DNA of 64,000 nucleotides from Jiangella anatolica (GTDB taxonomy: Bacteria; Actinomycetota; Actinomycetes; Jiangellales; Jiangellaceae): contig NZ_POTW01000017.1 in assembly GCF_003236295.1 (NCBI RefSeq), forward strand, positions 1 through 64,000. Reading direction: 5' to 3'. Position numbers and translations under genes: made by a program. Position 1 is the stretch's first letter. Each line of letters opens with the position of its first letter. The notes beneath the pieces were generated by a model. That model made no database searches. It was given only the letters and a program-made list of their open reading frames with translations, and was not told the origin of the DNA. Below, in pieces: positions 1 to 64,000 of the stretch.

Positions 1-1
1 G

Positions 2-1063
2 GCGGCGACGTTCACCGAGACGCTGGCCGCCCGCGAGACGCTGCAGCTCACCGGCGGCATGGCCGACCGGCAGCGACGGTTCGCCGCCCAGAACGCCGCG
101 CTGCGCGCCGCCGAGGACCGCACCGTCGACGTCGAGCTGCGGCTGCGCCTGATCGGCTTTCTCGAGGGCCTCTCGGTCGCGGTGCTGCTGGTGGCCGGCG
201 CCTGGCTGGCCGGGTCCGGGCGGGTGACGATCGGCACCGTCGCGGTGTTCGTGCTCGCGGTCGCGAACCTGTTCGAGGGCGTCCTGCGGCTGTCGCAGGT
301 CCTCGGCGAGCTGCAGTCGACGGCCGTCAGCCTGGCCCGGCTGCTGGACCTGCTGGAGCGGACGGCGGATCGCCCGGCCCCCGACAACCGGGCGCTGCCG
401 GAGACCGGCGACCTCACCGTGAAGAGCGTCCGCTACGCCTACCGCCAAGGCACCGACGTGCTGGACGGGGTCGACGTCAGCTTCCCGCACGGCGCGCACG
501 TCGCCATCGCCGGGCCGACGGGGTCGGGCAAGAGCACGCTGGTCAAGCTGGCGTCGGGCCTCTACCAGCCGGACGCCGGGACGGTGACGTTCGGCGGCGT
601 CGACCTCGCCGGCGTCGCCGAGGCGGAGGTGCGCCGGCGGATCGTCCTGGTGCCGCAGCAGGTGCACCTGGTCAGCGGCACGCTCGCGGACAACCTCATG
701 CTGGTGCCGCACGAGCCCACCCGCGACGAGCTGCTCGACGCCGTCGACCGGCTCGGACTGACGGCGTGGCTGGCCGGGCTGCCGGACGGCCTGGACACCG
801 TCGTCGGGCCGTACGGATCGGCGTTGTCGGCGGGGGAGCAGCAGCTGGTCGGGATCGTCCGGGCGGCGCTGGTCGACCCGGCGGTGCTGATCCTCGACGA
901 GGCGACGGCCGACCTCGACCCGGTCGTCGCCGCGCAGATCGAGACCGCCGTCGACCGGGTCCGGGCCGGACGGACGCTGATCCTGGTCGCCCATCGCCCG
1001 GAGACCATCGCCCGGCACGCGACTGTCGTCCACGTCGACGACGGGGTGGTCACCGTCAGCTGA
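2..1063 (+). CDS. ABC exporter, C-terminal part (5' truncated by window)
   Basis: This is the end of a fused membrane-plus-ATPase ABC exporter; the reading frame is open from the first bases of the window, so the start lies outside. About the first 110 residues are the last membrane helices (a hydrophobic stretch rich in Leu, Val and Ala). The nucleotide-binding domain follows, with Walker A GPTGSGKST, a Q-loop in LVPQQVHLVSGTL, a slightly unusual signature LSAGEQQ (instead of LSGGQ), Walker B AVLILDEATADLD and the H-loop LVAHRPE. It would pump a substrate outward or act as a half-transporter. Its end overlaps the convergent DUF2470 gene by 8 bp. That neighbour carries an iron box, so a siderophore or heme-related role is possible, but the substrate is inferred from context only. 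Confidence 0.9.
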   Translation, partial: AATFTETLAARETLQLTGGMADRQRRFAAQNAALRAAEDRTVDVELRLRLIGFLEGLSVAVLLVAGAWLAGSGRVTIGTVAVFVLAVANLFEGVLRLSQVLGELQSTAVSLARLLDLLERTADRPAPDNRALPETGDLTVKSVRYAYRQGTDVLDGVDVSFPHGAHVAIAGPTGSGKSTLVKLASGLYQPDAGTVTFGGVDLAGVAEAEVRRRIVLVPQQVHLVSGTLADNLMLVPHEPTRDELLDAVDRLGLTAWLAGLPDGLDTVVGPYGSALSAGEQQLVGIVRAALVDPAVLILDEATADLDPVVAAQIETAVDRVRAGRTLILVAHRPETIARHATVVHVDDGVVTVS

Positions 1064-1790
1064 CGTGCGGGTGGAACAGCACCGGGTGCAGCAGCTCGGC
1101 CAGCTCGCCGACGCCGGTCAGCGGCCGGCCGAAGTCGAGGCGGGCCCAGCGTCGGCGCGGCCGGCCGGTGTCGATGGTGAACCCGTACCGGTCCAGCCGG
1201 ACCGCCCGCGGCCGCGTCGTCTCGATCCCGGCCGACGCCAGCGCCGCGCGGAACCACGGCTCGACCTGCTCGCCGTGGTGGTCGGCGAGATCGAGCAGCA
1301 GGTCGCGCTCGTCCTCGTGCAGCGGGTCCGGCTCGGCGGCGGCGTACGCGGCCCGATCCACCGGGCCGCCGCCCTGCTCGGTGACGAGGTGCACGCCGGT
1401 CACCCGCAGCCGGTACAGCACGGCGTCGGAACCGACGCCGAGCAGGCTGGGCAGCGGGTTGGCCTCGGCGAACTCCAGCGCCGCGGCCCTCGCCGCCGCA
1501 TCCTCGACGGGGTGCAGCCGGCCGCTGGCGCGGGCCTGGCCCAGACTCGGCGCGCCGGCCGCCGGCGGGACGTCGTCCACCCGGAGCACGCCGCCCGGCG
1601 CGACCGGACCACGGGACCGCAGCGCCTCGCGCAGGCCGCCGGTCGCCGGGACCAGCAGCAGCGCGTCGCCGTCGCGGCCGGTCCCGTGCCGCACCGGCAG
1701 CGGCACGGTGACGTCGTCGAGGAAGAGCAGGCCGGGCAGCCGGCCGCGCAGCAGCGTCCGGGCTCGCTCGGCAGCCGAGGGGCAACTCAT
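1056..1790 (-). CDS. DUF2470 domain protein, probably iron/heme related
   Basis: A 244-residue soluble protein. The C-terminal part (about residues 160-240) has the DUF2470 pattern: an acidic region, then a segment containing DRYGFTIDT, a basic run, the stretch RLDFGRPLTG and a helix ending ELLHPVLFH. DUF2470 is found at the C-terminus of HugZ-like heme-degrading proteins and as single proteins beside actinobacterial iron-transport genes. The N-terminal two thirds may be a weak FMN-binding split barrel, which I cannot confirm. The start is the ATG at 1790. An iron-box-like palindrome directly covers the start region, so transcription is probably shut off by an IdeR/DmdR repressor when iron is plentiful. 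The exact reaction is unknown. Confidence 0.75.
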   Translation of the reverse strand: MSCPSAAERARTLLRGRLPGLLFLDDVTVPLPVRHGTGRDGDALLLVPATGGLREALRSRGPVAPGGVLRVDDVPPAAGAPSLGQARASGRLHPVEDAAARAAALEFAEANPLPSLLGVGSDAVLYRLRVTGVHLVTEQGGGPVDRAAYAAAEPDPLHEDERDLLLDLADHHGEQVEPWFRAALASAGIETTRPRAVRLDRYGFTIDTGRPRRRWARLDFGRPLTGVGELAELLHPVLFHPHVS

Positions 1791-1808
1791 GAGGAGAGGC
1801 TAACCTAA
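1790..1808. promoter_or_regulatory. Iron box (IdeR/DmdR-type operator), candidate
   Basis: The 19 bases match the actinobacterial iron-box consensus TTAGGTTAGGCTAACCTAA at 16 of 19 positions; the right half (1798-1808) is perfect. It lies on the first base and just upstream of the DUF2470 start codon, so a bound repressor would block transcription or initiation. This is a visual match only; binding is inferred. Confidence 0.65.
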
Positions 1809-1821
1809 CTCGACGAGTGCG

Positions 1822-2094
1822 TCAGCCCATGGTGGCGAGGAAGACGAAGAACACGACCAGCCCGGCGACGAGGCCGAGGACGCCGCCGGTGAGCGCGCGG
1901 GCGCCGTCGTCGGCCAGCCCCTTCTCGGCGCGGTCCCACCCGATGAACCCGAGCGCGATCGCCACGACGGCGGCCGGGGCGGCGACGAACTCGCCGACGA
2001 ACGGGACGAACGCGAAGACCAGGGCAAGCACGCCGGTGAACAGCGCGGGGCCGCCCAGGCCGCGACGAGGTTTGGTGTCGGCGTCCCCGTCCAT
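1822..2094 (-). CDS. Small two-helix membrane protein (DUF4190-like)
   Basis: About 90 residues with two long hydrophobic segments separated by a charged loop (GWDRAEKGLADDGAR). The first helix contains FAFVPFVGEFVAAPAAVVAIALGF in outline and the second FVFLATMG at the C-terminus. This layout resembles DUF4190-type small actinobacterial membrane proteins of unknown function. I chose the ATG at 2094 because GGGAAG sits 9 nt upstream of it; an in-frame ATG at 2103 and a longer start at 2136 are possible. It ends 31 nt upstream of the DUF2470 start on the same strand. Confidence 0.6.
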   Translation of the reverse strand: MDGDADTKPRRGLGGPALFTGVLALVFAFVPFVGEFVAAPAAVVAIALGFIGWDRAEKGLADDGARALTGGVLGLVAGLVVFFVFLATMG

Positions 2095-2130
2095 GCCGCC
2101 CATCTTCCCATGATCGCGCGCGGGGCAAGG

Positions 2131-2152
2131 GTTCACGAAACGGTCACCGGCG
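2131..2152 (+). promoter_or_regulatory. PHO-box-like direct repeat, candidate
   Basis: Two units 11 bp apart, GTTCACGAAAC at 2131 and GGTCACCGGCG at 2142, resemble the streptomycete PhoP box, which is built of 11-nt direct repeats with a conserved GTTCACC start. A third, weaker unit starts at 2153. An 8-bp inverted repeat (2135-2142 with 2151-2158, ACGAAACG/CGTTTCGT) overlaps it. The site is about 90 bp upstream of a secreted metallophosphoesterase gene, a fitting place for phosphate control. Confidence 0.5.
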
Positions 2153-2239
2153 TTTCGTCGGCCGGATCGGCGGCGGTTCCACGCGATCGGGACGATTCAG
2201 GGCGCTCTGCCCACACCCCCGAGAGACGAGGCCCCGCCG

Positions 2240-5200
2240 ATGACGCAGTCCGCACGTCCCGGACACCGCAAGCGAGTGGCCGGACTGGCCGCGGCCGTGC
2301 TGGCCGTCGTGCTCGTCGGAGCGACCTGGCCCGCGTCCTACGCGGCGGACGTGGCGGAGGCGGATGCTCAGCCGGAGGGCCCGGAGGCGGCGAGCGAGCC
2401 GCCGACGCTGACCCCGGCGGACGGCGCGTACCTCGAGGGCACCGTCACGGTCGCGTCCGAGGCTGTCACGGCAGACGACGACGTCACCAGCCTCACCGTC
2501 GACGGCCAGCCGGTGCCGGGCGCGACCCCGACCGTCGGCGTCTCCACGCTGAGCTTCGACGTCGGCAGCAACTCGACCGAGGCCCGCTACCACAACCACG
2601 TGCTGATCAACGGCACGCACCGGATCGACCTCGCCGACGCCGTGAACGAGCGGGTCAGCCTCGAGGTCCCGAACGAGCACCTGGTGCCAGGCGAGAACAC
2701 CGTCGAGGTGGTCGCCGGCACGGTCACCACCAGCTGCGGCGTCAACCACGACGACTTCGCGCTCTCCGACTTCACGCTGGAGCTGCTCGGCGGGGCCGCC
2801 GACGGCGAGGCGAACGAGTACAACTACTCCTTCGGCGACGGCAGCTGCGGCTCGAACACGTCGCTGCTGCTGCGGGCGACGCTGACGTTCGTCATCGACG
2901 GCGACCCACAGGGCACCACCGGCCTCGCCGCCGAGCTGGACACGACGACGCTGGCGAACGGGCCGCACGAGATCGTCGCCCGGACCATCTCGGGCGCGGC
3001 CACCACGCACACCGTCACCGTGAACAACCCCGCGGCCGGCGCGCCGCACGTCCAGCCCGCCGACGGCACGCTGGCCGCGGGCATCCAGCCGGTGATCGCC
3101 TCGTTCCCGGCCGGCACGCCGGGCGCGGTGCCGTCGCTCGCCGTCGACGGCGCCGAGCCGGTCACGAAGCCGACGCTCGGCGAGGGCGTCGCGACGTTCA
3201 GCTTCGACGTCGGCTCGAACTCGCTCGACGTCCGCTACCACAACCATCTGCTGGTCAACGGCCGGCGGCTGGACCTCGGCGGCGACTACGTCAGCCAGCG
3301 GACCGACTTCGCGATCCCGAACGAGTACCTGCGCCCGGGCGACAACGTCATCACCGTCGTCACCGGCGGCCGGCAGGAGACCTGCGGCGTCAACCGCGAC
3401 GACTTCGCCATCGCGAACCTGGCGCTCGTCGTCGCCGGCGGCACCGCGACCGGGCAGAACATCGCTCCGTCGTACACGATGGGCGACGGCAGCTGCGGCA
3501 GCAGCACGACGGCGCTGCGCGAGGTGGAGCTGCACTACACGATCGACGCGCCGGCCGCGCACGTGCGCCCGACGCTGGGCTCCGGCCTGGCCGTGTTCGC
3601 CTTCGACATCGGCACGAACTCGATGGAGGCGCGCTACCACAACTTCGTGCTGGTCAACGGCATGAAGCTGGACCTCGGCGGCGACCACGTCAGCCAGCGG
3701 GTGGAGATCACCGTCCCGAACGAGTGGCTGGTGCCCGGCTGGAACACGATCGACCTGGTCACCGGCACGTTCCCGACCGGCTGCGGCGACAACCGCGACG
3801 ACTTCACCGTCTCCAACGTCACGCTCACGCCGGCCGAGGGGACGGCGACGCAGCAGCGCCGCCAGCCCAGCTACGGCATGGGCGACGGCGACTGCGGCTC
3901 CACCGTGAACCCGCTGCGCGAGATCGACCTGCACTTTCTCGTCAACGCGCCGGCCCGTGGCATCCGCGCCGACGTCGACACGGCCGCGCTGCCCGACGGC
4001 GACCACACCGTCGCCGCCGCGTCGACCACCGGCGAGGTCGCCACGCGCCTGCTCGTCACCGACAACACCGCGCCCGAGGTCACGGTCAGCACACCGGCCG
4101 CGGGCCAGACCATCACGTCGGCGGTGGCGCTGGACGTCCGGCTCGACGACGCGTCCGGCGTCCTGAGCGGCCCGGACGTGGTGCTCGACGGCGCCGAGGT
4201 CGCGCTCGGCGCCCCGATCGGCCCGGGCCTGACGCCGGGCGAGCACACGCTGTCGGTCACCGGCACCGACGTCATGGGCAACACGGCGGTCCGCGAGATC
4301 GTCTTCACCAGCGCCGGCATCCCGGACGTCCCGGCCGAGCTCGCGCCGGCGTCGGGCAGCACCGACGTGGGCGCGGCGGCGACGCTGTCCGCCCGGGTGG
4401 CCACCCCCGGCGGCGGCGACGTGACGGCGTCGTTCGCGCAGGCCGAGGTGTCGACGGCGACGTCGGCTTGGCAGGGCACGACGACGACCATGCCGACGAC
4501 GCTGCGGGTGCCGGGGGAGCGGCCGGCGCAGACGAAGGACCTGACGCCGCTGGACGGGCGCACGCTCACCGCGCCGACCAGCCGCGACATCGCCTACCAG
4601 CGGTTCGACCTGCGGGTGCGCAAGAACGTCGCCGCGCCGTTCGTGCGCTGGGAGGGCGTCGTCGACCCGGAGCGGCTGGTGACGCTGCACGCGTGGAACC
4701 CGGACACCACGGCCTGGGACGTCGTCGCGACCGCCCGCGGCGCCGTCGAGGGCAACACCGAGCTCTCCGCCACCGTCGACCCCCGCTACGTCGACCGGAA
4801 CCGGGTGAACGTGCTGGTCACCGCCCAGGACCCGTTCGCGGACGACATCGAGCCCGGTGACCCGAACGGGTTCGCCGACCCGGACACCTACGACTTCTCC
4901 ATCGTCCACTTCACCGACACGCAGTACATCTCCGAGGGCGCCGTGGAGCAGGAGACGCCGGAGGAGCGCGCCGTCTGGGCGTCGGCCTACCAGGGCATCG
5001 TCGACTGGGTGGTCGACAACGCCGAGGAGCGGAAGATCGCATACGCCGCGCACACCGGCGACATCATCGAGAACAACACCCGCCCGGCGCTGGACGAGCC
5101 GATGCGCCAGCAGGTCATCGGCGAGTTCGAGTTCTCGTCCGAGCAGCAGGGCGTGCTGGACGGCGCCGGCATCCCGAACGGCGTCATCGCCGGCAACCAC

Positions 5201-6211
5201 GACAACCAGTCCGGACGCGAGACGGGCCCCGGCGCGCTGTACAACCAGTACTACGGCCCGGACCGCTACGCCGCCGCCGACGACCAGTGGGAGCACGCCG
5301 AGTACGGCGGCCCGTGGCGCGAGGGCGACAACCAGAACCACTACGACCTGTTCTCGGCCGGCGGCCTGGACTTCGTCGTCGTCGGCCTCTCCTACGGCGT
5401 CACGAAGGAGGAGGCGGACTGGGCGAACTCGATCTTCGAGCGGTTCCCGGACCGCAACGGCATCGTGCTCTCGCACGACTATCTGGTGCCCTCGACCAGC
5501 CCGGACGGCCGCGGCGCCGGGTTCTCCGCACCCGACGGCGCCATGCTCTTCCGCCGCGTCGTCGAGCCGAACCCGAACGTGTTCCTGGTGCTGGCCGGCC
5601 ACGAGCACGGCGTCGCGACCAACATCAAGCCGCAGGTCGGCGCGGAGATCAGCCGCGGCGTGGTGGAGCTGCTGGCGGACTACCAGTTCTACACGGTGTC
5701 CGCGGAGCGGCTCGGGCTGACCGAGATCGGCGGCTACGAGCCCGACGACCAGCTGCAGTTCGGCGCCAGCTTCTTCCGGCTGCTGCAGTTCGACGTGGAC
5801 CGCTCGGAGCTGATCGTCGACACGTACTCGCCGCTGCTGGCCGACTTCGGCGCGACCGAGTTCGACACCAACGGCCGGTACAACGGCACCGAGGACAACA
5901 TGGTGCTCCCGGTCGACCTGCAGACCCGCACGACGACGTTCCAGACCGACGCGATCGCGATGTACACACCGGCCGAACCGCTCGGTTCGGTGACCGTGCC
6001 GTCCGGTTCGGTCGCGTCGGTGGAGTGGGCCGGCCTGCTGCCGGCGACGACGTACGCGTGGATCGTCACCGCTCAGAGCGCCGGCGGCGGCGTCACGGCG
6101 TCCGCGCCGGCCGTCTTCACCACCGCGGACACCCGCGGCCGGCCGGGGACATGGGGTCCGGGCGCGCCGCTGTGGCCGTACTACGCGCCGTTCGAGCCGA
6201 CGGACGATTAG
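2240..6211 (+). CDS. Large secreted metallophosphoesterase with triplicated N-terminal module
   Basis: 1323 residues. A Sec signal peptide (basic start, hydrophobic core, Ala-rich cleavage region near residue 35) is followed by three copies of a module at about residues 100-220, 315-430 and 445-570. Each copy has a FD(V/I)G(S/T)NS segment, RYHN, a (V/I)PNE segment, a CG-N-DDF motif and GDG(S/D)CGS, so each carries a conserved cysteine pair. Ig-like regions follow. A calcineurin-like phosphoesterase domain occupies about 885-1150: D893 with Q895 in DTQ (His is more usual), D941 in GDIIE, N986-H987 in GNHD, then SHDY and GHEHG. A fibronectin-III-like end follows. It probably hydrolyses a phosphate ester outside the cell. 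The start ATG at 2240 fits the signal peptide. Substrate unknown. Confidence 0.85.
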   Translation: MTQSARPGHRKRVAGLAAAVLAVVLVGATWPASYAADVAEADAQPEGPEAASEPPTLTPADGAYLEGTVTVASEAVTADDDVTSLTVDGQPVPGATPTVGVSTLSFDVGSNSTEARYHNHVLINGTHRIDLADAVNERVSLEVPNEHLVPGENTVEVVAGTVTTSCGVNHDDFALSDFTLELLGGAADGEANEYNYSFGDGSCGSNTSLLLRATLTFVIDGDPQGTTGLAAELDTTTLANGPHEIVARTISGAATTHTVTVNNPAAGAPHVQPADGTLAAGIQPVIASFPAGTPGAVPSLAVDGAEPVTKPTLGEGVATFSFDVGSNSLDVRYHNHLLVNGRRLDLGGDYVSQRTDFAIPNEYLRPGDNVITVVTGGRQETCGVNRDDFAIANLALVVAGGTATGQNIAPSYTMGDGSCGSSTTALREVELHYTIDAPAAHVRPTLGSGLAVFAFDIGTNSMEARYHNFVLVNGMKLDLGGDHVSQRVEITVPNEWLVPGWNTIDLVTGTFPTGCGDNRDDFTVSNVTLTPAEGTATQQRRQPSYGMGDGDCGSTVNPLREIDLHFLVNAPARGIRADVDTAALPDGDHTVAAASTTGEVATRLLVTDNTAPEVTVSTPAAGQTITSAVALDVRLDDASGVLSGPDVVLDGAEVALGAPIGPGLTPGEHTLSVTGTDVMGNTAVREIVFTSAGIPDVPAELAPASGSTDVGAAATLSARVATPGGGDVTASFAQAEVSTATSAWQGTTTTMPTTLRVPGERPAQTKDLTPLDGRTLTAPTSRDIAYQRFDLRVRKNVAAPFVRWEGVVDPERLVTLHAWNPDTTAWDVVATARGAVEGNTELSATVDPRYVDRNRVNVLVTAQDPFADDIEPGDPNGFADPDTYDFSIVHFTDTQYISEGAVEQETPEERAVWASAYQGIVDWVVDNAEERKIAYAAHTGDIIENNTRPALDEPMRQQVIGEFEFSSEQQGVLDGAGIPNGVIAGNHDNQSGRETGPGALYNQYYGPDRYAAADDQWEHAEYGGPWREGDNQNHYDLFSAGGLDFVVVGLSYGVTKEEADWANSIFERFPDRNGIVLSHDYLVPSTSPDGRGAGFSAPDGAMLFRRVVEPNPNVFLVLAGHEHGVATNIKPQVGAEISRGVVELLADYQFYTVSAERLGLTEIGGYEPDDQLQFGASFFRLLQFDVDRSELIVDTYSPLLADFGATEFDTNGRYNGTEDNMVLPVDLQTRTTTFQTDAIAMYTPAEPLGSVTVPSGSVASVEWAGLLPATTYAWIVTAQSAGGGVTASAPAVFTTADTRGRPGTWGPGAPLWPYYAPFEPTDD

Positions 6212-6282
6212 CGCCAGCGGTAGCCGGCGGCGAGCGTGCTGAGGACGGACGGCAGCGCGCTCGTCGCCGGCCGCGAACTGCG

Positions 6283-6311
6283 TGAAGATCGCCTGAAGCC
6301 GCCGTGAAAGA
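6283..6311 (-). promoter_or_regulatory. Three 11-bp-spaced direct repeats (PhoP/AfsR-like), candidate
   Basis: TGAA occurs at 6283, 6294 and 6305, an exact 11-bp period. On the minus strand the units read TTTCACG, CTTCAGG and CTTCACG with 4-nt spacers, similar to PhoP-box or AfsR-box units (GTTCACC). The array ends about 65 bp before a small secreted-protein gene. A GC-rich palindrome (GCCTCGG-CA-CCGAGGC, 6335-6350) lies between. Binding is inferred. Confidence 0.45.
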
Positions 6312-6375
6312 GGGGGTGGCCAGGATCGTGACGTGCCTCGGCACCGAGGCGCCACACCGATCACGGGGAGTCGTC

Positions 6376-6795
6376 ATGGCCATCCGCACACGCACCCTGT
6401 CCGCCCTCGCCGCGGCCACCTTCGCCGCGGCGGCGCTCGCCGCCGCTCCGGCCGCCCAGGCCGCCACTTCTGCGCCGGCGGGGCAGAACGCGACGGCACA
6501 GGAGGCGACCGCACAGGCGACGGCGGCGGGCTGCTACACGAAGCGCAACTACACCGGCGGTCGCTGGCTCAGCGTCCACTTCTGCGCCGGCCGGGTGACG
6601 GGGTACTCCGGCTTCGTCGAGGACTCGATCTGGCTGGACCGCGCGCGCAGCTCGAACCCGACGTCGTGGACGCCCAGGCTCGGGCTGTACCGCGACAGCT
6701 ACTACACCGACGACGTCGCGAACCCGGGCGGCTACTACTGGCGCACCTGCGTCGTCGACAGCGGCCGCTACTACTGCACGGCTTGGCACCGCTGA
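6376..6795 (+). CDS. Small secreted four-cysteine protein, unknown function
   Basis: 139 residues. A typical signal peptide with an AAPAAQA-type cleavage site ends near residue 29. The mature part begins with an Ala/Thr/Gln-rich stretch and then about 90 residues rich in Tyr, Arg and Trp with four cysteines (in GCYT, HFCAG, RTCVV and YYCTA), enough for two disulfides. I do not recognise the family with certainty; the size and cysteine layout recall extracellular inhibitors or small stress proteins. The start at 6376 is preferred over an upstream in-frame ATG at 6304 because GGGGAG precedes it and the signal peptide begins right there. It is convergent with the AfsR-like gene. Confidence 0.75.
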   Translation: MAIRTRTLSALAAATFAAAALAAAPAAQAATSAPAGQNATAQEATAQATAAGCYTKRNYTGGRWLSVHFCAGRVTGYSGFVEDSIWLDRARSSNPTSWTPRLGLYRDSYYTDDVANPGGYYWRTCVVDSGRYYCTAWHR

Positions 6796-6811
6796 GCGTG
6801 CGCCGGCGGCG

Positions 6812-9727
6812 TCACGGGCGCCGCGCGGTCGCGAACTGGCCGAGCAGCTCATCGGCCCACCGGGTGCGGGCGTTCCCGGCCAGGTCGATCAGCCGGGACG
6901 CCTCCTCGACGCAGGCGTCCTCGCTCGCGGCGTCACCCGTGGCGCGGTGCGCGTGGGCCAGCTCGGCCAGCGCCTCGCAGGTCGTCTGGACGTCCTGCAC
7001 GCCCGTCTCGGCCAGCCGCCGCAGCGCTTCGGCGGCGCTCTGCCGGCCGTCCTCGCCCGCCAGCCGGCGCGCCCTGGCCAGCAGGACGGCCGACTGGGCC
7101 GTCAGCCGGACCGAGCGCAGCTCGCGGGCTGTCGCGAGTGCCGCCCGGGCCGGCGCGATCGCCGCGCCCGGCTCACCGGCCGCGAGCCGGGCGTGGGCCT
7201 CGATCTTGGCGGCCTCGTACCCCTCGTACGAGCCCGGCTCGTGGGCGTGCCGCTCCCTGGCGGCCGCCAACGTGCTCGACGCGCCGTCGGCGTCACCGTC
7301 GCGCGCGAGGAGATAGGCCAGGTTGCGCAGGGTGTGGGCACGCAGCACGAGCGGCAGCGCGTCCCCGGTGTCGATGCAGCGGCGCATCACCGCGACGGCG
7401 GCCGGGTAGTCGCCCGAGCGGCCGTGCAGGAGCGCGAGGTTGTTCAGCAGGGCGGCCTCGCCGTAGCGGTCGCCGAGCCGCCGCCAGGCGGCGATCGCCT
7501 GCTCGGCGGCCTCGTGCGCCTCGGCCAGCCGGCCCTGGTCGGCCAGGGCGGAGGCGAGGTTGTGCCGCGCCGCGGCCAGGAAGTGCTCCGCGCCCGGCGG
7601 CAGCGGGGTCGTGGTGACCACCCGCAGCAGGCCGGCGGACACTTCGTGCGCGGTGCAGCAGTCGGTGACGACGGTGTCGAAGTGGACGGCCAGCGCCGCG
7701 GCCTCGACGGCGCGGTCGTCGTCGCCCGAGCTCAGGCCGTCGCGGGCGAGGCCGACGAACAGGGCGCCGCGCGGATGCACCCAGGCGTGCACGTCGGCGC
7801 GGTCGCCGAACGTGGCGCCGTCGGTCTCCTCGGAGTCGACGACGGCGGCGACGAGCGGATGGTGGGGGCGGTCGCCGGGCCGCAGCCGATCGCGCGCGTT
7901 GGCCAGCGACGCGAGCGCCTGGCGCAGGACCCGGCGGGCGCCGGCCGGATCGGTGCGCGCCGGATCGTCGCGCAGGTAGCTGCCGATGAGGCCGTGCCAG
8001 CCGTAGCAGTCCGGTGTCGCTGGCTCCAGCAGCCGCACGTCGCACAGCCGTTCCAGCAGGTCGCGGGCCTCGGCGCGGCCGGACTGCCAGAGCACGGCCG
8101 CGGACTCGACGTCGACGAGGTCGGCCGGCAGCGTGCCCAGGGCGCGGAACCGGGCCTCGTCGGACGGATCGAGCAGGCCGGTGGTCGCGTCGAGCGCCGC
8201 CCGTACCGAGTGACCGCCCAGCCGCAGCTCCGCCAGCCGGCCGGGCCCGGCGAGCCGGTCGCGCAGATGGGCGAGCGGCCAGGCCGGCCGGGTGGCCAGC
8301 CGCCCGCCGACGATCAGCAGCGCCAGCGGCGAGCCGGCGCACGCCTCGACGATCGCGGCCGCCGCTTCGGGCTCGGCGGCGAGCCGGTCCGCACCGGCCA
8401 GCGTCGCCAGGAGCTCGTGCGACTCCGTGGCCGAGATGAGGTCGAGGTCGAGCGACAGGTTCGCCGGCACGGTCAGGCGCCGGCGGGTGGTCGCCAGGAC
8501 GGCGCACTCGCCGGCGCCGGGGAGCAGCGCGGTGACCTGCTCGGCCGACTGTGCGTCGTCGATGACGATGAGCAGCCGCCGCCGCGCGCAGACGGACCGG
8601 AACAGCGTCGCCCGGTCGGCCGGCGACGCCGGGATGTCGGCGGTCGCCGTGCCGAGGTCGCGCAGGAACGCGCCGAGCACGTCGTGTGGCGGGACCGCCG
8701 CGCCACCCCTCGTCCCCTCGGCGAACAGCTGCCCGTCGGGGAAGCGGGCCCGCGCCCGGTGCGCGGCCTCGATCACCGTCGTCGTCTTTCCGACGCCGGC
8801 CTGGCCCGACACGACGGCGAGGCGGACCCGGTCGGCCGGGCGGTCCAGCAGCGCGGCCAGCGCCGCCAGCTCGCGCCGCCGTCCGACGAACGCCGGCGAG
8901 CCGGCCGGCAGCTGGGCCGGCGGCCCGGCCGCCGGCGATGTGGCCTGAGGGCCCGGCACGGCCGGCCGGGCGGACGGCGTGGGCGCGAGCAGCTCCGGGT
9001 CGGCGGCGAGCATCCGCTGGTGCAGCTGCGTCGCCTCGGCGCCGGGGTCGATGCCGAGGTCGTCGCGCAGCACGGCGACCAGACGGGCGAACGTCGCGAG
9101 CGCCTCGCCCTGCTGACCGGTGCGATACAGCGCGAGCATCAGGTGGCACCAGGTGCGCTCCCGCCACGGATGCTCCGTCGTCAGCCGCCGCAGCGACGCG
9201 ATGAACGCGTCGTCGAGCTCGCCGGCCAGCAGCCGCACCTCGTTGCGCCGCTCGACCACGCTGAGCACCTCGTCGAGCAGCGCCGACGCCTCGGCGTCGA
9301 CGAGCCGCGGCGCGGCCAGGCCCGACAGGGGAGTGCCGGTGCAGAGCCCGAGCGCCTCCGTCAGCGTCGCCAGCTCCGCCCGGGCCGACCCGGCGCCGGC
9401 GGCCACGAGGCGGCGGAAGCGGTGCAGATCCACCTGGTCCGGCGCGAGGTCCAGCCGCAGCCCGTCGCCGTAGGCGAGCACCGCCTCGCGGCCGAGCACG
9501 TCGCGCAGCCGGGACGCGTACGTCTGGATCGCCCGGCGCGAGTTCGCCGGCAGCTCCGCCTCCGACCAGAGCAGCTCGGTGATCGCGCCGTAGGAGACCG
9601 GCGTGTTCAGCCGGAGCGCGAGCGCCGCCAGCAGCGCGGCGGGACGGCGGGCCAGCGGCACGGGCTCCGTGCCCAGGAGCACCTCGACCGGGCCCAGCAG
9701 CCGTACGAAGACTTCCTGCTGGGGCAC
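6812..9727 (-). CDS. AfsR/SARP-family regulator with NB-ARC and TPR domains
   Basis: 971 residues, the full AfsR-like architecture. Residues 1-95 form an OmpR-type winged helix (starts RLLGPVEVLLG; recognition region in RRAIQTYASRLRDVLG). A bacterial transcriptional activation domain follows to about 250. The NB-ARC ATPase has Walker A GQAGVGKTT near residue 310 and Walker B RLLIVIDDAQ near 385. The C-terminal third is a TPR superhelix. Such proteins activate secondary metabolism or developmental genes by binding heptamer direct repeats. No biosynthetic cluster is nearby, so the target is unknown; the 11-bp repeats before the neighbouring secreted-protein gene are one candidate. The start is GTG. 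Confidence 0.9.
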   Translation of the reverse strand: MPQQEVFVRLLGPVEVLLGTEPVPLARRPAALLAALALRLNTPVSYGAITELLWSEAELPANSRRAIQTYASRLRDVLGREAVLAYGDGLRLDLAPDQVDLHRFRRLVAAGAGSARAELATLTEALGLCTGTPLSGLAAPRLVDAEASALLDEVLSVVERRNEVRLLAGELDDAFIASLRRLTTEHPWRERTWCHLMLALYRTGQQGEALATFARLVAVLRDDLGIDPGAEATQLHQRMLAADPELLAPTPSARPAVPGPQATSPAAGPPAQLPAGSPAFVGRRRELAALAALLDRPADRVRLAVVSGQAGVGKTTTVIEAAHRARARFPDGQLFAEGTRGGAAVPPHDVLGAFLRDLGTATADIPASPADRATLFRSVCARRRLLIVIDDAQSAEQVTALLPGAGECAVLATTRRRLTVPANLSLDLDLISATESHELLATLAGADRLAAEPEAAAAIVEACAGSPLALLIVGGRLATRPAWPLAHLRDRLAGPGRLAELRLGGHSVRAALDATTGLLDPSDEARFRALGTLPADLVDVESAAVLWQSGRAEARDLLERLCDVRLLEPATPDCYGWHGLIGSYLRDDPARTDPAGARRVLRQALASLANARDRLRPGDRPHHPLVAAVVDSEETDGATFGDRADVHAWVHPRGALFVGLARDGLSSGDDDRAVEAAALAVHFDTVVTDCCTAHEVSAGLLRVVTTTPLPPGAEHFLAAARHNLASALADQGRLAEAHEAAEQAIAAWRRLGDRYGEAALLNNLALLHGRSGDYPAAVAVMRRCIDTGDALPLVLRAHTLRNLAYLLARDGDADGASSTLAAARERHAHEPGSYEGYEAAKIEAHARLAAGEPGAAIAPARAALATARELRSVRLTAQSAVLLARARRLAGEDGRQSAAEALRRLAETGVQDVQTTCEALAELAHAHRATGDAASEDACVEEASRLIDLAGNARTRWADELLGQFATARRP

Positions 9728-9749
9728 GGGTCGAGGCTACCGGCCGGGT

Positions 9750-9784
9750 GGCGCCGCCCGCTGACGTTGTCCGCGGGCGGCGCC
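9750..9784 (-). terminator. Perfect 12-bp GC hairpin, likely terminator
   Basis: GGCGCCGCCCGC (9750-9761) pairs perfectly with GCGGGCGGCGCC (9773-9784) across an 11-nt loop. It starts 7 nt after the stop codon of the propeller-lectin gene and ends before the AfsR-like start, so it probably separates the two transcripts. There is no U-tract, as is usual in high-GC actinobacteria. Confidence 0.6.
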
Positions 9785-9791
9785 GCCGGGG

Positions 9792-11894
9792 CTACTGGAT
9801 GCCCTCGCGCGTCAGCCGCCACTGCTGGCACTGGCACGAGCCGCTGGTCTGCTGCTGCGCGACGGCGCCGTCGGCGGTCGAGCTGCCGGCGATCTCCAGG
9901 CTCTTCCCGCTGTTGGCGTTGGCCAGCCGCCACCAGCCGCCGCTGAGCAACGTCGGCACCCAGGTCTGGGTGGCGTGGCCGGTCGGGCCCCACTGCACGG
10001 CCTGGACGCCGTCACCCAGCGCGGCGCCCGGGATCTCCAGCAGCTTGCCGCTGTTGTTGTTCGCCAGCTGGATGCCGCCGGTCACGGTGCGCAGGTTCCA
10101 CACCTGGGTGGCGTGGTTCGTGTCGCCCCACTGGCCGGCGCCGGCGCCGTCGGTCGTCAGCGCCGAGAGGATCTCCAGGAACTTCCCGCTGGTCCGGTTG
10201 ACGACGCGGAACTGCGGGTCCAGCGGCGCCGACGTCCGGTAGACGTGCAGGACGTCGAGCTCGGCGAACGACGTCGCCTTGGTGAAGCTGATCGTGTTGA
10301 CGCCGGCGTTGAGGTTCACCGTGTGCTGGGCCCACAGGTAGCGGCCCCAGTCCACCGTCGGCGGGTAGGAGATGGTCGTCGCCGATCCGCCGTTGACGCT
10401 GACGGAGTGCGTGCTGGTGGCGCCCATCCCGTTGGCGTACCGCACGTTCAGCCGGTACGACCCGGCGGCCGGCGCCCGGACGGTGAACGTCACCGAGCTG
10501 CCGGCGTTGTTGATGTTGCCGACCTTCTGCCCGTTCGACGCGTCGTGGTGGGTGACGAGCGACGCGTCGGCCCGCGCCGCGCGCTCGGCCTCGTACTGCT
10601 GCGCGTCCAGCGGGATGGTCCCGACGCGGACGTCGTTGTAGGTGGTCGACGGGTTCTCGACGTTGGACGCGTGCACGAGCGTACGCCCGTCGACGCTGGT
10701 GTCGAAGCCCTGCGCGAAGCCGCTGAACGCGCCGCCCTGCGTGTCGGTGGAGTCGTAGGTGACGGCGTACGGCAGCCGCTCCCACGGGCCCTCGCCGAGG
10801 TTGTAGTTGACGTAGAAGTTCTGGCCGGTGTTGATGTTCCCGCCGGCGTCCAGCGACCACTTCGACGACACGATCACCATGCCCTTCGGCCCGCCGCCGG
10901 GCACCCACTTCACGAACGGCGACGACCCGATGCCGCGGCCGTCGGCCAGCCGGACCGGCGTGCCGATGCTGGACTCCGGGCTCCAGCTCAGCCCGTCGGG
11001 GGAGATCTTGTAGTAGACCGGCGCGGTGTTCTGGCTCAGGCTCGGCCGGTTGACCACCTCGAACGTCGCCAGGTAGCGGCCGTCGGGCAGCTTGGTGACG
11101 GTGATCATGCCGGGCCGGTCGTTCGTGCCGGCCGGCGCGGACACGTTGACCAGCGGCCCCCACGTCAGCCCGCCGTCGGTCGAGCGCCGGTACGACACGG
11201 CCTGCAGCACGCCGTTCGGCTTCTGCCGCTCGTCGGAGAAGTAGGCGACGAGGCCGCCCTGGCCGTCGACGGCCAGCGCCGGCTCCCAGACGGTCGTCGT
11301 GGTGGACGTCGGGCTGGGGTCGTAGACCGCCGGCCCGCCGGTGTCGATGGTGCTGAGGTAGGTCCAGGTGACGCCTGCGTCCTGGCTCTTGTAGACGATC
11401 AGCCGGCTGCTGGAGCGGTCCGCCGGCATGATCATCCCGGTCAGCAGGATGGTGCCGGCCGGCAGCGAGCCGACCTGCTGCGGCAGCTCGTACAGGAACG
11501 GCTGCGCGGTGCGGGTCAGCGTCGGGAAGGTGGTGCTCGGCGCGACGTCGGCGATCTTGCTCCAGCTGGTGCCGCCGTCGGTGCTGCGGTGGATGGGATA
11601 GACCTGCACGCCGCCGACCAGCACCAGCTGGTCGAACGTCACCAGCTGGGTGCCGTTGGCGGCGCCGTTGTGCTTGAGCGTGATCACCTTCGGGTAGGTG
11701 GTGCCGACCGGGCGATTGCCCTCGGGGTCGAACGAGGTGCCGGCGGCGGGTGAGTAGACGAGCGCGCCGTTGCCGGTGGTGACGGCGGTGGCGACGGGGT
11801 CGGGCGCGGCCGTGAGGGCGGTCGCGGCGAGTGCGGCGACGGCGGCCAGTGCGGCCAGCGCGCGGCGGCGTGGGGTGCGGGCATCGGTGGACAT
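9792..11894 (-). CDS. Secreted sialidase-fold (GH93-like?) enzyme with CBM and ricin-type lectin domains
   Basis: 700 residues. A signal peptide (PRRRALAAL then Ala-rich core) is followed by a six-bladed-propeller-type region (about 40-420) with Asp-box-like segments (STDGGTSWS, SQDAGVTWT, STDGGLTWG). Then comes a CBM6/35-like beta-sandwich (about 425-560, starts YEAERA) and a ricin-type beta-trefoil (about 565-700) with three QxW motifs (TQVW, TQTW, CQQW). The propeller plus its place in an arabinosidase regulon suggests a GH93 exo-1,5-arabinanase, but this is inferred; a sialidase or other exo-glycosidase is possible. I chose the ATG at 11894 because a GGAGAG Shine-Dalgarno precedes it. Two LacI-type operators lie 32-69 bp upstream. 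Confidence 0.8.
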   Translation of the reverse strand: MSTDARTPRRRALAALAAVAALAATALTAAPDPVATAVTTGNGALVYSPAAGTSFDPEGNRPVGTTYPKVITLKHNGAANGTQLVTFDQLVLVGGVQVYPIHRSTDGGTSWSKIADVAPSTTFPTLTRTAQPFLYELPQQVGSLPAGTILLTGMIMPADRSSSRLIVYKSQDAGVTWTYLSTIDTGGPAVYDPSPTSTTTTVWEPALAVDGQGGLVAYFSDERQKPNGVLQAVSYRRSTDGGLTWGPLVNVSAPAGTNDRPGMITVTKLPDGRYLATFEVVNRPSLSQNTAPVYYKISPDGLSWSPESSIGTPVRLADGRGIGSSPFVKWVPGGGPKGMVIVSSKWSLDAGGNINTGQNFYVNYNLGEGPWERLPYAVTYDSTDTQGGAFSGFAQGFDTSVDGRTLVHASNVENPSTTYNDVRVGTIPLDAQQYEAERAARADASLVTHHDASNGQKVGNINNAGSSVTFTVRAPAAGSYRLNVRYANGMGATSTHSVSVNGGSATTISYPPTVDWGRYLWAQHTVNLNAGVNTISFTKATSFAELDVLHVYRTSAPLDPQFRVVNRTSGKFLEILSALTTDGAGAGQWGDTNHATQVWNLRTVTGGIQLANNNSGKLLEIPGAALGDGVQAVQWGPTGHATQTWVPTLLSGGWWRLANANSGKSLEIAGSSTADGAVAQQQTSGSCQCQQWRLTREGIQ

Positions 11895-11925
11895 GACTCT
11901 CCTCGAGACGGGGCGGGCACAGTCA

Positions 11926-11937
11926 TGCAACGTTGTA
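11926..11937. promoter_or_regulatory. LacI-type operator O1
   Basis: TGCAACGTTGTA, core CAACGTTG, an almost perfect palindrome 32 bp upstream of the secreted-enzyme start. It has the CG-centred layout of LacI-family sites and the same core as two other sites in this locus. Confidence 0.75.
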
Positions 11938-11951
11938 CGAGTGAATGCTCG

Positions 11952-11963
11952 TACAACGTTGTA
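11952..11963. promoter_or_regulatory. LacI-type operator O2
   Basis: TACAACGTTGTA, a perfect 12-bp palindrome, 26 bp centre-to-centre from O1. It lies between the secreted enzyme and the divergent LacI gene, so it could control both directions. Confidence 0.8.
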
Positions 11964-12027
11964 ACACCGGTGTCGATCAGCACCCTAGGGTTGGGTCGGC
12001 GCCGGTGTCAACGGCTACCGTGTGGTC

Positions 12028-13038
12028 ATGACAGCGACGCTGCGTGATGTCGCCCGGCTCGCGGGCGTGTCGTTCAAGACTGTGTCGAACGTGGTCAACG
12101 ACCATCCGTACGTCTCCGACACCACTCGCGCCAAGGTGCAGGCGGCCATCGACGAGCTCGGCTACCGGCCGAACCGGCAGGCGCGCAGCCTGCGCTCCGG
12201 CCGCACCGGCGCCATCGGCCTGGCCGTGCCTGAACTGAGCCTCGCGTACTTCGCCCAGCTCGCCGACGAGGTCATCAACGCCGCCGAGAAGCGCGACGTC
12301 GTCGTCGTCATCGAGCAGACCGGCGGCGACCGGCGGCGCGAGCTGGACGTGCTGTCGGGGTCGCGGCGCCAGCTCACCGACGGGCTGCTGTTCAGCCCGC
12401 TCGGCCTGGGCAACGACGAGGGTGACCTGCTCGCCGTCGACTTCCCGCTGGTGCTGCTCGGCGAGCGGATCTTCGACGGCCCGGTCGACCACGTCACGAT
12501 GGAGAACGTCGACGCCGCCCGCGCCGCCACCGACCACCTGATCGGCCTCGGCCGGCGCCGGATCGCCGTCATCGGCGCGCACGAGGGCGAGGTGATCGGC
12601 TCGGCCGGGCTGCGGCTGCACGGCTACCGGGCCGCGCTCGAGGCGCACGGGCTGCCCTTCGACAAGGCGCTGATCGTCGACGCCGGCCCGTGGCACCGGT
12701 TCAACGGCGCCGAGGCGATGCGCGCGCTGCTCGAGCGCGGCGTCGAGTTCGACGCGGTGTTCGCGCTCAACGACGAACTCGCGCTGGGCGCGCTGCGGGT
12801 CATGCAGGAGCAGGGCGTCCGGGTGCCGGCCGACGTCGCGATCATCGGCTTCGACGACGTCGACGAGGGCAAGTACTCGCTGCCCAGCCTGAGCACCGTC
12901 GATCCCGGCCGGCGCGAGATCGCCCGGCTCGCCGTCGAGGTGCTGCTCGACCGCATCGAGAAGGGCCCGGAGGAGCCGCGGCGGGAGCTGCGCTCGGGCT
13001 ACCGCATCGTCGAGCGGGAGTCGACCCAGCCGGGCTGA
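12028..13038 (+). CDS. LacI-family transcriptional repressor
   Basis: 336 residues. The first 60 form the helix-turn-helix and hinge (TLRDVARLAGVS, KTVSNVVNDH, GYRPNRQARSLRSGRTGAIGL); the rest is a periplasmic-binding-protein-like ligand domain ending IGFDDVDEGKYSLPSLSTVD, typical for sugar-responsive repressors. It stands between the secreted propeller-lectin enzyme and the sugar ABC operon, both of which carry CAACGTTG palindromes, so it is very likely their local repressor with an arabino-oligosaccharide or arabinose-derived inducer (inferred). The ATG at 12028 is preferred; an in-frame GTG lies 6 nt upstream and no Shine-Dalgarno is seen, so translation may be leaderless. Confidence 0.92.
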   Translation: MTATLRDVARLAGVSFKTVSNVVNDHPYVSDTTRAKVQAAIDELGYRPNRQARSLRSGRTGAIGLAVPELSLAYFAQLADEVINAAEKRDVVVVIEQTGGDRRRELDVLSGSRRQLTDGLLFSPLGLGNDEGDLLAVDFPLVLLGERIFDGPVDHVTMENVDAARAATDHLIGLGRRRIAVIGAHEGEVIGSAGLRLHGYRAALEAHGLPFDKALIVDAGPWHRFNGAEAMRALLERGVEFDAVFALNDELALGALRVMQEQGVRVPADVAIIGFDDVDEGKYSLPSLSTVDPGRREIARLAVEVLLDRIEKGPEEPRRELRSGYRIVERESTQPG

Positions 13039-13045
13039 GCCCGGC

Positions 13046-13074
13046 TTGACATCCGTTGGCGTGTTCCGCATCCT
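13046..13074 (+). promoter_or_regulatory. Promoter of the sugar ABC operon, candidate
   Basis: TTGACA at 13046-13051 is a perfect -35; 17 bp later the best -10 is weak (CATCCT, 13069-13074). The LacI-type operator starts 6 bp downstream, where it would block the initiating polymerase. Confidence 0.5.
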
Positions 13075-13079
13075 GACTC

Positions 13080-13093
13080 TTACAACGTTGTAA
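13080..13093. promoter_or_regulatory. LacI-type operator O3
   Basis: TTACAACGTTGTAA, a perfect 14-bp palindrome 36 bp upstream of the ABC binding-protein start. Same core as O1 and O2, and the best-conserved of the three. Confidence 0.85.
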
Positions 13094-13128
13094 GGTCATG
13101 AACGTCTCACTGTGGAGAAGGAACAGAC

Positions 13129-14397
13129 ATGACACGCAACCGCCTTCCTTTGGGCCTCGTCCTCGCCCTGGCCATCGGGCTGACGGCCTGTGGCAGCGAC
13201 GACGACTCCGGCGGCGCGTCCGCCGACGGCCCGGTCGAGCTCACCTTCTGGCACGGGTACACCGAGGCCGACGGCGACGTGCTCGAGCAGCTCGTGGACG
13301 ACTTCAACGCCTCGCAGGACGAGGTCGTGATCAGCACCGAGATCAACCCGTGGGACGTCATCGACGACACGCTGCTGCCGGCGCTGTCGGCCGGCAACGG
13401 GCCGGACATCGTCGCGATGCCGGCCGAGCGGCTGCCTGTCTACGCCGACCGCGGCGCGTTCGTCGAGCTGGACGACTTCTACGACGACGCCGAGAGCAAC
13501 GCCGCCGAGCTGAACCCCGGCGCCGTCGAGATGGTGACGGTCGACGGGACCCGCTACGGCGTGCCGACCGGCTTCGTGCCGCTGGCGATGTTCTACAACA
13601 AGGCGCTGTTCGAGTCGGCCGGCATCACCGAGCCGCCGGCCACCTGGGACGACTGGGTCGAGACGGCCAAGGCGCTCACCGTCGACCAGAACGGCGACGG
13701 CACGCCGGAGCAGTACGGCGCGGCCATCCCCGACCACGCGACCGTCGCCAACGGCGTCTGGCCGAGCCTCTTCTACGGCGGCGGCGGCGACATCGTCGAG
13801 GGCGGCACGGACGTCGTCATCGACTCGCCGGAGAACCGGGCGACGTTGGAGTACTGGTACCAGGCGATCGCCGTGGACAAGATCTCGCCGACCGGCGTCG
13901 ACGGCATCGCCGGCGACGGGCTGTTCAGCAGCGGCAAGGCCGCGATGTACCTGGGCGGGCCGTGGATGGCGTCGATCTCGGAGGAGAACGGCATCGACTA
14001 CGGCATCGCGCCGGTGCCGGCCGGGCCGGAGGCGCAGGCGGCGTCGGCGATCGGCGTCTCGATGGCGATCACCGAGCAGGCCGATGACGACGCGGTCGAG
14101 GCGGCGGAGCAGTTCTTCAGCTTCTTCCTCGACCAGGACAACGCGGTGACGTGGTCGCTGGGCTCGGGCTGGCCGCCGCTGCGCACCGACGTCCCCGCTG
14201 ACGCCGTCGCGGAGAACCCGGTGGTCGCGGCGCTGACCGAGCAGGCCGAGTTCGGCCGGCCGCTGCTGCCCGGCGTCGTGAACAGCGTCGACGTCCTGAC
14301 GGCGATCGACGAGCTGACGCAGCGGGCGATGGCCGGCGAGGACATCGGCGGGCTGCTGTCCGAGGCGCAGGCCGCGATCGAGACGGCCGTCGGGTAG
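13129..14397 (+). CDS. Sugar ABC transporter substrate-binding lipoprotein
   Basis: 422 residues. A lipoprotein signal peptide ends in LTAC with the lipidated cysteine at position 21, followed by an acidic Gly/Ser linker. The mature part is a family-1 extracellular solute-binding protein (LTFWHGYTEADG near the start, GVPTGFVPLAMFYNKALFE in the middle, GGPWMASI later). It would catch an oligosaccharide, probably arabino-oligosaccharide, and deliver it to the two permeases encoded just downstream. A strong GGAGAAGGA lies before the ATG. No ATPase gene is in the operon, so it would depend on a shared MsiK-like ATPase encoded elsewhere. Confidence 0.93.
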   Translation: MTRNRLPLGLVLALAIGLTACGSDDDSGGASADGPVELTFWHGYTEADGDVLEQLVDDFNASQDEVVISTEINPWDVIDDTLLPALSAGNGPDIVAMPAERLPVYADRGAFVELDDFYDDAESNAAELNPGAVEMVTVDGTRYGVPTGFVPLAMFYNKALFESAGITEPPATWDDWVETAKALTVDQNGDGTPEQYGAAIPDHATVANGVWPSLFYGGGGDIVEGGTDVVIDSPENRATLEYWYQAIAVDKISPTGVDGIAGDGLFSSGKAAMYLGGPWMASISEENGIDYGIAPVPAGPEAQAASAIGVSMAITEQADDDAVEAAEQFFSFFLDQDNAVTWSLGSGWPPLRTDVPADAVAENPVVAALTEQAEFGRPLLPGVVNSVDVLTAIDELTQRAMAGEDIGGLLSEAQAAIETAVG

Positions 14398-14402
14398 GTC
14401 TC

Positions 14403-15347
14403 GTGTCGCTCACCGCACCACGACGGCGCTACCGGCCGCCCGCGCCACTGGGCGGGCGGCGGGTGGCGCCCGGGGGCCGCCGGCGCGGCGTCACCGCGCT
14501 GGGCTTCCTGGCCCCGGCCCTGCTGGTCCTCACCGTCTTCGTCGGCTGGCCCATGGTGTCGGCGCTGCGGACGTCGTTCACCGACGCCAGCGGCTTCGGC
14601 GACGCCGAGTGGGTCGGGTTCGACAACTACGTCCAGGTGTTCACCGACCCCGACCTGCTCAACGCCGTCACCAACACGCTCTGGTACACGGTGCTGTTCA
14701 CGCCGACGGCGGTGGTCGCGGCGCTGGCGCTCGCGCTTGTGCTGAACAGTCCGGCGCTGCCGTTCCGCGGCTTCTTCCGCACCGCGCTGTTCCTGCCGTT
14801 CGTCGTGTCGCTGGCCGTTGCGGCCTACGCGTGGACGTACCTGATCGACCCGCAGGTCGGGCTGCTCAACCACTGGCTGAGCGGGCTCGGGCTGCAACTG
14901 GGGAACGTCCTGGAGGACCCGCAGCTGGCGATGCCGGCGGTCGCGCTGGTCGCGGTGTGGAAGAACTTCGGCTTTTACCTGGTGATCTTCCTGGCCGGGC
15001 TGCAGGACATCCCCGGCTCGCTGTACGAGGCGGCCAAGGTCGACGGCGCCGGCGTGTGGCGTCGCTTCACCAACGTGACGCTGCCGCTGCTGTCGAACAC
15101 GCTGGCGTTCGTGCTGGTGTTCGCGATGATCGCGGCGCTGCAGGCGTTCGACCAGATCTACGTCATGACCGGCGGCGGGCCGTACGGCAACACCCAGACC
15201 ATCGTCATGGAGATCTACGAGTCCGGCTTCCGCAAGCTGGAGCTGGGCTTCGCGTCGGCGCTGTCGTACGTGCTGCTGATCGCGACGCTGCTGCTCAGCG
15301 TCGTGCAGTTCGTGTTCTTCGGCCGCCGGGAAAGGGATGCCCAGTGA
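14403..15347 (+). CDS. Sugar ABC transporter permease, MalF type
   Basis: 314 residues with six predicted membrane helices after a basic Gly/Arg-rich N-terminus. The cytoplasmic EAA loop reads YEAAKVDGAGVWRRF, the contact site for the ATPase. The GTG start is 5 nt after the binding-protein stop, and the end overlaps the next permease by 4 nt, so the two are translationally coupled. Confidence 0.92.
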   Translation: MSLTAPRRRYRPPAPLGGRRVAPGGRRRGVTALGFLAPALLVLTVFVGWPMVSALRTSFTDASGFGDAEWVGFDNYVQVFTDPDLLNAVTNTLWYTVLFTPTAVVAALALALVLNSPALPFRGFFRTALFLPFVVSLAVAAYAWTYLIDPQVGLLNHWLSGLGLQLGNVLEDPQLAMPAVALVAVWKNFGFYLVIFLAGLQDIPGSLYEAAKVDGAGVWRRFTNVTLPLLSNTLAFVLVFAMIAALQAFDQIYVMTGGGPYGNTQTIVMEIYESGFRKLELGFASALSYVLLIATLLLSVVQFVFFGRRERDAQ

Positions 15348-16171
15348 TCGCCCGGCTCCGGCCCAGCACCGTCCTCGGCACGGTGACGATGCTCGCCGTC
15401 ACCGCCGCCGTCATGCTGCCGCTGGCCATCATCGTGCTGACGGCGTTCAAGCCGGTCACGGAGGTGAACGCGTACCCGCCGACGCTGCTGCCGCAGGACT
15501 GGACGCTGGACAACCTGCGGCGCATCGTCGACGAGCTGCCGTTCGCCCGGCTGGTGGTCAACAGCTTCCTGTTCGCCGGCGGGGTGACGGCGTTCGCGCT
15601 GGTCTTCGACTCGCTGGCGGCGTACGCGCTGGCCCGGATCGACTTCACCGGGCGGCGGACGCTGCTGATCGCGATCGTCGCGACGCTGATGATCCCGTTC
15701 CAGGCGACGCTGGTCCCCGTCTACCAACTGGTCAGCGACCTGGGCTGGGTGAACACGTTCGCCGGGCTGATCGCGCCGCGGGCCGCCGACGCGTTCGGCA
15801 TCTTCTTCCTGCGGCAGTTCTTCCTGGCGCTGCCGCGCGACCTGGACAACGCCGCCCGCATCGACGGCGCGTCGGAGTTCCGGATCTTCCGCAGCGTCGT
15901 GCTGCCCAACGCGATCCCGGCGCTGCTCACGCTGGCGATCTTCACGTTCGTCAACAACTGGAACGACCTGCTGTGGCCGCTGATCTTCACCACCGAACGC
16001 GAGATGGGCACGATCACGTCCGGGCTGACGCTGCTGACCGGGCCCGGCGGCATCGTCCCCTACGGCGTGATGATGGCCGGCGCGCTGGTGGCGATCGCGC
16101 CGCTGGTGATCGCGTTCCTACTGGTGCAGCGGCGGTTCATCGAGAGCATCGCGACGACGGGGCTGAAATGA
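15344..16171 (+). CDS. Sugar ABC transporter permease, MalG type
   Basis: 275 residues, six membrane helices, EAA-loop equivalent DNAARIDGASEFRIF. The start is the GTG at 15344 (GTGA overlap with the preceding stop; AAGGGATG-rich region upstream). It forms the permease pair with the gene before it. It ends in an ATGA overlap with the glycosidase gene, showing that import and hydrolysis are made together. Confidence 0.92.
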   Translation: MIARLRPSTVLGTVTMLAVTAAVMLPLAIIVLTAFKPVTEVNAYPPTLLPQDWTLDNLRRIVDELPFARLVVNSFLFAGGVTAFALVFDSLAAYALARIDFTGRRTLLIAIVATLMIPFQATLVPVYQLVSDLGWVNTFAGLIAPRAADAFGIFFLRQFFLALPRDLDNAARIDGASEFRIFRSVVLPNAIPALLTLAIFTFVNNWNDLLWPLIFTTEREMGTITSGLTLLTGPGGIVPYGVMMAGALVAIAPLVIAFLLVQRRFIESIATTGLK

Positions 16172-17388
16172 GCGCGCCTTGGCACCGTGACGGTGCGCTG
16201 CACTTCGCGCTGGGCGTCGAGGACACGTTCGTGCCGCAGTCGCGGCCGGGCGAGCGCGCGATCGACGAGTACGAGCTGACCCAGCACTACGAGTTCTGGT
16301 CGTCCGACCTCGGGCTGGCCTCGGACGCCGGTGCGGAGCTGCTCCGCTGGGGCGTGCCGTGGTACCGGGTGAACCCGGCGCCCGGCTCGTGGGACTGGTC
16401 GTGGCTGGACCGCGTCATGGACCGGTTCGCATCGCTCGGGCTGCGGCCCGTGGTGGACCTGCTGCACTACGGCACACCGCTGTGGCTGGAGGGGCAGTTC
16501 GCGCATCCCGACTACCCGTCGGTGGTGGCGGAGTACTCGTTCCGGGTCGCGGAGCGGTACGCCGACCGCGTCACCGACTACACGCCGGTGAACGAGCCGA
16601 TGATCCACGCGCTGTTCTCCGGCGAGTACGGGTACTGGCCGCCGTACCTGTCCGGTCCGTCCGGCCTGCGGACGATGGTGCTCCAGCTGGCCCGAGGGTT
16701 CGTGCTGGCGCAGCGGGCGATGCGTTCGGTGCTGGGGGAGCGCGGGGTGTTCGTGCACGTCGACGCCGGGATGCGCTACGACGGGGACGACGCGGCGACG
16801 ATCGCGCGGCTGCGGGGGCAGGTGCATCTGGTCGAGGACCTGGTGACCGGCCGGGCGGCCGACGGCTTCGACGACTCGGAGCTCGCCTGGTTCGCCGAGC
16901 ACGCCGTCCAGCCCGACGTCATGGGCGTCAACTACTACCCGCGGCACTCCACCGAGATCGTGTCGGCCGCCGATCCGCACGGCGGCGGCTTCGCCGACCC
17001 CCGTCCGACCCGCGACGACGGCGTTCTCGGCCTGGAGGAGCTGCTGCGCGGCGCGTTCGACCGGTACGGCGTCCCCGTCGCGCTGACGGAGACCTGCGTG
17101 ACGGGGAGCGTCGCCGAGCGCGCGGCCTGGCTGGACGCGTCCGTCGACGCCGTGCGCGGGCTGCGGGCCGGCGGTGTCCCCGTCGTCGCGTACACGTGGT
17201 GGCCGGTGTTCGACATGTACGAGTGGACGTACCGGCACTCCACCCAGCGGCGCGAGGCGCACCGGCTGACGATGGGCCTGTGGGAGCTGTCCGAGCGCGA
17301 CGGCATCCTGCACCGCGTCCCCACCCCGCTCGTCGACCGGTTCCGTACCCACGCCCACGATCCCCGCAACACAACCAAGGAGAGCTGA
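16168..17388 (+). CDS. GH1-like intracellular glycoside hydrolase
   Basis: 406 residues, no signal peptide. The clan GH-A pair is visible: acid/base E143 in the TPVNEPM motif and nucleophile E308 in ALTETC. The NEP motif and the overall order (LRWGVPWYRVNP, DLLHYGTPLW, VNYYPRH, YTWWPVFDMYEW) indicate a GH1-like enzyme, although it is shorter than the usual 440-480 residues and has TETC instead of the common TENG. It probably releases sugars from imported oligosaccharides in the cytosol. It overlaps the permease gene by 4 nt and is directly followed by the GH51 gene. Confidence 0.82.
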   Translation: MSAPWHRDGALHFALGVEDTFVPQSRPGERAIDEYELTQHYEFWSSDLGLASDAGAELLRWGVPWYRVNPAPGSWDWSWLDRVMDRFASLGLRPVVDLLHYGTPLWLEGQFAHPDYPSVVAEYSFRVAERYADRVTDYTPVNEPMIHALFSGEYGYWPPYLSGPSGLRTMVLQLARGFVLAQRAMRSVLGERGVFVHVDAGMRYDGDDAATIARLRGQVHLVEDLVTGRAADGFDDSELAWFAEHAVQPDVMGVNYYPRHSTEIVSAADPHGGGFADPRPTRDDGVLGLEELLRGAFDRYGVPVALTETCVTGSVAERAAWLDASVDAVRGLRAGGVPVVAYTWWPVFDMYEWTYRHSTQRREAHRLTMGLWELSERDGILHRVPTPLVDRFRTHAHDPRNTTKES

Positions 17389-18900
17389 GTGCCGCACGCA
17401 TCGCTGACCGTCGATCCGTCGTTCGTCGTCGGGTCCATCGACCGGCGCCTGTTCGGCTCGTTCGTCGAGCACCTGGGCCGGGCGGTGTACGACGGCGTCT
17501 ACGAGCCGGACCACGCGACGGCCGACGAGGACGGCTTCCGCAAGGACGTCATCGAGCTGGTCCGCGAGCTGGGGGTGTCGACCGTCCGCTATCCGGGCGG
17601 CAACTTCGTCTCCGGCTACCGGTGGGAGGACGGCGTCGGGCCGCGCTCGCAGCGGCCCCGTCGCCTCGACCTGGCCTGGCACTCGCTGGAGACGAACGAG
17701 ATCGGGCTGGACGAGTTCGCCCGCTGGTCGGCGAAGGCCGGCACCGAGCTGATGCTGGCCGTCAACCTCGGGACGCGGGGTGTGCAGGAGGCGCTGGACC
17801 TGCTCGAGTATGCGAACGTCCGGTCCGGATCGACGCTCGCCGATCTACGCGTCGCCAACGGCACGCCCGACCCGCACGGCGTCGTGCTGTGGTGCCTGGG
17901 CAACGAGATGGACGGGCCGTGGCAGCTCGGGCACCGCAGCGCCGAGGACTACGGCAAGCTGGCGGCGCAGACCGCCCGGGCGATGCGGCAGCTGGACCCC
18001 GGCGTGAAGCTGATCGCGTGCGGCAGCTCGAACCGGCAGATGCCGACGTTCGGCGCGTGGGAGCGGACCGTGCTGGAGCACACGTACGACGAGATCGACT
18101 ACCTGTCCTGCCACGCGTACTACCACGAGACGCCGGGTGACCTTCCCGGCTTCCTCGCCTCGCCGGTCGACATGGACCGCTTCATCGAGTCGGTGGTGGC
18201 GACGATCGACCACGTCCGCGCGCTGCGGCCGGGCCGTCACCGCGTCGACATCTCCTTCGACGAGTGGAACGTCTGGTACGTCGACCGCTATCACGACGAG
18301 GACAAGGTCACCGACCCGCAGGTGTGGCCGGTGGCGCCGCGGATCCTGGAGGACTCGTACACGGTGGCCGACGCCGTCGTGGTGGGCGGGCTGCTGATGT
18401 CGCTGCTGCGGCGTGCGGACCGGGTGACGGCGGCGAGCATGGCGCAGCTGGTCAACGTCATCGCGCCGATCATGACCGAGCCCGGCGGCCCGAGCTGGCG
18501 GCAGACCACGTTCTTCCCGTTCGCGACGACGTCCCGGCTGGCCCGCGGCGTGACGCTGGCCGTCGATGTGACGTCGCCCGTGTACTCGACGTCGGCGTAC
18601 GGGGAGGTGCCGCTCGTCGACGCCGTGGCGACGCACGACGCGTCGGAGGGCTCGACCGCCGTGTTCCTGGTGAACCGCTCGGTCGACTCGCCCGCGACGG
18701 TGTCGGTGGACGTCCGCGCCCTCGGCGCCACGACGATCGCCGAGGCGGTCACCCTCTGGGACGACGACGTCCACGCCCGCAACACCCTCGACCACCCCGA
18801 CCGCGTCGGGCTGCGCCCCACCCCGTCGGCGGTGCTGGACGGCGGCACGTTGCGGGTCGACCTCCCGCCCGTCTCCTGGACGGCGGTCTCACTACGCTGA
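17389..18900 (+). CDS. GH51 alpha-L-arabinofuranosidase, intracellular
   Basis: 503 residues, the usual GH51 length. It removes terminal alpha-L-arabinofuranosyl residues from arabino-oligosaccharides. The catalytic residues are clear: acid/base E173 in GNEMDGPW and nucleophile E292 in DEWNVW; the N-terminus FGSFVEHLGRAVYDGVYEP is also a GH51 signature. A C-terminal beta-sandwich follows the barrel. There is no signal peptide, so it acts on imported sugars. The GTG start directly follows the GH1-like stop with AAGGAGA as ribosome site. This gene is the best evidence that the whole LacI regulon is for arabinan or arabinoxylan fragments. The symbol abfA would fit but is not proven. Confidence 0.93.
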   Translation: MPHASLTVDPSFVVGSIDRRLFGSFVEHLGRAVYDGVYEPDHATADEDGFRKDVIELVRELGVSTVRYPGGNFVSGYRWEDGVGPRSQRPRRLDLAWHSLETNEIGLDEFARWSAKAGTELMLAVNLGTRGVQEALDLLEYANVRSGSTLADLRVANGTPDPHGVVLWCLGNEMDGPWQLGHRSAEDYGKLAAQTARAMRQLDPGVKLIACGSSNRQMPTFGAWERTVLEHTYDEIDYLSCHAYYHETPGDLPGFLASPVDMDRFIESVVATIDHVRALRPGRHRVDISFDEWNVWYVDRYHDEDKVTDPQVWPVAPRILEDSYTVADAVVVGGLLMSLLRRADRVTAASMAQLVNVIAPIMTEPGGPSWRQTTFFPFATTSRLARGVTLAVDVTSPVYSTSAYGEVPLVDAVATHDASEGSTAVFLVNRSVDSPATVSVDVRALGATTIAEAVTLWDDDVHARNTLDHPDRVGLRPTPSAVLDGGTLRVDLPPVSWTAVSLR

Positions 18901-18904
18901 GGGG

Positions 18905-19198
18905 GTGACTGCTGAGACCGTGGAGCTGACCCGGTTCCGAGTGCTGCCCGAGAACGTCGACGCGCTGCTGGCGGCCCGGCCCGCGATGCTGGCCGACTTC
19001 CGCGCCGATCGCGACGGCTTCATCGACGCCGTGCTGGTGCGGCTGCCGGACGACGAGTGGCTCGACATCGTGACCTGGCGGTCGGCGGAGGACTTCGCCG
19101 CGTCGCGGGCGAAGGGCGCGAACCTGCCGGGCATCGAGGCCTTCTTCGCGGCGATCGCCGAACTCGTCTCGGCCGAGGAGGGCACCGCCGCGCGCTGA
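18905..19198 (+). CDS. ABM-fold (antibiotic biosynthesis monooxygenase-like) small protein
   Basis: 97 residues with the ferredoxin-like layout of ABM domains: an N-terminal strand (TVELTRFRVLP), a helix (VDALLAARPAMLADFRADR), then DAVLVRLPDDEWLDIVTWRS and a second helix SAEDFAASRAKG. Such proteins act as small monooxygenases, heme-degrading proteins or stress proteins; the reaction cannot be told. The GTG start is only 4 nt after the GH51 stop, so it may ride on that transcript by chance. Confidence 0.7.
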   Translation: MTAETVELTRFRVLPENVDALLAARPAMLADFRADRDGFIDAVLVRLPDDEWLDIVTWRSAEDFAASRAKGANLPGIEAFFAAIAELVSAEEGTAAR

Positions 19199-19251
19199 CC
19201 CCGCCGGCCGGCGGTGACGCCGGGACATGGTCACGCGGCCCCGCGTTCACC

Positions 19252-19830
19252 TCACTCGCCGGCGGACCCATCGGCCTGGGGTTCTGGCCTCCATGCGGAT
19301 CGCTGAGCGGGTGAGGTGCTCCCGGCACGGGTGTGGCCGCGCTCGTCCTGCGAGAGCAGGCCTCCCAGCGGCGACACCTCGCGCATCTCGATGGAGTCGC
19401 GATCGAGCCCGGTCAGCACGCGGTGGATTCCCGGCAGGGCGCCACCGTGCACAAGTGACTCCCATCGATCGAGGTTGCGCAGGTGCGGCTGACCTCGGAC
19501 ACTCTCCCTCAACCGGCGCAGGTTCCGCTCGATCGTCGGCCCCCATTCCTGCAGGTTCGTCCTGGACAGCTGGATCGACAACCGGCGATGGAGCTGCCAG
19601 GACCTCCGCTCGGAGCGCGTGAGGTCGGGGCGGACGGGCCGGCGAACGACCTCGAGCCGGTAGCCCATGCACGACAGCAGCCGGTCCAGTTGCTCGTCGC
19701 TGAACTCGATCTTGCCGGACAGGAACTGGCTGATGCTCGGCTGACGCACGCCGCTGAGCCGCGACAGCTCGGACTGGGTGGTGCGCGTGTCGCGCATCAC
19801 CTCGCGGAGCACCTCGACCCTGTCGGACAT
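19252..19830 (-). CDS. XRE-family helix-turn-helix repressor
   Basis: 192 residues. Residues 5-65 form a Cro/CI-type helix-turn-helix (TTQSELSRLSGVRQPSISQFL with recognition helix in RQPSISQFLSG). The following basic part (RPDLTRSERRSWQLHRRLS) and the C-terminus are of unknown function; the tail is Ser/Arg/Gly-rich and may be disordered. The ATG at 19830 is preferred because a perfect-looking -10 (TATGAT) ends 6 nt upstream, which would give a leaderless mRNA starting at this codon. A TAGCA/TGCTA inverted repeat overlaps that -10, suggesting self-repression. No partner toxin gene is adjacent. Confidence 0.75.
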   Translation of the reverse strand: MSDRVEVLREVMRDTRTTQSELSRLSGVRQPSISQFLSGKIEFSDEQLDRLLSCMGYRLEVVRRPVRPDLTRSERRSWQLHRRLSIQLSRTNLQEWGPTIERNLRRLRESVRGQPHLRNLDRWESLVHGGALPGIHRVLTGLDRDSIEMREVSPLGGLLSQDERGHTRAGSTSPAQRSAWRPEPQADGSAGE

Positions 19831-19836
19831 GGCGCC

Positions 19837-19855
19837 ATCATAGCAACCCGTGCTA
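19837..19855 (-). promoter_or_regulatory. Leaderless -10 element overlapping an inverted-repeat operator
   Basis: On the minus strand TATGAT (19842-19837) sits 6 nt before the XRE start codon. TAGCA (19841-19845) and TGCTA (19851-19855) form a perfect inverted repeat with a 5-bp spacer that overlaps the -10. The layout fits an autoregulated leaderless promoter. Confidence 0.5.
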
Positions 19856-19920
19856 TAGACCACGCCACGAACACTAGGCTGTGACGGTCGAGCCGACCCC
19901 GGTGCGGGAGAATCGGGGGC

Positions 19921-20661
19921 GTGTGCGGACGGTACGTGGCTGACGCGTCGATGGACGACCTCGCCGCCGAGTTCGACGCGATCGCGTCCGGCGCGGTGCT
20001 TGAGCTGATGGCGTCGTACAACGTCGCGCCCACCGACCGGGTGCCCGTCGTGCTGGAACGCACCGACGAGCCGCTCGAACGGACCCGGCAGGTGCACGCC
20101 GCGCGCTGGGGGCTGGTCCCGTCGTGGGCGAAGGAGCCCGGCGGCGGCGCGCCGATGATCAACGCCCGCATCGAGACCGTCGCGGAGAAGCCCGCGTTCC
20201 GCGGCCCCATCGCCCGGCGGCGCTGCGTGCTGCCGGCCCGCGGCTACTACGAGTGGCAGCGCGGTCCCGGCCGGACGCGGCAGCCGTACTTCATCCACGG
20301 TGACGGCGGACTGCTCGCGATGGCGGGCGTGTTCGAGTGGTGGCGCGATCCGGCGCTGCCGGCCGAGCACCCGGACCGCTGGCTGCTGTCGGCCAGCGTG
20401 CTGACGACGACGCCGGCGCCTGGGCTGGCGCACATCCACGACCGGATGCCGGTGTTCCTGGCCGCGGCCGACATCCCGGACTGGCTGGACCGGGGCAACG
20501 AGGACACGACGGGGTTGCTGGAGCTGGCCCGCTCAGCCGCCGCCCGGGTCGGCGCCGCCCTCGTCGCGCGTCCCGTCGGAACGGAGGTCGGCAACGTCCG
20601 CAACAACCACGCCGGGCTGGTCGCCGAGGCGGCGCCGACCCAGCTCTCCCTCGACGGCTGA
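19921..20661 (+). CDS. SOS response-associated peptidase (YedK/HMCES family)
   Basis: 246 residues. HMCES-family proteins form a covalent thiazolidine link with abasic sites in single-stranded DNA through the cysteine at position 2 and so protect them. The start MCGRY places Cys2 correctly after Met removal, which fixes the GTG at 19921 as the start. Other family residues are present: NARIET, the catalytic Glu in ARGYYEW and the His in AHIHDRMP. Divergent from the XRE gene; convergent with the next unknown gene. Confidence 0.92.
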   Translation: MCGRYVADASMDDLAAEFDAIASGAVLELMASYNVAPTDRVPVVLERTDEPLERTRQVHAARWGLVPSWAKEPGGGAPMINARIETVAEKPAFRGPIARRRCVLPARGYYEWQRGPGRTRQPYFIHGDGGLLAMAGVFEWWRDPALPAEHPDRWLLSASVLTTTPAPGLAHIHDRMPVFLAAADIPDWLDRGNEDTTGLLELARSAAARVGAALVARPVGTEVGNVRNNHAGLVAEAAPTQLSLDG

Positions 20662-20674
20662 CGTGGGCCGTGGG

Positions 20675-21580
20675 CTATTCGGGTGGCGCCCAGATGTCGT
20701 CCGGCTCGTCTGGGACCCGTCCATCCTCGGCGATGCGCCTCATGATCCGATCGATGGCGTCCTGGAACTCCTGCCTGATCGCCGCGAGATCCTCTTCGTC
20801 AGCGATCCCCGACCACTTGGCATGGCGATAGATCAGGGCGACGAGCTTGACGATGTCGTCGTCGAGATCCGCGTGCTCGAACGTCGCATCCCCAGCTGTC
20901 TGTTCGTACCCGAGCAGACGCATGAGATCCGCCAGTTCAGGGTCAGGCAGCTCGAGACCGGCGGCGAGCGTCCTGGACCGAAGCTCGGGGGCATCGTCGA
21001 GCAGTCTCTCGAGACGATCCGGATAGGCAGAGTGGTCGCGCGCCGCAAGCCGGCGGATCGGAGCGAGTGCTCGCGCGATCCTGTCGCCGGCACCCCGGGC
21101 CAGGTCACGGATGGCGAGGTAACCGGCGTAGACGCCGCCGAAGTGGATCAGCCGATCGACCGCTGTCTCCAGGAGATCGAACAGATCGCGCCAGTCGGTG
21201 GCGCCGAGTCCACCGCTGCCGCCCGTCAGGACCAGCGTCATGCCGTCCTCCGGGCGCCGGGACAGGCCGACTGCTGCGGTCGCTTGCAGCTCGCCGAATG
21301 TCACGGTGGATCGGTACGCATCCCAGTCGAGGACACCTGAAGGGCCCAGGACTGCCGGGATGGCACGTGCCGACCAGCCGTCTTCGCTCTCGGGCAGCCC
21401 GACCATGACGCCGGCGTAGGCGAGCTCCAGATCGGGCAGAGCAAGCCGATGCGCGGCCAGCACCGCCGAAGCCAACTCGAGGCCGGTCGTGTCAGGGCCG
21501 ACCTCGATCTCCACCACCGGGAGGAACCGAGCATCACCGTCGCCGACCAGGAGGCTGGCAGTCGTGGGCACCGTCACCAT
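20675..21580 (-). CDS. Unknown protein, 301 residues
   Basis: I do not recognise the family. The first half has short beta-like and Gly-rich segments (LVLTGGSGGLGATDW); the second half is mostly helical and acidic, ending EPDDIWAPPE. There are no membrane helices, signal peptide or cysteine clusters. Codon use matches the neighbours, though the gene is slightly less GC-biased. It could be an adaptor or immunity-like protein, but nothing shows this. Confidence 0.65.
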   Translation of the reverse strand: MVTVPTTASLLVGDGDARFLPVVEIEVGPDTTGLELASAVLAAHRLALPDLELAYAGVMVGLPESEDGWSARAIPAVLGPSGVLDWDAYRSTVTFGELQATAAVGLSRRPEDGMTLVLTGGSGGLGATDWRDLFDLLETAVDRLIHFGGVYAGYLAIRDLARGAGDRIARALAPIRRLAARDHSAYPDRLERLLDDAPELRSRTLAAGLELPDPELADLMRLLGYEQTAGDATFEHADLDDDIVKLVALIYRHAKWSGIADEEDLAAIRQEFQDAIDRIMRRIAEDGRVPDEPDDIWAPPE

Positions 21581-21631
21581 GAGAGCAGCGTGCCACCTGC
21601 CCTGGCCGCTGACGATCTGATCGACGCCGGT

Positions 21632-22396
21632 TCAGGCTCCCGCAGCGGGAGGAAGTGGCGGCTCGCCGGTCGTCGTGACGATGATCTCGGCGGCGATCTT
21701 GCGCAGCCTGACATTGTCGCGCTGCGAGCGGCGGCGCAGGATCTCGAACGCGGTGCGGGCGTTGCAGCTGTGCCGGCTCATCAGCACCCCGAGCGCCTGG
21801 TCGATGACGTAGCGGGAGGTCAGCGCGACGCGCAGGTGCTCGGCGTGCGCGGCGTACTCGAACATCCGCACCGCCACCTGCAGCGCGCCGGCGTGCCGGG
21901 CGGCCAGCTCGGCGACCCGGGCGCGGGTGGCGTCGTCCAGCCGATCCGGCCGCTGCGCGTAGACGGTGACGGCGCCGATGCTGGCCAGCTCGCCGGGGAT
22001 CGGCGTCGCGAGCACGGCGGCCACCCCGTCCGCCGTGCCGCGCAGCGTCAGCTCCGGCCAGCGCAGGTCGACCGGCAGGTACTCGACGCACACCGGCTCG
22101 CCGGTCTGCACGGCCCGCAGCGTCGGCCCGTCCTGGGTGATGTACTGGATATCCTCCAGCGCGGCGGCGACGCGGTCGCTGCCGCCGAACGTGGCCGCCA
22201 CCCGCGGCCCCCGTCTGGTCGCCACCGCGCAGGAGACCCCGCCGAGGGCGTCGGCGACACCACTCGCCAGCCCCGTGAGGAAGTCGTGCAGACTACTGCT
22301 GCTCGACAGCAGCGCCGTGTCCGTCGTCGGTTGCGTGGTGATCGCTTCGTCTGTGGTCATCGGCTCCGCCCCCGTCGCCTCTGTACCTGCAGTCAT
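21632..22396 (-). CDS. GAF-ANTAR transcription antitermination regulator
   Basis: 254 residues. A GAF domain (about 30-165; GVSCAVATRRG, QDGPTLRAVQTGEPV, VLATPIPGE) is followed by a C-terminal ANTAR RNA-binding domain (about 175-245; LTSRYVIDQALGVLMSRHSCNARTAFEILRRRS). ANTAR proteins bind paired stem-loops in leader RNA and stop termination. The ATG at 22396 has GAGGAGA 8 nt upstream. It is divergent from the PucR regulator. Signal and target RNA are unknown; I saw no clear paired hexaloop target in the window. Confidence 0.88.
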   Translation of the reverse strand: MTAGTEATGAEPMTTDEAITTQPTTDTALLSSSSSLHDFLTGLASGVADALGGVSCAVATRRGPRVAATFGGSDRVAAALEDIQYITQDGPTLRAVQTGEPVCVEYLPVDLRWPELTLRGTADGVAAVLATPIPGELASIGAVTVYAQRPDRLDDATRARVAELAARHAGALQVAVRMFEYAAHAEHLRVALTSRYVIDQALGVLMSRHSCNARTAFEILRRRSQRDNVRLRKIAAEIIVTTTGEPPLPPAAGA

Positions 22397-22537
22397 GGGC
22401 TGTCTCCTCACCGACGATGCCATCGACCAGCGCAAACGGCTTCGACCTGACGGGACGAGACCAGCCCGGACCTCCCGTCCTGGCAGGTCGAGGCCGATCG
22501 GACTGACAGCCGAGCCGGGACCGGGCAGAATGGGACG

Positions 22538-24205
22538 ATGTCGCACAGCGGCGATGCCCGGGGCGGGGCGTCGAAGCCGCCTGTCGCGGAACCGCCGGTG
22601 GGGATGGTGGCGCGACGTGGACGATCACGGCTGCGCGAGCTGCAGGCGCTGTCGCTGCTGATGACCGACGGGCGGCCGGGTCCAGACATCCTCGCGCTGG
22701 TCAGCGGCGCGGTGCGGTCGTGGACGCGGTACGAGGTGGTGGCCACGCCGTGCGGTCCGGAGGACGAGCCGGTCGCCGGCGTCACGGGGCTGCGGGCCAA
22801 GGGCGGCCGCGTCACCGCCAAGGGGTACGCGTGGGCGTGGGCCTACCCGATGCGCGCGTTCAACGGACCGCAGGGCCAGCTGATCGTCGGCGGCGACGGC
22901 CCGCCGTCGGCGGAGGAGCGGGCGCTGCTGACCGGCCTGGCCCGCCACGCCGGCGTCGCGCTCGGGCAGGCGACGCTGCGTCGCCGGCTGGACGAGCTGG
23001 GCGCCGAGCTGCGCGCCGTCACCGACGACCTGGAGCGGGCCCGGGCCGAGCTGCGTCAGCACACCGCGATCCAGGAGACGCTGGCCCGGGCCGCGGCCGA
23101 CCCGACGGAGGACCGCATCCGGGCCATCGCCGAGGCGCTCTACGCGATCACCGGGCTGCCGGTCGTCATCGAGGACTCGTTCGGGCACGCCCGCGCCTGG
23201 TCCGGGCTGGCCGAGGCGCCGGCCGCCGCGCCGTCGCCGGACTCCGCCGCCAGCCCCGCGCTGCGCGGCCCGCTGGTGGTCCGCGAAGGTGACCGGCTGA
23301 TCACCGCCGCGCAGCCACGGCACGAGGTGCTCGGCACGATCGCGCTGGTCGACCCCGGCCGCATGGCCGGCGAACGGGACGAGTTCGCGCTGACGCACGC
23401 CGCGCTGGTGCTGTCCGGCGAGCTCGCGCACGTCCGCGCCGTCGCCGAGGTCGAGGGACGGCAGCGGCGTGAGCTGGTCGACGACCTGCTGACCGGGGCC
23501 GACGAGGCCGCCGCGGCGGCGCGGGCGGAGGCACTCGGCCACGACCTGAGCCCGCCGCACCGGGTGCTGGCGATCGGCTACCCGCTGGCCTCGGCCGACG
23601 ACGCGCTGGAGGCGGCGGCCGCGCGGTCCGCCGCCGAGCTGGCGCTGCCGCACCTGCTCGGCCGCCGCGACGCCCACGTCGTGCTGCTGACCCCCGACGC
23701 CGGCGGCGAGACGTGGGCCCGGCTGCACGCCGGCATCTCCGCACGACTCGGCGCCGCCGAGGTCGCCATCGGCGTCGGCCGCCCCGCCGACGGCCCGGCC
23801 AGGATCGCGCAGTCGTGGCAGGACGCGCAGCGGGCGCACGCCGTCCGGGCCGGTGGCCGCCACCGCGACGGCGTCACCGTCGACGACGAGTTGGGCATCT
23901 ACCGCATCCTCGGCGCCGGAGCCGGCCACGGCGACCTCCAGCGCTACGTCGACGAGTGGCTGGGGACGCTGCTCGGGTACGACGCGGAGAACCACAGCGA
24001 GCTGACCCGCACGCTGGCCACGTACCTCGACCGCGGCGGCAACTACGACGAGACGGCCGCCGCGCTGATCATCCACCGCAGCACGCTGCGCTACCGGCTG
24101 CAGCGCATCCGGGAGCTGACCGGCCACGACCTCGGCGACCCCGAGACCCGCCTCAACCTCCACGTCGCCGTCCGGGCGTGGTCCATCCTCGCAGGCGACG
24201 ACTGA
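22538..24205 (+). CDS. PucR/CdaR-family regulator
   Basis: 555 residues. The N-terminal part resembles a GAF-like sensor, then a helical region (ELGAELRAVTDDLERARAEL), a GGDEF-like domain of the CdaR type, and the PucR C-terminal helix-turn-helix (NYDETAAALIIHRSTLRYRLQRI). Family members control purine, diacid or sugar-acid catabolism. The target is not visible; the gene stands divergent from GAF-ANTAR. It is followed by a strong hairpin. Confidence 0.88.
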   Translation: MSHSGDARGGASKPPVAEPPVGMVARRGRSRLRELQALSLLMTDGRPGPDILALVSGAVRSWTRYEVVATPCGPEDEPVAGVTGLRAKGGRVTAKGYAWAWAYPMRAFNGPQGQLIVGGDGPPSAEERALLTGLARHAGVALGQATLRRRLDELGAELRAVTDDLERARAELRQHTAIQETLARAAADPTEDRIRAIAEALYAITGLPVVIEDSFGHARAWSGLAEAPAAAPSPDSAASPALRGPLVVREGDRLITAAQPRHEVLGTIALVDPGRMAGERDEFALTHAALVLSGELAHVRAVAEVEGRQRRELVDDLLTGADEAAAAARAEALGHDLSPPHRVLAIGYPLASADDALEAAAARSAAELALPHLLGRRDAHVVLLTPDAGGETWARLHAGISARLGAAEVAIGVGRPADGPARIAQSWQDAQRAHAVRAGGRHRDGVTVDDELGIYRILGAGAGHGDLQRYVDEWLGTLLGYDAENHSELTRTLATYLDRGGNYDETAAALIIHRSTLRYRLQRIRELTGHDLGDPETRLNLHVAVRAWSILAGDD

Positions 24206-24247
24206 CGGCTTTGCTGGTGGGCGGCACTTCAGGGGCGGCGGCCCACC

Positions 24248-24301
24248 AGGCGTACTCCCGCTCTACCAGGCATGCATGGGTGGTAGAGCAGGGGAACGCC
24301 T
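24248..24301. terminator. Long hairpin between convergent genes, apex AGGCATGCATG
   Basis: Outer arms AGGCGT/ACGCCT (24248-24253, 24296-24301) and inner arms GCTCTACCA/TGGTAGAGC (24260-24268, 24281-24289) fold into one long stem. It lies between the PucR gene and the convergent transglutaminase-like gene, so it can stop transcription from both sides. The apex AGGCATGCATG (24268-24278) recurs in the hairpin at 32839-32924. Confidence 0.65.
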
Positions 24302-24340
24302 AGTGACGTACGCGGCACCGCCAATGGTCGCGCCCGGCCC

Positions 24341-25738
24341 TCAGCTGGGGGAGTAGAGCTCCAGTTGGGCGAGCCAGAGCCGGGCCGGGAAGTCCGCCGA
24401 CCCGCCGCCGGCGGCTTGGACGAGGCGGACGTGGGTGGCGCGGCGGGTCTCGGCGTCGTGGACGGAGTAGGCGGTCTCCGGGCCGTCGGTCACCGAGATC
24501 CACGGCTCCCACGCGCCGGAGTCGCCGTCGCGGGTCTCCAGCCGGTAGGCGGTGCTGGAGTGGTAGCGCAGCCGGTACTCCGGCCAGTACAGGACCGCGC
24601 GCGCCAGCAGCCGCGGGCCGGCCAGCGCGACCTCGACCGTGTGCGGGTCGTCGAGGTCGGCCGACGCCCAGCTGGTGCGGCGGTTGCCGTCGGTGAGGAC
24701 GGGCGTGACGTCGGTCCAGGGCTGGGCGACGACGACCGGGCCCATGAGGTGCGGCTGCAGCCGGTTGTCCGAGCCGCGGTGCCACAGGATCGGCGTCGCC
24801 GTCTCGTCGACGGGGTGGGCCATGGTGACCGGGCCGTCGGTGTCGCTGAGGAAGTCGTTGCGCATCAGGACGGTGATGTGGCGGTAGTACGCCGGCAGCT
24901 CGGTCGCGAAGAACTCGTCCTCGTCGGGCAGCCGCTCGCCGTAGGCGTTGAACGACATCGAGTGCGGGCCGCGGCGGGGCTCGATCTTGGCCAGCTCGTC
25001 GTCGGCGAACGCGCGGTGGATCTCCCAGGCCGATAGCGCCAGGCCGTCGCGCTCGTAGTGGACGTCGAAGTCGGTGTCCATCATGGCCCAGCCGCCCTGC
25101 TCGGACGACCAGATCTCGGCGACGACGTGCTCGTCGACCGGCGGGTCGGCGACGGCCTCGTCGCCGACGCGGTAGCTGTCGGAGATGCCGCGGTGCAGGT
25201 TGATCAGCCGCGCCGGGATGCCCAGCGCCAGGCAGCACTGCACCAGCGACACCGAGTAGTGGATGCAGATGAAGTGCTCGACGCCGCGGGAGCCGCGGTC
25301 CAGGATCAGCAGCGCGTTCCACTCCGGCATCCGGTACGGGATGTGGTGCGGGAACAGCGACTTGATCCAGTCGCGCAACCGCGCCGCCCGCTCGACCGAC
25401 GTCCCCTCGCCCGCGACGGAGGCCAGCGGGAACCGGCGGCGCAGCTCCGCCAGGGTCGGGTGGTCCGGATCCTCCGACGCGAACGGGACGGCCCCGTCCG
25501 GCGCCGGCGCGGTGACGTCGTAGTAGACGGCGTCCGCGGACAGTGGGTTGACGGTGCCGAGGCAGCTCTCGACTCGCACCGTCACGCCGGCCTCCCGGGC
25601 CAGGTTCACCCGCGGGTACGACGGCAGCACGGCCAGCTCGTCGGCCCGGTCCATCCGGGTGAGGATCTCCGTCCGCCACTCGGCGAGCCGTTCCTCCAGC
25701 GTGCGATAGTCCGGGTGCTCCAGCACGGCGTCCTCCAT
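24341..25738 (-). CDS. Transglutaminase-like protein with discoidin-like C-terminus
   Basis: 465 residues, no signal peptide. A transglutaminase/protease-fold core carries the triad C158 (in HFICIHYSV), H204 (in DEHVVAEIW) and D221 (in MMDTDFD). The region from about 335 looks like an F5/8-type-C (discoidin) beta-sandwich that often binds carbohydrate (NRRTSWASADLDDPHTVEV, ARLWLAQLELYSPS). The combination suggests a peptidase or amidase acting on a glycan- or peptide-linked substrate. It is the last gene of the operon-A direction, 55 nt after the creatininase-like gene. Confidence 0.75.
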   Translation of the reverse strand: MEDAVLEHPDYRTLEERLAEWRTEILTRMDRADELAVLPSYPRVNLAREAGVTVRVESCLGTVNPLSADAVYYDVTAPAPDGAVPFASEDPDHPTLAELRRRFPLASVAGEGTSVERAARLRDWIKSLFPHHIPYRMPEWNALLILDRGSRGVEHFICIHYSVSLVQCCLALGIPARLINLHRGISDSYRVGDEAVADPPVDEHVVAEIWSSEQGGWAMMDTDFDVHYERDGLALSAWEIHRAFADDELAKIEPRRGPHSMSFNAYGERLPDEDEFFATELPAYYRHITVLMRNDFLSDTDGPVTMAHPVDETATPILWHRGSDNRLQPHLMGPVVVAQPWTDVTPVLTDGNRRTSWASADLDDPHTVEVALAGPRLLARAVLYWPEYRLRYHSSTAYRLETRDGDSGAWEPWISVTDGPETAYSVHDAETRRATHVRLVQAAGGGSADFPARLWLAQLELYSPS

Positions 25739-25793
25739 CGGGCGATGACCGGTCGGATCGAGGCTACGGAACCCGGCCGCGACGGCGACAGGC

Positions 25794-26549
25794 TCAGACT
25801 TGTCCTGCGAACTCGCGCAGCGCGCCGGCGACGGCGCCTGTGGCGGCCTCGAGATAGCGGCGGCCGTCGGCGGCGGAGCCGGCGGACGGGTCGTCGGAGA
25901 AGCCGTCGCCCTGGGCCATCGCGTCCGGCCGCTCGACGTGGTAGCGGCCCCAGTAGCCGGCCGGGTTGCGGACGAACGACGAGCCCGGCCGGTGCGGCGG
26001 CGCGTCGACGAGGTCCGGGCGCAGCGCCAGGGCCAGCGACGTCTCGAACGCGCCCGCGTGCCCGGGCAGCCGGCCGCGGTCCTGCGCGCCGGCCGCGACG
26101 AGCTCGTCCCACGCCATCACCCAGTACGACCCGGCGCCGACGGTGACCCGCAGCGCCTGCCCGGCCTCCCGCGCGGCGACGACGACCAGCTCGGCGTTGC
26201 CGCCGTGCCCGTTGAGCAGGAACACCCGCCCGAACCCGGCCGCGGCCAGCCCGGCGCACACGTCCCGCAGCTGCGCCAGCAGCGTCGCAGCGCCCGCGGT
26301 GAGCGTCGCTCCGATCGGCACGTGGTGCGGCGAGTACCCGACCGCCACGCCCGGCGCCACGATGACGTCGAGCGAACCGGCCAGCCGGGAGGCCGCGGCC
26401 AGGGCCAGGTGCTCGGCCACCATGAGGTCGGTGCCCAGCGGCAGGTGCGGTCCGTGCTGCTCGCAGGCCCCGACCGGCACGACGGCGACGGCCTGCGGCG
26501 CACGCGAGGCGACGGCGGCGCGGGTCAGCTCGGCCAGCAGCGCCGTCAC
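25794..26549 (-). CDS. Creatininase-family amidohydrolase
   Basis: 251 residues. Creatininase-fold enzymes hydrolyse cyclic or small amides with a two-metal centre. The ligands are visible: E30, H32 and D41 in GACEQHGPHLPLGTD, H115 in NGHGGN and E169 in GAFETS. The GTG start at 26549 overlaps the GntR stop by 4 nt. In operon A it may open an amide or lactam in the same pathway as the amidohydrolases; true creatinine use is unlikely from context. MftE-like members share this fold, but no mycofactocin genes are present. Confidence 0.85.
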   Translation of the reverse strand: MTALLAELTRAAVASRAPQAVAVVPVGACEQHGPHLPLGTDLMVAEHLALAAASRLAGSLDVIVAPGVAVGYSPHHVPIGATLTAGAATLLAQLRDVCAGLAAAGFGRVFLLNGHGGNAELVVVAAREAGQALRVTVGAGSYWVMAWDELVAAGAQDRGRLPGHAGAFETSLALALRPDLVDAPPHRPGSSFVRNPAGYWGRYHVERPDAMAQGDGFSDDPSAGSAADGRRYLEAATGAVAGALREFAGQV

Positions 26550-27217
26550 GACGTGATCCGGGCGTGCAGCGTGTGGTCGCCGGAGCGCAGCACGTGGCTG
26601 CGCATCAGCGCCTCGGCCCGGTCCGGGTCGCCGTCGAGGATCGCGTCGCCGACGTCGATGTGCTCGGCGTTGCCGCGCTGCAGCTCGTCCGGGTCCTGCA
26701 GCGCGCGCTTGCGCACCGCCGCGTCGACGCCGAGCAGGGTGCCGAGGAACTGGACGATGACGCGGTTGCCGGACAGGTCCCGGATCGCCTCGTGGAAGGC
26801 GGCGTTGATCTCGATGATCTCCGGGACCGGGCGCAGGATCGGGTCCTTCATCAGCGCCAGCGGCTCGGTCAGCGTGGCGACGTCGGTGAGCTCGCCGCCG
26901 GCCACCCGCGTCGCGCACAGCCGCGCGGCGAGCCCTTCCAGCCACCCCCGCACCGTGATGACCTGCTCGAACGAGGTGAGCGCGTTCTCGCCGACGACGA
27001 TGCCGCGGCGCGGGATCGTGCGCACGAAGCCCTCGTTCTCCAGCCGGCGCAGCGCCTCCTTGACCGGCGTCGTGCTGACGCCCAGGTCGTGCGCCGTGAC
27101 CCGCTCGGTGATCTTGTCGCCGGGCGTCAGCTCGCCGCTGATCAGCTTGGTCAGCAGCAGCTGGTACACCTGGTCGCGGATCAGCGGCGCCTCCTGGATC
27201 ATCGGCCGCTCCGTCAC
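26546..27217 (-). CDS. GntR-family regulator, FadR/FCD subfamily
   Basis: 223 residues. The N-terminal winged helix (RDQVYQLLLTKLISGELTPG, STTPVKEALRRLENEGFV) is followed by an all-helical FCD ligand domain. FCD regulators usually sense sugar acids or other carboxylates. The GTG at 27217 overlaps the dehydrogenase stop by 4 nt, and the gene is embedded in operon A, so it is probably the local regulator; CTGGTATATCAG at 30650-30661 is the best candidate site. Confidence 0.9.
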   Translation of the reverse strand: MTERPMIQEAPLIRDQVYQLLLTKLISGELTPGDKITERVTAHDLGVSTTPVKEALRRLENEGFVRTIPRRGIVVGENALTSFEQVITVRGWLEGLAARLCATRVAGGELTDVATLTEPLALMKDPILRPVPEIIEINAAFHEAIRDLSGNRVIVQFLGTLLGVDAAVRKRALQDPDELQRGNAEHIDVGDAILDGDPDRAEALMRSHVLRSGDHTLHARITS

Positions 27218-28227
27218 CACCGGACCACCGTCCCCTCCCGCAGCGACTCGGTCACCGCGGCGCCGAGCCGCAGCGACGCCAGCCCGGCCGCCGTCGACGT
27301 CTCCGGCTCGGTCCGCGTCCGCACGCAGGACACGAAGTGGGCCAGCTGCCGGTCGAAGCACTCGTCGTTCCACGGCCGCTCGAACCGGACCTGCTCGGTG
27401 CGCAGCGTGCCGTCGTCGTCGCGCGTGGTCAGCGTCGCGACCTGCTCCGGCCGGTCGATCAGCGCGACGCCGCGCGGCCCGAGGATGCGGAACTCACCCT
27501 TCGGTGAGACCGGGAAGAACCAGCCGATCTCCATTCGGGCGAGGTCGCCGTTGTCGTACTCGACCAGCGCGGCGGCGAAGTTCTCGCCGTTGAACTGCTG
27601 CTGCGAGCGCAGCCCGGCGGCCCGGACGGCGACCGGCGCCGCGTCGTTCAGGTAGGCGACGTAGTCGGCGAAGTGCGCGCCCTCGTGCAGGTATGACGGC
27701 CCGTGCGCGAGGAAGTCCTGGATCCGGCCGACGTGGACGGTGTCGGCGGCGTCGTAGCGCTCGTCGTAGCCGCCGAGCGTGTAGACGACCGGCGACCCGA
27801 TGAGGCCGTCGTCCAGCCACTGCCGGGCGGCCCGGACCAGCGGTGAGAACCGGTTCTTCAGCCCGATCTGGACGATCCACCCGGACGCCGACGCGGCGTC
27901 GTGCACCCGCTGCGCCGATGCGACGTCGACGGCCATCGGCTTCTCGCACAGCACGTCCAGCCCGGCGCCGATGGCCGCGAGCGTGAGGTCCGGCGCGATG
28001 TGCGGCGGGACGGCGATGACGGCGGCCCGCGCACCCGCGGCCAGCGCCGGCTCCAGCGACGTCCACGCCGCGACGCCGTACTTCGCCGCGGCCGCCTCGC
28101 GGTGCGCCGCGACGACGTCGACGACGCCGACCAGGGTGACGTCGGGGGAGCGGTCAAGCGCCGGCAGGTGTCCCGTCGTCGCGATGTCGCCGCAGCCCAC
28201 CTGCACCACGGGCAGGGTATCGGTCAC
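27214..28227 (-). CDS. Gfo/Idh/MocA-family oxidoreductase (operon A)
   Basis: 337 residues. The N-terminal Rossmann fold has the VGCGDIATTGHLPAL nucleotide-binding segment and the family EKP motif (CEKPMAV). The C-terminal substrate domain shows LHEGAHFADY, the catalytic His-Asp type motif. Such enzymes oxidise sugar or cyclitol hydroxyls with NAD(P). Next to lactonase-like amidohydrolases and a DapA-family aldolase it would supply a lactone or keto-sugar (inferred). GTGA overlaps at both ends. Confidence 0.9.
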   Translation of the reverse strand: MTDTLPVVQVGCGDIATTGHLPALDRSPDVTLVGVVDVVAAHREAAAAKYGVAAWTSLEPALAAGARAAVIAVPPHIAPDLTLAAIGAGLDVLCEKPMAVDVASAQRVHDAASASGWIVQIGLKNRFSPLVRAARQWLDDGLIGSPVVYTLGGYDERYDAADTVHVGRIQDFLAHGPSYLHEGAHFADYVAYLNDAAPVAVRAAGLRSQQQFNGENFAAALVEYDNGDLARMEIGWFFPVSPKGEFRILGPRGVALIDRPEQVATLTTRDDDGTLRTEQVRFERPWNDECFDRQLAHFVSCVRTRTEPETSTAAGLASLRLGAAVTESLREGTVVRW

Positions 28228-28976
28228 GTCAGCCCCAGAAGTCGTTCGGCGTTGCGGTACGCCAGCGCGGCGGCGTCGCCGTCCGGCAGCTCCGCCAGGA
28301 TCGCACGATGGACGGACAACCGGTGCCGGCGCAGGTCCGGGTCGCCGAAACCGCCGTCGGTGCCCAGCGTCAGCTTCGCCACCGGGACCCGGCGCACGAT
28401 CTCGCGGAACACCGCCCGCGGCGCCGTCCCGCACATCGTGATGTGCACGTTCGGGTACCGCACCGCGGCCGCGACGGAGTCCTCCCACAGGTCGAACAGC
28501 CCGCCGTGCGCCAGCACCACCGTCAGCTCCGGGAACCGGGCCGCCAGCCGGGCGATCTGCAGCGGCGACGCGTACGGCGGGGTGCCGTCGTGCATGACGA
28601 ACGGCAGCCCGCGCTCGATCGCCGCCTCCGCCACCGGGTCCATGTACGCCTCGAGCGGCGAGAACCCCTGCATCCACGGGTGCAGCTTGATCGCGTGGAA
28701 GCCGCGGTCGGCGCAGCGGCGCAACTCGTCGGCGGCGTCGGGCCGGCGCGGGTCGACGCTGCCGAACGGGAGCAGCCGGCCGTCGGACCCGGCGCACACC
28801 TGTGCGACCACGTCGTTGCCGGTCACGGCGTCGTAGGCGAGCCCGTCCAGCGTCATGACGGCGGCCCGGGCGATGCCGAACCGGTCCAGCTCCGCCAGCG
28901 CGTCGGACTGGCGCCAGGACGCCCACGCCGGCGCCGCCGCCGACGGCAGATGCGTGTGCAGGTCGACGAGGCTCAC
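28224..28976 (-). CDS. Amidohydrolase 2 (COG2159-like), intact metal site
   Basis: 250 residues, TIM barrel. Metal-binding pattern is complete: HxH in VDLHTHLPS, the loop IKLHPW, His in FVMHDGT, His in VVLAHGG and Asp in LGTDGGFGD. Family members hydrolyse lactones or decarboxylate aromatic acids. It lies directly after a degenerate paralogue with a 4-nt overlap, which suggests that the two proteins form a complex (inferred). Start GTG at 28976. Confidence 0.85.
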   Translation of the reverse strand: MSLVDLHTHLPSAAAPAWASWRQSDALAELDRFGIARAAVMTLDGLAYDAVTGNDVVAQVCAGSDGRLLPFGSVDPRRPDAADELRRCADRGFHAIKLHPWMQGFSPLEAYMDPVAEAAIERGLPFVMHDGTPPYASPLQIARLAARFPELTVVLAHGGLFDLWEDSVAAAVRYPNVHITMCGTAPRAVFREIVRRVPVAKLTLGTDGGFGDPDLRRHRLSVHRAILAELPDGDAAALAYRNAERLLGLT

Positions 28977-29707
28977 GCGGCCACCCCCAGCAACGTGGCG
29001 GCGGCGCCGCCGAGCACCGCGGCGCGGTCGTCGCCGGACAGGCCCGCCCGGTCCACCCGCTCCAGTTCCAGCGCGACGTCGTTGAACGGCGCGTCGCTGC
29101 TGAACAGCACCCGGCCCGCGCCGAGCGCCGTCACCAGCGCGGCGATCAGCGACGCCCCGTTGTACGCGGTCTCCGCGACCAGGTTCGGCGCGCCGGTCAG
29201 CGCCGGCAGCAGGTCGAGGGAGAAGTCGGTGCGCCCGGACCGGCCCATGACGAACGTCAGACCGGGCCGGCGCAGCGCCAGCTCGGTGAGTTGCAGCGGC
29301 TCGCTCGCGACCGGCACGCCGGTGACGACGTAGACCGGCCGGCCGTGCTCCTCGGCGACGTCGAGCACCGGCTCCAGCAGCGGCGACAGCAGCCCGAACC
29401 CTTGAACGGACGGCGCCAGCTTCAGCCCGCGCGCCCCGGCCGCGAGCGCCCGCCGCAGCTCGTCGCAGGCGCGCGAACCGTACCAGGGGTTGACCGTGGC
29501 CCAGTGCGCCAGCCGGTCCGGGTGCGCGGCGCACCAGCCGGCCAGCGTCCGGTTGCCGTCCTCGTTGTCGACGGCGAGCCAGCGGCCTACCGGCCCGACG
29601 ACCGCGCGGCCGACGCCGCCGTCGTCGAGGACGCGCAGCAGGTCGTCGACGTCCAGCGTCGGCAGGCTGGGATGCTCGCCGGCCGCGACGTGCGCGTCCG
29701 TCGTCAC
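28973..29707 (-). CDS. Degenerate amidohydrolase-2 paralogue
   Basis: 244 residues with the same barrel pattern as its neighbour (AHWATVNPWYG, ARGLKLAPSVQGF, LFSSDAPFND), but most metal ligands are lost: DAHVAAG keeps one His and lacks the second, the strand equivalent to FVMHDG reads YVVTGV, and the equivalent of VVLAHGG reads FVMGRSG. Only the last Asp (SSDA) remains. It may be a structural or regulatory partner of the intact enzyme encoded next. The GTG at 29707 overlaps the DapA-family stop by 4 nt. Confidence 0.8.
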   Translation of the reverse strand: MTTDAHVAAGEHPSLPTLDVDDLLRVLDDGGVGRAVVGPVGRWLAVDNEDGNRTLAGWCAAHPDRLAHWATVNPWYGSRACDELRRALAAGARGLKLAPSVQGFGLLSPLLEPVLDVAEEHGRPVYVVTGVPVASEPLQLTELALRRPGLTFVMGRSGRTDFSLDLLPALTGAPNLVAETAYNGASLIAALVTALGAGRVLFSSDAPFNDVALELERVDRAGLSGDDRAAVLGGAAATLLGVAA

Positions 29708-30621
29708 AGGGCCGGCTCCGCCCGCCGGTAGCCGCCGCGGTCCAGGTGCCCGGCCAGCGCCGCGCGGTCCTCGGCGCGCAGCGGCACCAGCGGCAACCGC
29801 ACCGCCGGCCCGCCGCGGCCGAGCAGGTGCATGGCCTCCTTGATGACGGTGATGTGGTAGCCCGGCCGGGACGCGCGCAGCGCCGCTATCGGCGCGATCC
29901 GCTCCGCGACGATCGCCGCGTGCCGGTCCGCGTCGCCGGCCAGCGCGGCCGCCCACACGTCCAGCGCGACGGCCGGGTCCAGGTTCACCAGGCCCGACGT
30001 CATCGCGACCGCGCCCATCCGGGCGTAGTCCACGGCCGGCAGCTCGGCCATGCCGTTGATCCACACGTAGCGGTCGCCGAGCCGGTCGACGCAGCGGGCG
30101 AACAGGTCCTGGTCGCCGGCCTCGTCCTTCACCGCGACGGCGCCCTCGACCTCGGCCAGCCGCTCCAGGTCCTTCTCGTCGTAGACGGCGCCGTCGGTGC
30201 TGAACACGATCATGCCCAGGCCGGACGCGGCGCCGATCTCGCCGTAGTGGCGGACCATGCCGTCGCCGTCGGGGTTGACGAAGTACAGCGGGTTGACCAT
30301 GAGCCCGTCGGCGCCCGCGTCGGCCGCCGCCCTGGCCAGCCGCGTCGCGATGGCGGTGGAGTGGCCGACGCCGGCCAGCACCGGCACCCGGCCGGCGACG
30401 GCGTCGACGGTCTCACGGACCAGTGCGGCGTACTCGGCCTCCTCGAGCGCGTAGAACTCGCCGACGCCGCCGGCCACCACGACCGCCCCGGCGCCGCTGC
30501 CGGCGAGGAAGGCGACGTGTGCGCGCTGGCTGTCGAGGTCGAGGGAACCGTCGTCGTGCATCGACGTCGGGGCGAAGGCGAGGACGCCGTGCAGCGAGGC
30601 GCGCAAGGTCTGCAGTTCCAC
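29704..30621 (-). CDS. DapA-family aldolase/dehydratase (operon A)
   Basis: 305 residues, TIM barrel of the N-acetylneuraminate lyase/DapA superfamily. The Schiff-base lysine is in AVAVKDEAG (K165 from this start). The usual YNxP tyrosine motif is replaced by FSTDG, which speaks against true dihydrodipicolinate synthase and for a keto-deoxy-sugar-acid enzyme (for example a 5-dehydro-4-deoxyglucarate dehydratase or KDG-type aldolase). I chose the GTG at 30621, which has GGAAAGG 6 nt upstream; a GTG at 30636 is possible. It is the first gene of operon A. Confidence 0.85.
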   Translation of the reverse strand: MELQTLRASLHGVLAFAPTSMHDDGSLDLDSQRAHVAFLAGSGAGAVVVAGGVGEFYALEEAEYAALVRETVDAVAGRVPVLAGVGHSTAIATRLARAAADAGADGLMVNPLYFVNPDGDGMVRHYGEIGAASGLGMIVFSTDGAVYDEKDLERLAEVEGAVAVKDEAGDQDLFARCVDRLGDRYVWINGMAELPAVDYARMGAVAMTSGLVNLDPAVALDVWAAALAGDADRHAAIVAERIAPIAALRASRPGYHITVIKEAMHLLGRGGPAVRLPLVPLRAEDRAALAGHLDRGGYRRAEPAL

Positions 30622-30649
30622 GGTTGGCCTTTCCACGAGGGGGACGGCT

Positions 30650-30661
30650 CTGGTATATCAG
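30650..30661. promoter_or_regulatory. Candidate GntR operator with built-in -10
   Basis: CTGGTATATCAG is a palindrome with one mismatched pair, 28 bp before the DapA-family start and between two divergent transcription units. Its minus strand contains TATACC, a plausible -10. The embedded GntR/FCD protein is the likely binder (inferred). Confidence 0.4.
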
Positions 30662-30743
30662 ACATCAGCCGCTACTGAACAGCCCGATCCGCGTCGGGTC
30701 GATGGGGCGCCGGGACGCGGACGAGCCGATCACTGGAGGACCC

Positions 30744-31943
30744 ATGCGACACCACTCGACCGTCCTCGGCCAGCCGATCGCCGTGCCCGACCAGGCCGGC
30801 GACGAGGGCCACGTGCTCGTGGTCCTGGCCGACGTCGACGACTTCGAGGTGAGCCGGCTGGCCCACGGCGACGACTGGGCCACGGGGATGCTCGACGCCG
30901 CCGCTGCCGCCGTCGAACGCAGCGCCGCCGGCTACGCGCCGGACCAGCACGGCCCCGTCGTCCCCGTCCCGCCGGACGCATGGATGGTGACCTTCCACGG
31001 CGCCGACCCGGTCGAGCTGCGCGCCACCGGGCGCCGGTTCGCAGCACTGGTGCGCGACCGCGTCCGGGCCGCCTGCGGGATGGCCGTGACGGTGGGCATC
31101 AGCGGGACGCGCACGGGCGCCGCGCGGCTCGAGGCGGCGACCGCGGAGGCGGTGGTGGCGCTGGACCACAAGCTGGTCAGCGGCGGCGACGCCGTGTACG
31201 ACCTGGCCGACGTCCGGCCCGCGACGCCGGACGGGACGGTGGCCGCGCCGGTGCCGGTGCCGGACCGGGTGGAGGAGCGGCTGGCCCGCTGCATCCGCCG
31301 CGGCGACGCGACCGGCGCGGTCGCGACGCTGCGGTCCTGGATCGAGCGGGTCAGCGCCGTCGACGGCGTCACGCCCGACGTGCTGCGCGAGTGGCTCGCG
31401 GCCGAGGTGCTGTACGCGCTGGAGATCGCCGGGCAGCGGCGCCTGTCCGACGGGTCGACGGACTGGATCGCCGCGGTGTCGCGGCTGCCGCTCAACGAGG
31501 TGGTCGAGATGTACGACATCCACGACCGCTCCTACCTGGTGCTGTGGCTGGAGCAGCTGCTGCCCCGGATCGTCGCGTCGCACGCGGCGCCGTCGCCGGC
31601 CCGGCACGTCCTCGCCGTCGTCGAGCGCTACATCCAGGACCACTACGCCGACGACCTGCGGCTGGTCACCGTCAGCGAGGCGGTGTTCGTCAGCCCGTAC
31701 TACATCAGCCACCTGTTCCAGCGCGAGCTCGGGACGACGTTCCTCAAGTACCTCACCGCGGTGCGGATGCGGCACGGGCGGCGGCTGCTGGCCGAGACCG
31801 ACCTGCCGGTCGAGCTGATCGCCGAGCAGGTCGGCTACCAGGCGCCGAAGCGGTTCCGCGAGCTGTTCAAGCGGACGTTCCACGTGACGCCGAGCGAGTA
31901 CCGCCGGCAGGTGGCGGCGCCGGCGCTGCGAGCCGTCGGCTGA
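30744..31943 (+). CDS. AraC-family regulator with degenerate GGDEF-like domain
   Basis: 399 residues. The C-terminal 100 residues are a double AraC helix-turn-helix (VSEAVFVSPYYISHLFQREL, ELIAEQVGYQAPKRFRELFK). The N-terminal 180 residues follow a GGDEF fold (VLADVDDFEVSRLAHG..., then DAWMVTF where GGDEF would stand, then MAVTVGISG), but the signature itself is gone, so it is likely a sensor and not a cyclase. GGAGGA lies just before the ATG at 30744; an in-frame ATG at 30702 is an alternative. It overlaps the amidohydrolase gene by 1 nt and is divergent from operon A. Confidence 0.85.
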   Translation: MRHHSTVLGQPIAVPDQAGDEGHVLVVLADVDDFEVSRLAHGDDWATGMLDAAAAAVERSAAGYAPDQHGPVVPVPPDAWMVTFHGADPVELRATGRRFAALVRDRVRAACGMAVTVGISGTRTGAARLEAATAEAVVALDHKLVSGGDAVYDLADVRPATPDGTVAAPVPVPDRVEERLARCIRRGDATGAVATLRSWIERVSAVDGVTPDVLREWLAAEVLYALEIAGQRRLSDGSTDWIAAVSRLPLNEVVEMYDIHDRSYLVLWLEQLLPRIVASHAAPSPARHVLAVVERYIQDHYADDLRLVTVSEAVFVSPYYISHLFQRELGTTFLKYLTAVRMRHGRRLLAETDLPVELIAEQVGYQAPKRFRELFKRTFHVTPSEYRRQVAAPALRAVG

Positions 31944-32833
31944 TGGGGATCGTCGACGTCCACACCCACGTGATGTGGTACCCGGACCACATCAGCGACC
32001 GGACCGCCGGCGAGGCGCTGGCGGCGAAGCTGGTCAAGCTGGAGCGCAGCGGCGGGCTGACCAACTCCGCCCGGCTGGACCTGCACTGCTACGACTCCAC
32101 GCCGGAGGACCACTGGGCGGCGGCGCAGCAGGCCGACCGCGTCGTCGTGTTCGGGATGGCGGCCAAGCCCACCGGGTTCGACGTCCCCAACGACGTCATC
32201 GCCTCCTACGTCCGGGAGCACCCGGACCGGCTCGAGGGCTGGGCGTCGGTGAACCCGGGGGAGCCCGGCGCGCTGGACGAGCTGGTCCGGTGCGTGGAGG
32301 ACCTGGGCCTGCGCGGCCTCAAGGTCGGGCCGACGTACCAGCACTGGGACCCGCGCGACCCGTCGCTGTGGGGTGTGTTCGAGTACTGCGCGACGCACGA
32401 CCTGCCGGTGGTCATCCACCAGGGCACGACGTTCCCGACGACGGCCCGGCTGGAGTACGCCCAGCCGCTGCTGCTGGAGCGGCTGGTCATGCGGTTCCCG
32501 TCGCTGCGGGTGATCATCGCCCACCTCGGCCACCCCTGGGAGGAGGACGTCGTCGCGCTGATGCGCAAGGCGCCCAACGTGTGGGCCGACATCTCCGCGC
32601 TGCACTACCGCCCGTACCGGTTCTGGCACGCAATGACGACGGCGTTCGAGTACGGCGTGACCGGCAAGCTGCTGTTCGCGTCGGACTTCCCGAGCGCGAC
32701 GGTCGAGCAGACGCTGGAGGGGCTGCGCCGGGTGAACGACGTCGTCGCCGGCACGCCGCTGCCGACTCTGCCGGTGGACGTGCAGGACCAGATCGTGCAC
32801 GAGAACTGGCGCCGCTTCTTCCGCACCACCTGA
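31943..32833 (+). CDS. Amidohydrolase 2 family metal-dependent hydrolase
   Basis: 296 residues, full-length TIM barrel with complete ligands: HxH in VDVHTHVMW, His in VVIHQGT, His in VIIAHLGHPW and Asp in LFASDFPSA. Family members include lactonases and non-oxidative decarboxylases (ACMSD type). It begins in a TGATG overlap with the AraC gene, so this regulator probably controls it. Third intact amidohydrolase-2 domain of the region. Confidence 0.88.
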   Translation: MGIVDVHTHVMWYPDHISDRTAGEALAAKLVKLERSGGLTNSARLDLHCYDSTPEDHWAAAQQADRVVVFGMAAKPTGFDVPNDVIASYVREHPDRLEGWASVNPGEPGALDELVRCVEDLGLRGLKVGPTYQHWDPRDPSLWGVFEYCATHDLPVVIHQGTTFPTTARLEYAQPLLLERLVMRFPSLRVIIAHLGHPWEEDVVALMRKAPNVWADISALHYRPYRFWHAMTTAFEYGVTGKLLFASDFPSATVEQTLEGLRRVNDVVAGTPLPTLPVDVQDQIVHENWRRFFRTT

Positions 32834-32838
32834 CCTTG

Positions 32839-32924
32839 AATGATCACGTTAAGTTGGGCTGCTCGCGCTCCACGAGGCATGCATGCCTGGGGAAGCGGGA
32901 GCAGGCCTGCTTGACGTGATCATT
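32839..32924. repeat. 86-nt nested palindrome, terminator-like dispersed repeat
   Basis: Outer arms AATGATCACGTTAAG (32839-32853) and CTTGACGTGATCATT (32910-32924) pair with one mismatch. Inside, TGCTCGCGCT-type arms pair imperfectly, and the centre AGGCATGCATGCCT (32875-32888) is a perfect 14-bp palindrome. The block GCTCCACGAGGCATGCATG matches GCTCTACCAGGCATGCATG of the hairpin near 24270 at 17 of 19 positions. It follows the amidohydrolase stop directly and probably ends that transcript. The rest of the gap to 33050 shows only the leader of the next gene. Confidence 0.65.
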
Positions 32925-33050
32925 TCCGGGTGGGCAAGTCCCGGCCCGGCGGGACAACTATCCGGCTGTTGCCGCCGCGCGTCGCGGGCCTAGGTTCGCG
33001 GGCAAGCGTCCTGGCTTCACCCGAATCGTCCCCCGGCCGTCAGGAGCACC

Positions 33051-35384
33051 ATGCCCTCCCTGCGTGCACGACTCCCACGACGTCTCACTGTGCTGGCCGC
33101 GGTCGCCGCGACGGCGCTGCTGGCGCCGGCCGCGGCCGCCCCGGCCGACCCGGTCGCACCGGGCGTGGTGGAGAACCTCGGCATCCCGATCTCCACCTAC
33201 CTCGTCCTCGACACCGTCCTCGCCGACGACGCCGACGGCGACCCGACGCTGTACGGCAGCACGTACAACGCGCCCAGCGACGGCGTGACGTTCTTCGGCG
33301 TCGACCCCGAGACCGGCGCCGTCCGCACCGAGCTGCCGATGCCCGGCGCTTGGGGCGGCTACCACGTCGCCGCCGCGCCGAACGGGCACGTCTACCTCGG
33401 CCCGCTCAACTCCGCCAGCGCGTCGCAACTGTGGGAGTACGACCCGGTCGCCGACACCGTCGAGCTGGTCGCGACCATGCCGACCGGCATCATGTGCTTC
33501 GGCATCACGGTGTCGCCGTACACCGGCAAGGTCTACTGCGGCCTGCACTCGGGCGCCGGTGTCTACGAGTACGACCCGGCCACCGGCGCCGTCCGCCTCG
33601 TCGTCTCCGCGCGCACCTACCCCAAGGGCCTGACGGTGCTGGACGCGAACCGGCTGGTCGTCGCGCAGGGCACCGACGCCAGCGTGCTGGTCGTCGACAT
33701 CGCCACCGGCGCGACGACCGAGGTGCTGCCCTCGGCGTACCAGCACTACTCGTTCGCGTACAACTCGGTGCGGATCGGCGACTGGGTGTACGTGCAGCTC
33801 GTGACGCCGGACGCGAAGATCGTCCGGTTCGACGCGGCGACGATGACGTTCGCCGGCGAGGTGCCCGGCATCACCGGGATGGGCTTCGCGCCGCAGGGCG
33901 GCGCGGACCCGGACGACTTCTACGCGATCGGCGGCGCCGGCATCATCGCCGTCGACGGCGACACGCTCGCCACCACCCCCACGGGCGTCGCGCCGACGTT
34001 CGTGTCGGCCGCCCGGATGTGGCCGGTCACCATCGGCGGCCAGCAATGGTTCACCAGCGTCAGCAGCAGCGGCCTGCTCGGCCGGTGGAACCCGGCGACC
34101 GGCGAGGTGTGGACGCACCAGCTGGCGCTGCCCGGCAACCCGACGAACATCACCGCGCTGGTCCAGGGCCCGGACGGCGACGTCTACGGCGGCACCTACG
34201 AGACCAACGCGCTGTTCGGCTACGACCCGGACACCGGGAACACGACCGTCTACGGCAACGTGGCGCCCGGGCGCACCGGCGAGATCCTGTCGATGGTGAC
34301 CGCCGGCAGCAAGATCTTCATCGGCTCCTACATCAACAACGTCGTCACCGTCTTCGACCCCGCGCAGCCGTGGAACCCGGGCACGTCGCCGACATCGAAC
34401 CCGCGCGACCTCGGCCCGGTCGGTGACAACCAGTACCGGCCGTGGGACATGGAGATCGGACCGGACGGCCGGGTGTGGGTGGCGTCGTCGGCCGCGTACG
34501 GCGCGCTGCGCGGCGCGCTGACCGCGATCGACCCGGTGACGTACGAGGTCGAGTCGTTCCGCGGCCTGGCCGGCGACCAGCACTTCTTCGCCGTCGCGGC
34601 CGGCGCTGACGTCCTCTACGCCGGCACCACCCGTTACGGGGACGACACCGACGCCGGCGGCGACGCCCGGCTGCTCACCGTCGACCCCGACGACGGCGCC
34701 GTGCTCGCGTCGGTCGTCCCGGTGCCGGGCGCGACCCGGATCCTCACCCTGGAGACCGCCGCCGACGGCACGCTGTACGGGTCGGCGGACGGGACCTGGT
34801 TCCGGATGGATCCGGCCACCGGCGTCGTCACCGTGCTGGGCGCGTTCCCGGGCGGCACGCTGCTCGGGCTGATCGACGGTCCCGGCGGCGACCTCTACGG
34901 CCACACCGGCGGCGCGGTCGTCCGGATCCCGGCCGGCACCGACACCGTCGAGACGGTCGCGACGCCGGGCAGCGGCTACTACCGGACGGTCGCGTTCGAC
35001 GACACGGACCGGGTGTACTGGGGCGCCGGCGCGTCGCTGCTGCGGACGCTGCCGGACATCGTGCCGGCGTCCACGACCACGACGGCGTCTCCAGGTCTGC
35101 GGCCGGCCTCGCCCGGCGGAGCCGCCGCCGTCACCGTCACGGTGGACAGCCCGCCGGGTCAGCCGCAGGGCACCGTCACCCTGCACCGGATCGCGGCCGA
35201 CGGCGCGCCCGGCGCCGCCGTCGCCACGGGGGAACTGACCGACGGCGCCGCCGTCGTCAGCGTCGCCGCCGCCGATGTCGGCGGGCCGGGCCGGTACACA
35301 CTGATCGCCACTTACGGCGGCGATCTGGCACATGCACCGAGCACCTCCGCACCGATCCGGGCCATCGTCGGCCCGGGCCGGTAA
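33051..35384 (+). CDS. Large secreted beta-propeller protein with Ig-like end
   Basis: 777 residues. A signal peptide with an Ala-rich cleavage site near 32 is followed by about 640 residues of short repeated strand blocks (DGDPTLYGSTYN, PNGHVYLGPLNS, KVYCGLHSG, GDVYGGTYETN, GDLYGHTG), typical of a propeller of the YVTN/PQQ or virginiamycin-B-lyase-like type. The last 90 residues form an Ig-like domain (GTVTLHRIA, GRYTLIATYGGD). No catalytic motif is recognised. It may bind or process an extracellular glycan. GTCAGGAGCACC precedes the ATG; the next secreted gene follows after 21 nt, so both probably share a transcript. Confidence 0.75.
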   Translation: MPSLRARLPRRLTVLAAVAATALLAPAAAAPADPVAPGVVENLGIPISTYLVLDTVLADDADGDPTLYGSTYNAPSDGVTFFGVDPETGAVRTELPMPGAWGGYHVAAAPNGHVYLGPLNSASASQLWEYDPVADTVELVATMPTGIMCFGITVSPYTGKVYCGLHSGAGVYEYDPATGAVRLVVSARTYPKGLTVLDANRLVVAQGTDASVLVVDIATGATTEVLPSAYQHYSFAYNSVRIGDWVYVQLVTPDAKIVRFDAATMTFAGEVPGITGMGFAPQGGADPDDFYAIGGAGIIAVDGDTLATTPTGVAPTFVSAARMWPVTIGGQQWFTSVSSSGLLGRWNPATGEVWTHQLALPGNPTNITALVQGPDGDVYGGTYETNALFGYDPDTGNTTVYGNVAPGRTGEILSMVTAGSKIFIGSYINNVVTVFDPAQPWNPGTSPTSNPRDLGPVGDNQYRPWDMEIGPDGRVWVASSAAYGALRGALTAIDPVTYEVESFRGLAGDQHFFAVAAGADVLYAGTTRYGDDTDAGGDARLLTVDPDDGAVLASVVPVPGATRILTLETAADGTLYGSADGTWFRMDPATGVVTVLGAFPGGTLLGLIDGPGGDLYGHTGGAVVRIPAGTDTVETVATPGSGYYRTVAFDDTDRVYWGAGASLLRTLPDIVPASTTTTASPGLRPASPGGAAAVTVTVDSPPGQPQGTVTLHRIAADGAPGAAVATGELTDGAAVVSVAAADVGGPGRYTLIATYGGDLAHAPSTSAPIRAIVGPGR

Positions 35385-35405
35385 CCCCCAGGAGAGGAGC
35401 CCGTC

Positions 35406-36728
35406 ATGAGACTGCCCCGTCCACTGGCCGCGGCGCTCGCCGTCGCGACCCTGGTCACCACCACGATCGCCGGGCCGGTCACGCCGGCCATGGCGTCGTC
35501 CACCACGGTGTCGACGATCTCGTCGACGATCGGCACCACCAACGTCACCCCGATGCACAGCCCGCAGCTGCCGAAGATCGTCCAGGACTCCAACGGCTGG
35601 CGCTACGCCGTGACGCTGGACGGCTCCGGCACGTCCTACCCGTGGATCGCGCGGATCTGGAAGTCGCCCGACGGCGTCAACTGGACCGTCGCCGTCACGC
35701 TCGGCCAGTGGGTCTACCAGCCGCCGTCGCTGCTGCTGGACTCCGGCAACCGGCTGTGGCTGACCGTCCCGTGCTACACGGGCGGCCAGTGCTACCCGGG
35801 CGTCGCGGCGGCCAGCGGCGCGTCGATGGAGCGCGTCTACCTGGTGCGGCTGCAGTTCTCGACGCGCCTGGGCGACGGCTCGTTCGACCTCGGCTCGTTC
35901 AGTGACCAGTCGGTCCGGTCGGCCGGCGCGGAGCGCTACTACGGCGGCATGGCGATCGACGCCGACCGCCGCTACATCTACCACGCCTACAGCAAGGCCG
36001 ACTGGAGCCTCAACGTCGCCAAGTTCGACACCTGGACCAACACCGAGACGACGTCGCTGGTCGCCAACCCCGGCGTCAACGAGGCGTACCTGTATCCACG
36101 GGTGCGGCCGGGCACGACCAGCGGCGAGGTGTGGCTGCTGTTCAACCAGACGGTCCTCAACACCGGCAGCAGCGCGACGATCCACGGCGTGCAGCTGTGG
36201 CGGTCGACTGACGGCGGCGCGTCGTTCCCGTCCGGTCAGCGCTACATGGTCTCGTCCAGCCCGTCGCCCGACGGGGTGTCGAACTGGACCGACGCCGCCG
36301 ACCTCGTCGTCGACTCGTCGAACCAGCCGCACGTCCTGTTCTACAAGATGATCTCCGGTGTGTCGCACCTCTACTACTGGAAGGGCAACGCGGGCTCGGT
36401 GACGCTGCCCGGATCGCCGGTCGACCTCGGCACCTACGAGAACCACGCCCAGCTGGCCGTCGCCGCGGGCGGCACGCGGTTCGTGCTCGGCACGCCGGCG
36501 GCCGGGTCGTCGTCGCTGCACGTGCTGCGCTCGACCACCGGCACCAGCTGGACGACGGAGACGTTCCCCGTCAGCGGAGCGGCGCAGGTGTACTCGCCGA
36601 ACCTGGAACGCCGGGAGACCGGCTCGTGGGTGCCCGACGCCGGGACCGCCGTCCGGATGCTGCTGTCGACCCGGCCGACCGGCTCGTCGGTCTTCTCCCG
36701 GCTGGACTACGTCACTTACACGCCGTAG
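35406..36728 (+). CDS. Secreted BNR-type propeller protein, paralogue 1
   Basis: 440 residues with a clear signal peptide (cleavage near MASS). The mature part is a propeller with Asp-box-like segments (KSPDGVNWT, STDGGASFP, STTGTSWTT) and a conserved cysteine pair in VPCYTGGQCYPG. It is a clear paralogue of the protein encoded at 52600-53904: both share the order YPW, YQP, CYTG-CYPG, AG-ERYY, YPRV-PGT. Function is unknown; sialidase-fold exo-glycosidase or glycan-binding protein is possible. A GAGAGGAG site precedes the ATG, and a perfect hairpin follows. Confidence 0.75.
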   Translation: MRLPRPLAAALAVATLVTTTIAGPVTPAMASSTTVSTISSTIGTTNVTPMHSPQLPKIVQDSNGWRYAVTLDGSGTSYPWIARIWKSPDGVNWTVAVTLGQWVYQPPSLLLDSGNRLWLTVPCYTGGQCYPGVAAASGASMERVYLVRLQFSTRLGDGSFDLGSFSDQSVRSAGAERYYGGMAIDADRRYIYHAYSKADWSLNVAKFDTWTNTETTSLVANPGVNEAYLYPRVRPGTTSGEVWLLFNQTVLNTGSSATIHGVQLWRSTDGGASFPSGQRYMVSSSPSPDGVSNWTDAADLVVDSSNQPHVLFYKMISGVSHLYYWKGNAGSVTLPGSPVDLGTYENHAQLAVAAGGTRFVLGTPAAGSSSLHVLRSTTGTSWTTETFPVSGAAQVYSPNLERRETGSWVPDAGTAVRMLLSTRPTGSSVFSRLDYVTYTP

Positions 36729-36734
36729 CCCTGA

Positions 36735-36773
36735 TCCGCCATGCCGCCCTGACACAGTGGGCGGCATGGCGGA
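36735..36773 (+). terminator. Perfect 15-bp hairpin
   Basis: TCCGCCATGCCGCCC (36735-36749) pairs perfectly with GGGCGGCATGGCGGA (36759-36773) across a 9-nt loop. It follows the propeller stop by 6 nt and ends 3 nt before the sigma-factor start, so it is either that gene's terminator, a leader hairpin of the sigma gene, or both. Confidence 0.7.
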
Positions 36774-36776
36774 CAG

Positions 36777-37319
36777 GTGTCTGGTGTGACGACGTTCTCG
36801 ACCTCGGCGCCCGCGGCGGCGTTCACCGCGCTCTACGACACGGCCTACGCCGACCTGCTCCGGTTCGCCCAGCGCCGGGTCGACCCGGCCTACGCGGAGG
36901 ACGTCGTCGCGGAGGCGTTCCTCGTCGCCTGGCGGCGGCTGGACGCCCTCCCGCCGAGGGCCGACGACGCGCGGGCGTGGTTGTTCGGCATCGCCCGCCA
37001 CGTCATCCTCAACGCGCACCGCTCGGCGCGACGGCAGCAGGCGCTCGCCGTCCGGCTGGCCGACCCGCCCGCCGCCGTCGCCGGAGCCGACGACGACCTG
37101 CTCGCCCAGCAGATCGACCTGTCGCGGGCCTGGCGGCGGCTGCCGGACACCCACCAGGAGGCGCTCGCGCTCGCCGTCCTCGACGGTCTCGACGCGCCCC
37201 GGGCGGCCGCCGTCCTCGGCATCACGCCGGTCGCGTTCCGGCTCCGGCTCAGCCGCGCGCGGCGGGCGCTGCGCCGCGCCCTCGATCACCCGTCCGTTCC
37301 CGAGAGGACCACGCCATGA
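36777..37319 (+). CDS. ECF-family RNA polymerase sigma factor
   Basis: 180 residues. Region 2 (about 12-80) contains YADLLRFAQRRV, AEDVVAEAFLVAWRRL and ARAWLFGIARHVI; region 4 (about 120-172) contains LPDTHQEALALAVLDGLDAPRAAAVLG and LRLSRARRALRRAL. It would direct polymerase to a small regulon. The start is GTG at 36777 or 36786; no clear Shine-Dalgarno. ATGA overlap with the next gene, which probably makes its membrane partner. Confidence 0.92.
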   Translation: MSGVTTFSTSAPAAAFTALYDTAYADLLRFAQRRVDPAYAEDVVAEAFLVAWRRLDALPPRADDARAWLFGIARHVILNAHRSARRQQALAVRLADPPAAVAGADDDLLAQQIDLSRAWRRLPDTHQEALALAVLDGLDAPRAAAVLGITPVAFRLRLSRARRALRRALDHPSVPERTTP

Positions 37320-38113
37320 CCAGCACCGACACCATCCTGCGCTCGCTCGACCCGGCGGCCGCCGACGTCGATCCGCACGGGCCACGGGCCCGCGCGGACC
37401 TCGCCCGGATCCTGGCGGCGCCGGCGGCGCCGGCGTCGCCGGCCGCGGCGCCGGCACCGCCGCGGCGTCGGCGGGTGCGCCGGCTGGTGCTCACGGCGGC
37501 GGCCGTCGCCGCGGCGGCCGTCGGGGCGAGCGTCCTCGTGCCGTCGCTGACCGGCGGGGACCGGGCGTTCGCGACCTGGACCGCGACTCCGTCGGCCGTG
37601 TCCGCCGGCGCGAGTGAGGAGATCGCCGACGCTTGCCGCGACGCGCAGCGCGACGGCGCCGGCGGGTTCGAAGCCGACCTCGCCGCCGCGACGGCGGCCG
37701 TCGCCGAGCGGCGCGGCGACTGGTCGCTCGCGCTGCTGGCCGGCGACGACGGCTTCTCCGCGCTGTGCATCACCGACGAGTCCACGCCGCTGTTCCGCGA
37801 CTGGATCGGCATGATCGGGGGGCCGGGTGGCTACACGGCGCCGGAACCGCGCTCGGCGTTCGTCTGGACGCTCGGCACCGGCACGGTCGGCGGCGGCGAG
37901 CTGTCGGTGGCGGCCGGCGCGGTCGGGTCCGACGTCACCGGCATGACCTACGACAGCGCCGAGCACGGCGTCGTCACCGCGACCGTCGCGGCCGGTCACT
38001 TCGCGTTCTGGCTGCCCGGCGACGAGCTGGAGAACGCGTCCGGCGACGGCGTCCCGGTCACCGTCACCTATGCGGACGGCACGACGGGGACGCTCACGCT
38101 GCGGTTCGGGTGA
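37316..38113 (+). CDS. Single-span membrane protein, probable anti-sigma partner
   Basis: 265 residues. An N-terminal cytosolic part of about 55 residues (Ala/Pro-rich, ending in the basic PPRRRRVRRLV) is followed by one membrane helix (VLTAAAVAAAAVGASVLV) and a 190-residue outer domain. The position, co-translated with an ECF sigma gene, suggests an anti-sigma or sensor protein, but the zinc anti-sigma motif HxxxCxxC is absent. It overlaps the convergent DegT gene by 20 bp. Confidence 0.7.
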   Translation: MTSTDTILRSLDPAAADVDPHGPRARADLARILAAPAAPASPAAAPAPPRRRRVRRLVLTAAAVAAAAVGASVLVPSLTGGDRAFATWTATPSAVSAGASEEIADACRDAQRDGAGGFEADLAAATAAVAERRGDWSLALLAGDDGFSALCITDESTPLFRDWIGMIGGPGGYTAPEPRSAFVWTLGTGTVGGGELSVAAGAVGSDVTGMTYDSAEHGVVTATVAAGHFAFWLPGDELENASGDGVPVTVTYADGTTGTLTLRFG

Positions 38114-39335
38114 GGCCGGCCGCGACCTTCGTCAGCGCGGCGGCGATGTCGTCGACGTCGGCGTCGGCGTAGTTCTCGTTCCACTGCAGCACGACCAGCG
38201 TGTCGTCGATCAGCCGCTCGGCCCGCGGGCAGAGGCCCACCGGGTAGGTCCAGTCGCGGCGGGCCGGCGGGCTGGTCAGCGGGAACCCGGATGTCCCGTA
38301 GGTGCGTCGCTCGGTGAACACCGGATAGCGGTACACCGGCGACTGCAGCCAGCCCGCGTGGGCCGGCACGCCCTCCGCCGTCAGCGCCTTGGCCCACCGC
38401 CGGTGGCCCTCGTCGACCACGAGGGGGAGGACCCACCAGGCGTGCAGATCGGGCCGGTCCGGCAGGTGCGCGCCGGGGAGGTCGCCGACGGCGGTCAGCA
38501 GCCGGGCGGCCTGCCGGCGGCGCCGCTCGACCACGTCCGGCAGCCGGCGCAGCTGGACGGCGGCGACGGCGGCGGTGAGGTTGGTCATCCGGTAGTTCAG
38601 CGCGAGGAACCGGTGGAACCGGCCCTCGGCGCGCGGCCAGGCCTTGTCGGAGAACAGCCGCATCCGCTCGGCCGTCGCGGCGTCGCTCGTGACACACAGG
38701 CCGCCGTCGCCGGCGGTGACGTGCTTGTACTGCTGCAGGCTGAAACAGCCGACGGCGCCGTAGGTGCCGACCGGCGGCGCGTCGGGGGCGGGGCGGGCGA
38801 GGTAGGCCTGCGCGCAGTCCTCGATCAGCGCGACGCCGGCGCGATCGGCCAGCGCCCGCAGCTCCGTCACCGGTGCGGCGGCGCCGAAGAGGTGGACGAC
38901 GAGGATCGCTCTCGTGCGCTCGGACAGCTGGGCCTCGACCGAGGCCGGGTCGAGGTTGCCGGTGAGCGGGTCGACGTCGGCGAAGACCGGCACGGCGTTC
39001 TGCGCGAGGATGGCGGCGATCGTGCCGAAGTCGGTCAGCGGCGTGGTGATGATCTCGTCGCCCGGCTCCGGGTCGATCGCGGCGACGGCCAGGTGGAGCG
39101 CCGCGGTGCCGGACGAGCTGGCGACGGCGTGCGGGACGCCGTGCAGCCGCGCCATCGTCGCCTCGAGGTCGCCCAGCCACGGCCCGCCGGCCGACGAGTT
39201 GAGGACGGCGCCGTCCAGCACGTCGAGCACGGCGGCGCGTTCCTCGGCGCCGAACGTCCGCCCCGCCGGGTCGAGCACGGTGGGCAGCGGGGTGGTGCGG
39301 ACGGGGGTGCCGCCGTCGACGGCGAGCCGGCTCAT
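38094..39335 (-). CDS. DegT/DnrJ/EryC1/StrS-family aminotransferase
   Basis: 413 residues, fold-type I PLP enzyme that usually transaminates keto-sugars. The PLP lysine is K204 in LQQYKHVTAGDGG, preceded by the IEDCAQAY aspartate that binds the pyridine N, and SSSGTAALHLA near 73. Family members typically work on nucleotide sugars, but no NDP-sugar genes are present here; the gene is last in the operon B direction with an ATGA overlap to a deacetylase-like gene. An aminated free sugar or cyclitol product is conceivable. Confidence 0.9.
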   Translation of the reverse strand: MSRLAVDGGTPVRTTPLPTVLDPAGRTFGAEERAAVLDVLDGAVLNSSAGGPWLGDLEATMARLHGVPHAVASSSGTAALHLAVAAIDPEPGDEIITTPLTDFGTIAAILAQNAVPVFADVDPLTGNLDPASVEAQLSERTRAILVVHLFGAAAPVTELRALADRAGVALIEDCAQAYLARPAPDAPPVGTYGAVGCFSLQQYKHVTAGDGGLCVTSDAATAERMRLFSDKAWPRAEGRFHRFLALNYRMTNLTAAVAAVQLRRLPDVVERRRRQAARLLTAVGDLPGAHLPDRPDLHAWWVLPLVVDEGHRRWAKALTAEGVPAHAGWLQSPVYRYPVFTERRTYGTSGFPLTSPPARRDWTYPVGLCPRAERLIDDTLVVLQWNENYADADVDDIAAALTKVAAGLTRTAA

Positions 39336-41008
39336 GCCGCGACCAGCCGCAGCGTCCAGCCGGCGAGGACGACCTGGGTGAAGCGGCGGCCGTAGCGCTC
39401 GACGTGTTCGTACGGCTCGGCGCCGGCCGGGACGAGGTGCGGCGGGAGCAGCAGCGCGACGCCGTCTCGGTCGCCGTCGACGGTGATGGTGACGCCGCCG
39501 TCACCGGCCGTCGTCGTGGTGATACGGAGGGCGCGCCGCCGCTGCGACCAGTCGGCGAGGGCGGCGCTGGTGTGGAAGGCGGCGCCGGCCGAGCGGAGCC
39601 GCTGGACCGCCGCGGCGAACGACGCCCGGACCTCGGCGTGGTGCTGCAGGTGCTGGCCGTGGAAGAGCAGGTGCACGACTCCGTGCCGGCGCAGCGCCTC
39701 GTCGATGAACGCGTCGCGCACCTCGTCCGTGCAGGTCAGCCAGAGGTCCTGGGTCTGCAGCGGCAGGTCGAGCACGTCGACCGGCCGGTTGCCGTGCGCA
39801 GCGGCCGTCAGCGGGTGGTGCGGGTGGCAGGTGCCGAACGGGAAGCCGATGGCGCCCTGGACGCTCGGCCCGTGGCTCTGGTCGACGCGCAGGCCGAGCC
39901 GCTCGCACCAGAGGTAGAACTCGTCCCACCCCTCCCAGCGGGTGAAGTGGTTCTTGTTCGTGACGATCCGCGCGCCGCGCACCTGGCGGGTCGCCCAGGC
40001 CAGCTGGTCGCGCAGCCGGTCGAACCCCCAGGTGCAGTCCGGCGTGTCCAGCATCGCGTTGTAGTGCAGCGCCGGCTCGTGCCCGGCGGCGACGACCTCG
40101 TCGTAGACGGCCTGCGAGTAGCCGCCCGGGTAGAGGAAGCACCAGGTCACGGGCACGCCGGCGGCGGCGAACGCGTCCAGCGCGGCGCGGGCGGACGGGT
40201 CGTCGTTCATGTCGGAGTCGTGGCTGACGTGGGCCGCGGCGGGCGCGCCGTCCGGCCACGGCGCGACGACCGGGATCGGTGTCGCACGCGCGTCGAGCAG
40301 CAGACCGAGCAGGACCTCGCGCCAGCGGTCGGCGTGGGCGGTGCCGAAGAACGGGAGGCTGCGGGTGGGCGGGTACTCGTGCGGGTACGGCGGTGCGTCG
40401 CCGAGCGTGGTGCGGTCCTCGGTCCAGGACAGCGCGATGCCGTCGTCGGTCTTCAGCAGGCCGTCGTCGACCGGCGCGGAGCCGTCGGCCGGGGGAGTGC
40501 CGTCGCGCTCGACGGGGTGGCCCTGGGTGATCCGCACCAGCGTGTGCCACAGGTCCGGCCCGACGACGGCGATCGTGCCGCGGCCGCGTGTTGTGGTGAC
40601 GATGGCCGGCCGTTCGTCCGCCCAGCGGGCGTGGACGGCGCCGGTGCCCGTCGCCGGCAGCGCCCAGCCGCCGAACGCGCGCAGCCGCTGCCCGCCGACG
40701 TCGACCAGCGCCTCGGCGGGCGCGGGCGACGCCGCGAGGCCCGTCCAGCCCGGGTCGTGTCCGCAGACGACGAGGCCGCCGCCGCGTTCGGCGTGCCCGA
40801 GCAGCGCCGCCGCCGTCCCCTCGTCCGGCTCGTCGACCACCAGCACGGTCGCCTCGTCGGCCGGCGGCGGCCCGTCGGCCAGGTCGTGGACCGTGGCGGG
40901 GACGCCGAGGATGGCCAGCGCCTCGGCCGCGGCCGGCCCCGACCACACGTCGCGGCCCTCGCCCCGCGCGGCGTCGGCCGCCTTCACGTCGGTGATGATC
41001 CGGATCAT
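39332..41008 (-). CDS. NodB-like (polysaccharide-deacetylase fold) protein, unknown substrate
   Basis: 558 residues, no signal peptide. The first 220 residues look like a GATase1/ThuA-like alpha-beta domain (TVLVVDEPDEGT, RGGGLVVCGHDPGW, GTIAVVGPDLWH). The middle part has a NodB-fold pattern: SHDSDMNDD with two adjacent Asp candidates, VTWCFLYPGG, GHEPALHYNAM and a C-terminal LLFHGQHLQHH. The last 80 residues are a beta-sandwich tail. It may act on an amide or acetyl sugar. Translationally coupled with the DegT gene. Start ATG at 41008, 67 nt after the nitrilase gene. Confidence 0.7.
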   Translation of the reverse strand: MIRIITDVKAADAARGEGRDVWSGPAAAEALAILGVPATVHDLADGPPPADEATVLVVDEPDEGTAAALLGHAERGGGLVVCGHDPGWTGLAASPAPAEALVDVGGQRLRAFGGWALPATGTGAVHARWADERPAIVTTTRGRGTIAVVGPDLWHTLVRITQGHPVERDGTPPADGSAPVDDGLLKTDDGIALSWTEDRTTLGDAPPYPHEYPPTRSLPFFGTAHADRWREVLLGLLLDARATPIPVVAPWPDGAPAAAHVSHDSDMNDDPSARAALDAFAAAGVPVTWCFLYPGGYSQAVYDEVVAAGHEPALHYNAMLDTPDCTWGFDRLRDQLAWATRQVRGARIVTNKNHFTRWEGWDEFYLWCERLGLRVDQSHGPSVQGAIGFPFGTCHPHHPLTAAAHGNRPVDVLDLPLQTQDLWLTCTDEVRDAFIDEALRRHGVVHLLFHGQHLQHHAEVRASFAAAVQRLRSAGAAFHTSAALADWSQRRRALRITTTTAGDGGVTITVDGDRDGVALLLPPHLVPAGAEPYEHVERYGRRFTQVVLAGWTLRLVAA

Positions 41009-41075
41009 TGCCGCCACGATAGGCAGCGGACCGGCCGCGCACAGGACGGATTCTTGCCGTCCGCGGGCCGGATCC

Positions 41076-41888
41076 TCAGCCGTAGAGCTCGGGGCGGCGG
41101 TCGGCGCGGTAGGTGGCGATCTCGCTCCAGCGGCGGGTGTCGGCGTCGTCGGTGGTGACCTCGGCGACGGCGACCCCTTCGGACGCGTCGAGGGCGGCGA
41201 GGACGCGGCCGGTCGGAGCGGCGACGGTGGAGTGACCGATGCTGGTGAAGCCGCCGCCGGAGCCGGCCAGGCACGACATGACGACCGGCACGCCGTTCTC
41301 AAGGGCGCGGGTCCGGGCCAGCGACCGCACCATCGACCCGTCCCAGCCCATGCCCGTCTGCCACGGGTCGGTGATCCAGTTGGTGGCGTTGACGATCATC
41401 GTCGCGCCGGCGTCGACCAGCGCCCGCACGTACTCGGGGAAGATCAGGTCGTAGCAGACCGTCAGCCCGAGCCGGCCGACCGCCGTGTCCACGACGACCG
41501 GCGCCGAGCCGGGGGCGTAGACCGTCCGCTCGGTGCTGAACAGGTGGGCCTTCCGGTACGTCGCCAGCCGCGCGCCGTCCGGGCCGAACAGCGACAGCGC
41601 GTCGTACAGGTCGTCGCCGGCGGACTCGATGACGCCGGCCGCGAGGTGCACACCGAGCGCCGCGGCCAGCGCGGCGAGCGACGCGGCGACCGGGCCGTCG
41701 GCGGGGGCGGCGACCTCGGCGGCGTCGGCGCGGGAGAACGGGTACCCCGTCACCGCGCACTCGGGGAACACGATCAGCTCGGCGCCGGACGCGGCGGCCG
41801 AGTGCGCCGCGGTGGTCATCGCGGCGAGGTTGGACGCCACGGCGCCCAGGACCGGAGCGACCTGGGCGCACGCGACGGTGACCGGCAT
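41076..41888 (-). CDS. Carbon-nitrogen hydrolase (nitrilase superfamily)
   Basis: 270 residues, standard length. Cuts a carbon-nitrogen bond of an amide or nitrile. The Glu-Lys-Cys triad is complete: E43 in FPECAVTG, K113 in YRKAHLF and C145 in VCYDLIFPE. The second conserved Glu region also fits. TGATG overlap with the FAH gene before it, so the two are coupled. The substrate is probably an amide of a sugar-acid or amino-acid type (inferred from operon B). Confidence 0.92.
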   Translation of the reverse strand: MPVTVACAQVAPVLGAVASNLAAMTTAAHSAAASGAELIVFPECAVTGYPFSRADAAEVAAPADGPVAASLAALAAALGVHLAAGVIESAGDDLYDALSLFGPDGARLATYRKAHLFSTERTVYAPGSAPVVVDTAVGRLGLTVCYDLIFPEYVRALVDAGATMIVNATNWITDPWQTGMGWDGSMVRSLARTRALENGVPVVMSCLAGSGGGFTSIGHSTVAAPTGRVLAALDASEGVAVAEVTTDDADTRRWSEIATYRADRRPELYG

Positions 41889-42769
41889 CAGACCGCCGCG
41901 GGGACGACGGCGCGCTCGTACGCGACCGGGTTCACCAGCGAGCCCACGCCCTGGACGGTGGCGACCATGGTGCCGCCGTCGTCGACCTTGCCGATGCCCG
42001 ACGGGGTGCCGGTGGCGATGATGTCGCCCGGCTCGAGCGTGATCCCGGCCGAGATGACGGAGATCAGCTCCGGCACGCCGAACACCATGTGCCGCGTGTT
42101 CGACGACTGCCGCACGACGCCGTCGGTGGTCAGCGACAGGTCGAGCCGGCCGGGGTCGGCGATCTCGTCGGCGGTGACGAGGTACGGCCCGCACGGCGCG
42201 AACGTGTCGAAGCCCTTGCTGTGATCCCACGGCTGGTTCTTCTCGATCGCGACCAACTGCAGGTCGCGCGCCGTCATGTCGTTGAGGACGGTGTAGCCGA
42301 GCACGACGTCGCGCCAGTCGTCGACGGCGACGTCGCGCGCCCGCGTCCCGATGACGACGGCCAGTTCGACCTCGAAGTCCAGCCGCGACGACCGCGCCGG
42401 GCAGCGGACGGTCTCGCCGTGCGGGAGTAGCGACGACGGCGGCTTGAAGAAGATCACCGGCTCGGCCGGGACGGCCTGGGCGCCCTCCTCGGCGTGCGCG
42501 ACGTAGTTGAGGGCGACGCAGACGATCTTCTGCGGGCGGGCGACCGGCACCTCGAACCGCGCCGACGCCACCGGCAGCGTGACCGCCGACGGCGACGAGG
42601 CCAGCGCGGCCGCGGCGGCGGACAGCCCGTCCACCCCGGACGACGCCAGCAGCGCCACCAGATCGTCGCCCGCGTCACCGGCGACCGGGGACAGGTCGAG
42701 CAGCGTGTCGTCGTCGAGGCGCGCGGCGGGGACGACCCCGGCGTCGGTGCGGATACGGCAGAGGAACAT
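41888..42769 (-). CDS. Fumarylacetoacetate hydrolase family protein
   Basis: 293 residues. An N-terminal beta domain is followed by the FAH catalytic fold: VALNYVAHAEEG, FKPPSSLLPHG, metal-binding Glu residues in DFEVELAVVIG, the YTVLNDMTARDLQ segment and GTPSGIG near the end. FAH-family enzymes cleave or hydrate 2-keto acids; in L-fucose- and L-rhamnose-type oxidative pathways they split 2,4-diketo-3-deoxy acids. TGATG overlaps at both ends inside operon B. Confidence 0.92.
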   Translation of the reverse strand: MFLCRIRTDAGVVPAARLDDDTLLDLSPVAGDAGDDLVALLASSGVDGLSAAAAALASSPSAVTLPVASARFEVPVARPQKIVCVALNYVAHAEEGAQAVPAEPVIFFKPPSSLLPHGETVRCPARSSRLDFEVELAVVIGTRARDVAVDDWRDVVLGYTVLNDMTARDLQLVAIEKNQPWDHSKGFDTFAPCGPYLVTADEIADPGRLDLSLTTDGVVRQSSNTRHMVFGVPELISVISAGITLEPGDIIATGTPSGIGKVDDGGTMVATVQGVGSLVNPVAYERAVVPAAV

Positions 42770-44586
42770 CAATGACCTCCTGCGAGCGGTGACGGAGAGC
42801 GGGCCGGCAGCCCCAGCACCCGGCGGGCGTTGCCGCCGAGCACCAGGGCCAGGTCGGCCGGGTCCAGCCCGGCGCCGAGCACACGCCCGACGCCGTACCG
42901 GGGGTCGATGAGGCACGCGTCGGTGCCGTGCAGGACGCGATCCGCGCCCAGGGCGTCGACCAGCCGGCGCAGCCAGCGGCCGGTCATCCAGGATCCGCAC
43001 GTCTCGGCCAGGATCGACGGGTGCCGCGTCCCGACGTCGATGGTGCGGCGGAAGCCCTCGACGGTGGCGCCGGAGTGGCCGACGATCAGCGGCAGCACCG
43101 GGTAGCGCTCCGCGACCGCGCCGAACAGCAGCGGGTCGCTGTGCGCCGTCCCGGCGAACCCGTGTGCCAGTACGGGCGCCCCCGCGTCGGCGGCGAGCCG
43201 CCAGATCCAGTCGTAGCCGGGGTCGTCGATCGGACAGTCGTGCGTGTCGGGGTGCAGCTTGAACCCGCGGACCAGCGGGGACGTCAGTTGCTCGGCCAGC
43301 AGCCCGGCGTCCTGCGGGCGGTTCGGGTTCGCGACCAGCCAGACGGAGAGCCGGTCCGGATGCGCCTCGGCGGCGGCCAGCGCGGCGGCGTTCCCGCCCG
43401 GCGCGTCGCCGCTGAAGATCGCGGCCAGGTGGGAGATGACGGCGTGCCCGGTGCCGGTCCGGTCGAACGCGGCCAGCAGGGCGCCGACGTCCGGGTGCGG
43501 CAGCCACGACGACGGCCAGCGGCCCAGATGCGCGTGCGCGTCGACGATGTCCGGCAGCTCGGCCCAGGTGTCCGGTGGTTCGGCTCCGGACGCCCGAACA
43601 GTGGCGTCGGCCGGGATCTTGTCGGCTGTCGTCGGCGAAGTGGCGTCGGCCGGGATCTCGTCGGCTGTGGCCGGCGACGTGGCGTCGGCCGGGATCTTGT
43701 CGGCTGTGGCCGGCGCCGGGCCGTTGGTGGTAGTCGGTTCCCGCCCGGCCGGGAGGGCTCCCACCCTAGGGGTGGGCCGCGTGAACGTGGCGTGAACCGC
43801 GGCCGGCGACGTGGCGGCGGGGGAGCCGGCCGCATCCACGGGCGGGCCGTCGGGGGAGCCGGCAGCGTCGTCCGACAGGCCGAGCAGCCGGGCCGCGGTC
43901 CCGCCGGCCACCGTCGCCCGGTCGGTCGCCGACAGCCCGGAACGCGACAGCAGGAACAGCGGCGCCGCGTCGTCGCGCACCGGCGCGCCGGTCCCGAGCA
44001 GCAACCGCGACGCGCCGTACCGCTCGACGAACAGCTCGAGGCCGTCGAGCGCGGCCAGGTAGGACAGGTCCAGGTGCAGCCGCGGCCGCCGGTCCATGAC
44101 GGGGAGCGCCTGCCGCAGCGTCCGGTACCCGATCCCCGCGACCACCACGTCGACCGTCGGCAGCGCGGCGCAGAGCGCGTCGAGAGCCGTCCAGTCGGTC
44201 TCCTCCAGGTCCACGAACACGGGGAGGCCGGCCCGCCGCAGCACGTCATGCAGCGAGCCGGCCTCCGGTCCCGTGAGGCTCCACCCGTGCCGCGCCGGCA
44301 GCAGCCACACCGCCCGCACCGACGCGGGCAGCGGGCCGTGCTCGCCCGCGTCCAGCGGCCCGAGCACGAACGCGGGCATCAGCCGCGGATGCCCCGCCAC
44401 CGCCTCGAGCAGCGCGGCATTCCCCAGAGCGGCGTCGTAGGTGACCGACACCGCGGACCGCACGACGGCGAACCCGAGACCGAACCGGTCGAGGTGCGCC
44501 TCGACGTCGGACACCGACCACGACGCGGACGCGTCGGACGGCCAGGGCCCGACGACGACGTTGGCGTCGATGCGCACGCCGCTCAT
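42769..44586 (-). CDS. Double amidohydrolase: degenerate N-half fused to intact C-half
   Basis: 605 residues. Two amidohydrolase-2 barrels are joined. The N-half (1-260) has lost the metal site: RIDANVVVG where HxH is expected, FVDLEET instead of the His strand, VVVAGIG instead of AHxG and LLGTGAPVRD without the final Asp. The C-half (about 341-605) is intact: IVDAHAHLGRW, LHPDTHD, VLAHGFAG, IVGHSGA, HGTDACL. Residues about 290-329 are three 13-residue repeats rich in Ala, Asp, Pro and Thr (unit like TADKIPADATSPA), a flexible linker. The order matches the separate degenerate and intact genes of operon A. ATGA overlap with the YetA-like gene. Confidence 0.85.
   Translation of the reverse strand: MSGVRIDANVVVGPWPSDASASWSVSDVEAHLDRFGLGFAVVRSAVSVTYDAALGNAALLEAVAGHPRLMPAFVLGPLDAGEHGPLPASVRAVWLLPARHGWSLTGPEAGSLHDVLRRAGLPVFVDLEETDWTALDALCAALPTVDVVVAGIGYRTLRQALPVMDRRPRLHLDLSYLAALDGLELFVERYGASRLLLGTGAPVRDDAAPLFLLSRSGLSATDRATVAGGTAARLLGLSDDAAGSPDGPPVDAAGSPAATSPAAVHATFTRPTPRVGALPAGREPTTTNGPAPATADKIPADATSPATADEIPADATSPTTADKIPADATVRASGAEPPDTWAELPDIVDAHAHLGRWPSSWLPHPDVGALLAAFDRTGTGHAVISHLAAIFSGDAPGGNAAALAAAEAHPDRLSVWLVANPNRPQDAGLLAEQLTSPLVRGFKLHPDTHDCPIDDPGYDWIWRLAADAGAPVLAHGFAGTAHSDPLLFGAVAERYPVLPLIVGHSGATVEGFRRTIDVGTRHPSILAETCGSWMTGRWLRRLVDALGADRVLHGTDACLIDPRYGVGRVLGAGLDPADLALVLGGNARRVLGLPARSPSPLAGGH
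43601..43717 (-). repeat. 3 x 39-bp in-frame tandem repeat (linker minisatellite)
   Basis: Three 39-bp units start at 43601, 43640 and 43679; each begins GTGGCGTCGGCCGGGATCT and differs at only a few positions. 39 is divisible by 3, so unit number can change without a frameshift. It encodes the linker between the two amidohydrolase halves. Confidence 0.9.
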
Positions 44587-46745
44587 CCGGCGTCCGGCAG
44601 GTCGGTGAGCAGCCCGGCCTCGTGCGCGCGGAGCAGGAACGGCAGGTGACCACGCCACTCGGCGACGTCGTTGCTCAGCGCCGGCGCCGAGCCGCGCGGC
44701 CGGTACCAGCGCGACCCGCCGGCCAGGCCGGCCCGCAGGAACGCGTCGTCGCCGGTCGCGTCGTAGGCCACCGCCAGCGCCTCGCGGATCAGCGCGGACC
44801 GGTTCGCCCACCGGTAGTCGAACCGGGACAGGTAGACGAAGCTGCCGTCCCGGTTGCGGCCCAGAGTGAGCAGGGCCCGCGCCCCGGCAGAGAACGCCGC
44901 GGCCACCTCAGCGGACGGCGACAGCGCCTGCAGCCGGGCCAGCCCGGTCAGCAGGACGGCGTTCTGCCAGGCGCAGTAGTCGTCGGCGAGGCCGAGCCGC
45001 GACATCCAGCGTCCGTCCGGCCGCTGCGCCGCCAGCGCCGCCTTGGCGGTCCGCTCGGCCGCGTCCAGATAGACCGACGAACCGGTCGCCGACGCCACCG
45101 CGCACAGCGCCATCAGCGGCCAGCCGCTGTTCCGCGGCCCGGGCTCCGGCCGGGTCCAGCCGAGGTCGACCAGCCCGACGATGCAGTCGGCTACCCGCCG
45201 GGCAGCGTCGAGGTAGACCGACGAACCGGACAGCGACCCGAACAGCACCAGCCCCTCGGTCCACAGGTGACCGGTGTCGATGGAGGTCCGCACCGAACCA
45301 GAAGCCGTGCGTGCCGTCACGTAGTGGACGTGCGCCCGGCCGTGCGCGCGCAGCCCGCCGACCTCGTGCGGCTGGACGCTGTGGTGGATCAGGTCGATGT
45401 CGCAGAGGTGGTCGGCGTAGGCCTGCGCGGAGTCGTAGTAGGCCCGCTCGCCGGAGCGCAGGTAGTGCAGCGCCAGCGCCAGCAGCGCGTCGTGCTCGTT
45501 GTTCGCGCTGTAGCCCGTGCGTGGCCCGGACGTGATGCCCTGCACGCTGTCGCCGAAGTCGTGGAAGCCCAGCGACTGCCCGGACTGGTACCAGCCGGTC
45601 AGCTCCTCGCGGATGTGCGACTCCAGGTTCGGGTACCGCTCCGGCAGGTACGGCAGGTATCCGGGCAGCACCGAATCGACCGCGGGCACCAGCGGCGAGT
45701 CCAGCGTCGGCCCGGCCCGGCGGTCGTCGCCGGCGGCGACGCGCAGCAGCCGGGTCTTCGCCGCGCCCTGGGTCAGCCGCAGCGGTCCGGCGTCGGCCGG
45801 CCAGAACCGCACCGTCACACCCGACGGCGACACGGCCAGGTCGCTCGGGTGGTTCTCGGCGAACCGGTGCACGGCGACGGTGACGTCGTCCGCGCCGCCG
45901 GGCCGCGAAGCGACCAGCCAGTTCACCGCCTGCCGGCCGTGCAGCTCGGCCCACTCCCAGCGGGTCCAGTAGTCCGGCTCGCTCGCGTCCTCCCAGTCCG
46001 ACCCCTCCACGACCTGCGACGTCGCGAAGATGCCACGCGGGTGGCCCTCGCCACGGTGCCGGACGGCGAACGGCGGCACGCCGCGGTGCGCGGCGTCGAA
46101 GGCCCCGGTGACGGCGGTCGCGACGGCGCCGGTGTCCAGCGCGACCGCCCACTCGGAAACCTCGCTCTCCGCCGCGTCGTCGTCGTTGACCAGCCCGACG
46201 GACAGGTCCACCGCCGATGCCCCGGCCCGCGCCGTCAGCCGGGCGGTGAACGCCCACGACGAGCCGTAGCGCCCGGACAGCGCGACCTCGGCCAGCAGCG
46301 GCCCGGTCTGCGTGACGGTGACACCGTCGTCCGGCACCGCCGCGGCGTGCCGGACACCGTCGCCGTCGACCAGCACCACCGACACCGCCGGCAGCCCGAG
46401 AGCAGGAACGGCGACCGAGAAGGGCGCCAGCCCGAGCTCCACGTCGACGACCCCGGTCGACAGCGACAGCCCGGACACAGAGGCCGACGACGTCACGGCC
46501 GGCGGGGGACCAGCCGCGCCCGCCGGCCGCACGATCACCGACACCGACCCCAGCGCCCCGACGGACACCGGAAACGCCAGCCCGGCCCACCCACCGCGCC
46601 GCCACAGCTCCTGATGCGGCGCCACAGAACCATCCACCAGCACAGAAAGCCCGCCGTCAGAGGACACCGGCACGCCGCACACCACCACCTCGCCGGAGCG
46701 AGGGACGCCGATCTCCTCGGTGACGCTCAGTCGTACGTCGGTCAT
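44583..46745 (-). CDS. YetA/PcRGLX-like three-domain protein, possible exo-lyase
   Basis: 720 residues, no signal peptide. The N-terminal part (about 1-90) resembles the RIFT-barrel domain, then a large beta-sandwich (about 90-330), then an alpha/alpha-toroid C-terminus (about 380-720) with NNEHDALLALALHYLRSG, QPHEVGGLRAHGRAHVHY and SIDTGHLWTEGL. This is the PcRGLX/YetA layout, a group with rhamnogalacturonan exo-lyase members. An internal duplication shows as SGSSVYLDAARR and TGSSVYLDAAER. Placed between an ABC importer and sugar-acid enzymes, it would break down an imported acidic oligosaccharide (inferred). Confidence 0.65.
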   Translation of the reverse strand: MTDVRLSVTEEIGVPRSGEVVVCGVPVSSDGGLSVLVDGSVAPHQELWRRGGWAGLAFPVSVGALGSVSVIVRPAGAAGPPPAVTSSASVSGLSLSTGVVDVELGLAPFSVAVPALGLPAVSVVLVDGDGVRHAAAVPDDGVTVTQTGPLLAEVALSGRYGSSWAFTARLTARAGASAVDLSVGLVNDDDAAESEVSEWAVALDTGAVATAVTGAFDAAHRGVPPFAVRHRGEGHPRGIFATSQVVEGSDWEDASEPDYWTRWEWAELHGRQAVNWLVASRPGGADDVTVAVHRFAENHPSDLAVSPSGVTVRFWPADAGPLRLTQGAAKTRLLRVAAGDDRRAGPTLDSPLVPAVDSVLPGYLPYLPERYPNLESHIREELTGWYQSGQSLGFHDFGDSVQGITSGPRTGYSANNEHDALLALALHYLRSGERAYYDSAQAYADHLCDIDLIHHSVQPHEVGGLRAHGRAHVHYVTARTASGSVRTSIDTGHLWTEGLVLFGSLSGSSVYLDAARRVADCIVGLVDLGWTRPEPGPRNSGWPLMALCAVASATGSSVYLDAAERTAKAALAAQRPDGRWMSRLGLADDYCAWQNAVLLTGLARLQALSPSAEVAAAFSAGARALLTLGRNRDGSFVYLSRFDYRWANRSALIREALAVAYDATGDDAFLRAGLAGGSRWYRPRGSAPALSNDVAEWRGHLPFLLRAHEAGLLTDLPDAG

Positions 46746-46746
46746 C

Positions 46747-47655
46747 TCAGCCCTTCAACGCTCCGACACTGACGCCCCGCGCGATCCGTTCCTGCGCGAA
46801 CGCGAAGAGCACGAGCATCGGGATCATCGTGATCACCAGGCCCGCGAACAGCTGCACCCAGTTCGCGCTGTACTGGGCGTTCACCGAGAGCCCGAGGATG
46901 CCGACCGGGATGGTCTGCTGCTCGGGGTCGCTGAGGAAGACCAGCGCGAAGAAGAACTCGTTCCAGATCGACAGCGTGTTCAGCAGCGCGACGCTGGCGA
47001 TCGCCGGGCTGACCTGCGGCAGCACGACGGAGAAGAACGTGCGCGTCGGCGAGGCGCCGTCCATGCAGGCGGCCTCCTCCAGTTCCTTCGGCAAGGACTG
47101 GAAGAAGCTGCTGAGCAGGTAGATGCTGAACGGGATCTGGGTGGCGATGTACACCAGCACCAGCCCGTGCAGCGAGCCGAGCAGGCCGAGGTTGTTCAGC
47201 AGGAAGTACAGCGGCACGATCACCAGGAAGGCCGGCATCATCAGGCCGCTGAGGAAGATCAGCCGCACGAGCGACCGCCCCGGGAAGTCGACCCGGGCCA
47301 GCACGTAGGCCGCCATCACCGCGAACAGCAGGCTGACGCCGACGCTGGCCACCGTCACGTAGAGGCTGTTGAGGAAGAACCGGCTGATCTGCGCGCCGTT
47401 CCACGCGTCGGCGTAGTTGCCCCACTGCGGGTCCTCCGGCAGCGACCACGGGCTGCTGGAGAAGAACTCCGGGTTCGTCTTCAGCGACACCATCGCGCAC
47501 CAGACGAACGCGCTGACCGAGGTCAGGCAGTACGACGCGAGCGCGAGGTGGGTGAGCAGCCGGCCGCCGCGGAACGGCGGACGGCGCCGCGGCGGGGCCG
47601 GCGCGGGCGGCACCGCCGAAACAACGGCCGGCGGGGTGGCGGTCGGTGTCGTCAT
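46747..47655 (-). CDS. Sugar ABC transporter permease, MalG type (operon B)
   Basis: 302 residues, proline-rich N-terminus, six membrane helices and the EAA loop EEAACMDGASPTRTF. It pairs with the permease before it (TGATG overlap at 47655) and is separated from the YetA-like gene by a single base. Confidence 0.93.
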   Translation of the reverse strand: MTTPTATPPAVVSAVPPAPAPPRRRPPFRGGRLLTHLALASYCLTSVSAFVWCAMVSLKTNPEFFSSSPWSLPEDPQWGNYADAWNGAQISRFFLNSLYVTVASVGVSLLFAVMAAYVLARVDFPGRSLVRLIFLSGLMMPAFLVIVPLYFLLNNLGLLGSLHGLVLVYIATQIPFSIYLLSSFFQSLPKELEEAACMDGASPTRTFFSVVLPQVSPAIASVALLNTLSIWNEFFFALVFLSDPEQQTIPVGILGLSVNAQYSANWVQLFAGLVITMIPMLVLFAFAQERIARGVSVGALKG

Positions 47656-48554
47656 CAGTACTGCTCGCTTTCACGCCGGGTGAGCCGCTGGGAGAGCAGC
47701 GTGAGGACGAGGATCGCCGCGAACAGCACGACGGCGATGGCGGCGGCGTAGCCGAACTCCGACGACGCGAACGCGACCTTGTAGAGGTAGGTCCCGATCA
47801 CCTCGGTGGCGCGCAGCGGGCCGCCGTTCGTCATCGCGATGATGAACGCGAACGTCTGCAGCCCCTGGATCATCCAGAGGATCAGAAGCGTCCGGGTGAC
47901 CTCCCACATCAGCGGCCAGACGACGTGGCGGAACACCTGGAACGAGCTCGCGCCGTCCAGCGTCGCGGCCTCCTTGAGCTCGGCCGGGACCCGCTCGGCG
48001 GCCGCGGCGAAGAACATCATCCACAGCCCGATGCCGTGCCAGACGGTGGCCAGCACGACCATCAGCATCGCCGTGTTCGGCCGGCCGAGCAGCTCGACCG
48101 ACGCCAGCGAGTCCAGCCCGACGGCGCGCAGCACCTTCTGCACGGCGCCGAAGTTCGGGTCGGCGAGGAACTTCCACAGCAGCGCCGCCGTCGTCACCGA
48201 CAGGGCCACCGGCGCCAGGATGAGGAACCGGTACAGCCGGCCCAGCGGCAGCCGCTGCGTCACGTAGCCGAAGAACATCGCGCCGGGGAACAGCACCAGC
48301 GCGCCCAGCACCGTGAAGACGATCGTGTTGGTGATCGTGCTGGAGAACAACGAGTCGTCGGTGAGCCGGGTGAAGTTGTCCACGCCGACCCACTCCGGCG
48401 CGCTCACCCCGTTCCATTCCGTCAGCGCGACGTAGAACGTGGTGAACGCCGGGTACAGCATGAACAGCGCGTAGAGCAGCAGTGCGGGCAGGAGGAACGG
48501 CACCACGAGCCGGCGGCGCTGACGTTCGAGCAGGTTGGGCCGTGTTCGTGGCAC
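47655..48554 (-). CDS. Sugar ABC transporter permease, MalF type (operon B)
   Basis: 299 residues, six membrane helices, EAA loop KEAATLDGASSFQVF. The start is the GTG at 48554 with GGGAGAGAC upstream; a longer in-frame extension is not needed. It lies 26 nt after the binding-protein stop. No ATPase is encoded in the operon, so a shared MsiK-type ATPase is expected. Confidence 0.92.
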   Translation of the reverse strand: MPRTRPNLLERQRRRLVVPFLLPALLLYALFMLYPAFTTFYVALTEWNGVSAPEWVGVDNFTRLTDDSLFSSTITNTIVFTVLGALVLFPGAMFFGYVTQRLPLGRLYRFLILAPVALSVTTAALLWKFLADPNFGAVQKVLRAVGLDSLASVELLGRPNTAMLMVVLATVWHGIGLWMMFFAAAAERVPAELKEAATLDGASSFQVFRHVVWPLMWEVTRTLLILWMIQGLQTFAFIIAMTNGGPLRATEVIGTYLYKVAFASSEFGYAAAIAVVLFAAILVLTLLSQRLTRRESEQY

Positions 48555-48580
48555 CGTCTCTCCCTTCGACGTGAACGGGC

Positions 48581-49939
48581 TCAGCCCGCGGCGGCCTGCA
48601 GGCCCTCGGACATCTGGGTCAGCATCGTCGCGCCGTCGATCTCGCCGAAGAACAGCTGCGCGATCGGCTGCTGGTAGGCGGTCTGCACCTCCTGGCTCAG
48701 CGCCAGCACCCCCATGTACGACGGCGCGAACGCCGCGCCCTCCTCCAGCATGGCGGTGACGTCCTCGAAGCCCTCCGGCGCCGGGATGCCGGTGTAGGCG
48801 GAGATGCCGCCGGTGCTCTCGACGTAGGCGGTCTGGTTCGCCGGGTCGGCGATGAACTGCAGCCAGGCCTCGGCGGCGTCGGGGTTCTGGCCCTTGGCCG
48901 CGACGACCTGCGCGTTGGTGCCGCCGAACAGGCCGTCCTGGTCGCCGCTGCCGCCGTCGACGGTCGGGAACGCGAATGTGCCGGTCTGGAAGTCCGCGGG
49001 GATCGCGGCGGCCATCTCGCCGATCAGCCACGAGCCCATGAGGATCATCGCCGCGTCGCCCTGGAAGAACGACATCTGGGCGGAGGTGAAGTCGACGCCG
49101 CGGAAGCCGTCGAGGAAGTTGCCGTCGGCGACCAGCGCCTCCAGGTCCGCCGCGGCCTCCTGCGCGCCGGGCAGCGACGCCAGCTCGGCCTCGCCGGCGA
49201 TGGCCTGCTGCAGGCCGTCCAGCCCGAAGTGCCGCAGCGCCAGATAGTCCCAGTAGACCTGCATGTAGGGCAGGAACGTGCCGGTGACGGTGAACGGCGC
49301 GATGCCGGCGGCCTTGATCGTGTCGGCGGCGGCGATGAGGTCGTCGAACGTCTCCGGCACCTCGATGCCGAGCTCGTCGAAGATCGCCTCGTTGTAGAAG
49401 AACTGCAGGGTCGTCACCGACTCCGGCGCGCCGTAGATGTCGTCGCCGACGCTGATCAGCGGCCGGACGCCGGGCAGGATCGCCTCCTCCCAGGTGCCGT
49501 CGTAGCCCTCCAGCGGCTGCTCCATGGCGGGCTGCAGGTTCATCGTGTCGCCGGCCGCGACCCACGGGCCGCCGTCGGGCAGGGTCACGTCGAGGAAGCC
49601 GTAGTTGACGTCCGGCGGGTCGTCGGCCCGCCAGCGCGCCTCGATCTGCGGCACGTCCTGGCCGCCGCCGAAGGTGAGGGTGACGTCGACGCCGTCGTGC
49701 TGCGCCTCGAACGCCTCGGCCAGGCCGGACAGCCGCTCGAAGTCGGGGGAGCCCTCGGGGTAGAAGCTGACGACCTCGAGGTCGCCGGTGATCTCGGCCG
49801 GCGCGCCGCTGGCGTCGCCGCCGCCCGAGCTCTCCGTCTCCGGCTCGTCGCCGTCGTCGGAGCTGGTGATGCACGCCGTCAGGCTCAGCATGACGGCGGT
49901 CGCCACGGCGGTGGCGCGAAGGAGCGAACGTCGGTTCAT
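48581..49939 (-). CDS. Sugar ABC transporter substrate-binding lipoprotein (operon B)
   Basis: 452 residues. Signal peptide with lipobox LTAC, lipid cysteine at 23, then a Ser/Gly/Asp/Glu linker and a family-1 solute-binding fold (EVVSFYPEGSPDFERL, TTLQFFYNEAIFDELG, QGDAAMILMGSWLIGEM). TGATG overlap with the dehydrogenase gene before it. The ligand is unknown; the downstream genes suggest an acidic or aminated oligosaccharide. Confidence 0.92.
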   Translation of the reverse strand: MNRRSLLRATAVATAVMLSLTACITSSDDGDEPETESSGGGDASGAPAEITGDLEVVSFYPEGSPDFERLSGLAEAFEAQHDGVDVTLTFGGGQDVPQIEARWRADDPPDVNYGFLDVTLPDGGPWVAAGDTMNLQPAMEQPLEGYDGTWEEAILPGVRPLISVGDDIYGAPESVTTLQFFYNEAIFDELGIEVPETFDDLIAAADTIKAAGIAPFTVTGTFLPYMQVYWDYLALRHFGLDGLQQAIAGEAELASLPGAQEAAADLEALVADGNFLDGFRGVDFTSAQMSFFQGDAAMILMGSWLIGEMAAAIPADFQTGTFAFPTVDGGSGDQDGLFGGTNAQVVAAKGQNPDAAEAWLQFIADPANQTAYVESTGGISAYTGIPAPEGFEDVTAMLEEGAAFAPSYMGVLALSQEVQTAYQQPIAQLFFGEIDGATMLTQMSEGLQAAAG

Positions 49940-50967
49940 CAGTCTGTCTCCACGGTCAGGTCGACCGGCCGGCCCGAACGCCAGGACCGGTCGATGGCGG
50001 CGAGGACCTCGGTGACGTGCACCGAGCTGTCGATCGACACGAGGGGCGGCGTGCCGTCCAGGACGGCGTCGACGAAGTGCTCGACGGCGCCGGCGATGGA
50101 ACCGGACGGCTTGCCGCCGACCCGGCCCGCGAGCTGGTTGCGCGGGTAGCTGAACGACTCGTGGGTGGCGATCTCGAGCTGCTCGTGCTTGCGGTCCAGA
50201 TGGATCACCGCGTCGCTGAAGATCAGCTCCATGAACGAGTCGGTCATGGTGGGGAACGTGTCGGGGTAGATCCAGCAGGCCTCGACGGTGACGACGGCGC
50301 CGCCGGCCAGCCGCAGCTGGGCCTGGACGGCGTCGGGGGTGTCGATGCCGCGGCCGCGGAGCACACCGTGCACCGCGGTCGCGTAGACCTCGACCACGTG
50401 GTCGTCGAAGCACCACAGGATCAGGTCGAGGTCGTGCCCGGAGAGGAAGAGCGACGGCGACGTCCGGTCGGCCCAGTCCAGCATCTGGGTCGGCACGTGG
50501 ATCGTGTCGTTCTTCCGGGCGTAGGCCAGCACCGGCGCGCCCAGGGCGCCGCCGGCCGCCCGCTCGTGTGCTTGCCAGTAGGCCGGCACCCAGCGGTGGT
50601 TGTAGAGCGTCATCGCGGTGACCCCGGCCGATCGCGCCGCGTCGCGGATGCGGCGGGCGTCCGCGGCCGTCGTCGCCAGCGGCTTCTCGATCAGCACCGG
50701 GCGGCCGGCCTCGACGGCGGCCAGCGCGGCCGCCGCGTGCGCGTGGTCGGGCGTGGCGATCAGGACGGCGCCGACGGCGTCGTCGGCGAGCAGCGCGGAC
50801 AGGTCGCCGTGCACCGGCGCCGGGCCGAACTCGTCCAGGCCGGTGACGGCCGCGGGGTCGCGGCTGCTCCAACCGGCGACCCGGCTGCGGTGGTAGGCGG
50901 CGAGCACGGCGGCGTGCTGGCGGGCCATGATGCCCGTCCCGACGATGCCCATGCCGAGCTGGTCCAC
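49939..50967 (-). CDS. Gfo/Idh/MocA-family oxidoreductase (operon B)
   Basis: 342 residues. Rossmann segment GIVGTGIMARQHAAVL, family EKP motif in IEKPLATTA, NHRWVPAYW and the SGHDLDLILW motif of the substrate domain. It would oxidise a sugar or cyclitol with NAD(P). The start is GTG at 50967 with GGAGGA upstream. First gene of operon B, divergent from the class III aminotransferase, with which it could share control. Confidence 0.9.
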   Translation of the reverse strand: MDQLGMGIVGTGIMARQHAAVLAAYHRSRVAGWSSRDPAAVTGLDEFGPAPVHGDLSALLADDAVGAVLIATPDHAHAAAALAAVEAGRPVLIEKPLATTAADARRIRDAARSAGVTAMTLYNHRWVPAYWQAHERAAGGALGAPVLAYARKNDTIHVPTQMLDWADRTSPSLFLSGHDLDLILWCFDDHVVEVYATAVHGVLRGRGIDTPDAVQAQLRLAGGAVVTVEACWIYPDTFPTMTDSFMELIFSDAVIHLDRKHEQLEIATHESFSYPRNQLAGRVGGKPSGSIAGAVEHFVDAVLDGTPPLVSIDSSVHVTEVLAAIDRSWRSGRPVDLTVETD

Positions 50968-51098
50968 GTGTCCTCCCGTACGCCGTCGGAAGTGCGGCGA
51001 AGCCGTCACGCTAGGGGGCCGCCAAGGGGGCCAGCAAGCGCGGTTCGTGTCGTGCCAGGCCCGTAGTTGTCCTGTTCCGGCGAGCCCGTGTTCTGTGG

Positions 51099-51129
51099 TT
51101 GACAGGCCTGTGACGAGGGCCTCTACGGT
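51099..51129 (+). promoter_or_regulatory. Promoter of the class III aminotransferase, candidate
   Basis: TTGACA (51099-51104) is a perfect -35; the best -10 is TACGGT (51124-51129) after a long 19-bp spacer. It lies 28 bp before the ATG at 51157, which has GAGGAGG upstream. Confidence 0.4.
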
Positions 51130-51156
51130 CGGACGACCGCAGAACGAGGAGGATCG

Positions 51157-52485
51157 ATGACGAACCCGACCGTCGCCGCAGGCACCCGCACGCCGCTGCG
51201 GCGCGGCGCCGAGCTGGCCGAGCGCGCGAGCCGCGTCCTGCCCGCCGGCGTGTCCAGCGACGCCCGGCGCGGCCTGCCCGAGCCGGTGTACGTCGACCAC
51301 GCTCGCGGTGCGCGGCTCACCGACGTCGACGGCAACGACTACGTCGACTACGTCCTCGGCCAGGGCCCGATGATCCTGGGCCACAGCGCGCCCGAGGTGG
51401 TCGAGGCGGTGACCCGGCAGGTGGCCCGCGGCCAGGCGTACGCAGGCCAGCACCCGCTGGAGGTCGAGGCCGCCGAGCTGGTGCAGGCGATGGTGCCGGG
51501 CGCGGACCTGGTGCGGTTCAACACGGTCGGCTCTGAGGCGGTGATCGGCGCGTGGCGGCTGGCCCGCGGGTTCACCGGCCGGCAGAAGATCCTCAAGTTC
51601 GAGGGCCACTACCACGGCTGGCTGGACGCGGCGCTGTGGAGCCTGCATCCGCCGGTCGACGCGGCCGGCCCGGCGCTCGCGCCGGTCGCCGTCGCCGCGA
51701 GTGGCGGGCAGCAGGCCAGCGCGGGCGCCGACCTGGTGATCGCGCCGTGGAACGACCTGGCGGCGTTCACCGCCCTGCTGACCCGGCATGGGGAGGACAT
51801 CGCCGCCGTGGTGATGGAGCCGCTGCTGTGCAACACCGGCTGCATCGCCCCGGTGCCCGGCTTCCTCGAGGCGGTCCGCGACCTGACCGCCGAGGCCGGC
51901 GCGCTGCTGATCTTCGACGAGGTCATCACCGGGTTCCGGCTGGCCCCAGGCGGCGCGCAGGAGTGGTTCGGCGTCGTGCCGGACCTCGCCGTGTACGGCA
52001 AGGCGATCGCCGGCGGGCTGCCGGTGGCGGCCATCGCCGGGCGCGCCGAGGTGATGGACCAGATCACCGCCGGCACCGTGGGCCACGCCGGCACGTTCAA
52101 CAGCAACCCCGTCGGCATGGCCGCGACGGTGGCGACGCTGACCCGGCTGCGGCGCGACGGCGACGAGCTCTTCCCGCGGCTGCGTGCCCTCGGCGGCCGG
52201 CTGATGGACGGGCTGCGCGAAGCAGCGGCCGACGCCGGCGTCCCGATGCTCGTCGACGGCCCCGGCCCCGTCTTCCAGACCTACCTGACCAGCGCCGACG
52301 CGGTGCTCAACTACCGCGACTTCGCCGCGACCGACCGGGCCGACATGGCCCGGCTGCACGCCGCCCTGCTGCGTCGCGGCGTCAACATCGTCCCCCGCGG
52401 ACTGTGGTTCCTGTCCGCCGCGCACACCGAGTCCGACGTCGACCAGACAGTCGAGATCGTCGCCGACATCCTCCGCACCTGGTAA
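51157..52485 (+). CDS. Class III aminotransferase, glutamate-1-semialdehyde-mutase-like
   Basis: 442 residues, PLP enzyme. The lysine is K282 in AVYGKAIAGGLP, with the PLP-ring Asp in LIFDEVITGFR (D254) and the GSEAV phosphate region near 125. The closest recognisable relatives are HemL-like proteins, but the N-terminal YVDHARGARLTDVDGNDYVDY and the lack of heme genes nearby speak for another substrate, perhaps an amino-sugar or beta-amino acid aldehyde. It is followed by a strong terminator. Confidence 0.88.
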   Translation: MTNPTVAAGTRTPLRRGAELAERASRVLPAGVSSDARRGLPEPVYVDHARGARLTDVDGNDYVDYVLGQGPMILGHSAPEVVEAVTRQVARGQAYAGQHPLEVEAAELVQAMVPGADLVRFNTVGSEAVIGAWRLARGFTGRQKILKFEGHYHGWLDAALWSLHPPVDAAGPALAPVAVAASGGQQASAGADLVIAPWNDLAAFTALLTRHGEDIAAVVMEPLLCNTGCIAPVPGFLEAVRDLTAEAGALLIFDEVITGFRLAPGGAQEWFGVVPDLAVYGKAIAGGLPVAAIAGRAEVMDQITAGTVGHAGTFNSNPVGMAATVATLTRLRRDGDELFPRLRALGGRLMDGLREAAADAGVPMLVDGPGPVFQTYLTSADAVLNYRDFAATDRADMARLHAALLRRGVNIVPRGLWFLSAAHTESDVDQTVEIVADILRTW

Positions 52486-52502
52486 CCACCCGCACCACCA
52501 GA

Positions 52503-52563
52503 GTTGATCATGGAGAAATCGGGGTTCCGGGTCACTGGGAAACCCGATTTCTCCATGATCAAC
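52503..52563 (+). terminator. Perfect 21-bp hairpin after the aminotransferase
   Basis: Arms at 52503-52523 and 52543-52563 (beginning GTTGATCATGGAG) are perfectly complementary over 21 bp; the 19-nt loop holds a further TTCC/GGAA pair. It starts 18 nt after the stop codon. The perfect, AT-containing arms are unusual for this DNA and look like a mobile or dispersed hairpin repeat. Confidence 0.75.
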
Positions 52564-52599
52564 GTGGGGTGGGGGTATCCAACGACCCTGGGAGCCGCC

Positions 52600-53904
52600 A
52601 TGCACCTGCACCGTTCCCTCTTGCTGGCCGTGGCCACGGTGGCTGCGGCCATCGCCGGGCCGACCGGCGCCGCCGCCGATCCGGATCCGCCGGCCGTCGT
52701 CCGCGCGTCGGTCGTCTCCGACGAGTTGGCCGTGACGAACGTCGTGCCCACGTGGGGCGCGCAGATCCCGAAGGTCGTCTACGACGGCCACTTCTACTAC
52801 GCCACGACGCTGGACGGCGACGGCGCGCAGTACCCGTGGTCCGCGCAGGTGTGGCGGTCGCGCGACGGCGCCGGCTGGACGCCGGTGCTGCGGCTGCCGG
52901 GGCACGTGTACCAGCCGGCCGGCCTGCTCGTCGACGGCGAGGGCGACCTGCACCTGCAGGTGGCCTGCTACACCGGCGCCGAGTGCTACCCGGGCGTCGC
53001 GCCGGCGCCCGGCGGCGAGCTGGCCGCCGTCTACCCGGTGCGGCTGGAGTTCACCGAGCGCAACGCCGACGGCTCGGTCGACTTCGCCGACTTCACCGAC
53101 CACACGATCCGCGCCGCGGGCAGCGAGCGGTACTACCAGGGCCTGGCCGTCGACCCGTCCGGCCGGTACCTGTACTCCGCCTACGCCGTCGACGGCTGGG
53201 ACCTGTGGATCAACGTCTTCGACACCGTGACGGGCGCGGACGTGCACACGAGCAAGGTGGCCAGCCCGCCGGCCGGCCGCGCCTGGCTCTACCCGCGGGT
53301 GCAGCCGGGGACGGCGCCGAGCGAGGTGTCGCTGACGTTCAGCCAGTACGTCCTCGGCGGCCCGAACTCGGCCTACCTGGACGCGGCGCTGCTGTTCTCC
53401 TCCGACGACGGCGGCCGGACCTTCGGCCACCAGGAGGTGCTGACGTCCAACCCGGCGCCGGACGGCGACGGCAACTGGGTGGACGCGTCCGACCTGACCG
53501 TCGGCCCGGACGGCGACGTCCACACCGTCTTCTACCGGCGCGACGGCGGCGTCGGCACGCTGTACTACCAGCGCGGGCTCGACGGCGACCAGGTACCGGT
53601 CGGGCCGCTGGACAACCACTCGCAGATCCTCGTCGCGCCGGACGGGAGGATCAGCGTGTTTTCCAGCGAGGGCGCCGCGCTTGCCGTCGCCACCAGCGCC
53701 GACGGCGTCGACTGGACGATCGAGCGGCACACCGTCCCCGGCGTCGCCGCCGCGCTGTGGCCGAACCTGCTCGGCGCCCGCCAGGGCAGCCGGGTCCCGC
53801 CCGGCTTCGGCGGCCGGCGGCCGACCGTCGGCATGCTGATGGCCGGCCAGACCAGCGGCGACGCGGCGTTCCACCCGCTGCTGTTCGTCCGTTACAAGGA
53901 CTGA
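52600..53904 (+). CDS. Secreted BNR-type propeller protein, paralogue 2
   Basis: 434 residues. The ATG at 52600 gives a good signal peptide (HLHRSLLLAVATVAAAIAG, cleavage near GAAA) and has GGGAG upstream; upstream in-frame codons run through the hairpin and are unlikely. The propeller has RSRDGAGWT, SSDDGGRTF and SADGVDWT Asp-box-like segments and the cysteine pair ACYTGAECYPG. Paralogue of the protein at 35406-36728, 16 kb away. Function is unknown. Confidence 0.78.
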   Translation: MHLHRSLLLAVATVAAAIAGPTGAAADPDPPAVVRASVVSDELAVTNVVPTWGAQIPKVVYDGHFYYATTLDGDGAQYPWSAQVWRSRDGAGWTPVLRLPGHVYQPAGLLVDGEGDLHLQVACYTGAECYPGVAPAPGGELAAVYPVRLEFTERNADGSVDFADFTDHTIRAAGSERYYQGLAVDPSGRYLYSAYAVDGWDLWINVFDTVTGADVHTSKVASPPAGRAWLYPRVQPGTAPSEVSLTFSQYVLGGPNSAYLDAALLFSSDDGGRTFGHQEVLTSNPAPDGDGNWVDASDLTVGPDGDVHTVFYRRDGGVGTLYYQRGLDGDQVPVGPLDNHSQILVAPDGRISVFSSEGAALAVATSADGVDWTIERHTVPGVAAALWPNLLGARQGSRVPPGFGGRRPTVGMLMAGQTSGDAAFHPLLFVRYKD

Positions 53905-53909
53905 TCGCG

Positions 53910-55013
53910 TCAACAGCGCATCGCCTCGACGGCCTCGGGGTCGATCTCGACCCCGAGGCCCGGGCGGTCCGGCGGCAGCAGCAGGCCGTCGGCGATGACC
54001 GGCGGCTCGACGACGATGTCGCGGACGTAGCGCAGCGGCCCGACCACGTCGGACTCGTAGGCGAGGTTCGCGACGACGACGCCGACGTGGGCGCACGCGG
54101 CCGTGGCCAGCCCCATCTCGCACTGGCTGCCGAGCAGGCCGGTCAGCCCGGCGGCCTCGGCGGCGGCGAACGCCTTGACCGCCTGCAGCGGCCCGCCCAT
54201 CTCCGTCACGTAGACGTTGAGCACGTCGGCGGCGCCGCGGCGGACGATCTCGCCGACGTCGCGCAGCTCCCAGCAGGACTCGTCCAGCAGCAGCGGCGTC
54301 TCCAGCCGGTCCCGCAGCCGGGCCAGCTCGTCCAGGTCGCGCGGCGGCAGCGGCTGCTCGATCAGCTGCAGCCCGTGCCGCTCCAACGGGCGCAGCGCGG
54401 CCAGCGCCTGGGTGGCGCTGCTGTAGGCCATGTTCGCGTCGACCTTGATCGCGACGTCGTCGCCGACGGCGGCCCGCACGGCGGCGACGACGGTGTCGTC
54501 GACCCGGCCGGGCCGGCCGATCTTCAGCTTCACCGTCGGGAAGCCGGCCGCGACCGCCTCCTCGGCGGCGGCGACCGTCGCCTCGACCGAGCCCCACGGG
54601 ATCGGCCACGCCACCGGCACGGCGTCGCGGGCCCGGCCGCCGAGCAACTGGTAGGCGGGCAGCCCGAATGCCTTGCCGGCGAGGTCGAGCAGCGCCATCT
54701 CGACACCGGCCCGCGCGGCGTGCCCGCCGTCCATCGGCAGCGGCAGCCGCCGCCACATCGCGGCGGCGCAGCGCGGCAGGTCGCACGGGTCCAGGCCGAC
54801 GACCGCCGGACCGAGGATCAGCTCCACGTCCTGGCACAGGCCGCGTCCGACCCGGCCCCACGACATCGCGATCTCGCCCCAGCCGGTCAGTCCCTCGTCG
54901 GTGTCGACGCGCACGAGCCCGAACTCCGACGCGGCGATGGCGCCCTGCGTCGCCACCATCGGGGTGATCCGCCGGCCGCGGATCGGGACGGCCGTCACCG
55001 AGGTGATCTTCAT
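53910..55013 (-). CDS. Mandelate racemase/muconate lactonizing enzyme superfamily protein
   Basis: 367 residues, enolase superfamily. N-terminal capping domain, then a barrel with K162 and K164 in VKLKIG, metal ligands D192 (VDANMAY), E219 (LIEQPL) and D244/E245 (LLDESCW). The sixth-strand residue that is Lys in many relatives aligns with Tyr268 (NVYVTEMGG), so the exact reaction cannot be assigned. Most likely a sugar-acid dehydratase or epimerase/cycloisomerase. ATGA overlap with the heparinase-like gene; last of operon C. Confidence 0.88.
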   Translation of the reverse strand: MKITSVTAVPIRGRRITPMVATQGAIAASEFGLVRVDTDEGLTGWGEIAMSWGRVGRGLCQDVELILGPAVVGLDPCDLPRCAAAMWRRLPLPMDGGHAARAGVEMALLDLAGKAFGLPAYQLLGGRARDAVPVAWPIPWGSVEATVAAAEEAVAAGFPTVKLKIGRPGRVDDTVVAAVRAAVGDDVAIKVDANMAYSSATQALAALRPLERHGLQLIEQPLPPRDLDELARLRDRLETPLLLDESCWELRDVGEIVRRGAADVLNVYVTEMGGPLQAVKAFAAAEAAGLTGLLGSQCEMGLATAACAHVGVVVANLAYESDVVGPLRYVRDIVVEPPVIADGLLLPPDRPGLGVEIDPEAVEAMRC

Positions 55014-56659
55014 GCCGGGTCCTCCTGTCGCCGGGTCTCGTCGGTCCGATCCTGCCGCGCGGCGGCGAATGCGCCAGGCCGGTTCTTGCCCAGTGCCAGC
55101 ACCACCTCGATCCGGTCCGCATCCGGCGCGACGGTGGCGACGGGGTACGTGCGCGGGTCGGTCTCGACGACGTCGAGTAGGCCGTAGCCCGCCCGCAGGT
55201 CCGGCCGGTATCCGTCCGGGACGATGCCGGTGACCAGCCCGGTCGTGACGGCGGGCGCTGCCGGGGTGGCCCACCACCAGCGCCGCGGCACCCCGTCGAG
55301 CCGGACGATCGTGACGGTGCGACGGCGCCGGTCCAGGGTGAGCCGCAGCAGCGTCGCGCCGGCCGCGTCGACGCCGATGACGACGGCCGCGTCGCCGATC
55401 TCGGCCACCCGCAGCGCGGCCGGCTCCAGGCCGGGCGGGTCGGTGCGGTAGACGCCGGAACCGGTGCGGCGCGACGCCTCGACGTCGACGACGGTCGCCG
55501 GGGTGAGGTCGGCGAACGCGCACTCGCCGTCCAGCCAGACGGTGACGATGCCACGGCGGACGGCGACCGCGGCCGAGCCGGGCTCCCAGCCGGTGCGCAC
55601 GTGCGCCTCGCCGAGCGCGGCCGACTGCCAGGACCGTGCCACCGGCTCCGCGGCGGTGTCACCGGGGTGCCAGAGCGCGGCGTACCCGCTCCATGCCATC
55701 AGCAACTGCTCGCCGCGGCGCGGGGTGCGGGCCGGCCACACCTCCAGCCGGCCGGGAGCGGCCTCCTGCGCGGCGACCGCGGCCAGCGCCGGGTCCGCGC
55801 GCTCCCGGGCCAGCGCCGACAGCACCGCGCACATGCCGGTGCTCGACCCGTAGTGCGGCCGCCCGTCCGCCGTCGCCGTCCGCCGCGGCAGGTAGATCGC
55901 CAGGCCGGGCGCCGGGTCCAGCGCCCGCGCATGCGCCGTCAGCAGGTCGTGGCCGGTGACCCGGCGCAGCGGGTCGAGGAACTGCACCTGGCTGAGCACC
56001 GTCGACGCCCAGAACTCCATCCCCTCCGGCGCACCGCAGTCAGTGGCCAGCGCGCCGGGCAGCAGGTGGTCGCGGAACTGCCGCTCCGTGTCGGCCACCC
56101 ACGCCTCGGCCTCGGGGACCCGGTCCAGCAGCGCCAGCGCGCCGATCCCGAACCCGGACCACTCGACGCTGGAGTGGTGCGGGGAGTGCCGGTCCGCGCC
56201 GGCGCCGACCGGGCCGCGGACCACCGGCCGGGAGAACCAGTCCGCCGCCAGCCGGCGCAGGCAGTCCGCCAGCACACCGGTCACCTCGTCGGCGGCACCC
56301 GGCGCCAGCGCCTCGCCCACGCAGTCGAGCCCGACGGCGAGCGCCTTGACGATCCTGGTCGTCGCGTAGGCGGTGCCGTAGTCCGGCGGCAGCGACGCCT
56401 CCCGCCGCCACCGCCGCGCCGTGCCGGCCAGCCGCGCCGACGCGGCGTCGGTGACCCACGGCGAGCCGTCCAGCCGCGCCGTCAGCGCGAGATGCTCGAG
56501 CACGGCGGCGTCGGACATGATCGCCCAGAACCGGTCGTAGAGGTTCTCGTACACCGGGTCGTCGGCGACCGGCGCGATCCAGTCCTCGGCCACCGGCCGG
56601 GACGCCCACAGCCGGGCGTCGACCAGCATCCCGGCCAGCACCTGGTCGCGGAACGTCAT
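55010..56659 (-). CDS. Heparinase II/III-like protein, possible polysaccharide lyase
   Basis: 549 residues, no signal peptide. An N-terminal alpha/alpha-toroid-like half (about 1-330: SRPVAEDWIAPVADDP, HHSSVEWSGFGIGALALLD, GAPEGMEFWAS) and a C-terminal beta-sandwich (about 350-549: GGVTV-type strands, AVVIGVDAAGATLLRLTLDRR). This order resembles heparinase-II/III or alginate-lyase-like proteins. Catalytic residues cannot be named safely. ATGA overlaps on both sides tie it to the dimethylformamidase-like gene and the enolase-superfamily gene. Confidence 0.6.
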   Translation of the reverse strand: MTFRDQVLAGMLVDARLWASRPVAEDWIAPVADDPVYENLYDRFWAIMSDAAVLEHLALTARLDGSPWVTDAASARLAGTARRWRREASLPPDYGTAYATTRIVKALAVGLDCVGEALAPGAADEVTGVLADCLRRLAADWFSRPVVRGPVGAGADRHSPHHSSVEWSGFGIGALALLDRVPEAEAWVADTERQFRDHLLPGALATDCGAPEGMEFWASTVLSQVQFLDPLRRVTGHDLLTAHARALDPAPGLAIYLPRRTATADGRPHYGSSTGMCAVLSALARERADPALAAVAAQEAAPGRLEVWPARTPRRGEQLLMAWSGYAALWHPGDTAAEPVARSWQSAALGEAHVRTGWEPGSAAVAVRRGIVTVWLDGECAFADLTPATVVDVEASRRTGSGVYRTDPPGLEPAALRVAEIGDAAVVIGVDAAGATLLRLTLDRRRRTVTIVRLDGVPRRWWWATPAAPAVTTGLVTGIVPDGYRPDLRAGYGLLDVVETDPRTYPVATVAPDADRIEVVLALGKNRPGAFAAARQDRTDETRRQEDPA

Positions 56660-58230
56660 CGGGCGGCCAGGAAGCGGTCCAGCACGTTGCGGGTCAGCGC
56701 CGACACGACGTCGTCGACCAGCAGCGACGTGACGAACGCGATCGAGCCGGTGGACACCACCTCGCCGCGGCCGAGCGCCGGCACGTGCACCAGGTGGGCG
56801 CCGCCGCCGTCGGCGTTCAGGCCGCGGGCCAGCAGCGTCGTGCCGGGCGGCGAGTGCGGCGAGAGCTTGTCGGTCTCGTGGCCGGACGCGCCGCCGAGGA
56901 TCCGGCCGTTCAGCGACTCCCGCCCGAACACGTCGCCGGCGGCGAGCCCGGTGCCGGCGAACGCCCAGTGCGCCGGCTCCACCACCTCGTACGGCGCCGC
57001 TGTCAGCAGCCCGCGCTGGTCGTAGCCGACGCCGAGCAACGCCGCCTCCGGCTCGCGCCGGGCGGTGAACCGGCTCCAGTCCGGCCCCGACCCCGGACCG
57101 AGCATGCGCGTGTCGCCGTTGTGCACGAGCATCCGGTCGTCGTCGAGCAGCTCGACCTCGCAGTTCAGTCCGTTGCCGCCCAGGTGCAACAGCCGCCCGC
57201 CGGCGTGCACCCAGTCGCGCACCTGCCGGAACATGCCGTACGTCCAGTACTCCGGGTGGCAGCCGAGCACGAGCACCCGGTACGCGTCCAGCGGCACCTC
57301 GCCGCGGTCCAGCCGGGACTCCGCGTACAGGTCGTAGCCGTAGCCCTGCCGCTCGAGCCAGGCCAGCAGCCGCCAGTCCGCGGCGGCCAGATGGGCGCCC
57401 GGCCGGGTGGTGGTCGGCTGGTCGACCTGCTCGGCGAGCGGGATGCTGAGGTCGGGGTCCGGGCGGCGCGACGACAGCGGCGGGTAGTGCTCCGCCTCCC
57501 ACTCACCGGCCGCCGGGTCGGCGTAGAAGGCCAGGTCCTGACGGCGCGAGACCGCGGGGACGGCCGGCAGCCCGGCCGGGTTGAGGTAGTTGCTGCGCCC
57601 GCCGAAGGAGTTGTACGCGGCCCAGGTGAGGTCGCTGGCCAGCACGGCCACCTCTGAGGCCGGCGTCGACGGCGACACGATCCACGGCAGCCCGTGGAAG
57701 CCGCCGCCGTCGTCGCCGACGTGCACGAAGTACAGCCCGCCGCGCTCCGGCGCGACCACCTGCTGGCCGGGGAACTCGCCCGGCGACCAGTCCACGCCGG
57801 AGCCGGCGACGTCGCCGTCGGGCAGCGGGATCGCGGTCGCGCCCGGCTCGTGCTCGCCCATGCCCAGGGGCGCGACGAGCTCCCGCTCGGCGCCGTAGCG
57901 CCACAACGAGAGCCGGTAGGGGAGCGGGCAGGACACCCGGATCTGCGCCGTCCGGCCCGATGTCGCCTCCTTCGGCCAGACGAAGCCGTACGTGCGGTCG
58001 CTCAGCAGCCGGAACCGGACCGGCTCGGCGCCCACGTCGGCGGCGGTGCGCTTCGGCCCGTAGCCGTCGCGGGACAGCACGACGGCGTACCGGCCGGGCG
58101 CGACCTCGGCGTCGATCCGGCCGCTCGCGCCGGACCGGCAGCTCACCGCGACGCCGTCAGCGCCGGTCAGCTCGACGGCGACGTCCGCGATCGCGACGTC
58201 GTTCTCGTCACTGACATAGCCCACTAGCAT
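56656..58230 (-). CDS. N,N-dimethylformamidase large-subunit-like protein
   Basis: 524 residues. The first 75 residues look like a carboxypeptidase-regulatory-like (transthyretin-type) domain (GYVSDENDVAIADVAVEL, GRYAVVLSRDGYGPK). The rest shows DMFase large-subunit features: AADWRLLAWLERQGYGYDLY, GCHPEYWTYGMFRQVRDWVH, GGRLLHLGGNGLN and AHWAFAGTGLAAGD. The known enzyme hydrolyses dimethylformamide with a small subunit; no small-subunit gene is visible, and the lyase/enolase context suggests an N-acyl or formyl sugar substrate instead. GGAGGGCAC precedes the ATG. First gene of operon C. Confidence 0.8.
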   Translation of the reverse strand: MLVGYVSDENDVAIADVAVELTGADGVAVSCRSGASGRIDAEVAPGRYAVVLSRDGYGPKRTAADVGAEPVRFRLLSDRTYGFVWPKEATSGRTAQIRVSCPLPYRLSLWRYGAERELVAPLGMGEHEPGATAIPLPDGDVAGSGVDWSPGEFPGQQVVAPERGGLYFVHVGDDGGGFHGLPWIVSPSTPASEVAVLASDLTWAAYNSFGGRSNYLNPAGLPAVPAVSRRQDLAFYADPAAGEWEAEHYPPLSSRRPDPDLSIPLAEQVDQPTTTRPGAHLAAADWRLLAWLERQGYGYDLYAESRLDRGEVPLDAYRVLVLGCHPEYWTYGMFRQVRDWVHAGGRLLHLGGNGLNCEVELLDDDRMLVHNGDTRMLGPGSGPDWSRFTARREPEAALLGVGYDQRGLLTAAPYEVVEPAHWAFAGTGLAAGDVFGRESLNGRILGGASGHETDKLSPHSPPGTTLLARGLNADGGGAHLVHVPALGRGEVVSTGSIAFVTSLLVDDVVSALTRNVLDRFLAAR

Positions 58231-58268
58231 GTGCCCTCCAGCATCAGACCTAGGTTCGGGGCGGCGGG

Positions 58269-59081
58269 ATGAGCGCAGAGGTGACGGCGGCGGACGTGCG
58301 GGCCGCGGCGGCGCGGCTCGGGCTGGCCGGGCGGCCGGTGTGCCTGCACTCGTCGCTGTCGTCGTTCGGGCGGGTCCGCGGGGGAGCGGACGCGGTCGTG
58401 GACGGCCTGCTCGCCGGCGGCGGCACGCTCCTCGTGCCGGCGCAGAGCCCGGTGTTCGCCGCGCCACCGCCGGCCGGGCACGTCCCGCTGCCGGACAACG
58501 CCGAGGACGACGGCTCGATCCCGTGGACCCGCCCGGCCGCCGGGTACGACCCGGCGGACGACGCCATCGGACCGGAGATGGGCGCGATCGCGCGGGCGGT
58601 GCTGGCCCGGCCGGGGCGGGCCCGCGGCCGCAACGCGCTGTCGTCGTTCGCCGCGGTCGGCCCGCTGGCGGACCGGCTGGTCGCCGGGCAGAGCGCCCAC
58701 GACGTCTTCGCGCCGCTGCGTGAGCTGGCCGCGCGCGACGGAGCCGTGCTGCTGGCCGGGGTCGGGCTCGACGCGCTGACGCTGCTGCACGCCGCCGAGG
58801 AGGACGCCGGACTGCCGCCGCTGACCCGCTGGGCCCGGGTGGCCGGTGCGCCGGACCCGGTGCCGACCCGGCACGGGAGCTGCTCGCGCGGGTTCGAGCG
58901 GCTGGCGCCCGCGCTCGCGCACGTGGAGCTGACGACGGCGGCCGGGGCGAGCCGGTGGCGGGCGTACCCGGCGGCGCGCACGCTGGCCGCCGCGGCGGAC
59001 GTGTTCCGGCGCGACCCCGGCGCCGCCGCCTGCGGCCGGCCGGACTGCCGGCGCTGCGCCGTCCGGGCCGCCGGGGGCTGA
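58269..59081 (+). CDS. AAC(3)-family acetyltransferase-like protein
   Basis: 270 residues of the aminoglycoside N3'-acetyltransferase (YokD) fold: CLHSSLSSFGRVRGGADAVV, GPEMGAIARAVLARPGRARG, LSSFAAVGPLADRLV and GVGLDALTLLHAAEE with the conserved His. Real resistance is not shown; many family members acetylate other amines. An added Cys-rich tail CGRPDCRRC may bind a metal. It is divergent from operon C by 38 nt and convergent with the DapA-family gene. Confidence 0.85.
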   Translation: MSAEVTAADVRAAAARLGLAGRPVCLHSSLSSFGRVRGGADAVVDGLLAGGGTLLVPAQSPVFAAPPPAGHVPLPDNAEDDGSIPWTRPAAGYDPADDAIGPEMGAIARAVLARPGRARGRNALSSFAAVGPLADRLVAGQSAHDVFAPLRELAARDGAVLLAGVGLDALTLLHAAEEDAGLPPLTRWARVAGAPDPVPTRHGSCSRGFERLAPALAHVELTTAAGASRWRAYPAARTLAAAADVFRRDPGAAACGRPDCRRCAVRAAGG

Positions 59082-59112
59082 CCGCCGGGGACCAGAAGCG
59101 GTCTTGACCTGG

Positions 59113-60054
59113 TCATCGTGGTGTGGCGCCGACCGTGACCCCGCCGCGCAGGGCCGGGTTCTGCGTCATGATCCGGGCCAGCTCGGTGCGCTGCTGCGGC
59201 GTCAGGGGCAGCAGCGGGCGCCGGCAGTGCCCGCCGTGCTGGCCGCGCAGCTCCAGCATCGTCCGGTAGAGCGCGAGATCGCCGACGTCGCCGAGCGGGC
59301 GCCGGGTGTAGAGGTAGCGGTACTGCCGGATGGCCGCGGCCCACCGCCGCGCGGTCGCCAGGTCGCCGGCGCGCACGGCGTCGTAGAGGGCCAGCGCCTC
59401 GGGCAGCGCGACGTTGAGCACGCCGCTGATCCAGCCGTGCGCGCCCTCGGCCAGGCCGGACAGCGGCGCCATGAACCCGCCGTAGAACAGGGCGAAGTCC
59501 GGCCCGGTCTCGTCGATCACCTCGGGCACCTGGTGGACGGTGGGGAAGGTGCTCTTCACGCCGTGGATGGCGCCCTCGCGGTAGAGCCGGCCGACGTCGA
59601 CGGCGTCCAGCTCGGCGGTGCCGCTGTTGCCCGGGTTGTTGTACAGCAGCACCGGCACCGGGCTGGCCGCGCCGACCGCACGGATGTGCGCCAGCACCTC
59701 CTCGCGGTGTGGCCGCATGTAGTAGGGGAGGATCACCAGCACGGCGGCCGCGCCCTCGGCGGCGGCCGCGCGGGTCAGTTCGACCGACTCGGCCGTCGAC
59801 GCGGTCCCGGTGCCGGCCACGACCGGCACCCGGCCGGAGGCGGCCTCGACCGCCGTCGCCACCAGCTCCACCTTCTCGTCGTGGGACATGGCCACGAACT
59901 CGCCGCTGGTCCCGGCCACCACCAGGCCGTGCGCACCCTGGTCGACCAGCGACTCCAGGTGGCTGCGGGTGGCCGGGCGGTCCAGCCGGCCGGCCTCGTC
60001 GAACATCGTCAGGCTCGCGGGGAGGACCCCGGACAGGGAGATGCCGTCGCTCAT
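59113..60054 (-). CDS. DapA-family aldolase/dehydratase 2
   Basis: 313 residues. Barrel signature VVAGTSGEFVAMSHDEK, Tyr138 in LYNNPGNSG and Schiff-base K167 in HGVKSTFP. Unlike the operon A paralogue it keeps the YNNP tyrosine. A sialic-acid, KDG or dihydrodipicolinate-type reaction is possible; the divergent oligopeptide-type transporter suggests import and cleavage of one substrate class. The ATG at 60054 is preferred to an upstream TTG at 60066. A perfect palindrome lies 18 bp upstream. Confidence 0.88.
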   Translation of the reverse strand: MSDGISLSGVLPASLTMFDEAGRLDRPATRSHLESLVDQGAHGLVVAGTSGEFVAMSHDEKVELVATAVEAASGRVPVVAGTGTASTAESVELTRAAAAEGAAAVLVILPYYMRPHREEVLAHIRAVGAASPVPVLLYNNPGNSGTAELDAVDVGRLYREGAIHGVKSTFPTVHQVPEVIDETGPDFALFYGGFMAPLSGLAEGAHGWISGVLNVALPEALALYDAVRAGDLATARRWAAAIRQYRYLYTRRPLGDVGDLALYRTMLELRGQHGGHCRRPLLPLTPQQRTELARIMTQNPALRGGVTVGATPR

Positions 60055-60071
60055 GTCGTAACCCAATCCTT

Positions 60072-60086
60072 ACATAGGACCTATGT
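60072..60086. promoter_or_regulatory. Perfect 15-bp operator palindrome between divergent genes
   Basis: ACATAGG-A-CCTATGT. A minus-strand -35-like TTGACA (60089-60084) overlaps its right arm, and the plus-strand promoter starts 9 bp away. It is well placed to control both the DapA-family gene and the transporter. The regulator is not recognisable in the window; a GntR-type protein is a guess. Confidence 0.7.
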
Positions 60087-60094
60087 CAAGAGAC

Positions 60095-60123
60095 TTGACT
60101 ACACTTTGGCGTCAACCTAGATT
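60095..60123 (+). promoter_or_regulatory. Promoter of the oligopeptide-type ABC operon
   Basis: TTGACT (60095-60100), 17-bp spacer, TAGATT (60118-60123). It is directly next to the 15-bp palindrome and 47 bp before the ATG at 60170. Confidence 0.55.
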
Positions 60124-60169
60124 CCCGTCCATCCCCTCCGGCGGATCGACCCACCAAAAGGAGCGTGTG

Positions 60170-61792
60170 ATGTCGAAGCGTCAGTTCCGAGTCCTGGCCG
60201 CGGGCCTGGTGGCCGCGGTCGTGCTCGCCGCTTGCGGCGGCGGCTCGACCGATGATCCGGCGGCGGGTGACGGCGGTGACGATGGCGGCCAGTCCGCCGG
60301 GCCGCTGCGGATGCTCGGGGTGGAGCCCACCCAGGGCTTCGATCCGGCCACCGCTTTCGCCGACGCGTCCCGGGTGCCGATGGCGATGATCTACGAGACC
60401 CTCACCGAGCGGGACGGCGACGGCGAGATCGTCGGCGCCCTCGCCGAGTCGTGGGAGATCTCCGAGGACGGCACCGTCTACACGTTCACGCTGCGCGACG
60501 GGATCGCCTTCAGCGACGGCTCGCCGATCACGGCCGCCGACGTGGTGTTCTCCTTCGAGCGGGCCAAGGACGGCGAGGCGCTGTCCGGCCAGCTGGGCAC
60601 GCTGACCTCGGTCGAGGCCGTCGACGACACGACCGTGCGGTTCACCCTGGCCGGGCCGATGAGCACGTTCCCCGCGCTGGTCGGACGCCCGGCCAACGCG
60701 GCGATCCTGTCCGAGGCGGCCGTCACCGCCGACCCGGACTACTTCACCATGCCGACCGTCACGTCCGGCCCGTGGTCGTTGTCGGAGTACACGCCGAAGA
60801 GCCAGATGACGTTCACCGCCAACGAGCACTACTTCCGCCCGCCGGGCATCGCGACCATCCAGGTGTCGTTCAACAACGACCCGACGGCCAACGCGGCCGC
60901 GCTGGAGTCCGGCTCGGCCGACGTCGCGAGCGTCGCCTACTCCGACGCCGAGCGGCTGAAGGCCGAGGGCACTCTCCAGATCATCCAGTCCGACCAGCTG
61001 GCCCCGCTGTTCTGGGGCTGGGACCGGACGAAGGCGCCGTTCGACAACAAGGACGTGCGCCAGGCCGTCGCCTGGGCCGTCGACCGTGAGGGCAAGCAGG
61101 AGGCCTGCTGGTTCGGCACCGGTGGTGTCACCTACGGCAACATCCTGCGTCCCTGGGACGCGGCGTACGAGGAGATCAACACCTACCGGGCCGACAGCCG
61201 GGAGGACGCGCTGGCCGAGGCCGCGAGCCTGCTGGACGAGGCCGGCTGGGTCGAGCCCGACGGCGGCGGCACCCGGGTGGCCGACGGCGTCGACGGCGTC
61301 GAGGACGGCACCCCGCTCGCGTTCGAGGTCCCGTACGAGGGCAACTGGCCCGCGGCCGAGTGCCACGTTCAGCTCCTGCAGCAGAACCTGCAGGAGGTCG
61401 GCATCGAGGTGACGCCGCGCAAGTACGACCCGGCCGCCTACTGGGGCGACGTCGGCAACGGCCTGTTCACGATGTACCACGGCGGCGCCGGCGCGGCCGA
61501 CTCGATGGACCTCTACACGAACTGGTTCGCCTCCGGCGGCTCGCTCACCGCGCTGACCACGCACCTCGCCGACCCGGAGATCGACGCGAAGGTGACCGAG
61601 GCGCAGCAGGTCGACGAGGCCACGTCCATCGAGCTCATCAAGGAGCTGGAGCAGTGGCAGGCCGACGAGCTGCCGATGCTCGTGGTGGGATACCAGTGGC
61701 CGCAGGTCGGCATGACGCAGCGGGTGCAGAACTACAAGCCCGGCGTCGACGCCGACTCGTACACGCTGGTCGACGCGACGCTGTCCGAGTGA
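60170..61792 (+). CDS. ABC transporter substrate-binding protein, family 5 (DppA/OppA type)
   Basis: 540 residues. Lipoprotein signal with lipid Cys at 22 (VLAAC), Gly/Asp linker, then the SBP_bac_5 fold (AESWEISEDGTVYTFTLRDGIAFSDG, WGWDRTKAPFDNKDVRQAVAWAVDREG). AAAAGGAG precedes the ATG. Binds peptides, oligosaccharides or other small solutes; the neighbouring DapA-family enzyme suggests a sugar or sialic-acid-like ligand (inferred). Confidence 0.93.
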   Translation: MSKRQFRVLAAGLVAAVVLAACGGGSTDDPAAGDGGDDGGQSAGPLRMLGVEPTQGFDPATAFADASRVPMAMIYETLTERDGDGEIVGALAESWEISEDGTVYTFTLRDGIAFSDGSPITAADVVFSFERAKDGEALSGQLGTLTSVEAVDDTTVRFTLAGPMSTFPALVGRPANAAILSEAAVTADPDYFTMPTVTSGPWSLSEYTPKSQMTFTANEHYFRPPGIATIQVSFNNDPTANAAALESGSADVASVAYSDAERLKAEGTLQIIQSDQLAPLFWGWDRTKAPFDNKDVRQAVAWAVDREGKQEACWFGTGGVTYGNILRPWDAAYEEINTYRADSREDALAEAASLLDEAGWVEPDGGGTRVADGVDGVEDGTPLAFEVPYEGNWPAAECHVQLLQQNLQEVGIEVTPRKYDPAAYWGDVGNGLFTMYHGGAGAADSMDLYTNWFASGGSLTALTTHLADPEIDAKVTEAQQVDEATSIELIKELEQWQADELPMLVVGYQWPQVGMTQRVQNYKPGVDADSYTLVDATLSE

Positions 61793-61824
61793 CGTCCGCG
61801 CCGGCCGGCTAGGGGGAGGCGCAG

Positions 61825-62769
61825 GTGGTCCAGTACATCGCACGTCGGCTCTTGCTCGCGATCCCGCTGCTGTTCGGGCTGAGCATCCTGGCCTTCGCCT
61901 ACGTCCGGGTCATCCCGGGCGACCCGGTGACCGCGATGCTGGGGGTCAACAGCGATCCGGAGCTGGTCGCGCGGCTGCGCGACCAGCTCGGCCTGAACGA
62001 GCCCTGGTACCAGCAGTACACCAGCTGGCTGGGCAACGTGGTGACCGGCGACCTCGGGCTGTCGTACCGCTCCCGGATGCCGGTGTCGGACATCCTGATC
62101 GACCGGATCCCGGCGACGCTGGAGTTGGCCCTCGGCGGCCTGCTGGTCGGCCTGCTGATCGCCATCCCGGCCGGCCTCTACGCCGGGTTCCGGCGCGGCG
62201 GCCGGGCCGACAACGTCATCACCGGCGCCACGCTGGTCGGCCTGGCCACCCCCGGCTTCTGGCTGGGCACGCTGCTCATGCTGCTGCTCGCGTTGCAGCT
62301 GGGCTGGCTGCCCAGCCAGGGCTACGTCCCGTTCGACGTGGATCCGGTGCAGAACCTGCGGCTGCTGGTGCTGCCGAGCCTGACCCTGGGTTTGGCGATC
62401 GCGCCGTACCTGGCCCGGCTCACCCGCACCGCCGTCGTCGAGACCGGCGGCGAGCCGAGCGTCTCCTACGCCCGGGCGCAGGGCCTGCCGGAGGGCACGG
62501 TGGCCCGGACCGTGGTGCTGCGGATCTCGCTGCCGTCGCTGATCGTGGCGATCGCGCTGACGGTCGGGTTCCTGCTGGCCGGCTCGATCATCGTCGAGGA
62601 GCTGTTCAACTGGCCCGGCATGGGCCGGCTGGTCGCGGCCGGCGTCAGCGAGCGCGACTATCCGATGATCCAGGCGCTGATGCTGATCTACGGGGTGATC
62701 TTCATCGTCGTGAACGTCATCGCCGAGGTCCTGCAGGGCCTGCTGGACCCGAGAGTGAGGCTCACATGA
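61825..62769 (+). CDS. ABC transporter permease, DppB type
   Basis: 314 residues, N-terminal helix VQYIARRLLLAIPLLFGLSI, several more membrane helices, loop SYARAQGLPEGTVARTVVL (EAA equivalent). GTG start with AGGGGGAGG upstream. Overlaps the DppC-type gene by 4 nt. Confidence 0.94.
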   Translation: MVQYIARRLLLAIPLLFGLSILAFAYVRVIPGDPVTAMLGVNSDPELVARLRDQLGLNEPWYQQYTSWLGNVVTGDLGLSYRSRMPVSDILIDRIPATLELALGGLLVGLLIAIPAGLYAGFRRGGRADNVITGATLVGLATPGFWLGTLLMLLLALQLGWLPSQGYVPFDVDPVQNLRLLVLPSLTLGLAIAPYLARLTRTAVVETGGEPSVSYARAQGLPEGTVARTVVLRISLPSLIVAIALTVGFLLAGSIIVEELFNWPGMGRLVAAGVSERDYPMIQALMLIYGVIFIVVNVIAEVLQGLLDPRVRLT

Positions 62770-63623
62770 GCGCCGTGGCGGTGGCGGCCGCGACGACCGC
62801 CGGCCCCCGGGTGAAGCGGGGCTGGAAGATCTGGGTCGGCGGCGCGCTGCTCGGCATCCTGGCCCTGTTCATGCTGGTCGGGCCGCTGATCTCCGGGTAC
62901 GACCCGAACGCGACGGACCTGGAGGCGCGCTTCGCCGGACCGTCGGCGCAGCACTGGCTCGGCACCGACGACCTCGGCCGGGACCTGTTCACCCGGATGG
63001 CCGTCGGCGGCCGGATGACCATGCTGATCGCGCTCGGCGCCGTCGCCCTCGCGTCGGCCATCGCGATCCCGCTGGGCCTGCTCACCGGGTACCTGGGCGG
63101 CTGGGTCGACCTCGCCGTCATGCGCGTCGTCGACCTGTTCTTCGCCATCCCGACGCTGCTGGTCGCGATCGGCATCGTCGGCCTGTTCGGGCCGTCGTTC
63201 AGCACGACGCTGCTGGCGCTCGGGCTCGCGTTCTGGCCGTTCTACGCCCGGCTGGTGCGCAGCGCCGTCGTCGGCGTGCGCGACCTCGCCTACACCGACG
63301 CGGCCCGGGTGATCGGCGCCGGGCCGTGGCGGATCATCCGCAAGGAGATCGTCCCGGCGCTGCTGCCGCTGCTCATCGTCCAGACGACGGTGCTGCTCGG
63401 ATTCGCCGTGCTGGACGAGGCCGGGCTCGGCTTCCTCGGCCTGGGCGTGCAGCCGCCGGACCCGTCCTGGGGCGCGCTGCTGGCGCAGTCGCGCGGGTTC
63501 GTGCTCAGCCATCCGTGGATCGGCGTCATCGCCGGTGTCCCGATCCTGCTGGTCGTGCTCGGCATCAACATCATGGCCGACGTGCTGCGCGACCGGCTCG
63601 ACCCGCAGGGAGCCAGCACATGA
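62766..63623 (+). CDS. ABC transporter permease, DppC type
   Basis: 285 residues. Typical N-terminal YDPNATDLEARFAGPSAQHWLGTDDLGRD segment of the family in outline, membrane helices and the loop YTDAARVIGAGPWRII. ATGA overlaps at both ends: the operon is tightly coupled. Confidence 0.94.
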   Translation: MSAVAVAAATTAGPRVKRGWKIWVGGALLGILALFMLVGPLISGYDPNATDLEARFAGPSAQHWLGTDDLGRDLFTRMAVGGRMTMLIALGAVALASAIAIPLGLLTGYLGGWVDLAVMRVVDLFFAIPTLLVAIGIVGLFGPSFSTTLLALGLAFWPFYARLVRSAVVGVRDLAYTDAARVIGAGPWRIIRKEIVPALLPLLIVQTTVLLGFAVLDEAGLGFLGLGVQPPDPSWGALLAQSRGFVLSHPWIGVIAGVPILLVVLGINIMADVLRDRLDPQGAST

Positions 63624-64000
63624 CCGGCCAGCCGTTGCTCAGCGTGCGCGACCTCGCGGTGGAGTTCGGCCACGGGGCGGCGACGTCCCGGCCGGTCGAC
63701 GGCGTCGGCTTCGAGGTGGGCGAGCGGGAGATCGTCGGCATCGTGGGGGAGTCCGGCTGCGGCAAGAGCCTGACGCTGCTCGCGCTGCTGGGCCTGCTCC
63801 CGGCCGGCGGGCGGGTCGCCGCCGGCTCGATCACGTTCGGCGGCAAGGACCTGCTCGGCGCCGGCCCGTCCGTGCTGCGGTCGCTGCGCGGGCGGCAGGT
63901 GGCGCTGATCCCGTCCGACGCCGGCGCCGCGCTGAACCCCGTCGCCCGGGTCGGGAGACAGCTGCGGCTGAGCCTGCGCACCCACCAGCCGCAGCTCACC
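63620..64000 (+). CDS. ABC transporter ATP-binding protein, DppD type (3' truncated by window)
   Basis: The first 127 residues are visible. Walker A GESGCGKS, the segment VALIPSDAGAALNP (DppD-type Q-loop region, where PQDP is more common) follows. The start ATG overlaps the DppC-type stop by 4 nt. The gene runs off the right end. Confidence 0.9.
   Translation, partial: MTGQPLLSVRDLAVEFGHGAATSRPVDGVGFEVGEREIVGIVGESGCGKSLTLLALLGLLPAGGRVAAGSITFGGKDLLGAGPSVLRSLRGRQVALIPSDAGAALNPVARVGRQLRLSLRTHQPQLT

Follow-up and report, generated by a model that had tools for sequence, protein, structure and literature searches.

The window analysed here is a stretch of 64,000 nucleotides of Jiangella anatolica (contig NZ_POTW01000017.1, positions 1 to 64,000 of the forward strand), a genome whose nearest named relatives are J. 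muralis, J. endophytica and J. ureilytica. Two operons on its minus strand, A and B, each encode an intact amidohydrolase barrel together with one that lacks most or all of its metal ligands (dead barrel), as separate genes in operon A and within one chain in operon B. The features concerned are the following.

25794-26549, minus strand: creatininase-family hydrolase, operon A
26546-27220, minus strand: GntR/FCD regulator, operon A
27214-28227, minus strand: GFO/IDH/MocA oxidoreductase, operon A
28224-28976, minus strand: intact Amidohydro_2 barrel, operon A (A-intact), ligands HHHHHD
28973-29707, minus strand: dead Amidohydro_2 barrel, operon A (A-dead), ligands HAAVRD, predicted TIM barrel
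29704-30621, minus strand: DHDPS/KdgD-like aldolase or dehydratase, first gene of operon A
31943-32833, plus strand: third amidohydrolase of the A-type locus, intact-looking, ligands HHGHHD
38094-39335, minus strand: DegT/DnrJ/EryC1/StrS aminotransferase, operon B, with relatives in 23 pair-bearing loci
41076-41888, minus strand: carbon-nitrogen hydrolase, operon B
41888-42769, minus strand: FAA-hydrolase family protein, operon B
42769-44586, minus strand: fusion protein of 605 aa, operon B
42802-43551, minus strand: intact C-half of the fusion (residues 346-595), ligands HHHHHD
43552-43869, minus strand: Ala/Pro-rich linker of the fusion, of low predicted confidence and of a length that varies between species
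43870-44574, minus strand: dead N-half of the fusion (residues 5-239), ligands NVLDGG
46747-49906, minus strand: sugar-type ABC transporter (two permeases and a solute-binding protein), operon B

Operon A (25794-30621) runs from the DHDPS/KdgD-like gene through the dead barrel, the intact barrel, the GFO/IDH/MocA oxidoreductase and the GntR/FCD regulator to the creatininase-family gene. The dead and intact genes share a 4-base GTGA overlap, and the dead gene in turn overlaps the DHDPS gene upstream of it by a second GTGA. Frames and coordinates are those of the preliminary description, which had placed the degenerate barrel ahead of the intact one with such an overlap. An AraC regulator and the third amidohydrolase are divergent from operon A on the plus strand; the latter, which adjoins the operon, was missing from that description.

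In operon B the sugar ABC transporter is followed by a 720-aa protein (44583-46745), the fusion, the FAA hydrolase, the carbon-nitrogen hydrolase, a 558-aa protein (39332-41008) and the DegT aminotransferase. No significant Pfam family was found for the 720-aa and 558-aa proteins, the former matching GH127 only below the threshold (E 0.11). That the fusion joins a dead N-half to an intact C-half in one chain, as first proposed, was borne out by the frame, the coordinates, Pfam and the ligand read-out. Its linker is repeat-rich and measures 29-106 aa in the four Jiangella species measured; a stretch RVGxLPxGRG or similar (43738-43767 in the window), which may bind something, is kept in 7 of 7 Jiangella fusions.

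Every half scores as Amidohydro_2 (PF04909, cut-off 26.4 bits): A-intact at 104.8 bits (profile positions 1-289), A-dead at 91.5 bits and the whole fusion at 139.1 bits, its C-half being the best stretch (about 102) and its N-half scoring 46.7. None of the barrels falls in a named NCBIfam family. Ligands were read with a profile built in this analysis, as the two His of HxH, the His of beta-4, beta-5 and beta-6, and the Asp of beta-8. A-intact and the fusion C-half carry the full metal and catalytic set HHHHHD, as do nearly all live partners elsewhere. The dead members lack it, with HAAVRD in A-dead and NVLDGG in the fusion N-half. The ligand loss described earlier is thus complete in the fusion N-half (six of six) but partial in A-dead, which lost only four of six and still has the leading His of HxH and the beta-8 Asp.

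The A-dead and B-dead profiles (the latter from the operon B type) were searched in 297 genomes of the class, B-dead also in 396 genomes of the phylum and a wider B-dead profile in 35 genomes of the order of one further genome (G412). The neighbourhoods of dead-barrel matches were retrieved and each amidohydrolase domain was classed by its ligands. Among 57 dead-looking genes of the first set, 41 have an intact partner immediately downstream, seven are fused and five belong to loci of the type found on Jiangella contig C253, in which the intact partner lies two or three genes upstream of the dead gene. The remaining four comprise one at a contig end (L123), one whose partner has its predicted start placed too late (L128) and two dead-looking genes that are outside these families or ambiguous (L039 and L138). 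In the 41 neighbouring pairs the dead gene comes first, with a 4-base overlap in 30.

The reciprocal search with the B-intact profile in the 297 class genomes gave 44 matches at 275-376 bits, the next one scoring 151 bits. When coordinates were matched by eye, a B-dead barrel lay immediately upstream or in the same chain for 43 of these 44 genes; the remaining one lies at the very start of its contig, and in the same genome a dead barrel is found at the end of another contig. Scores were obtained for the eight or nine top candidates of each genome, which suffices because no genome had more B-type matches. This reverse search is a stronger test of co-occurrence than the search starting from the dead barrel. 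The pairing is therefore conserved in many genomes, as neighbours and as fusions, as the search for adjacent or fused pairs proposed in the preliminary description had anticipated.

Pairs also occur elsewhere. In G114, a member of the class with a small genome, the dead and intact genes precede genes read from their translations as MR_MLE, creatininase and FAA hydrolase. Of the 16 dead loci in the low-GC genomes of family f50 (same phylum), 13 have a full or partial intact neighbour and one lies at a contig end; in two genomes, G362 and G402, no intact partner was found within about 8 kb of the dead barrel. The two loci are L214 (G362:C39) and L215 (G402:C35); in the second, the dead gene is located between a class II aldolase gene and a SurE gene. 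On a Subdoligranulum plasmid the pair lies directly upstream of a nagA-like gene and two genes after a nagB-like gene (names read from the translations), with a sugar ABC transporter downstream. A Klebsiella plasmid carries live and dead barrels around a mannose-family PTS, in the same cluster but non-adjacent, and this operon has no match in E. coli genomes. The archaeal, Clostridia and Klebsiella cases each rest on single plasmid records. In the Klebsiella pneumoniae record (L212, CP067510, 5992-9911), the PTS flanked by live and dead barrels is followed by an ADP-ribosylglycohydrolase-family gene and GntR.

The J. anatolica genome itself has 26 PF04909 matches and six dead/intact pairings, one of them fused, so that the pairings of operons A and B are more than chance. 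On contig C5 (L032) a dead gene (7161-7910) and an intact gene (7898-8707) precede a DegT gene. Contig C181 (L033) has two dead/intact pairs about 8 kb apart, each adjoining a DegT gene; DHDPS-like and epimerase genes lie between the two modules (G000:C181:40000-58000), and both pairs occur together in most Jiangella genomes sampled. On contig C253 (L034), an intact barrel, MR_MLE, a third amidohydrolase and a dead barrel are consecutive; DHDPS and a sugar ABC transporter come next. The amidohydrolase placed there between intact and dead genes is a relative of the one next to operon A. The two proteins are inherited together so strictly that the live one probably needs the dead one as a partner subunit.

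Seven Jiangella genomes have dead-live fusions. Five haloarchaea also carry fusions, one dead-live and five live-dead proteins, which are single chains of 541-565 aa on plasmids. Halomontanus has the dead-live fusion with a live-dead fusion next door, and the other live-dead fusions are from Natrononativus, Haloprofundus, Natronosalvus and Halosolutus; in such live-dead chains, the live half sometimes has a residue other than His at the strand-4 position. Fusion seems to have happened separately in Jiangella and in haloarchaea, because the halves from the two groups are not each other's closest relatives and the order is reversed in five of six haloarchaeal chains.

A maximum-likelihood tree was built from 87 domains. 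All 32 B-type dead barrels in it, which come from Actinomycetota, a Clostridia plasmid and a haloarchaeon, group together on a single branch (support 96/95) without any live member. A second, quicker tree placed the haloarchaeal live-dead and the Klebsiella dead barrels outside this branch, on long branches whose placement is unsure. Subgroups of B-dead mirror those of their live partners, and the distance matrices of dead barrels and partners correlate with r = 0.91 over 30 pairs, including paralogous pairs within one genome, as compared to 0.28 for the best of 5000 permutations. Such mirrored distances show transmission as a unit and are by themselves no proof of contact; co-inheritance in an operon could alone yield mirrored trees without contact.

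The A-type dead barrels form their own well-supported group apart from B-dead, and A-type pairs look like a lineage separate from the B-type ones. A tree constrained to keep all dead barrels together is only 7.7 log units worse (AU test, p-AU 0.202), and single and several origins are therefore both compatible with the data. Operons A and B had been presented as two arrangements of one pairing: both are indeed dead/live pairs, but their dead barrels fall in different clades, and a clear shared origin was not established by the AU test.

Elsewhere, a young-looking tandem pair (L132, G210:C36:73000-88000) consists of sister barrels reading HHHLHD and HHDFNA, possibly an independent start of the same process. 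Tandem duplicates of this kind are what would be expected if the pairing were merely a duplication with one functionless copy decaying. This explanation is highly improbable here, given an old and purely dead B-dead clade, dN/dS values of about 0.26-0.36 and a partner that is adjacent or fused for 43 of 44 intact genes. Pseudogene decay was rejected on these grounds for types A and B.

The required-subunit reading is consistent with the constraint on the dead genes. Between Jiangella species, dN/dS was 0.20-0.34 for A-dead and 0.26-0.36 for B-dead, within the 0.13-0.43 of live barrels and neighbouring genes. By this measure, the dead barrels are under purifying selection. In the B-dead clade, the six former ligand columns vary and are not among the best conserved ones, which are (fusion numbering) D7, G13, G55-N56, R94, P97, H100, E184, G191 and R194. 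R94 corresponds to a metal-adjacent Lys in the live partner, and the fusion of the window has Trp at this position. As judged from these columns, the dead protein is retained, though not as the old catalyst.

A retained pocket might serve a ligand sensor or allosteric regulator, the dead barrel binding a sugar-acid effector and tuning the live subunit. Pocket-side positions are in part kept in B-dead, where 84% have Arg instead of the Lys next to the metal and where a Pro (97%) and a His (73%) follow strand 4, and many invariant residues surround the former metal site in A-dead. The variation of the six ligand columns across the B-dead clade and the lack of a new pocket motif common to A and B make this role unlikely. 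Alternatively, the dead barrel could be an enzyme with a new, metal-free chemistry on the next intermediate, kept beside its paralog for channelling, which can also explain the fusions. Purifying selection and the two f50 genomes with a dead barrel but no intact partner nearby are compatible with this idea, which we consider quite unlikely, as the ligand columns show no conserved replacement set and pathway neighbours change between loci while the partner is constant.

The AlphaFold2 model of A-dead is a confident barrel (pLDDT 91.9, pTM 0.91) that matches solved Amidohydro_2 structures, 3cjp with Z 26.9 and ACMSD with Z about 24. An unrelated fold of the dead half, named earlier as a possible objection, is contradicted by this alignment and by the Amidohydro_2 profile. 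For the fusion, modelled on an alignment that mostly spanned the C-half, each half is predicted to fold (about 80 and 92) and the linker is without confidence; with a pTM of 0.57 and an unfolded linker, the model is silent on how the halves meet. The live half matches 4dlf and 4do7 (Z 24.9) and 2ffi (Z 23.9). No solved structure is close in sequence to the fusion, and those found for the operon A barrels are distant.

Neighbouring genes bear on the substrate. Sugar ABC permeases are found in about 30 loci and DegT in 23, and further context genes encode GFO/IDH, MR_MLE, DHDPS and FAA hydrolase, with a heparinase-like gene in L123. Because of these neighbours, oxidised or amino sugars are the suggested substrate class, the pairs probably acting in sugar, uronate or amino-sugar catabolism. 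COG3618-type lactonases and 2-pyrone-4,6-dicarboxylate lactonase also belong to PF04909, and the fold matches of the live half and the sugar-acid neighbours would suit a lactonase-like role. We know of no pseudoenzyme partner for either type of lactonase.

Enzyme-pseudoenzyme pairs are a known kind. For the present pairing, neither a described family nor anything relevant on its gene context was found in the literature searched, a coverage that leaves most subscription journals outside, in line with the preliminary description. Two known systems are instructive. ACMSD, a PF04909 enzyme, is a dimer in which Arg239 from the adjacent subunit is needed in the active site (PMC11650718). It shares family and fold with the pair but is a homodimer of identical live subunits, whereas one subunit of the dimer proposed here is an old paralog, or fused half, without a metal site. 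In the ATCase of P. aeruginosa, an inactive amidohydrolase-superfamily chain (pDHO) is required for activity and stabilises the complex (PMC7053772). This pseudo-dihydroorotase serves an unrelated enzyme, while the dead barrel is paired with its own live amidohydrolase-2 paralog. From Arg239 acting in trans and from this pseudo-dihydroorotase, we infer that the dead barrel takes one place of a dimer.

We therefore consider it probable that the locus encodes two obligate enzyme-pseudoenzyme heteromer pairs of PF04909, in which physical association and residues supplied in trans are inferred features. Counting against it are the low pTM of the fusion model, the two f50 dead barrels with no intact gene within about 8 kb, and the non-adjacent genes of the C253-type loci and of the Klebsiella plasmid. 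The intact barrel would bind the metal and perform the chemistry, most likely a hydrolytic reaction, as a lactonase or amidase on a sugar-acid or amino-sugar intermediate. The metal-site-less barrel would substitute for one subunit of the ancestral homodimer, stabilise the live subunit and probably line the mouth of its active site with residues in trans, as Arg239 does in ACMSD. More tentatively, these may be ancient heteromeric amidohydrolases of bacteria and archaea, in which a pseudo-subunit replaced half of a homodimer and completes a composite active site, for instance with the Arg and His after strand 4; this broader proposal is possible rather than probable.

Automatic annotation names both halves "amidohydrolase family protein", and the dead partner is therefore overlooked and assays of the live chain alone may fail. 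Separate genes, dead-live fusions, live-dead fusions and several co-diverged paralog pairs per genome make up a natural series, which lets the transition from homodimer to obligate enzyme-pseudoenzyme pair be tested. The family also points to a set of sugar-acid or amino-sugar pathways that have yet to be characterised.
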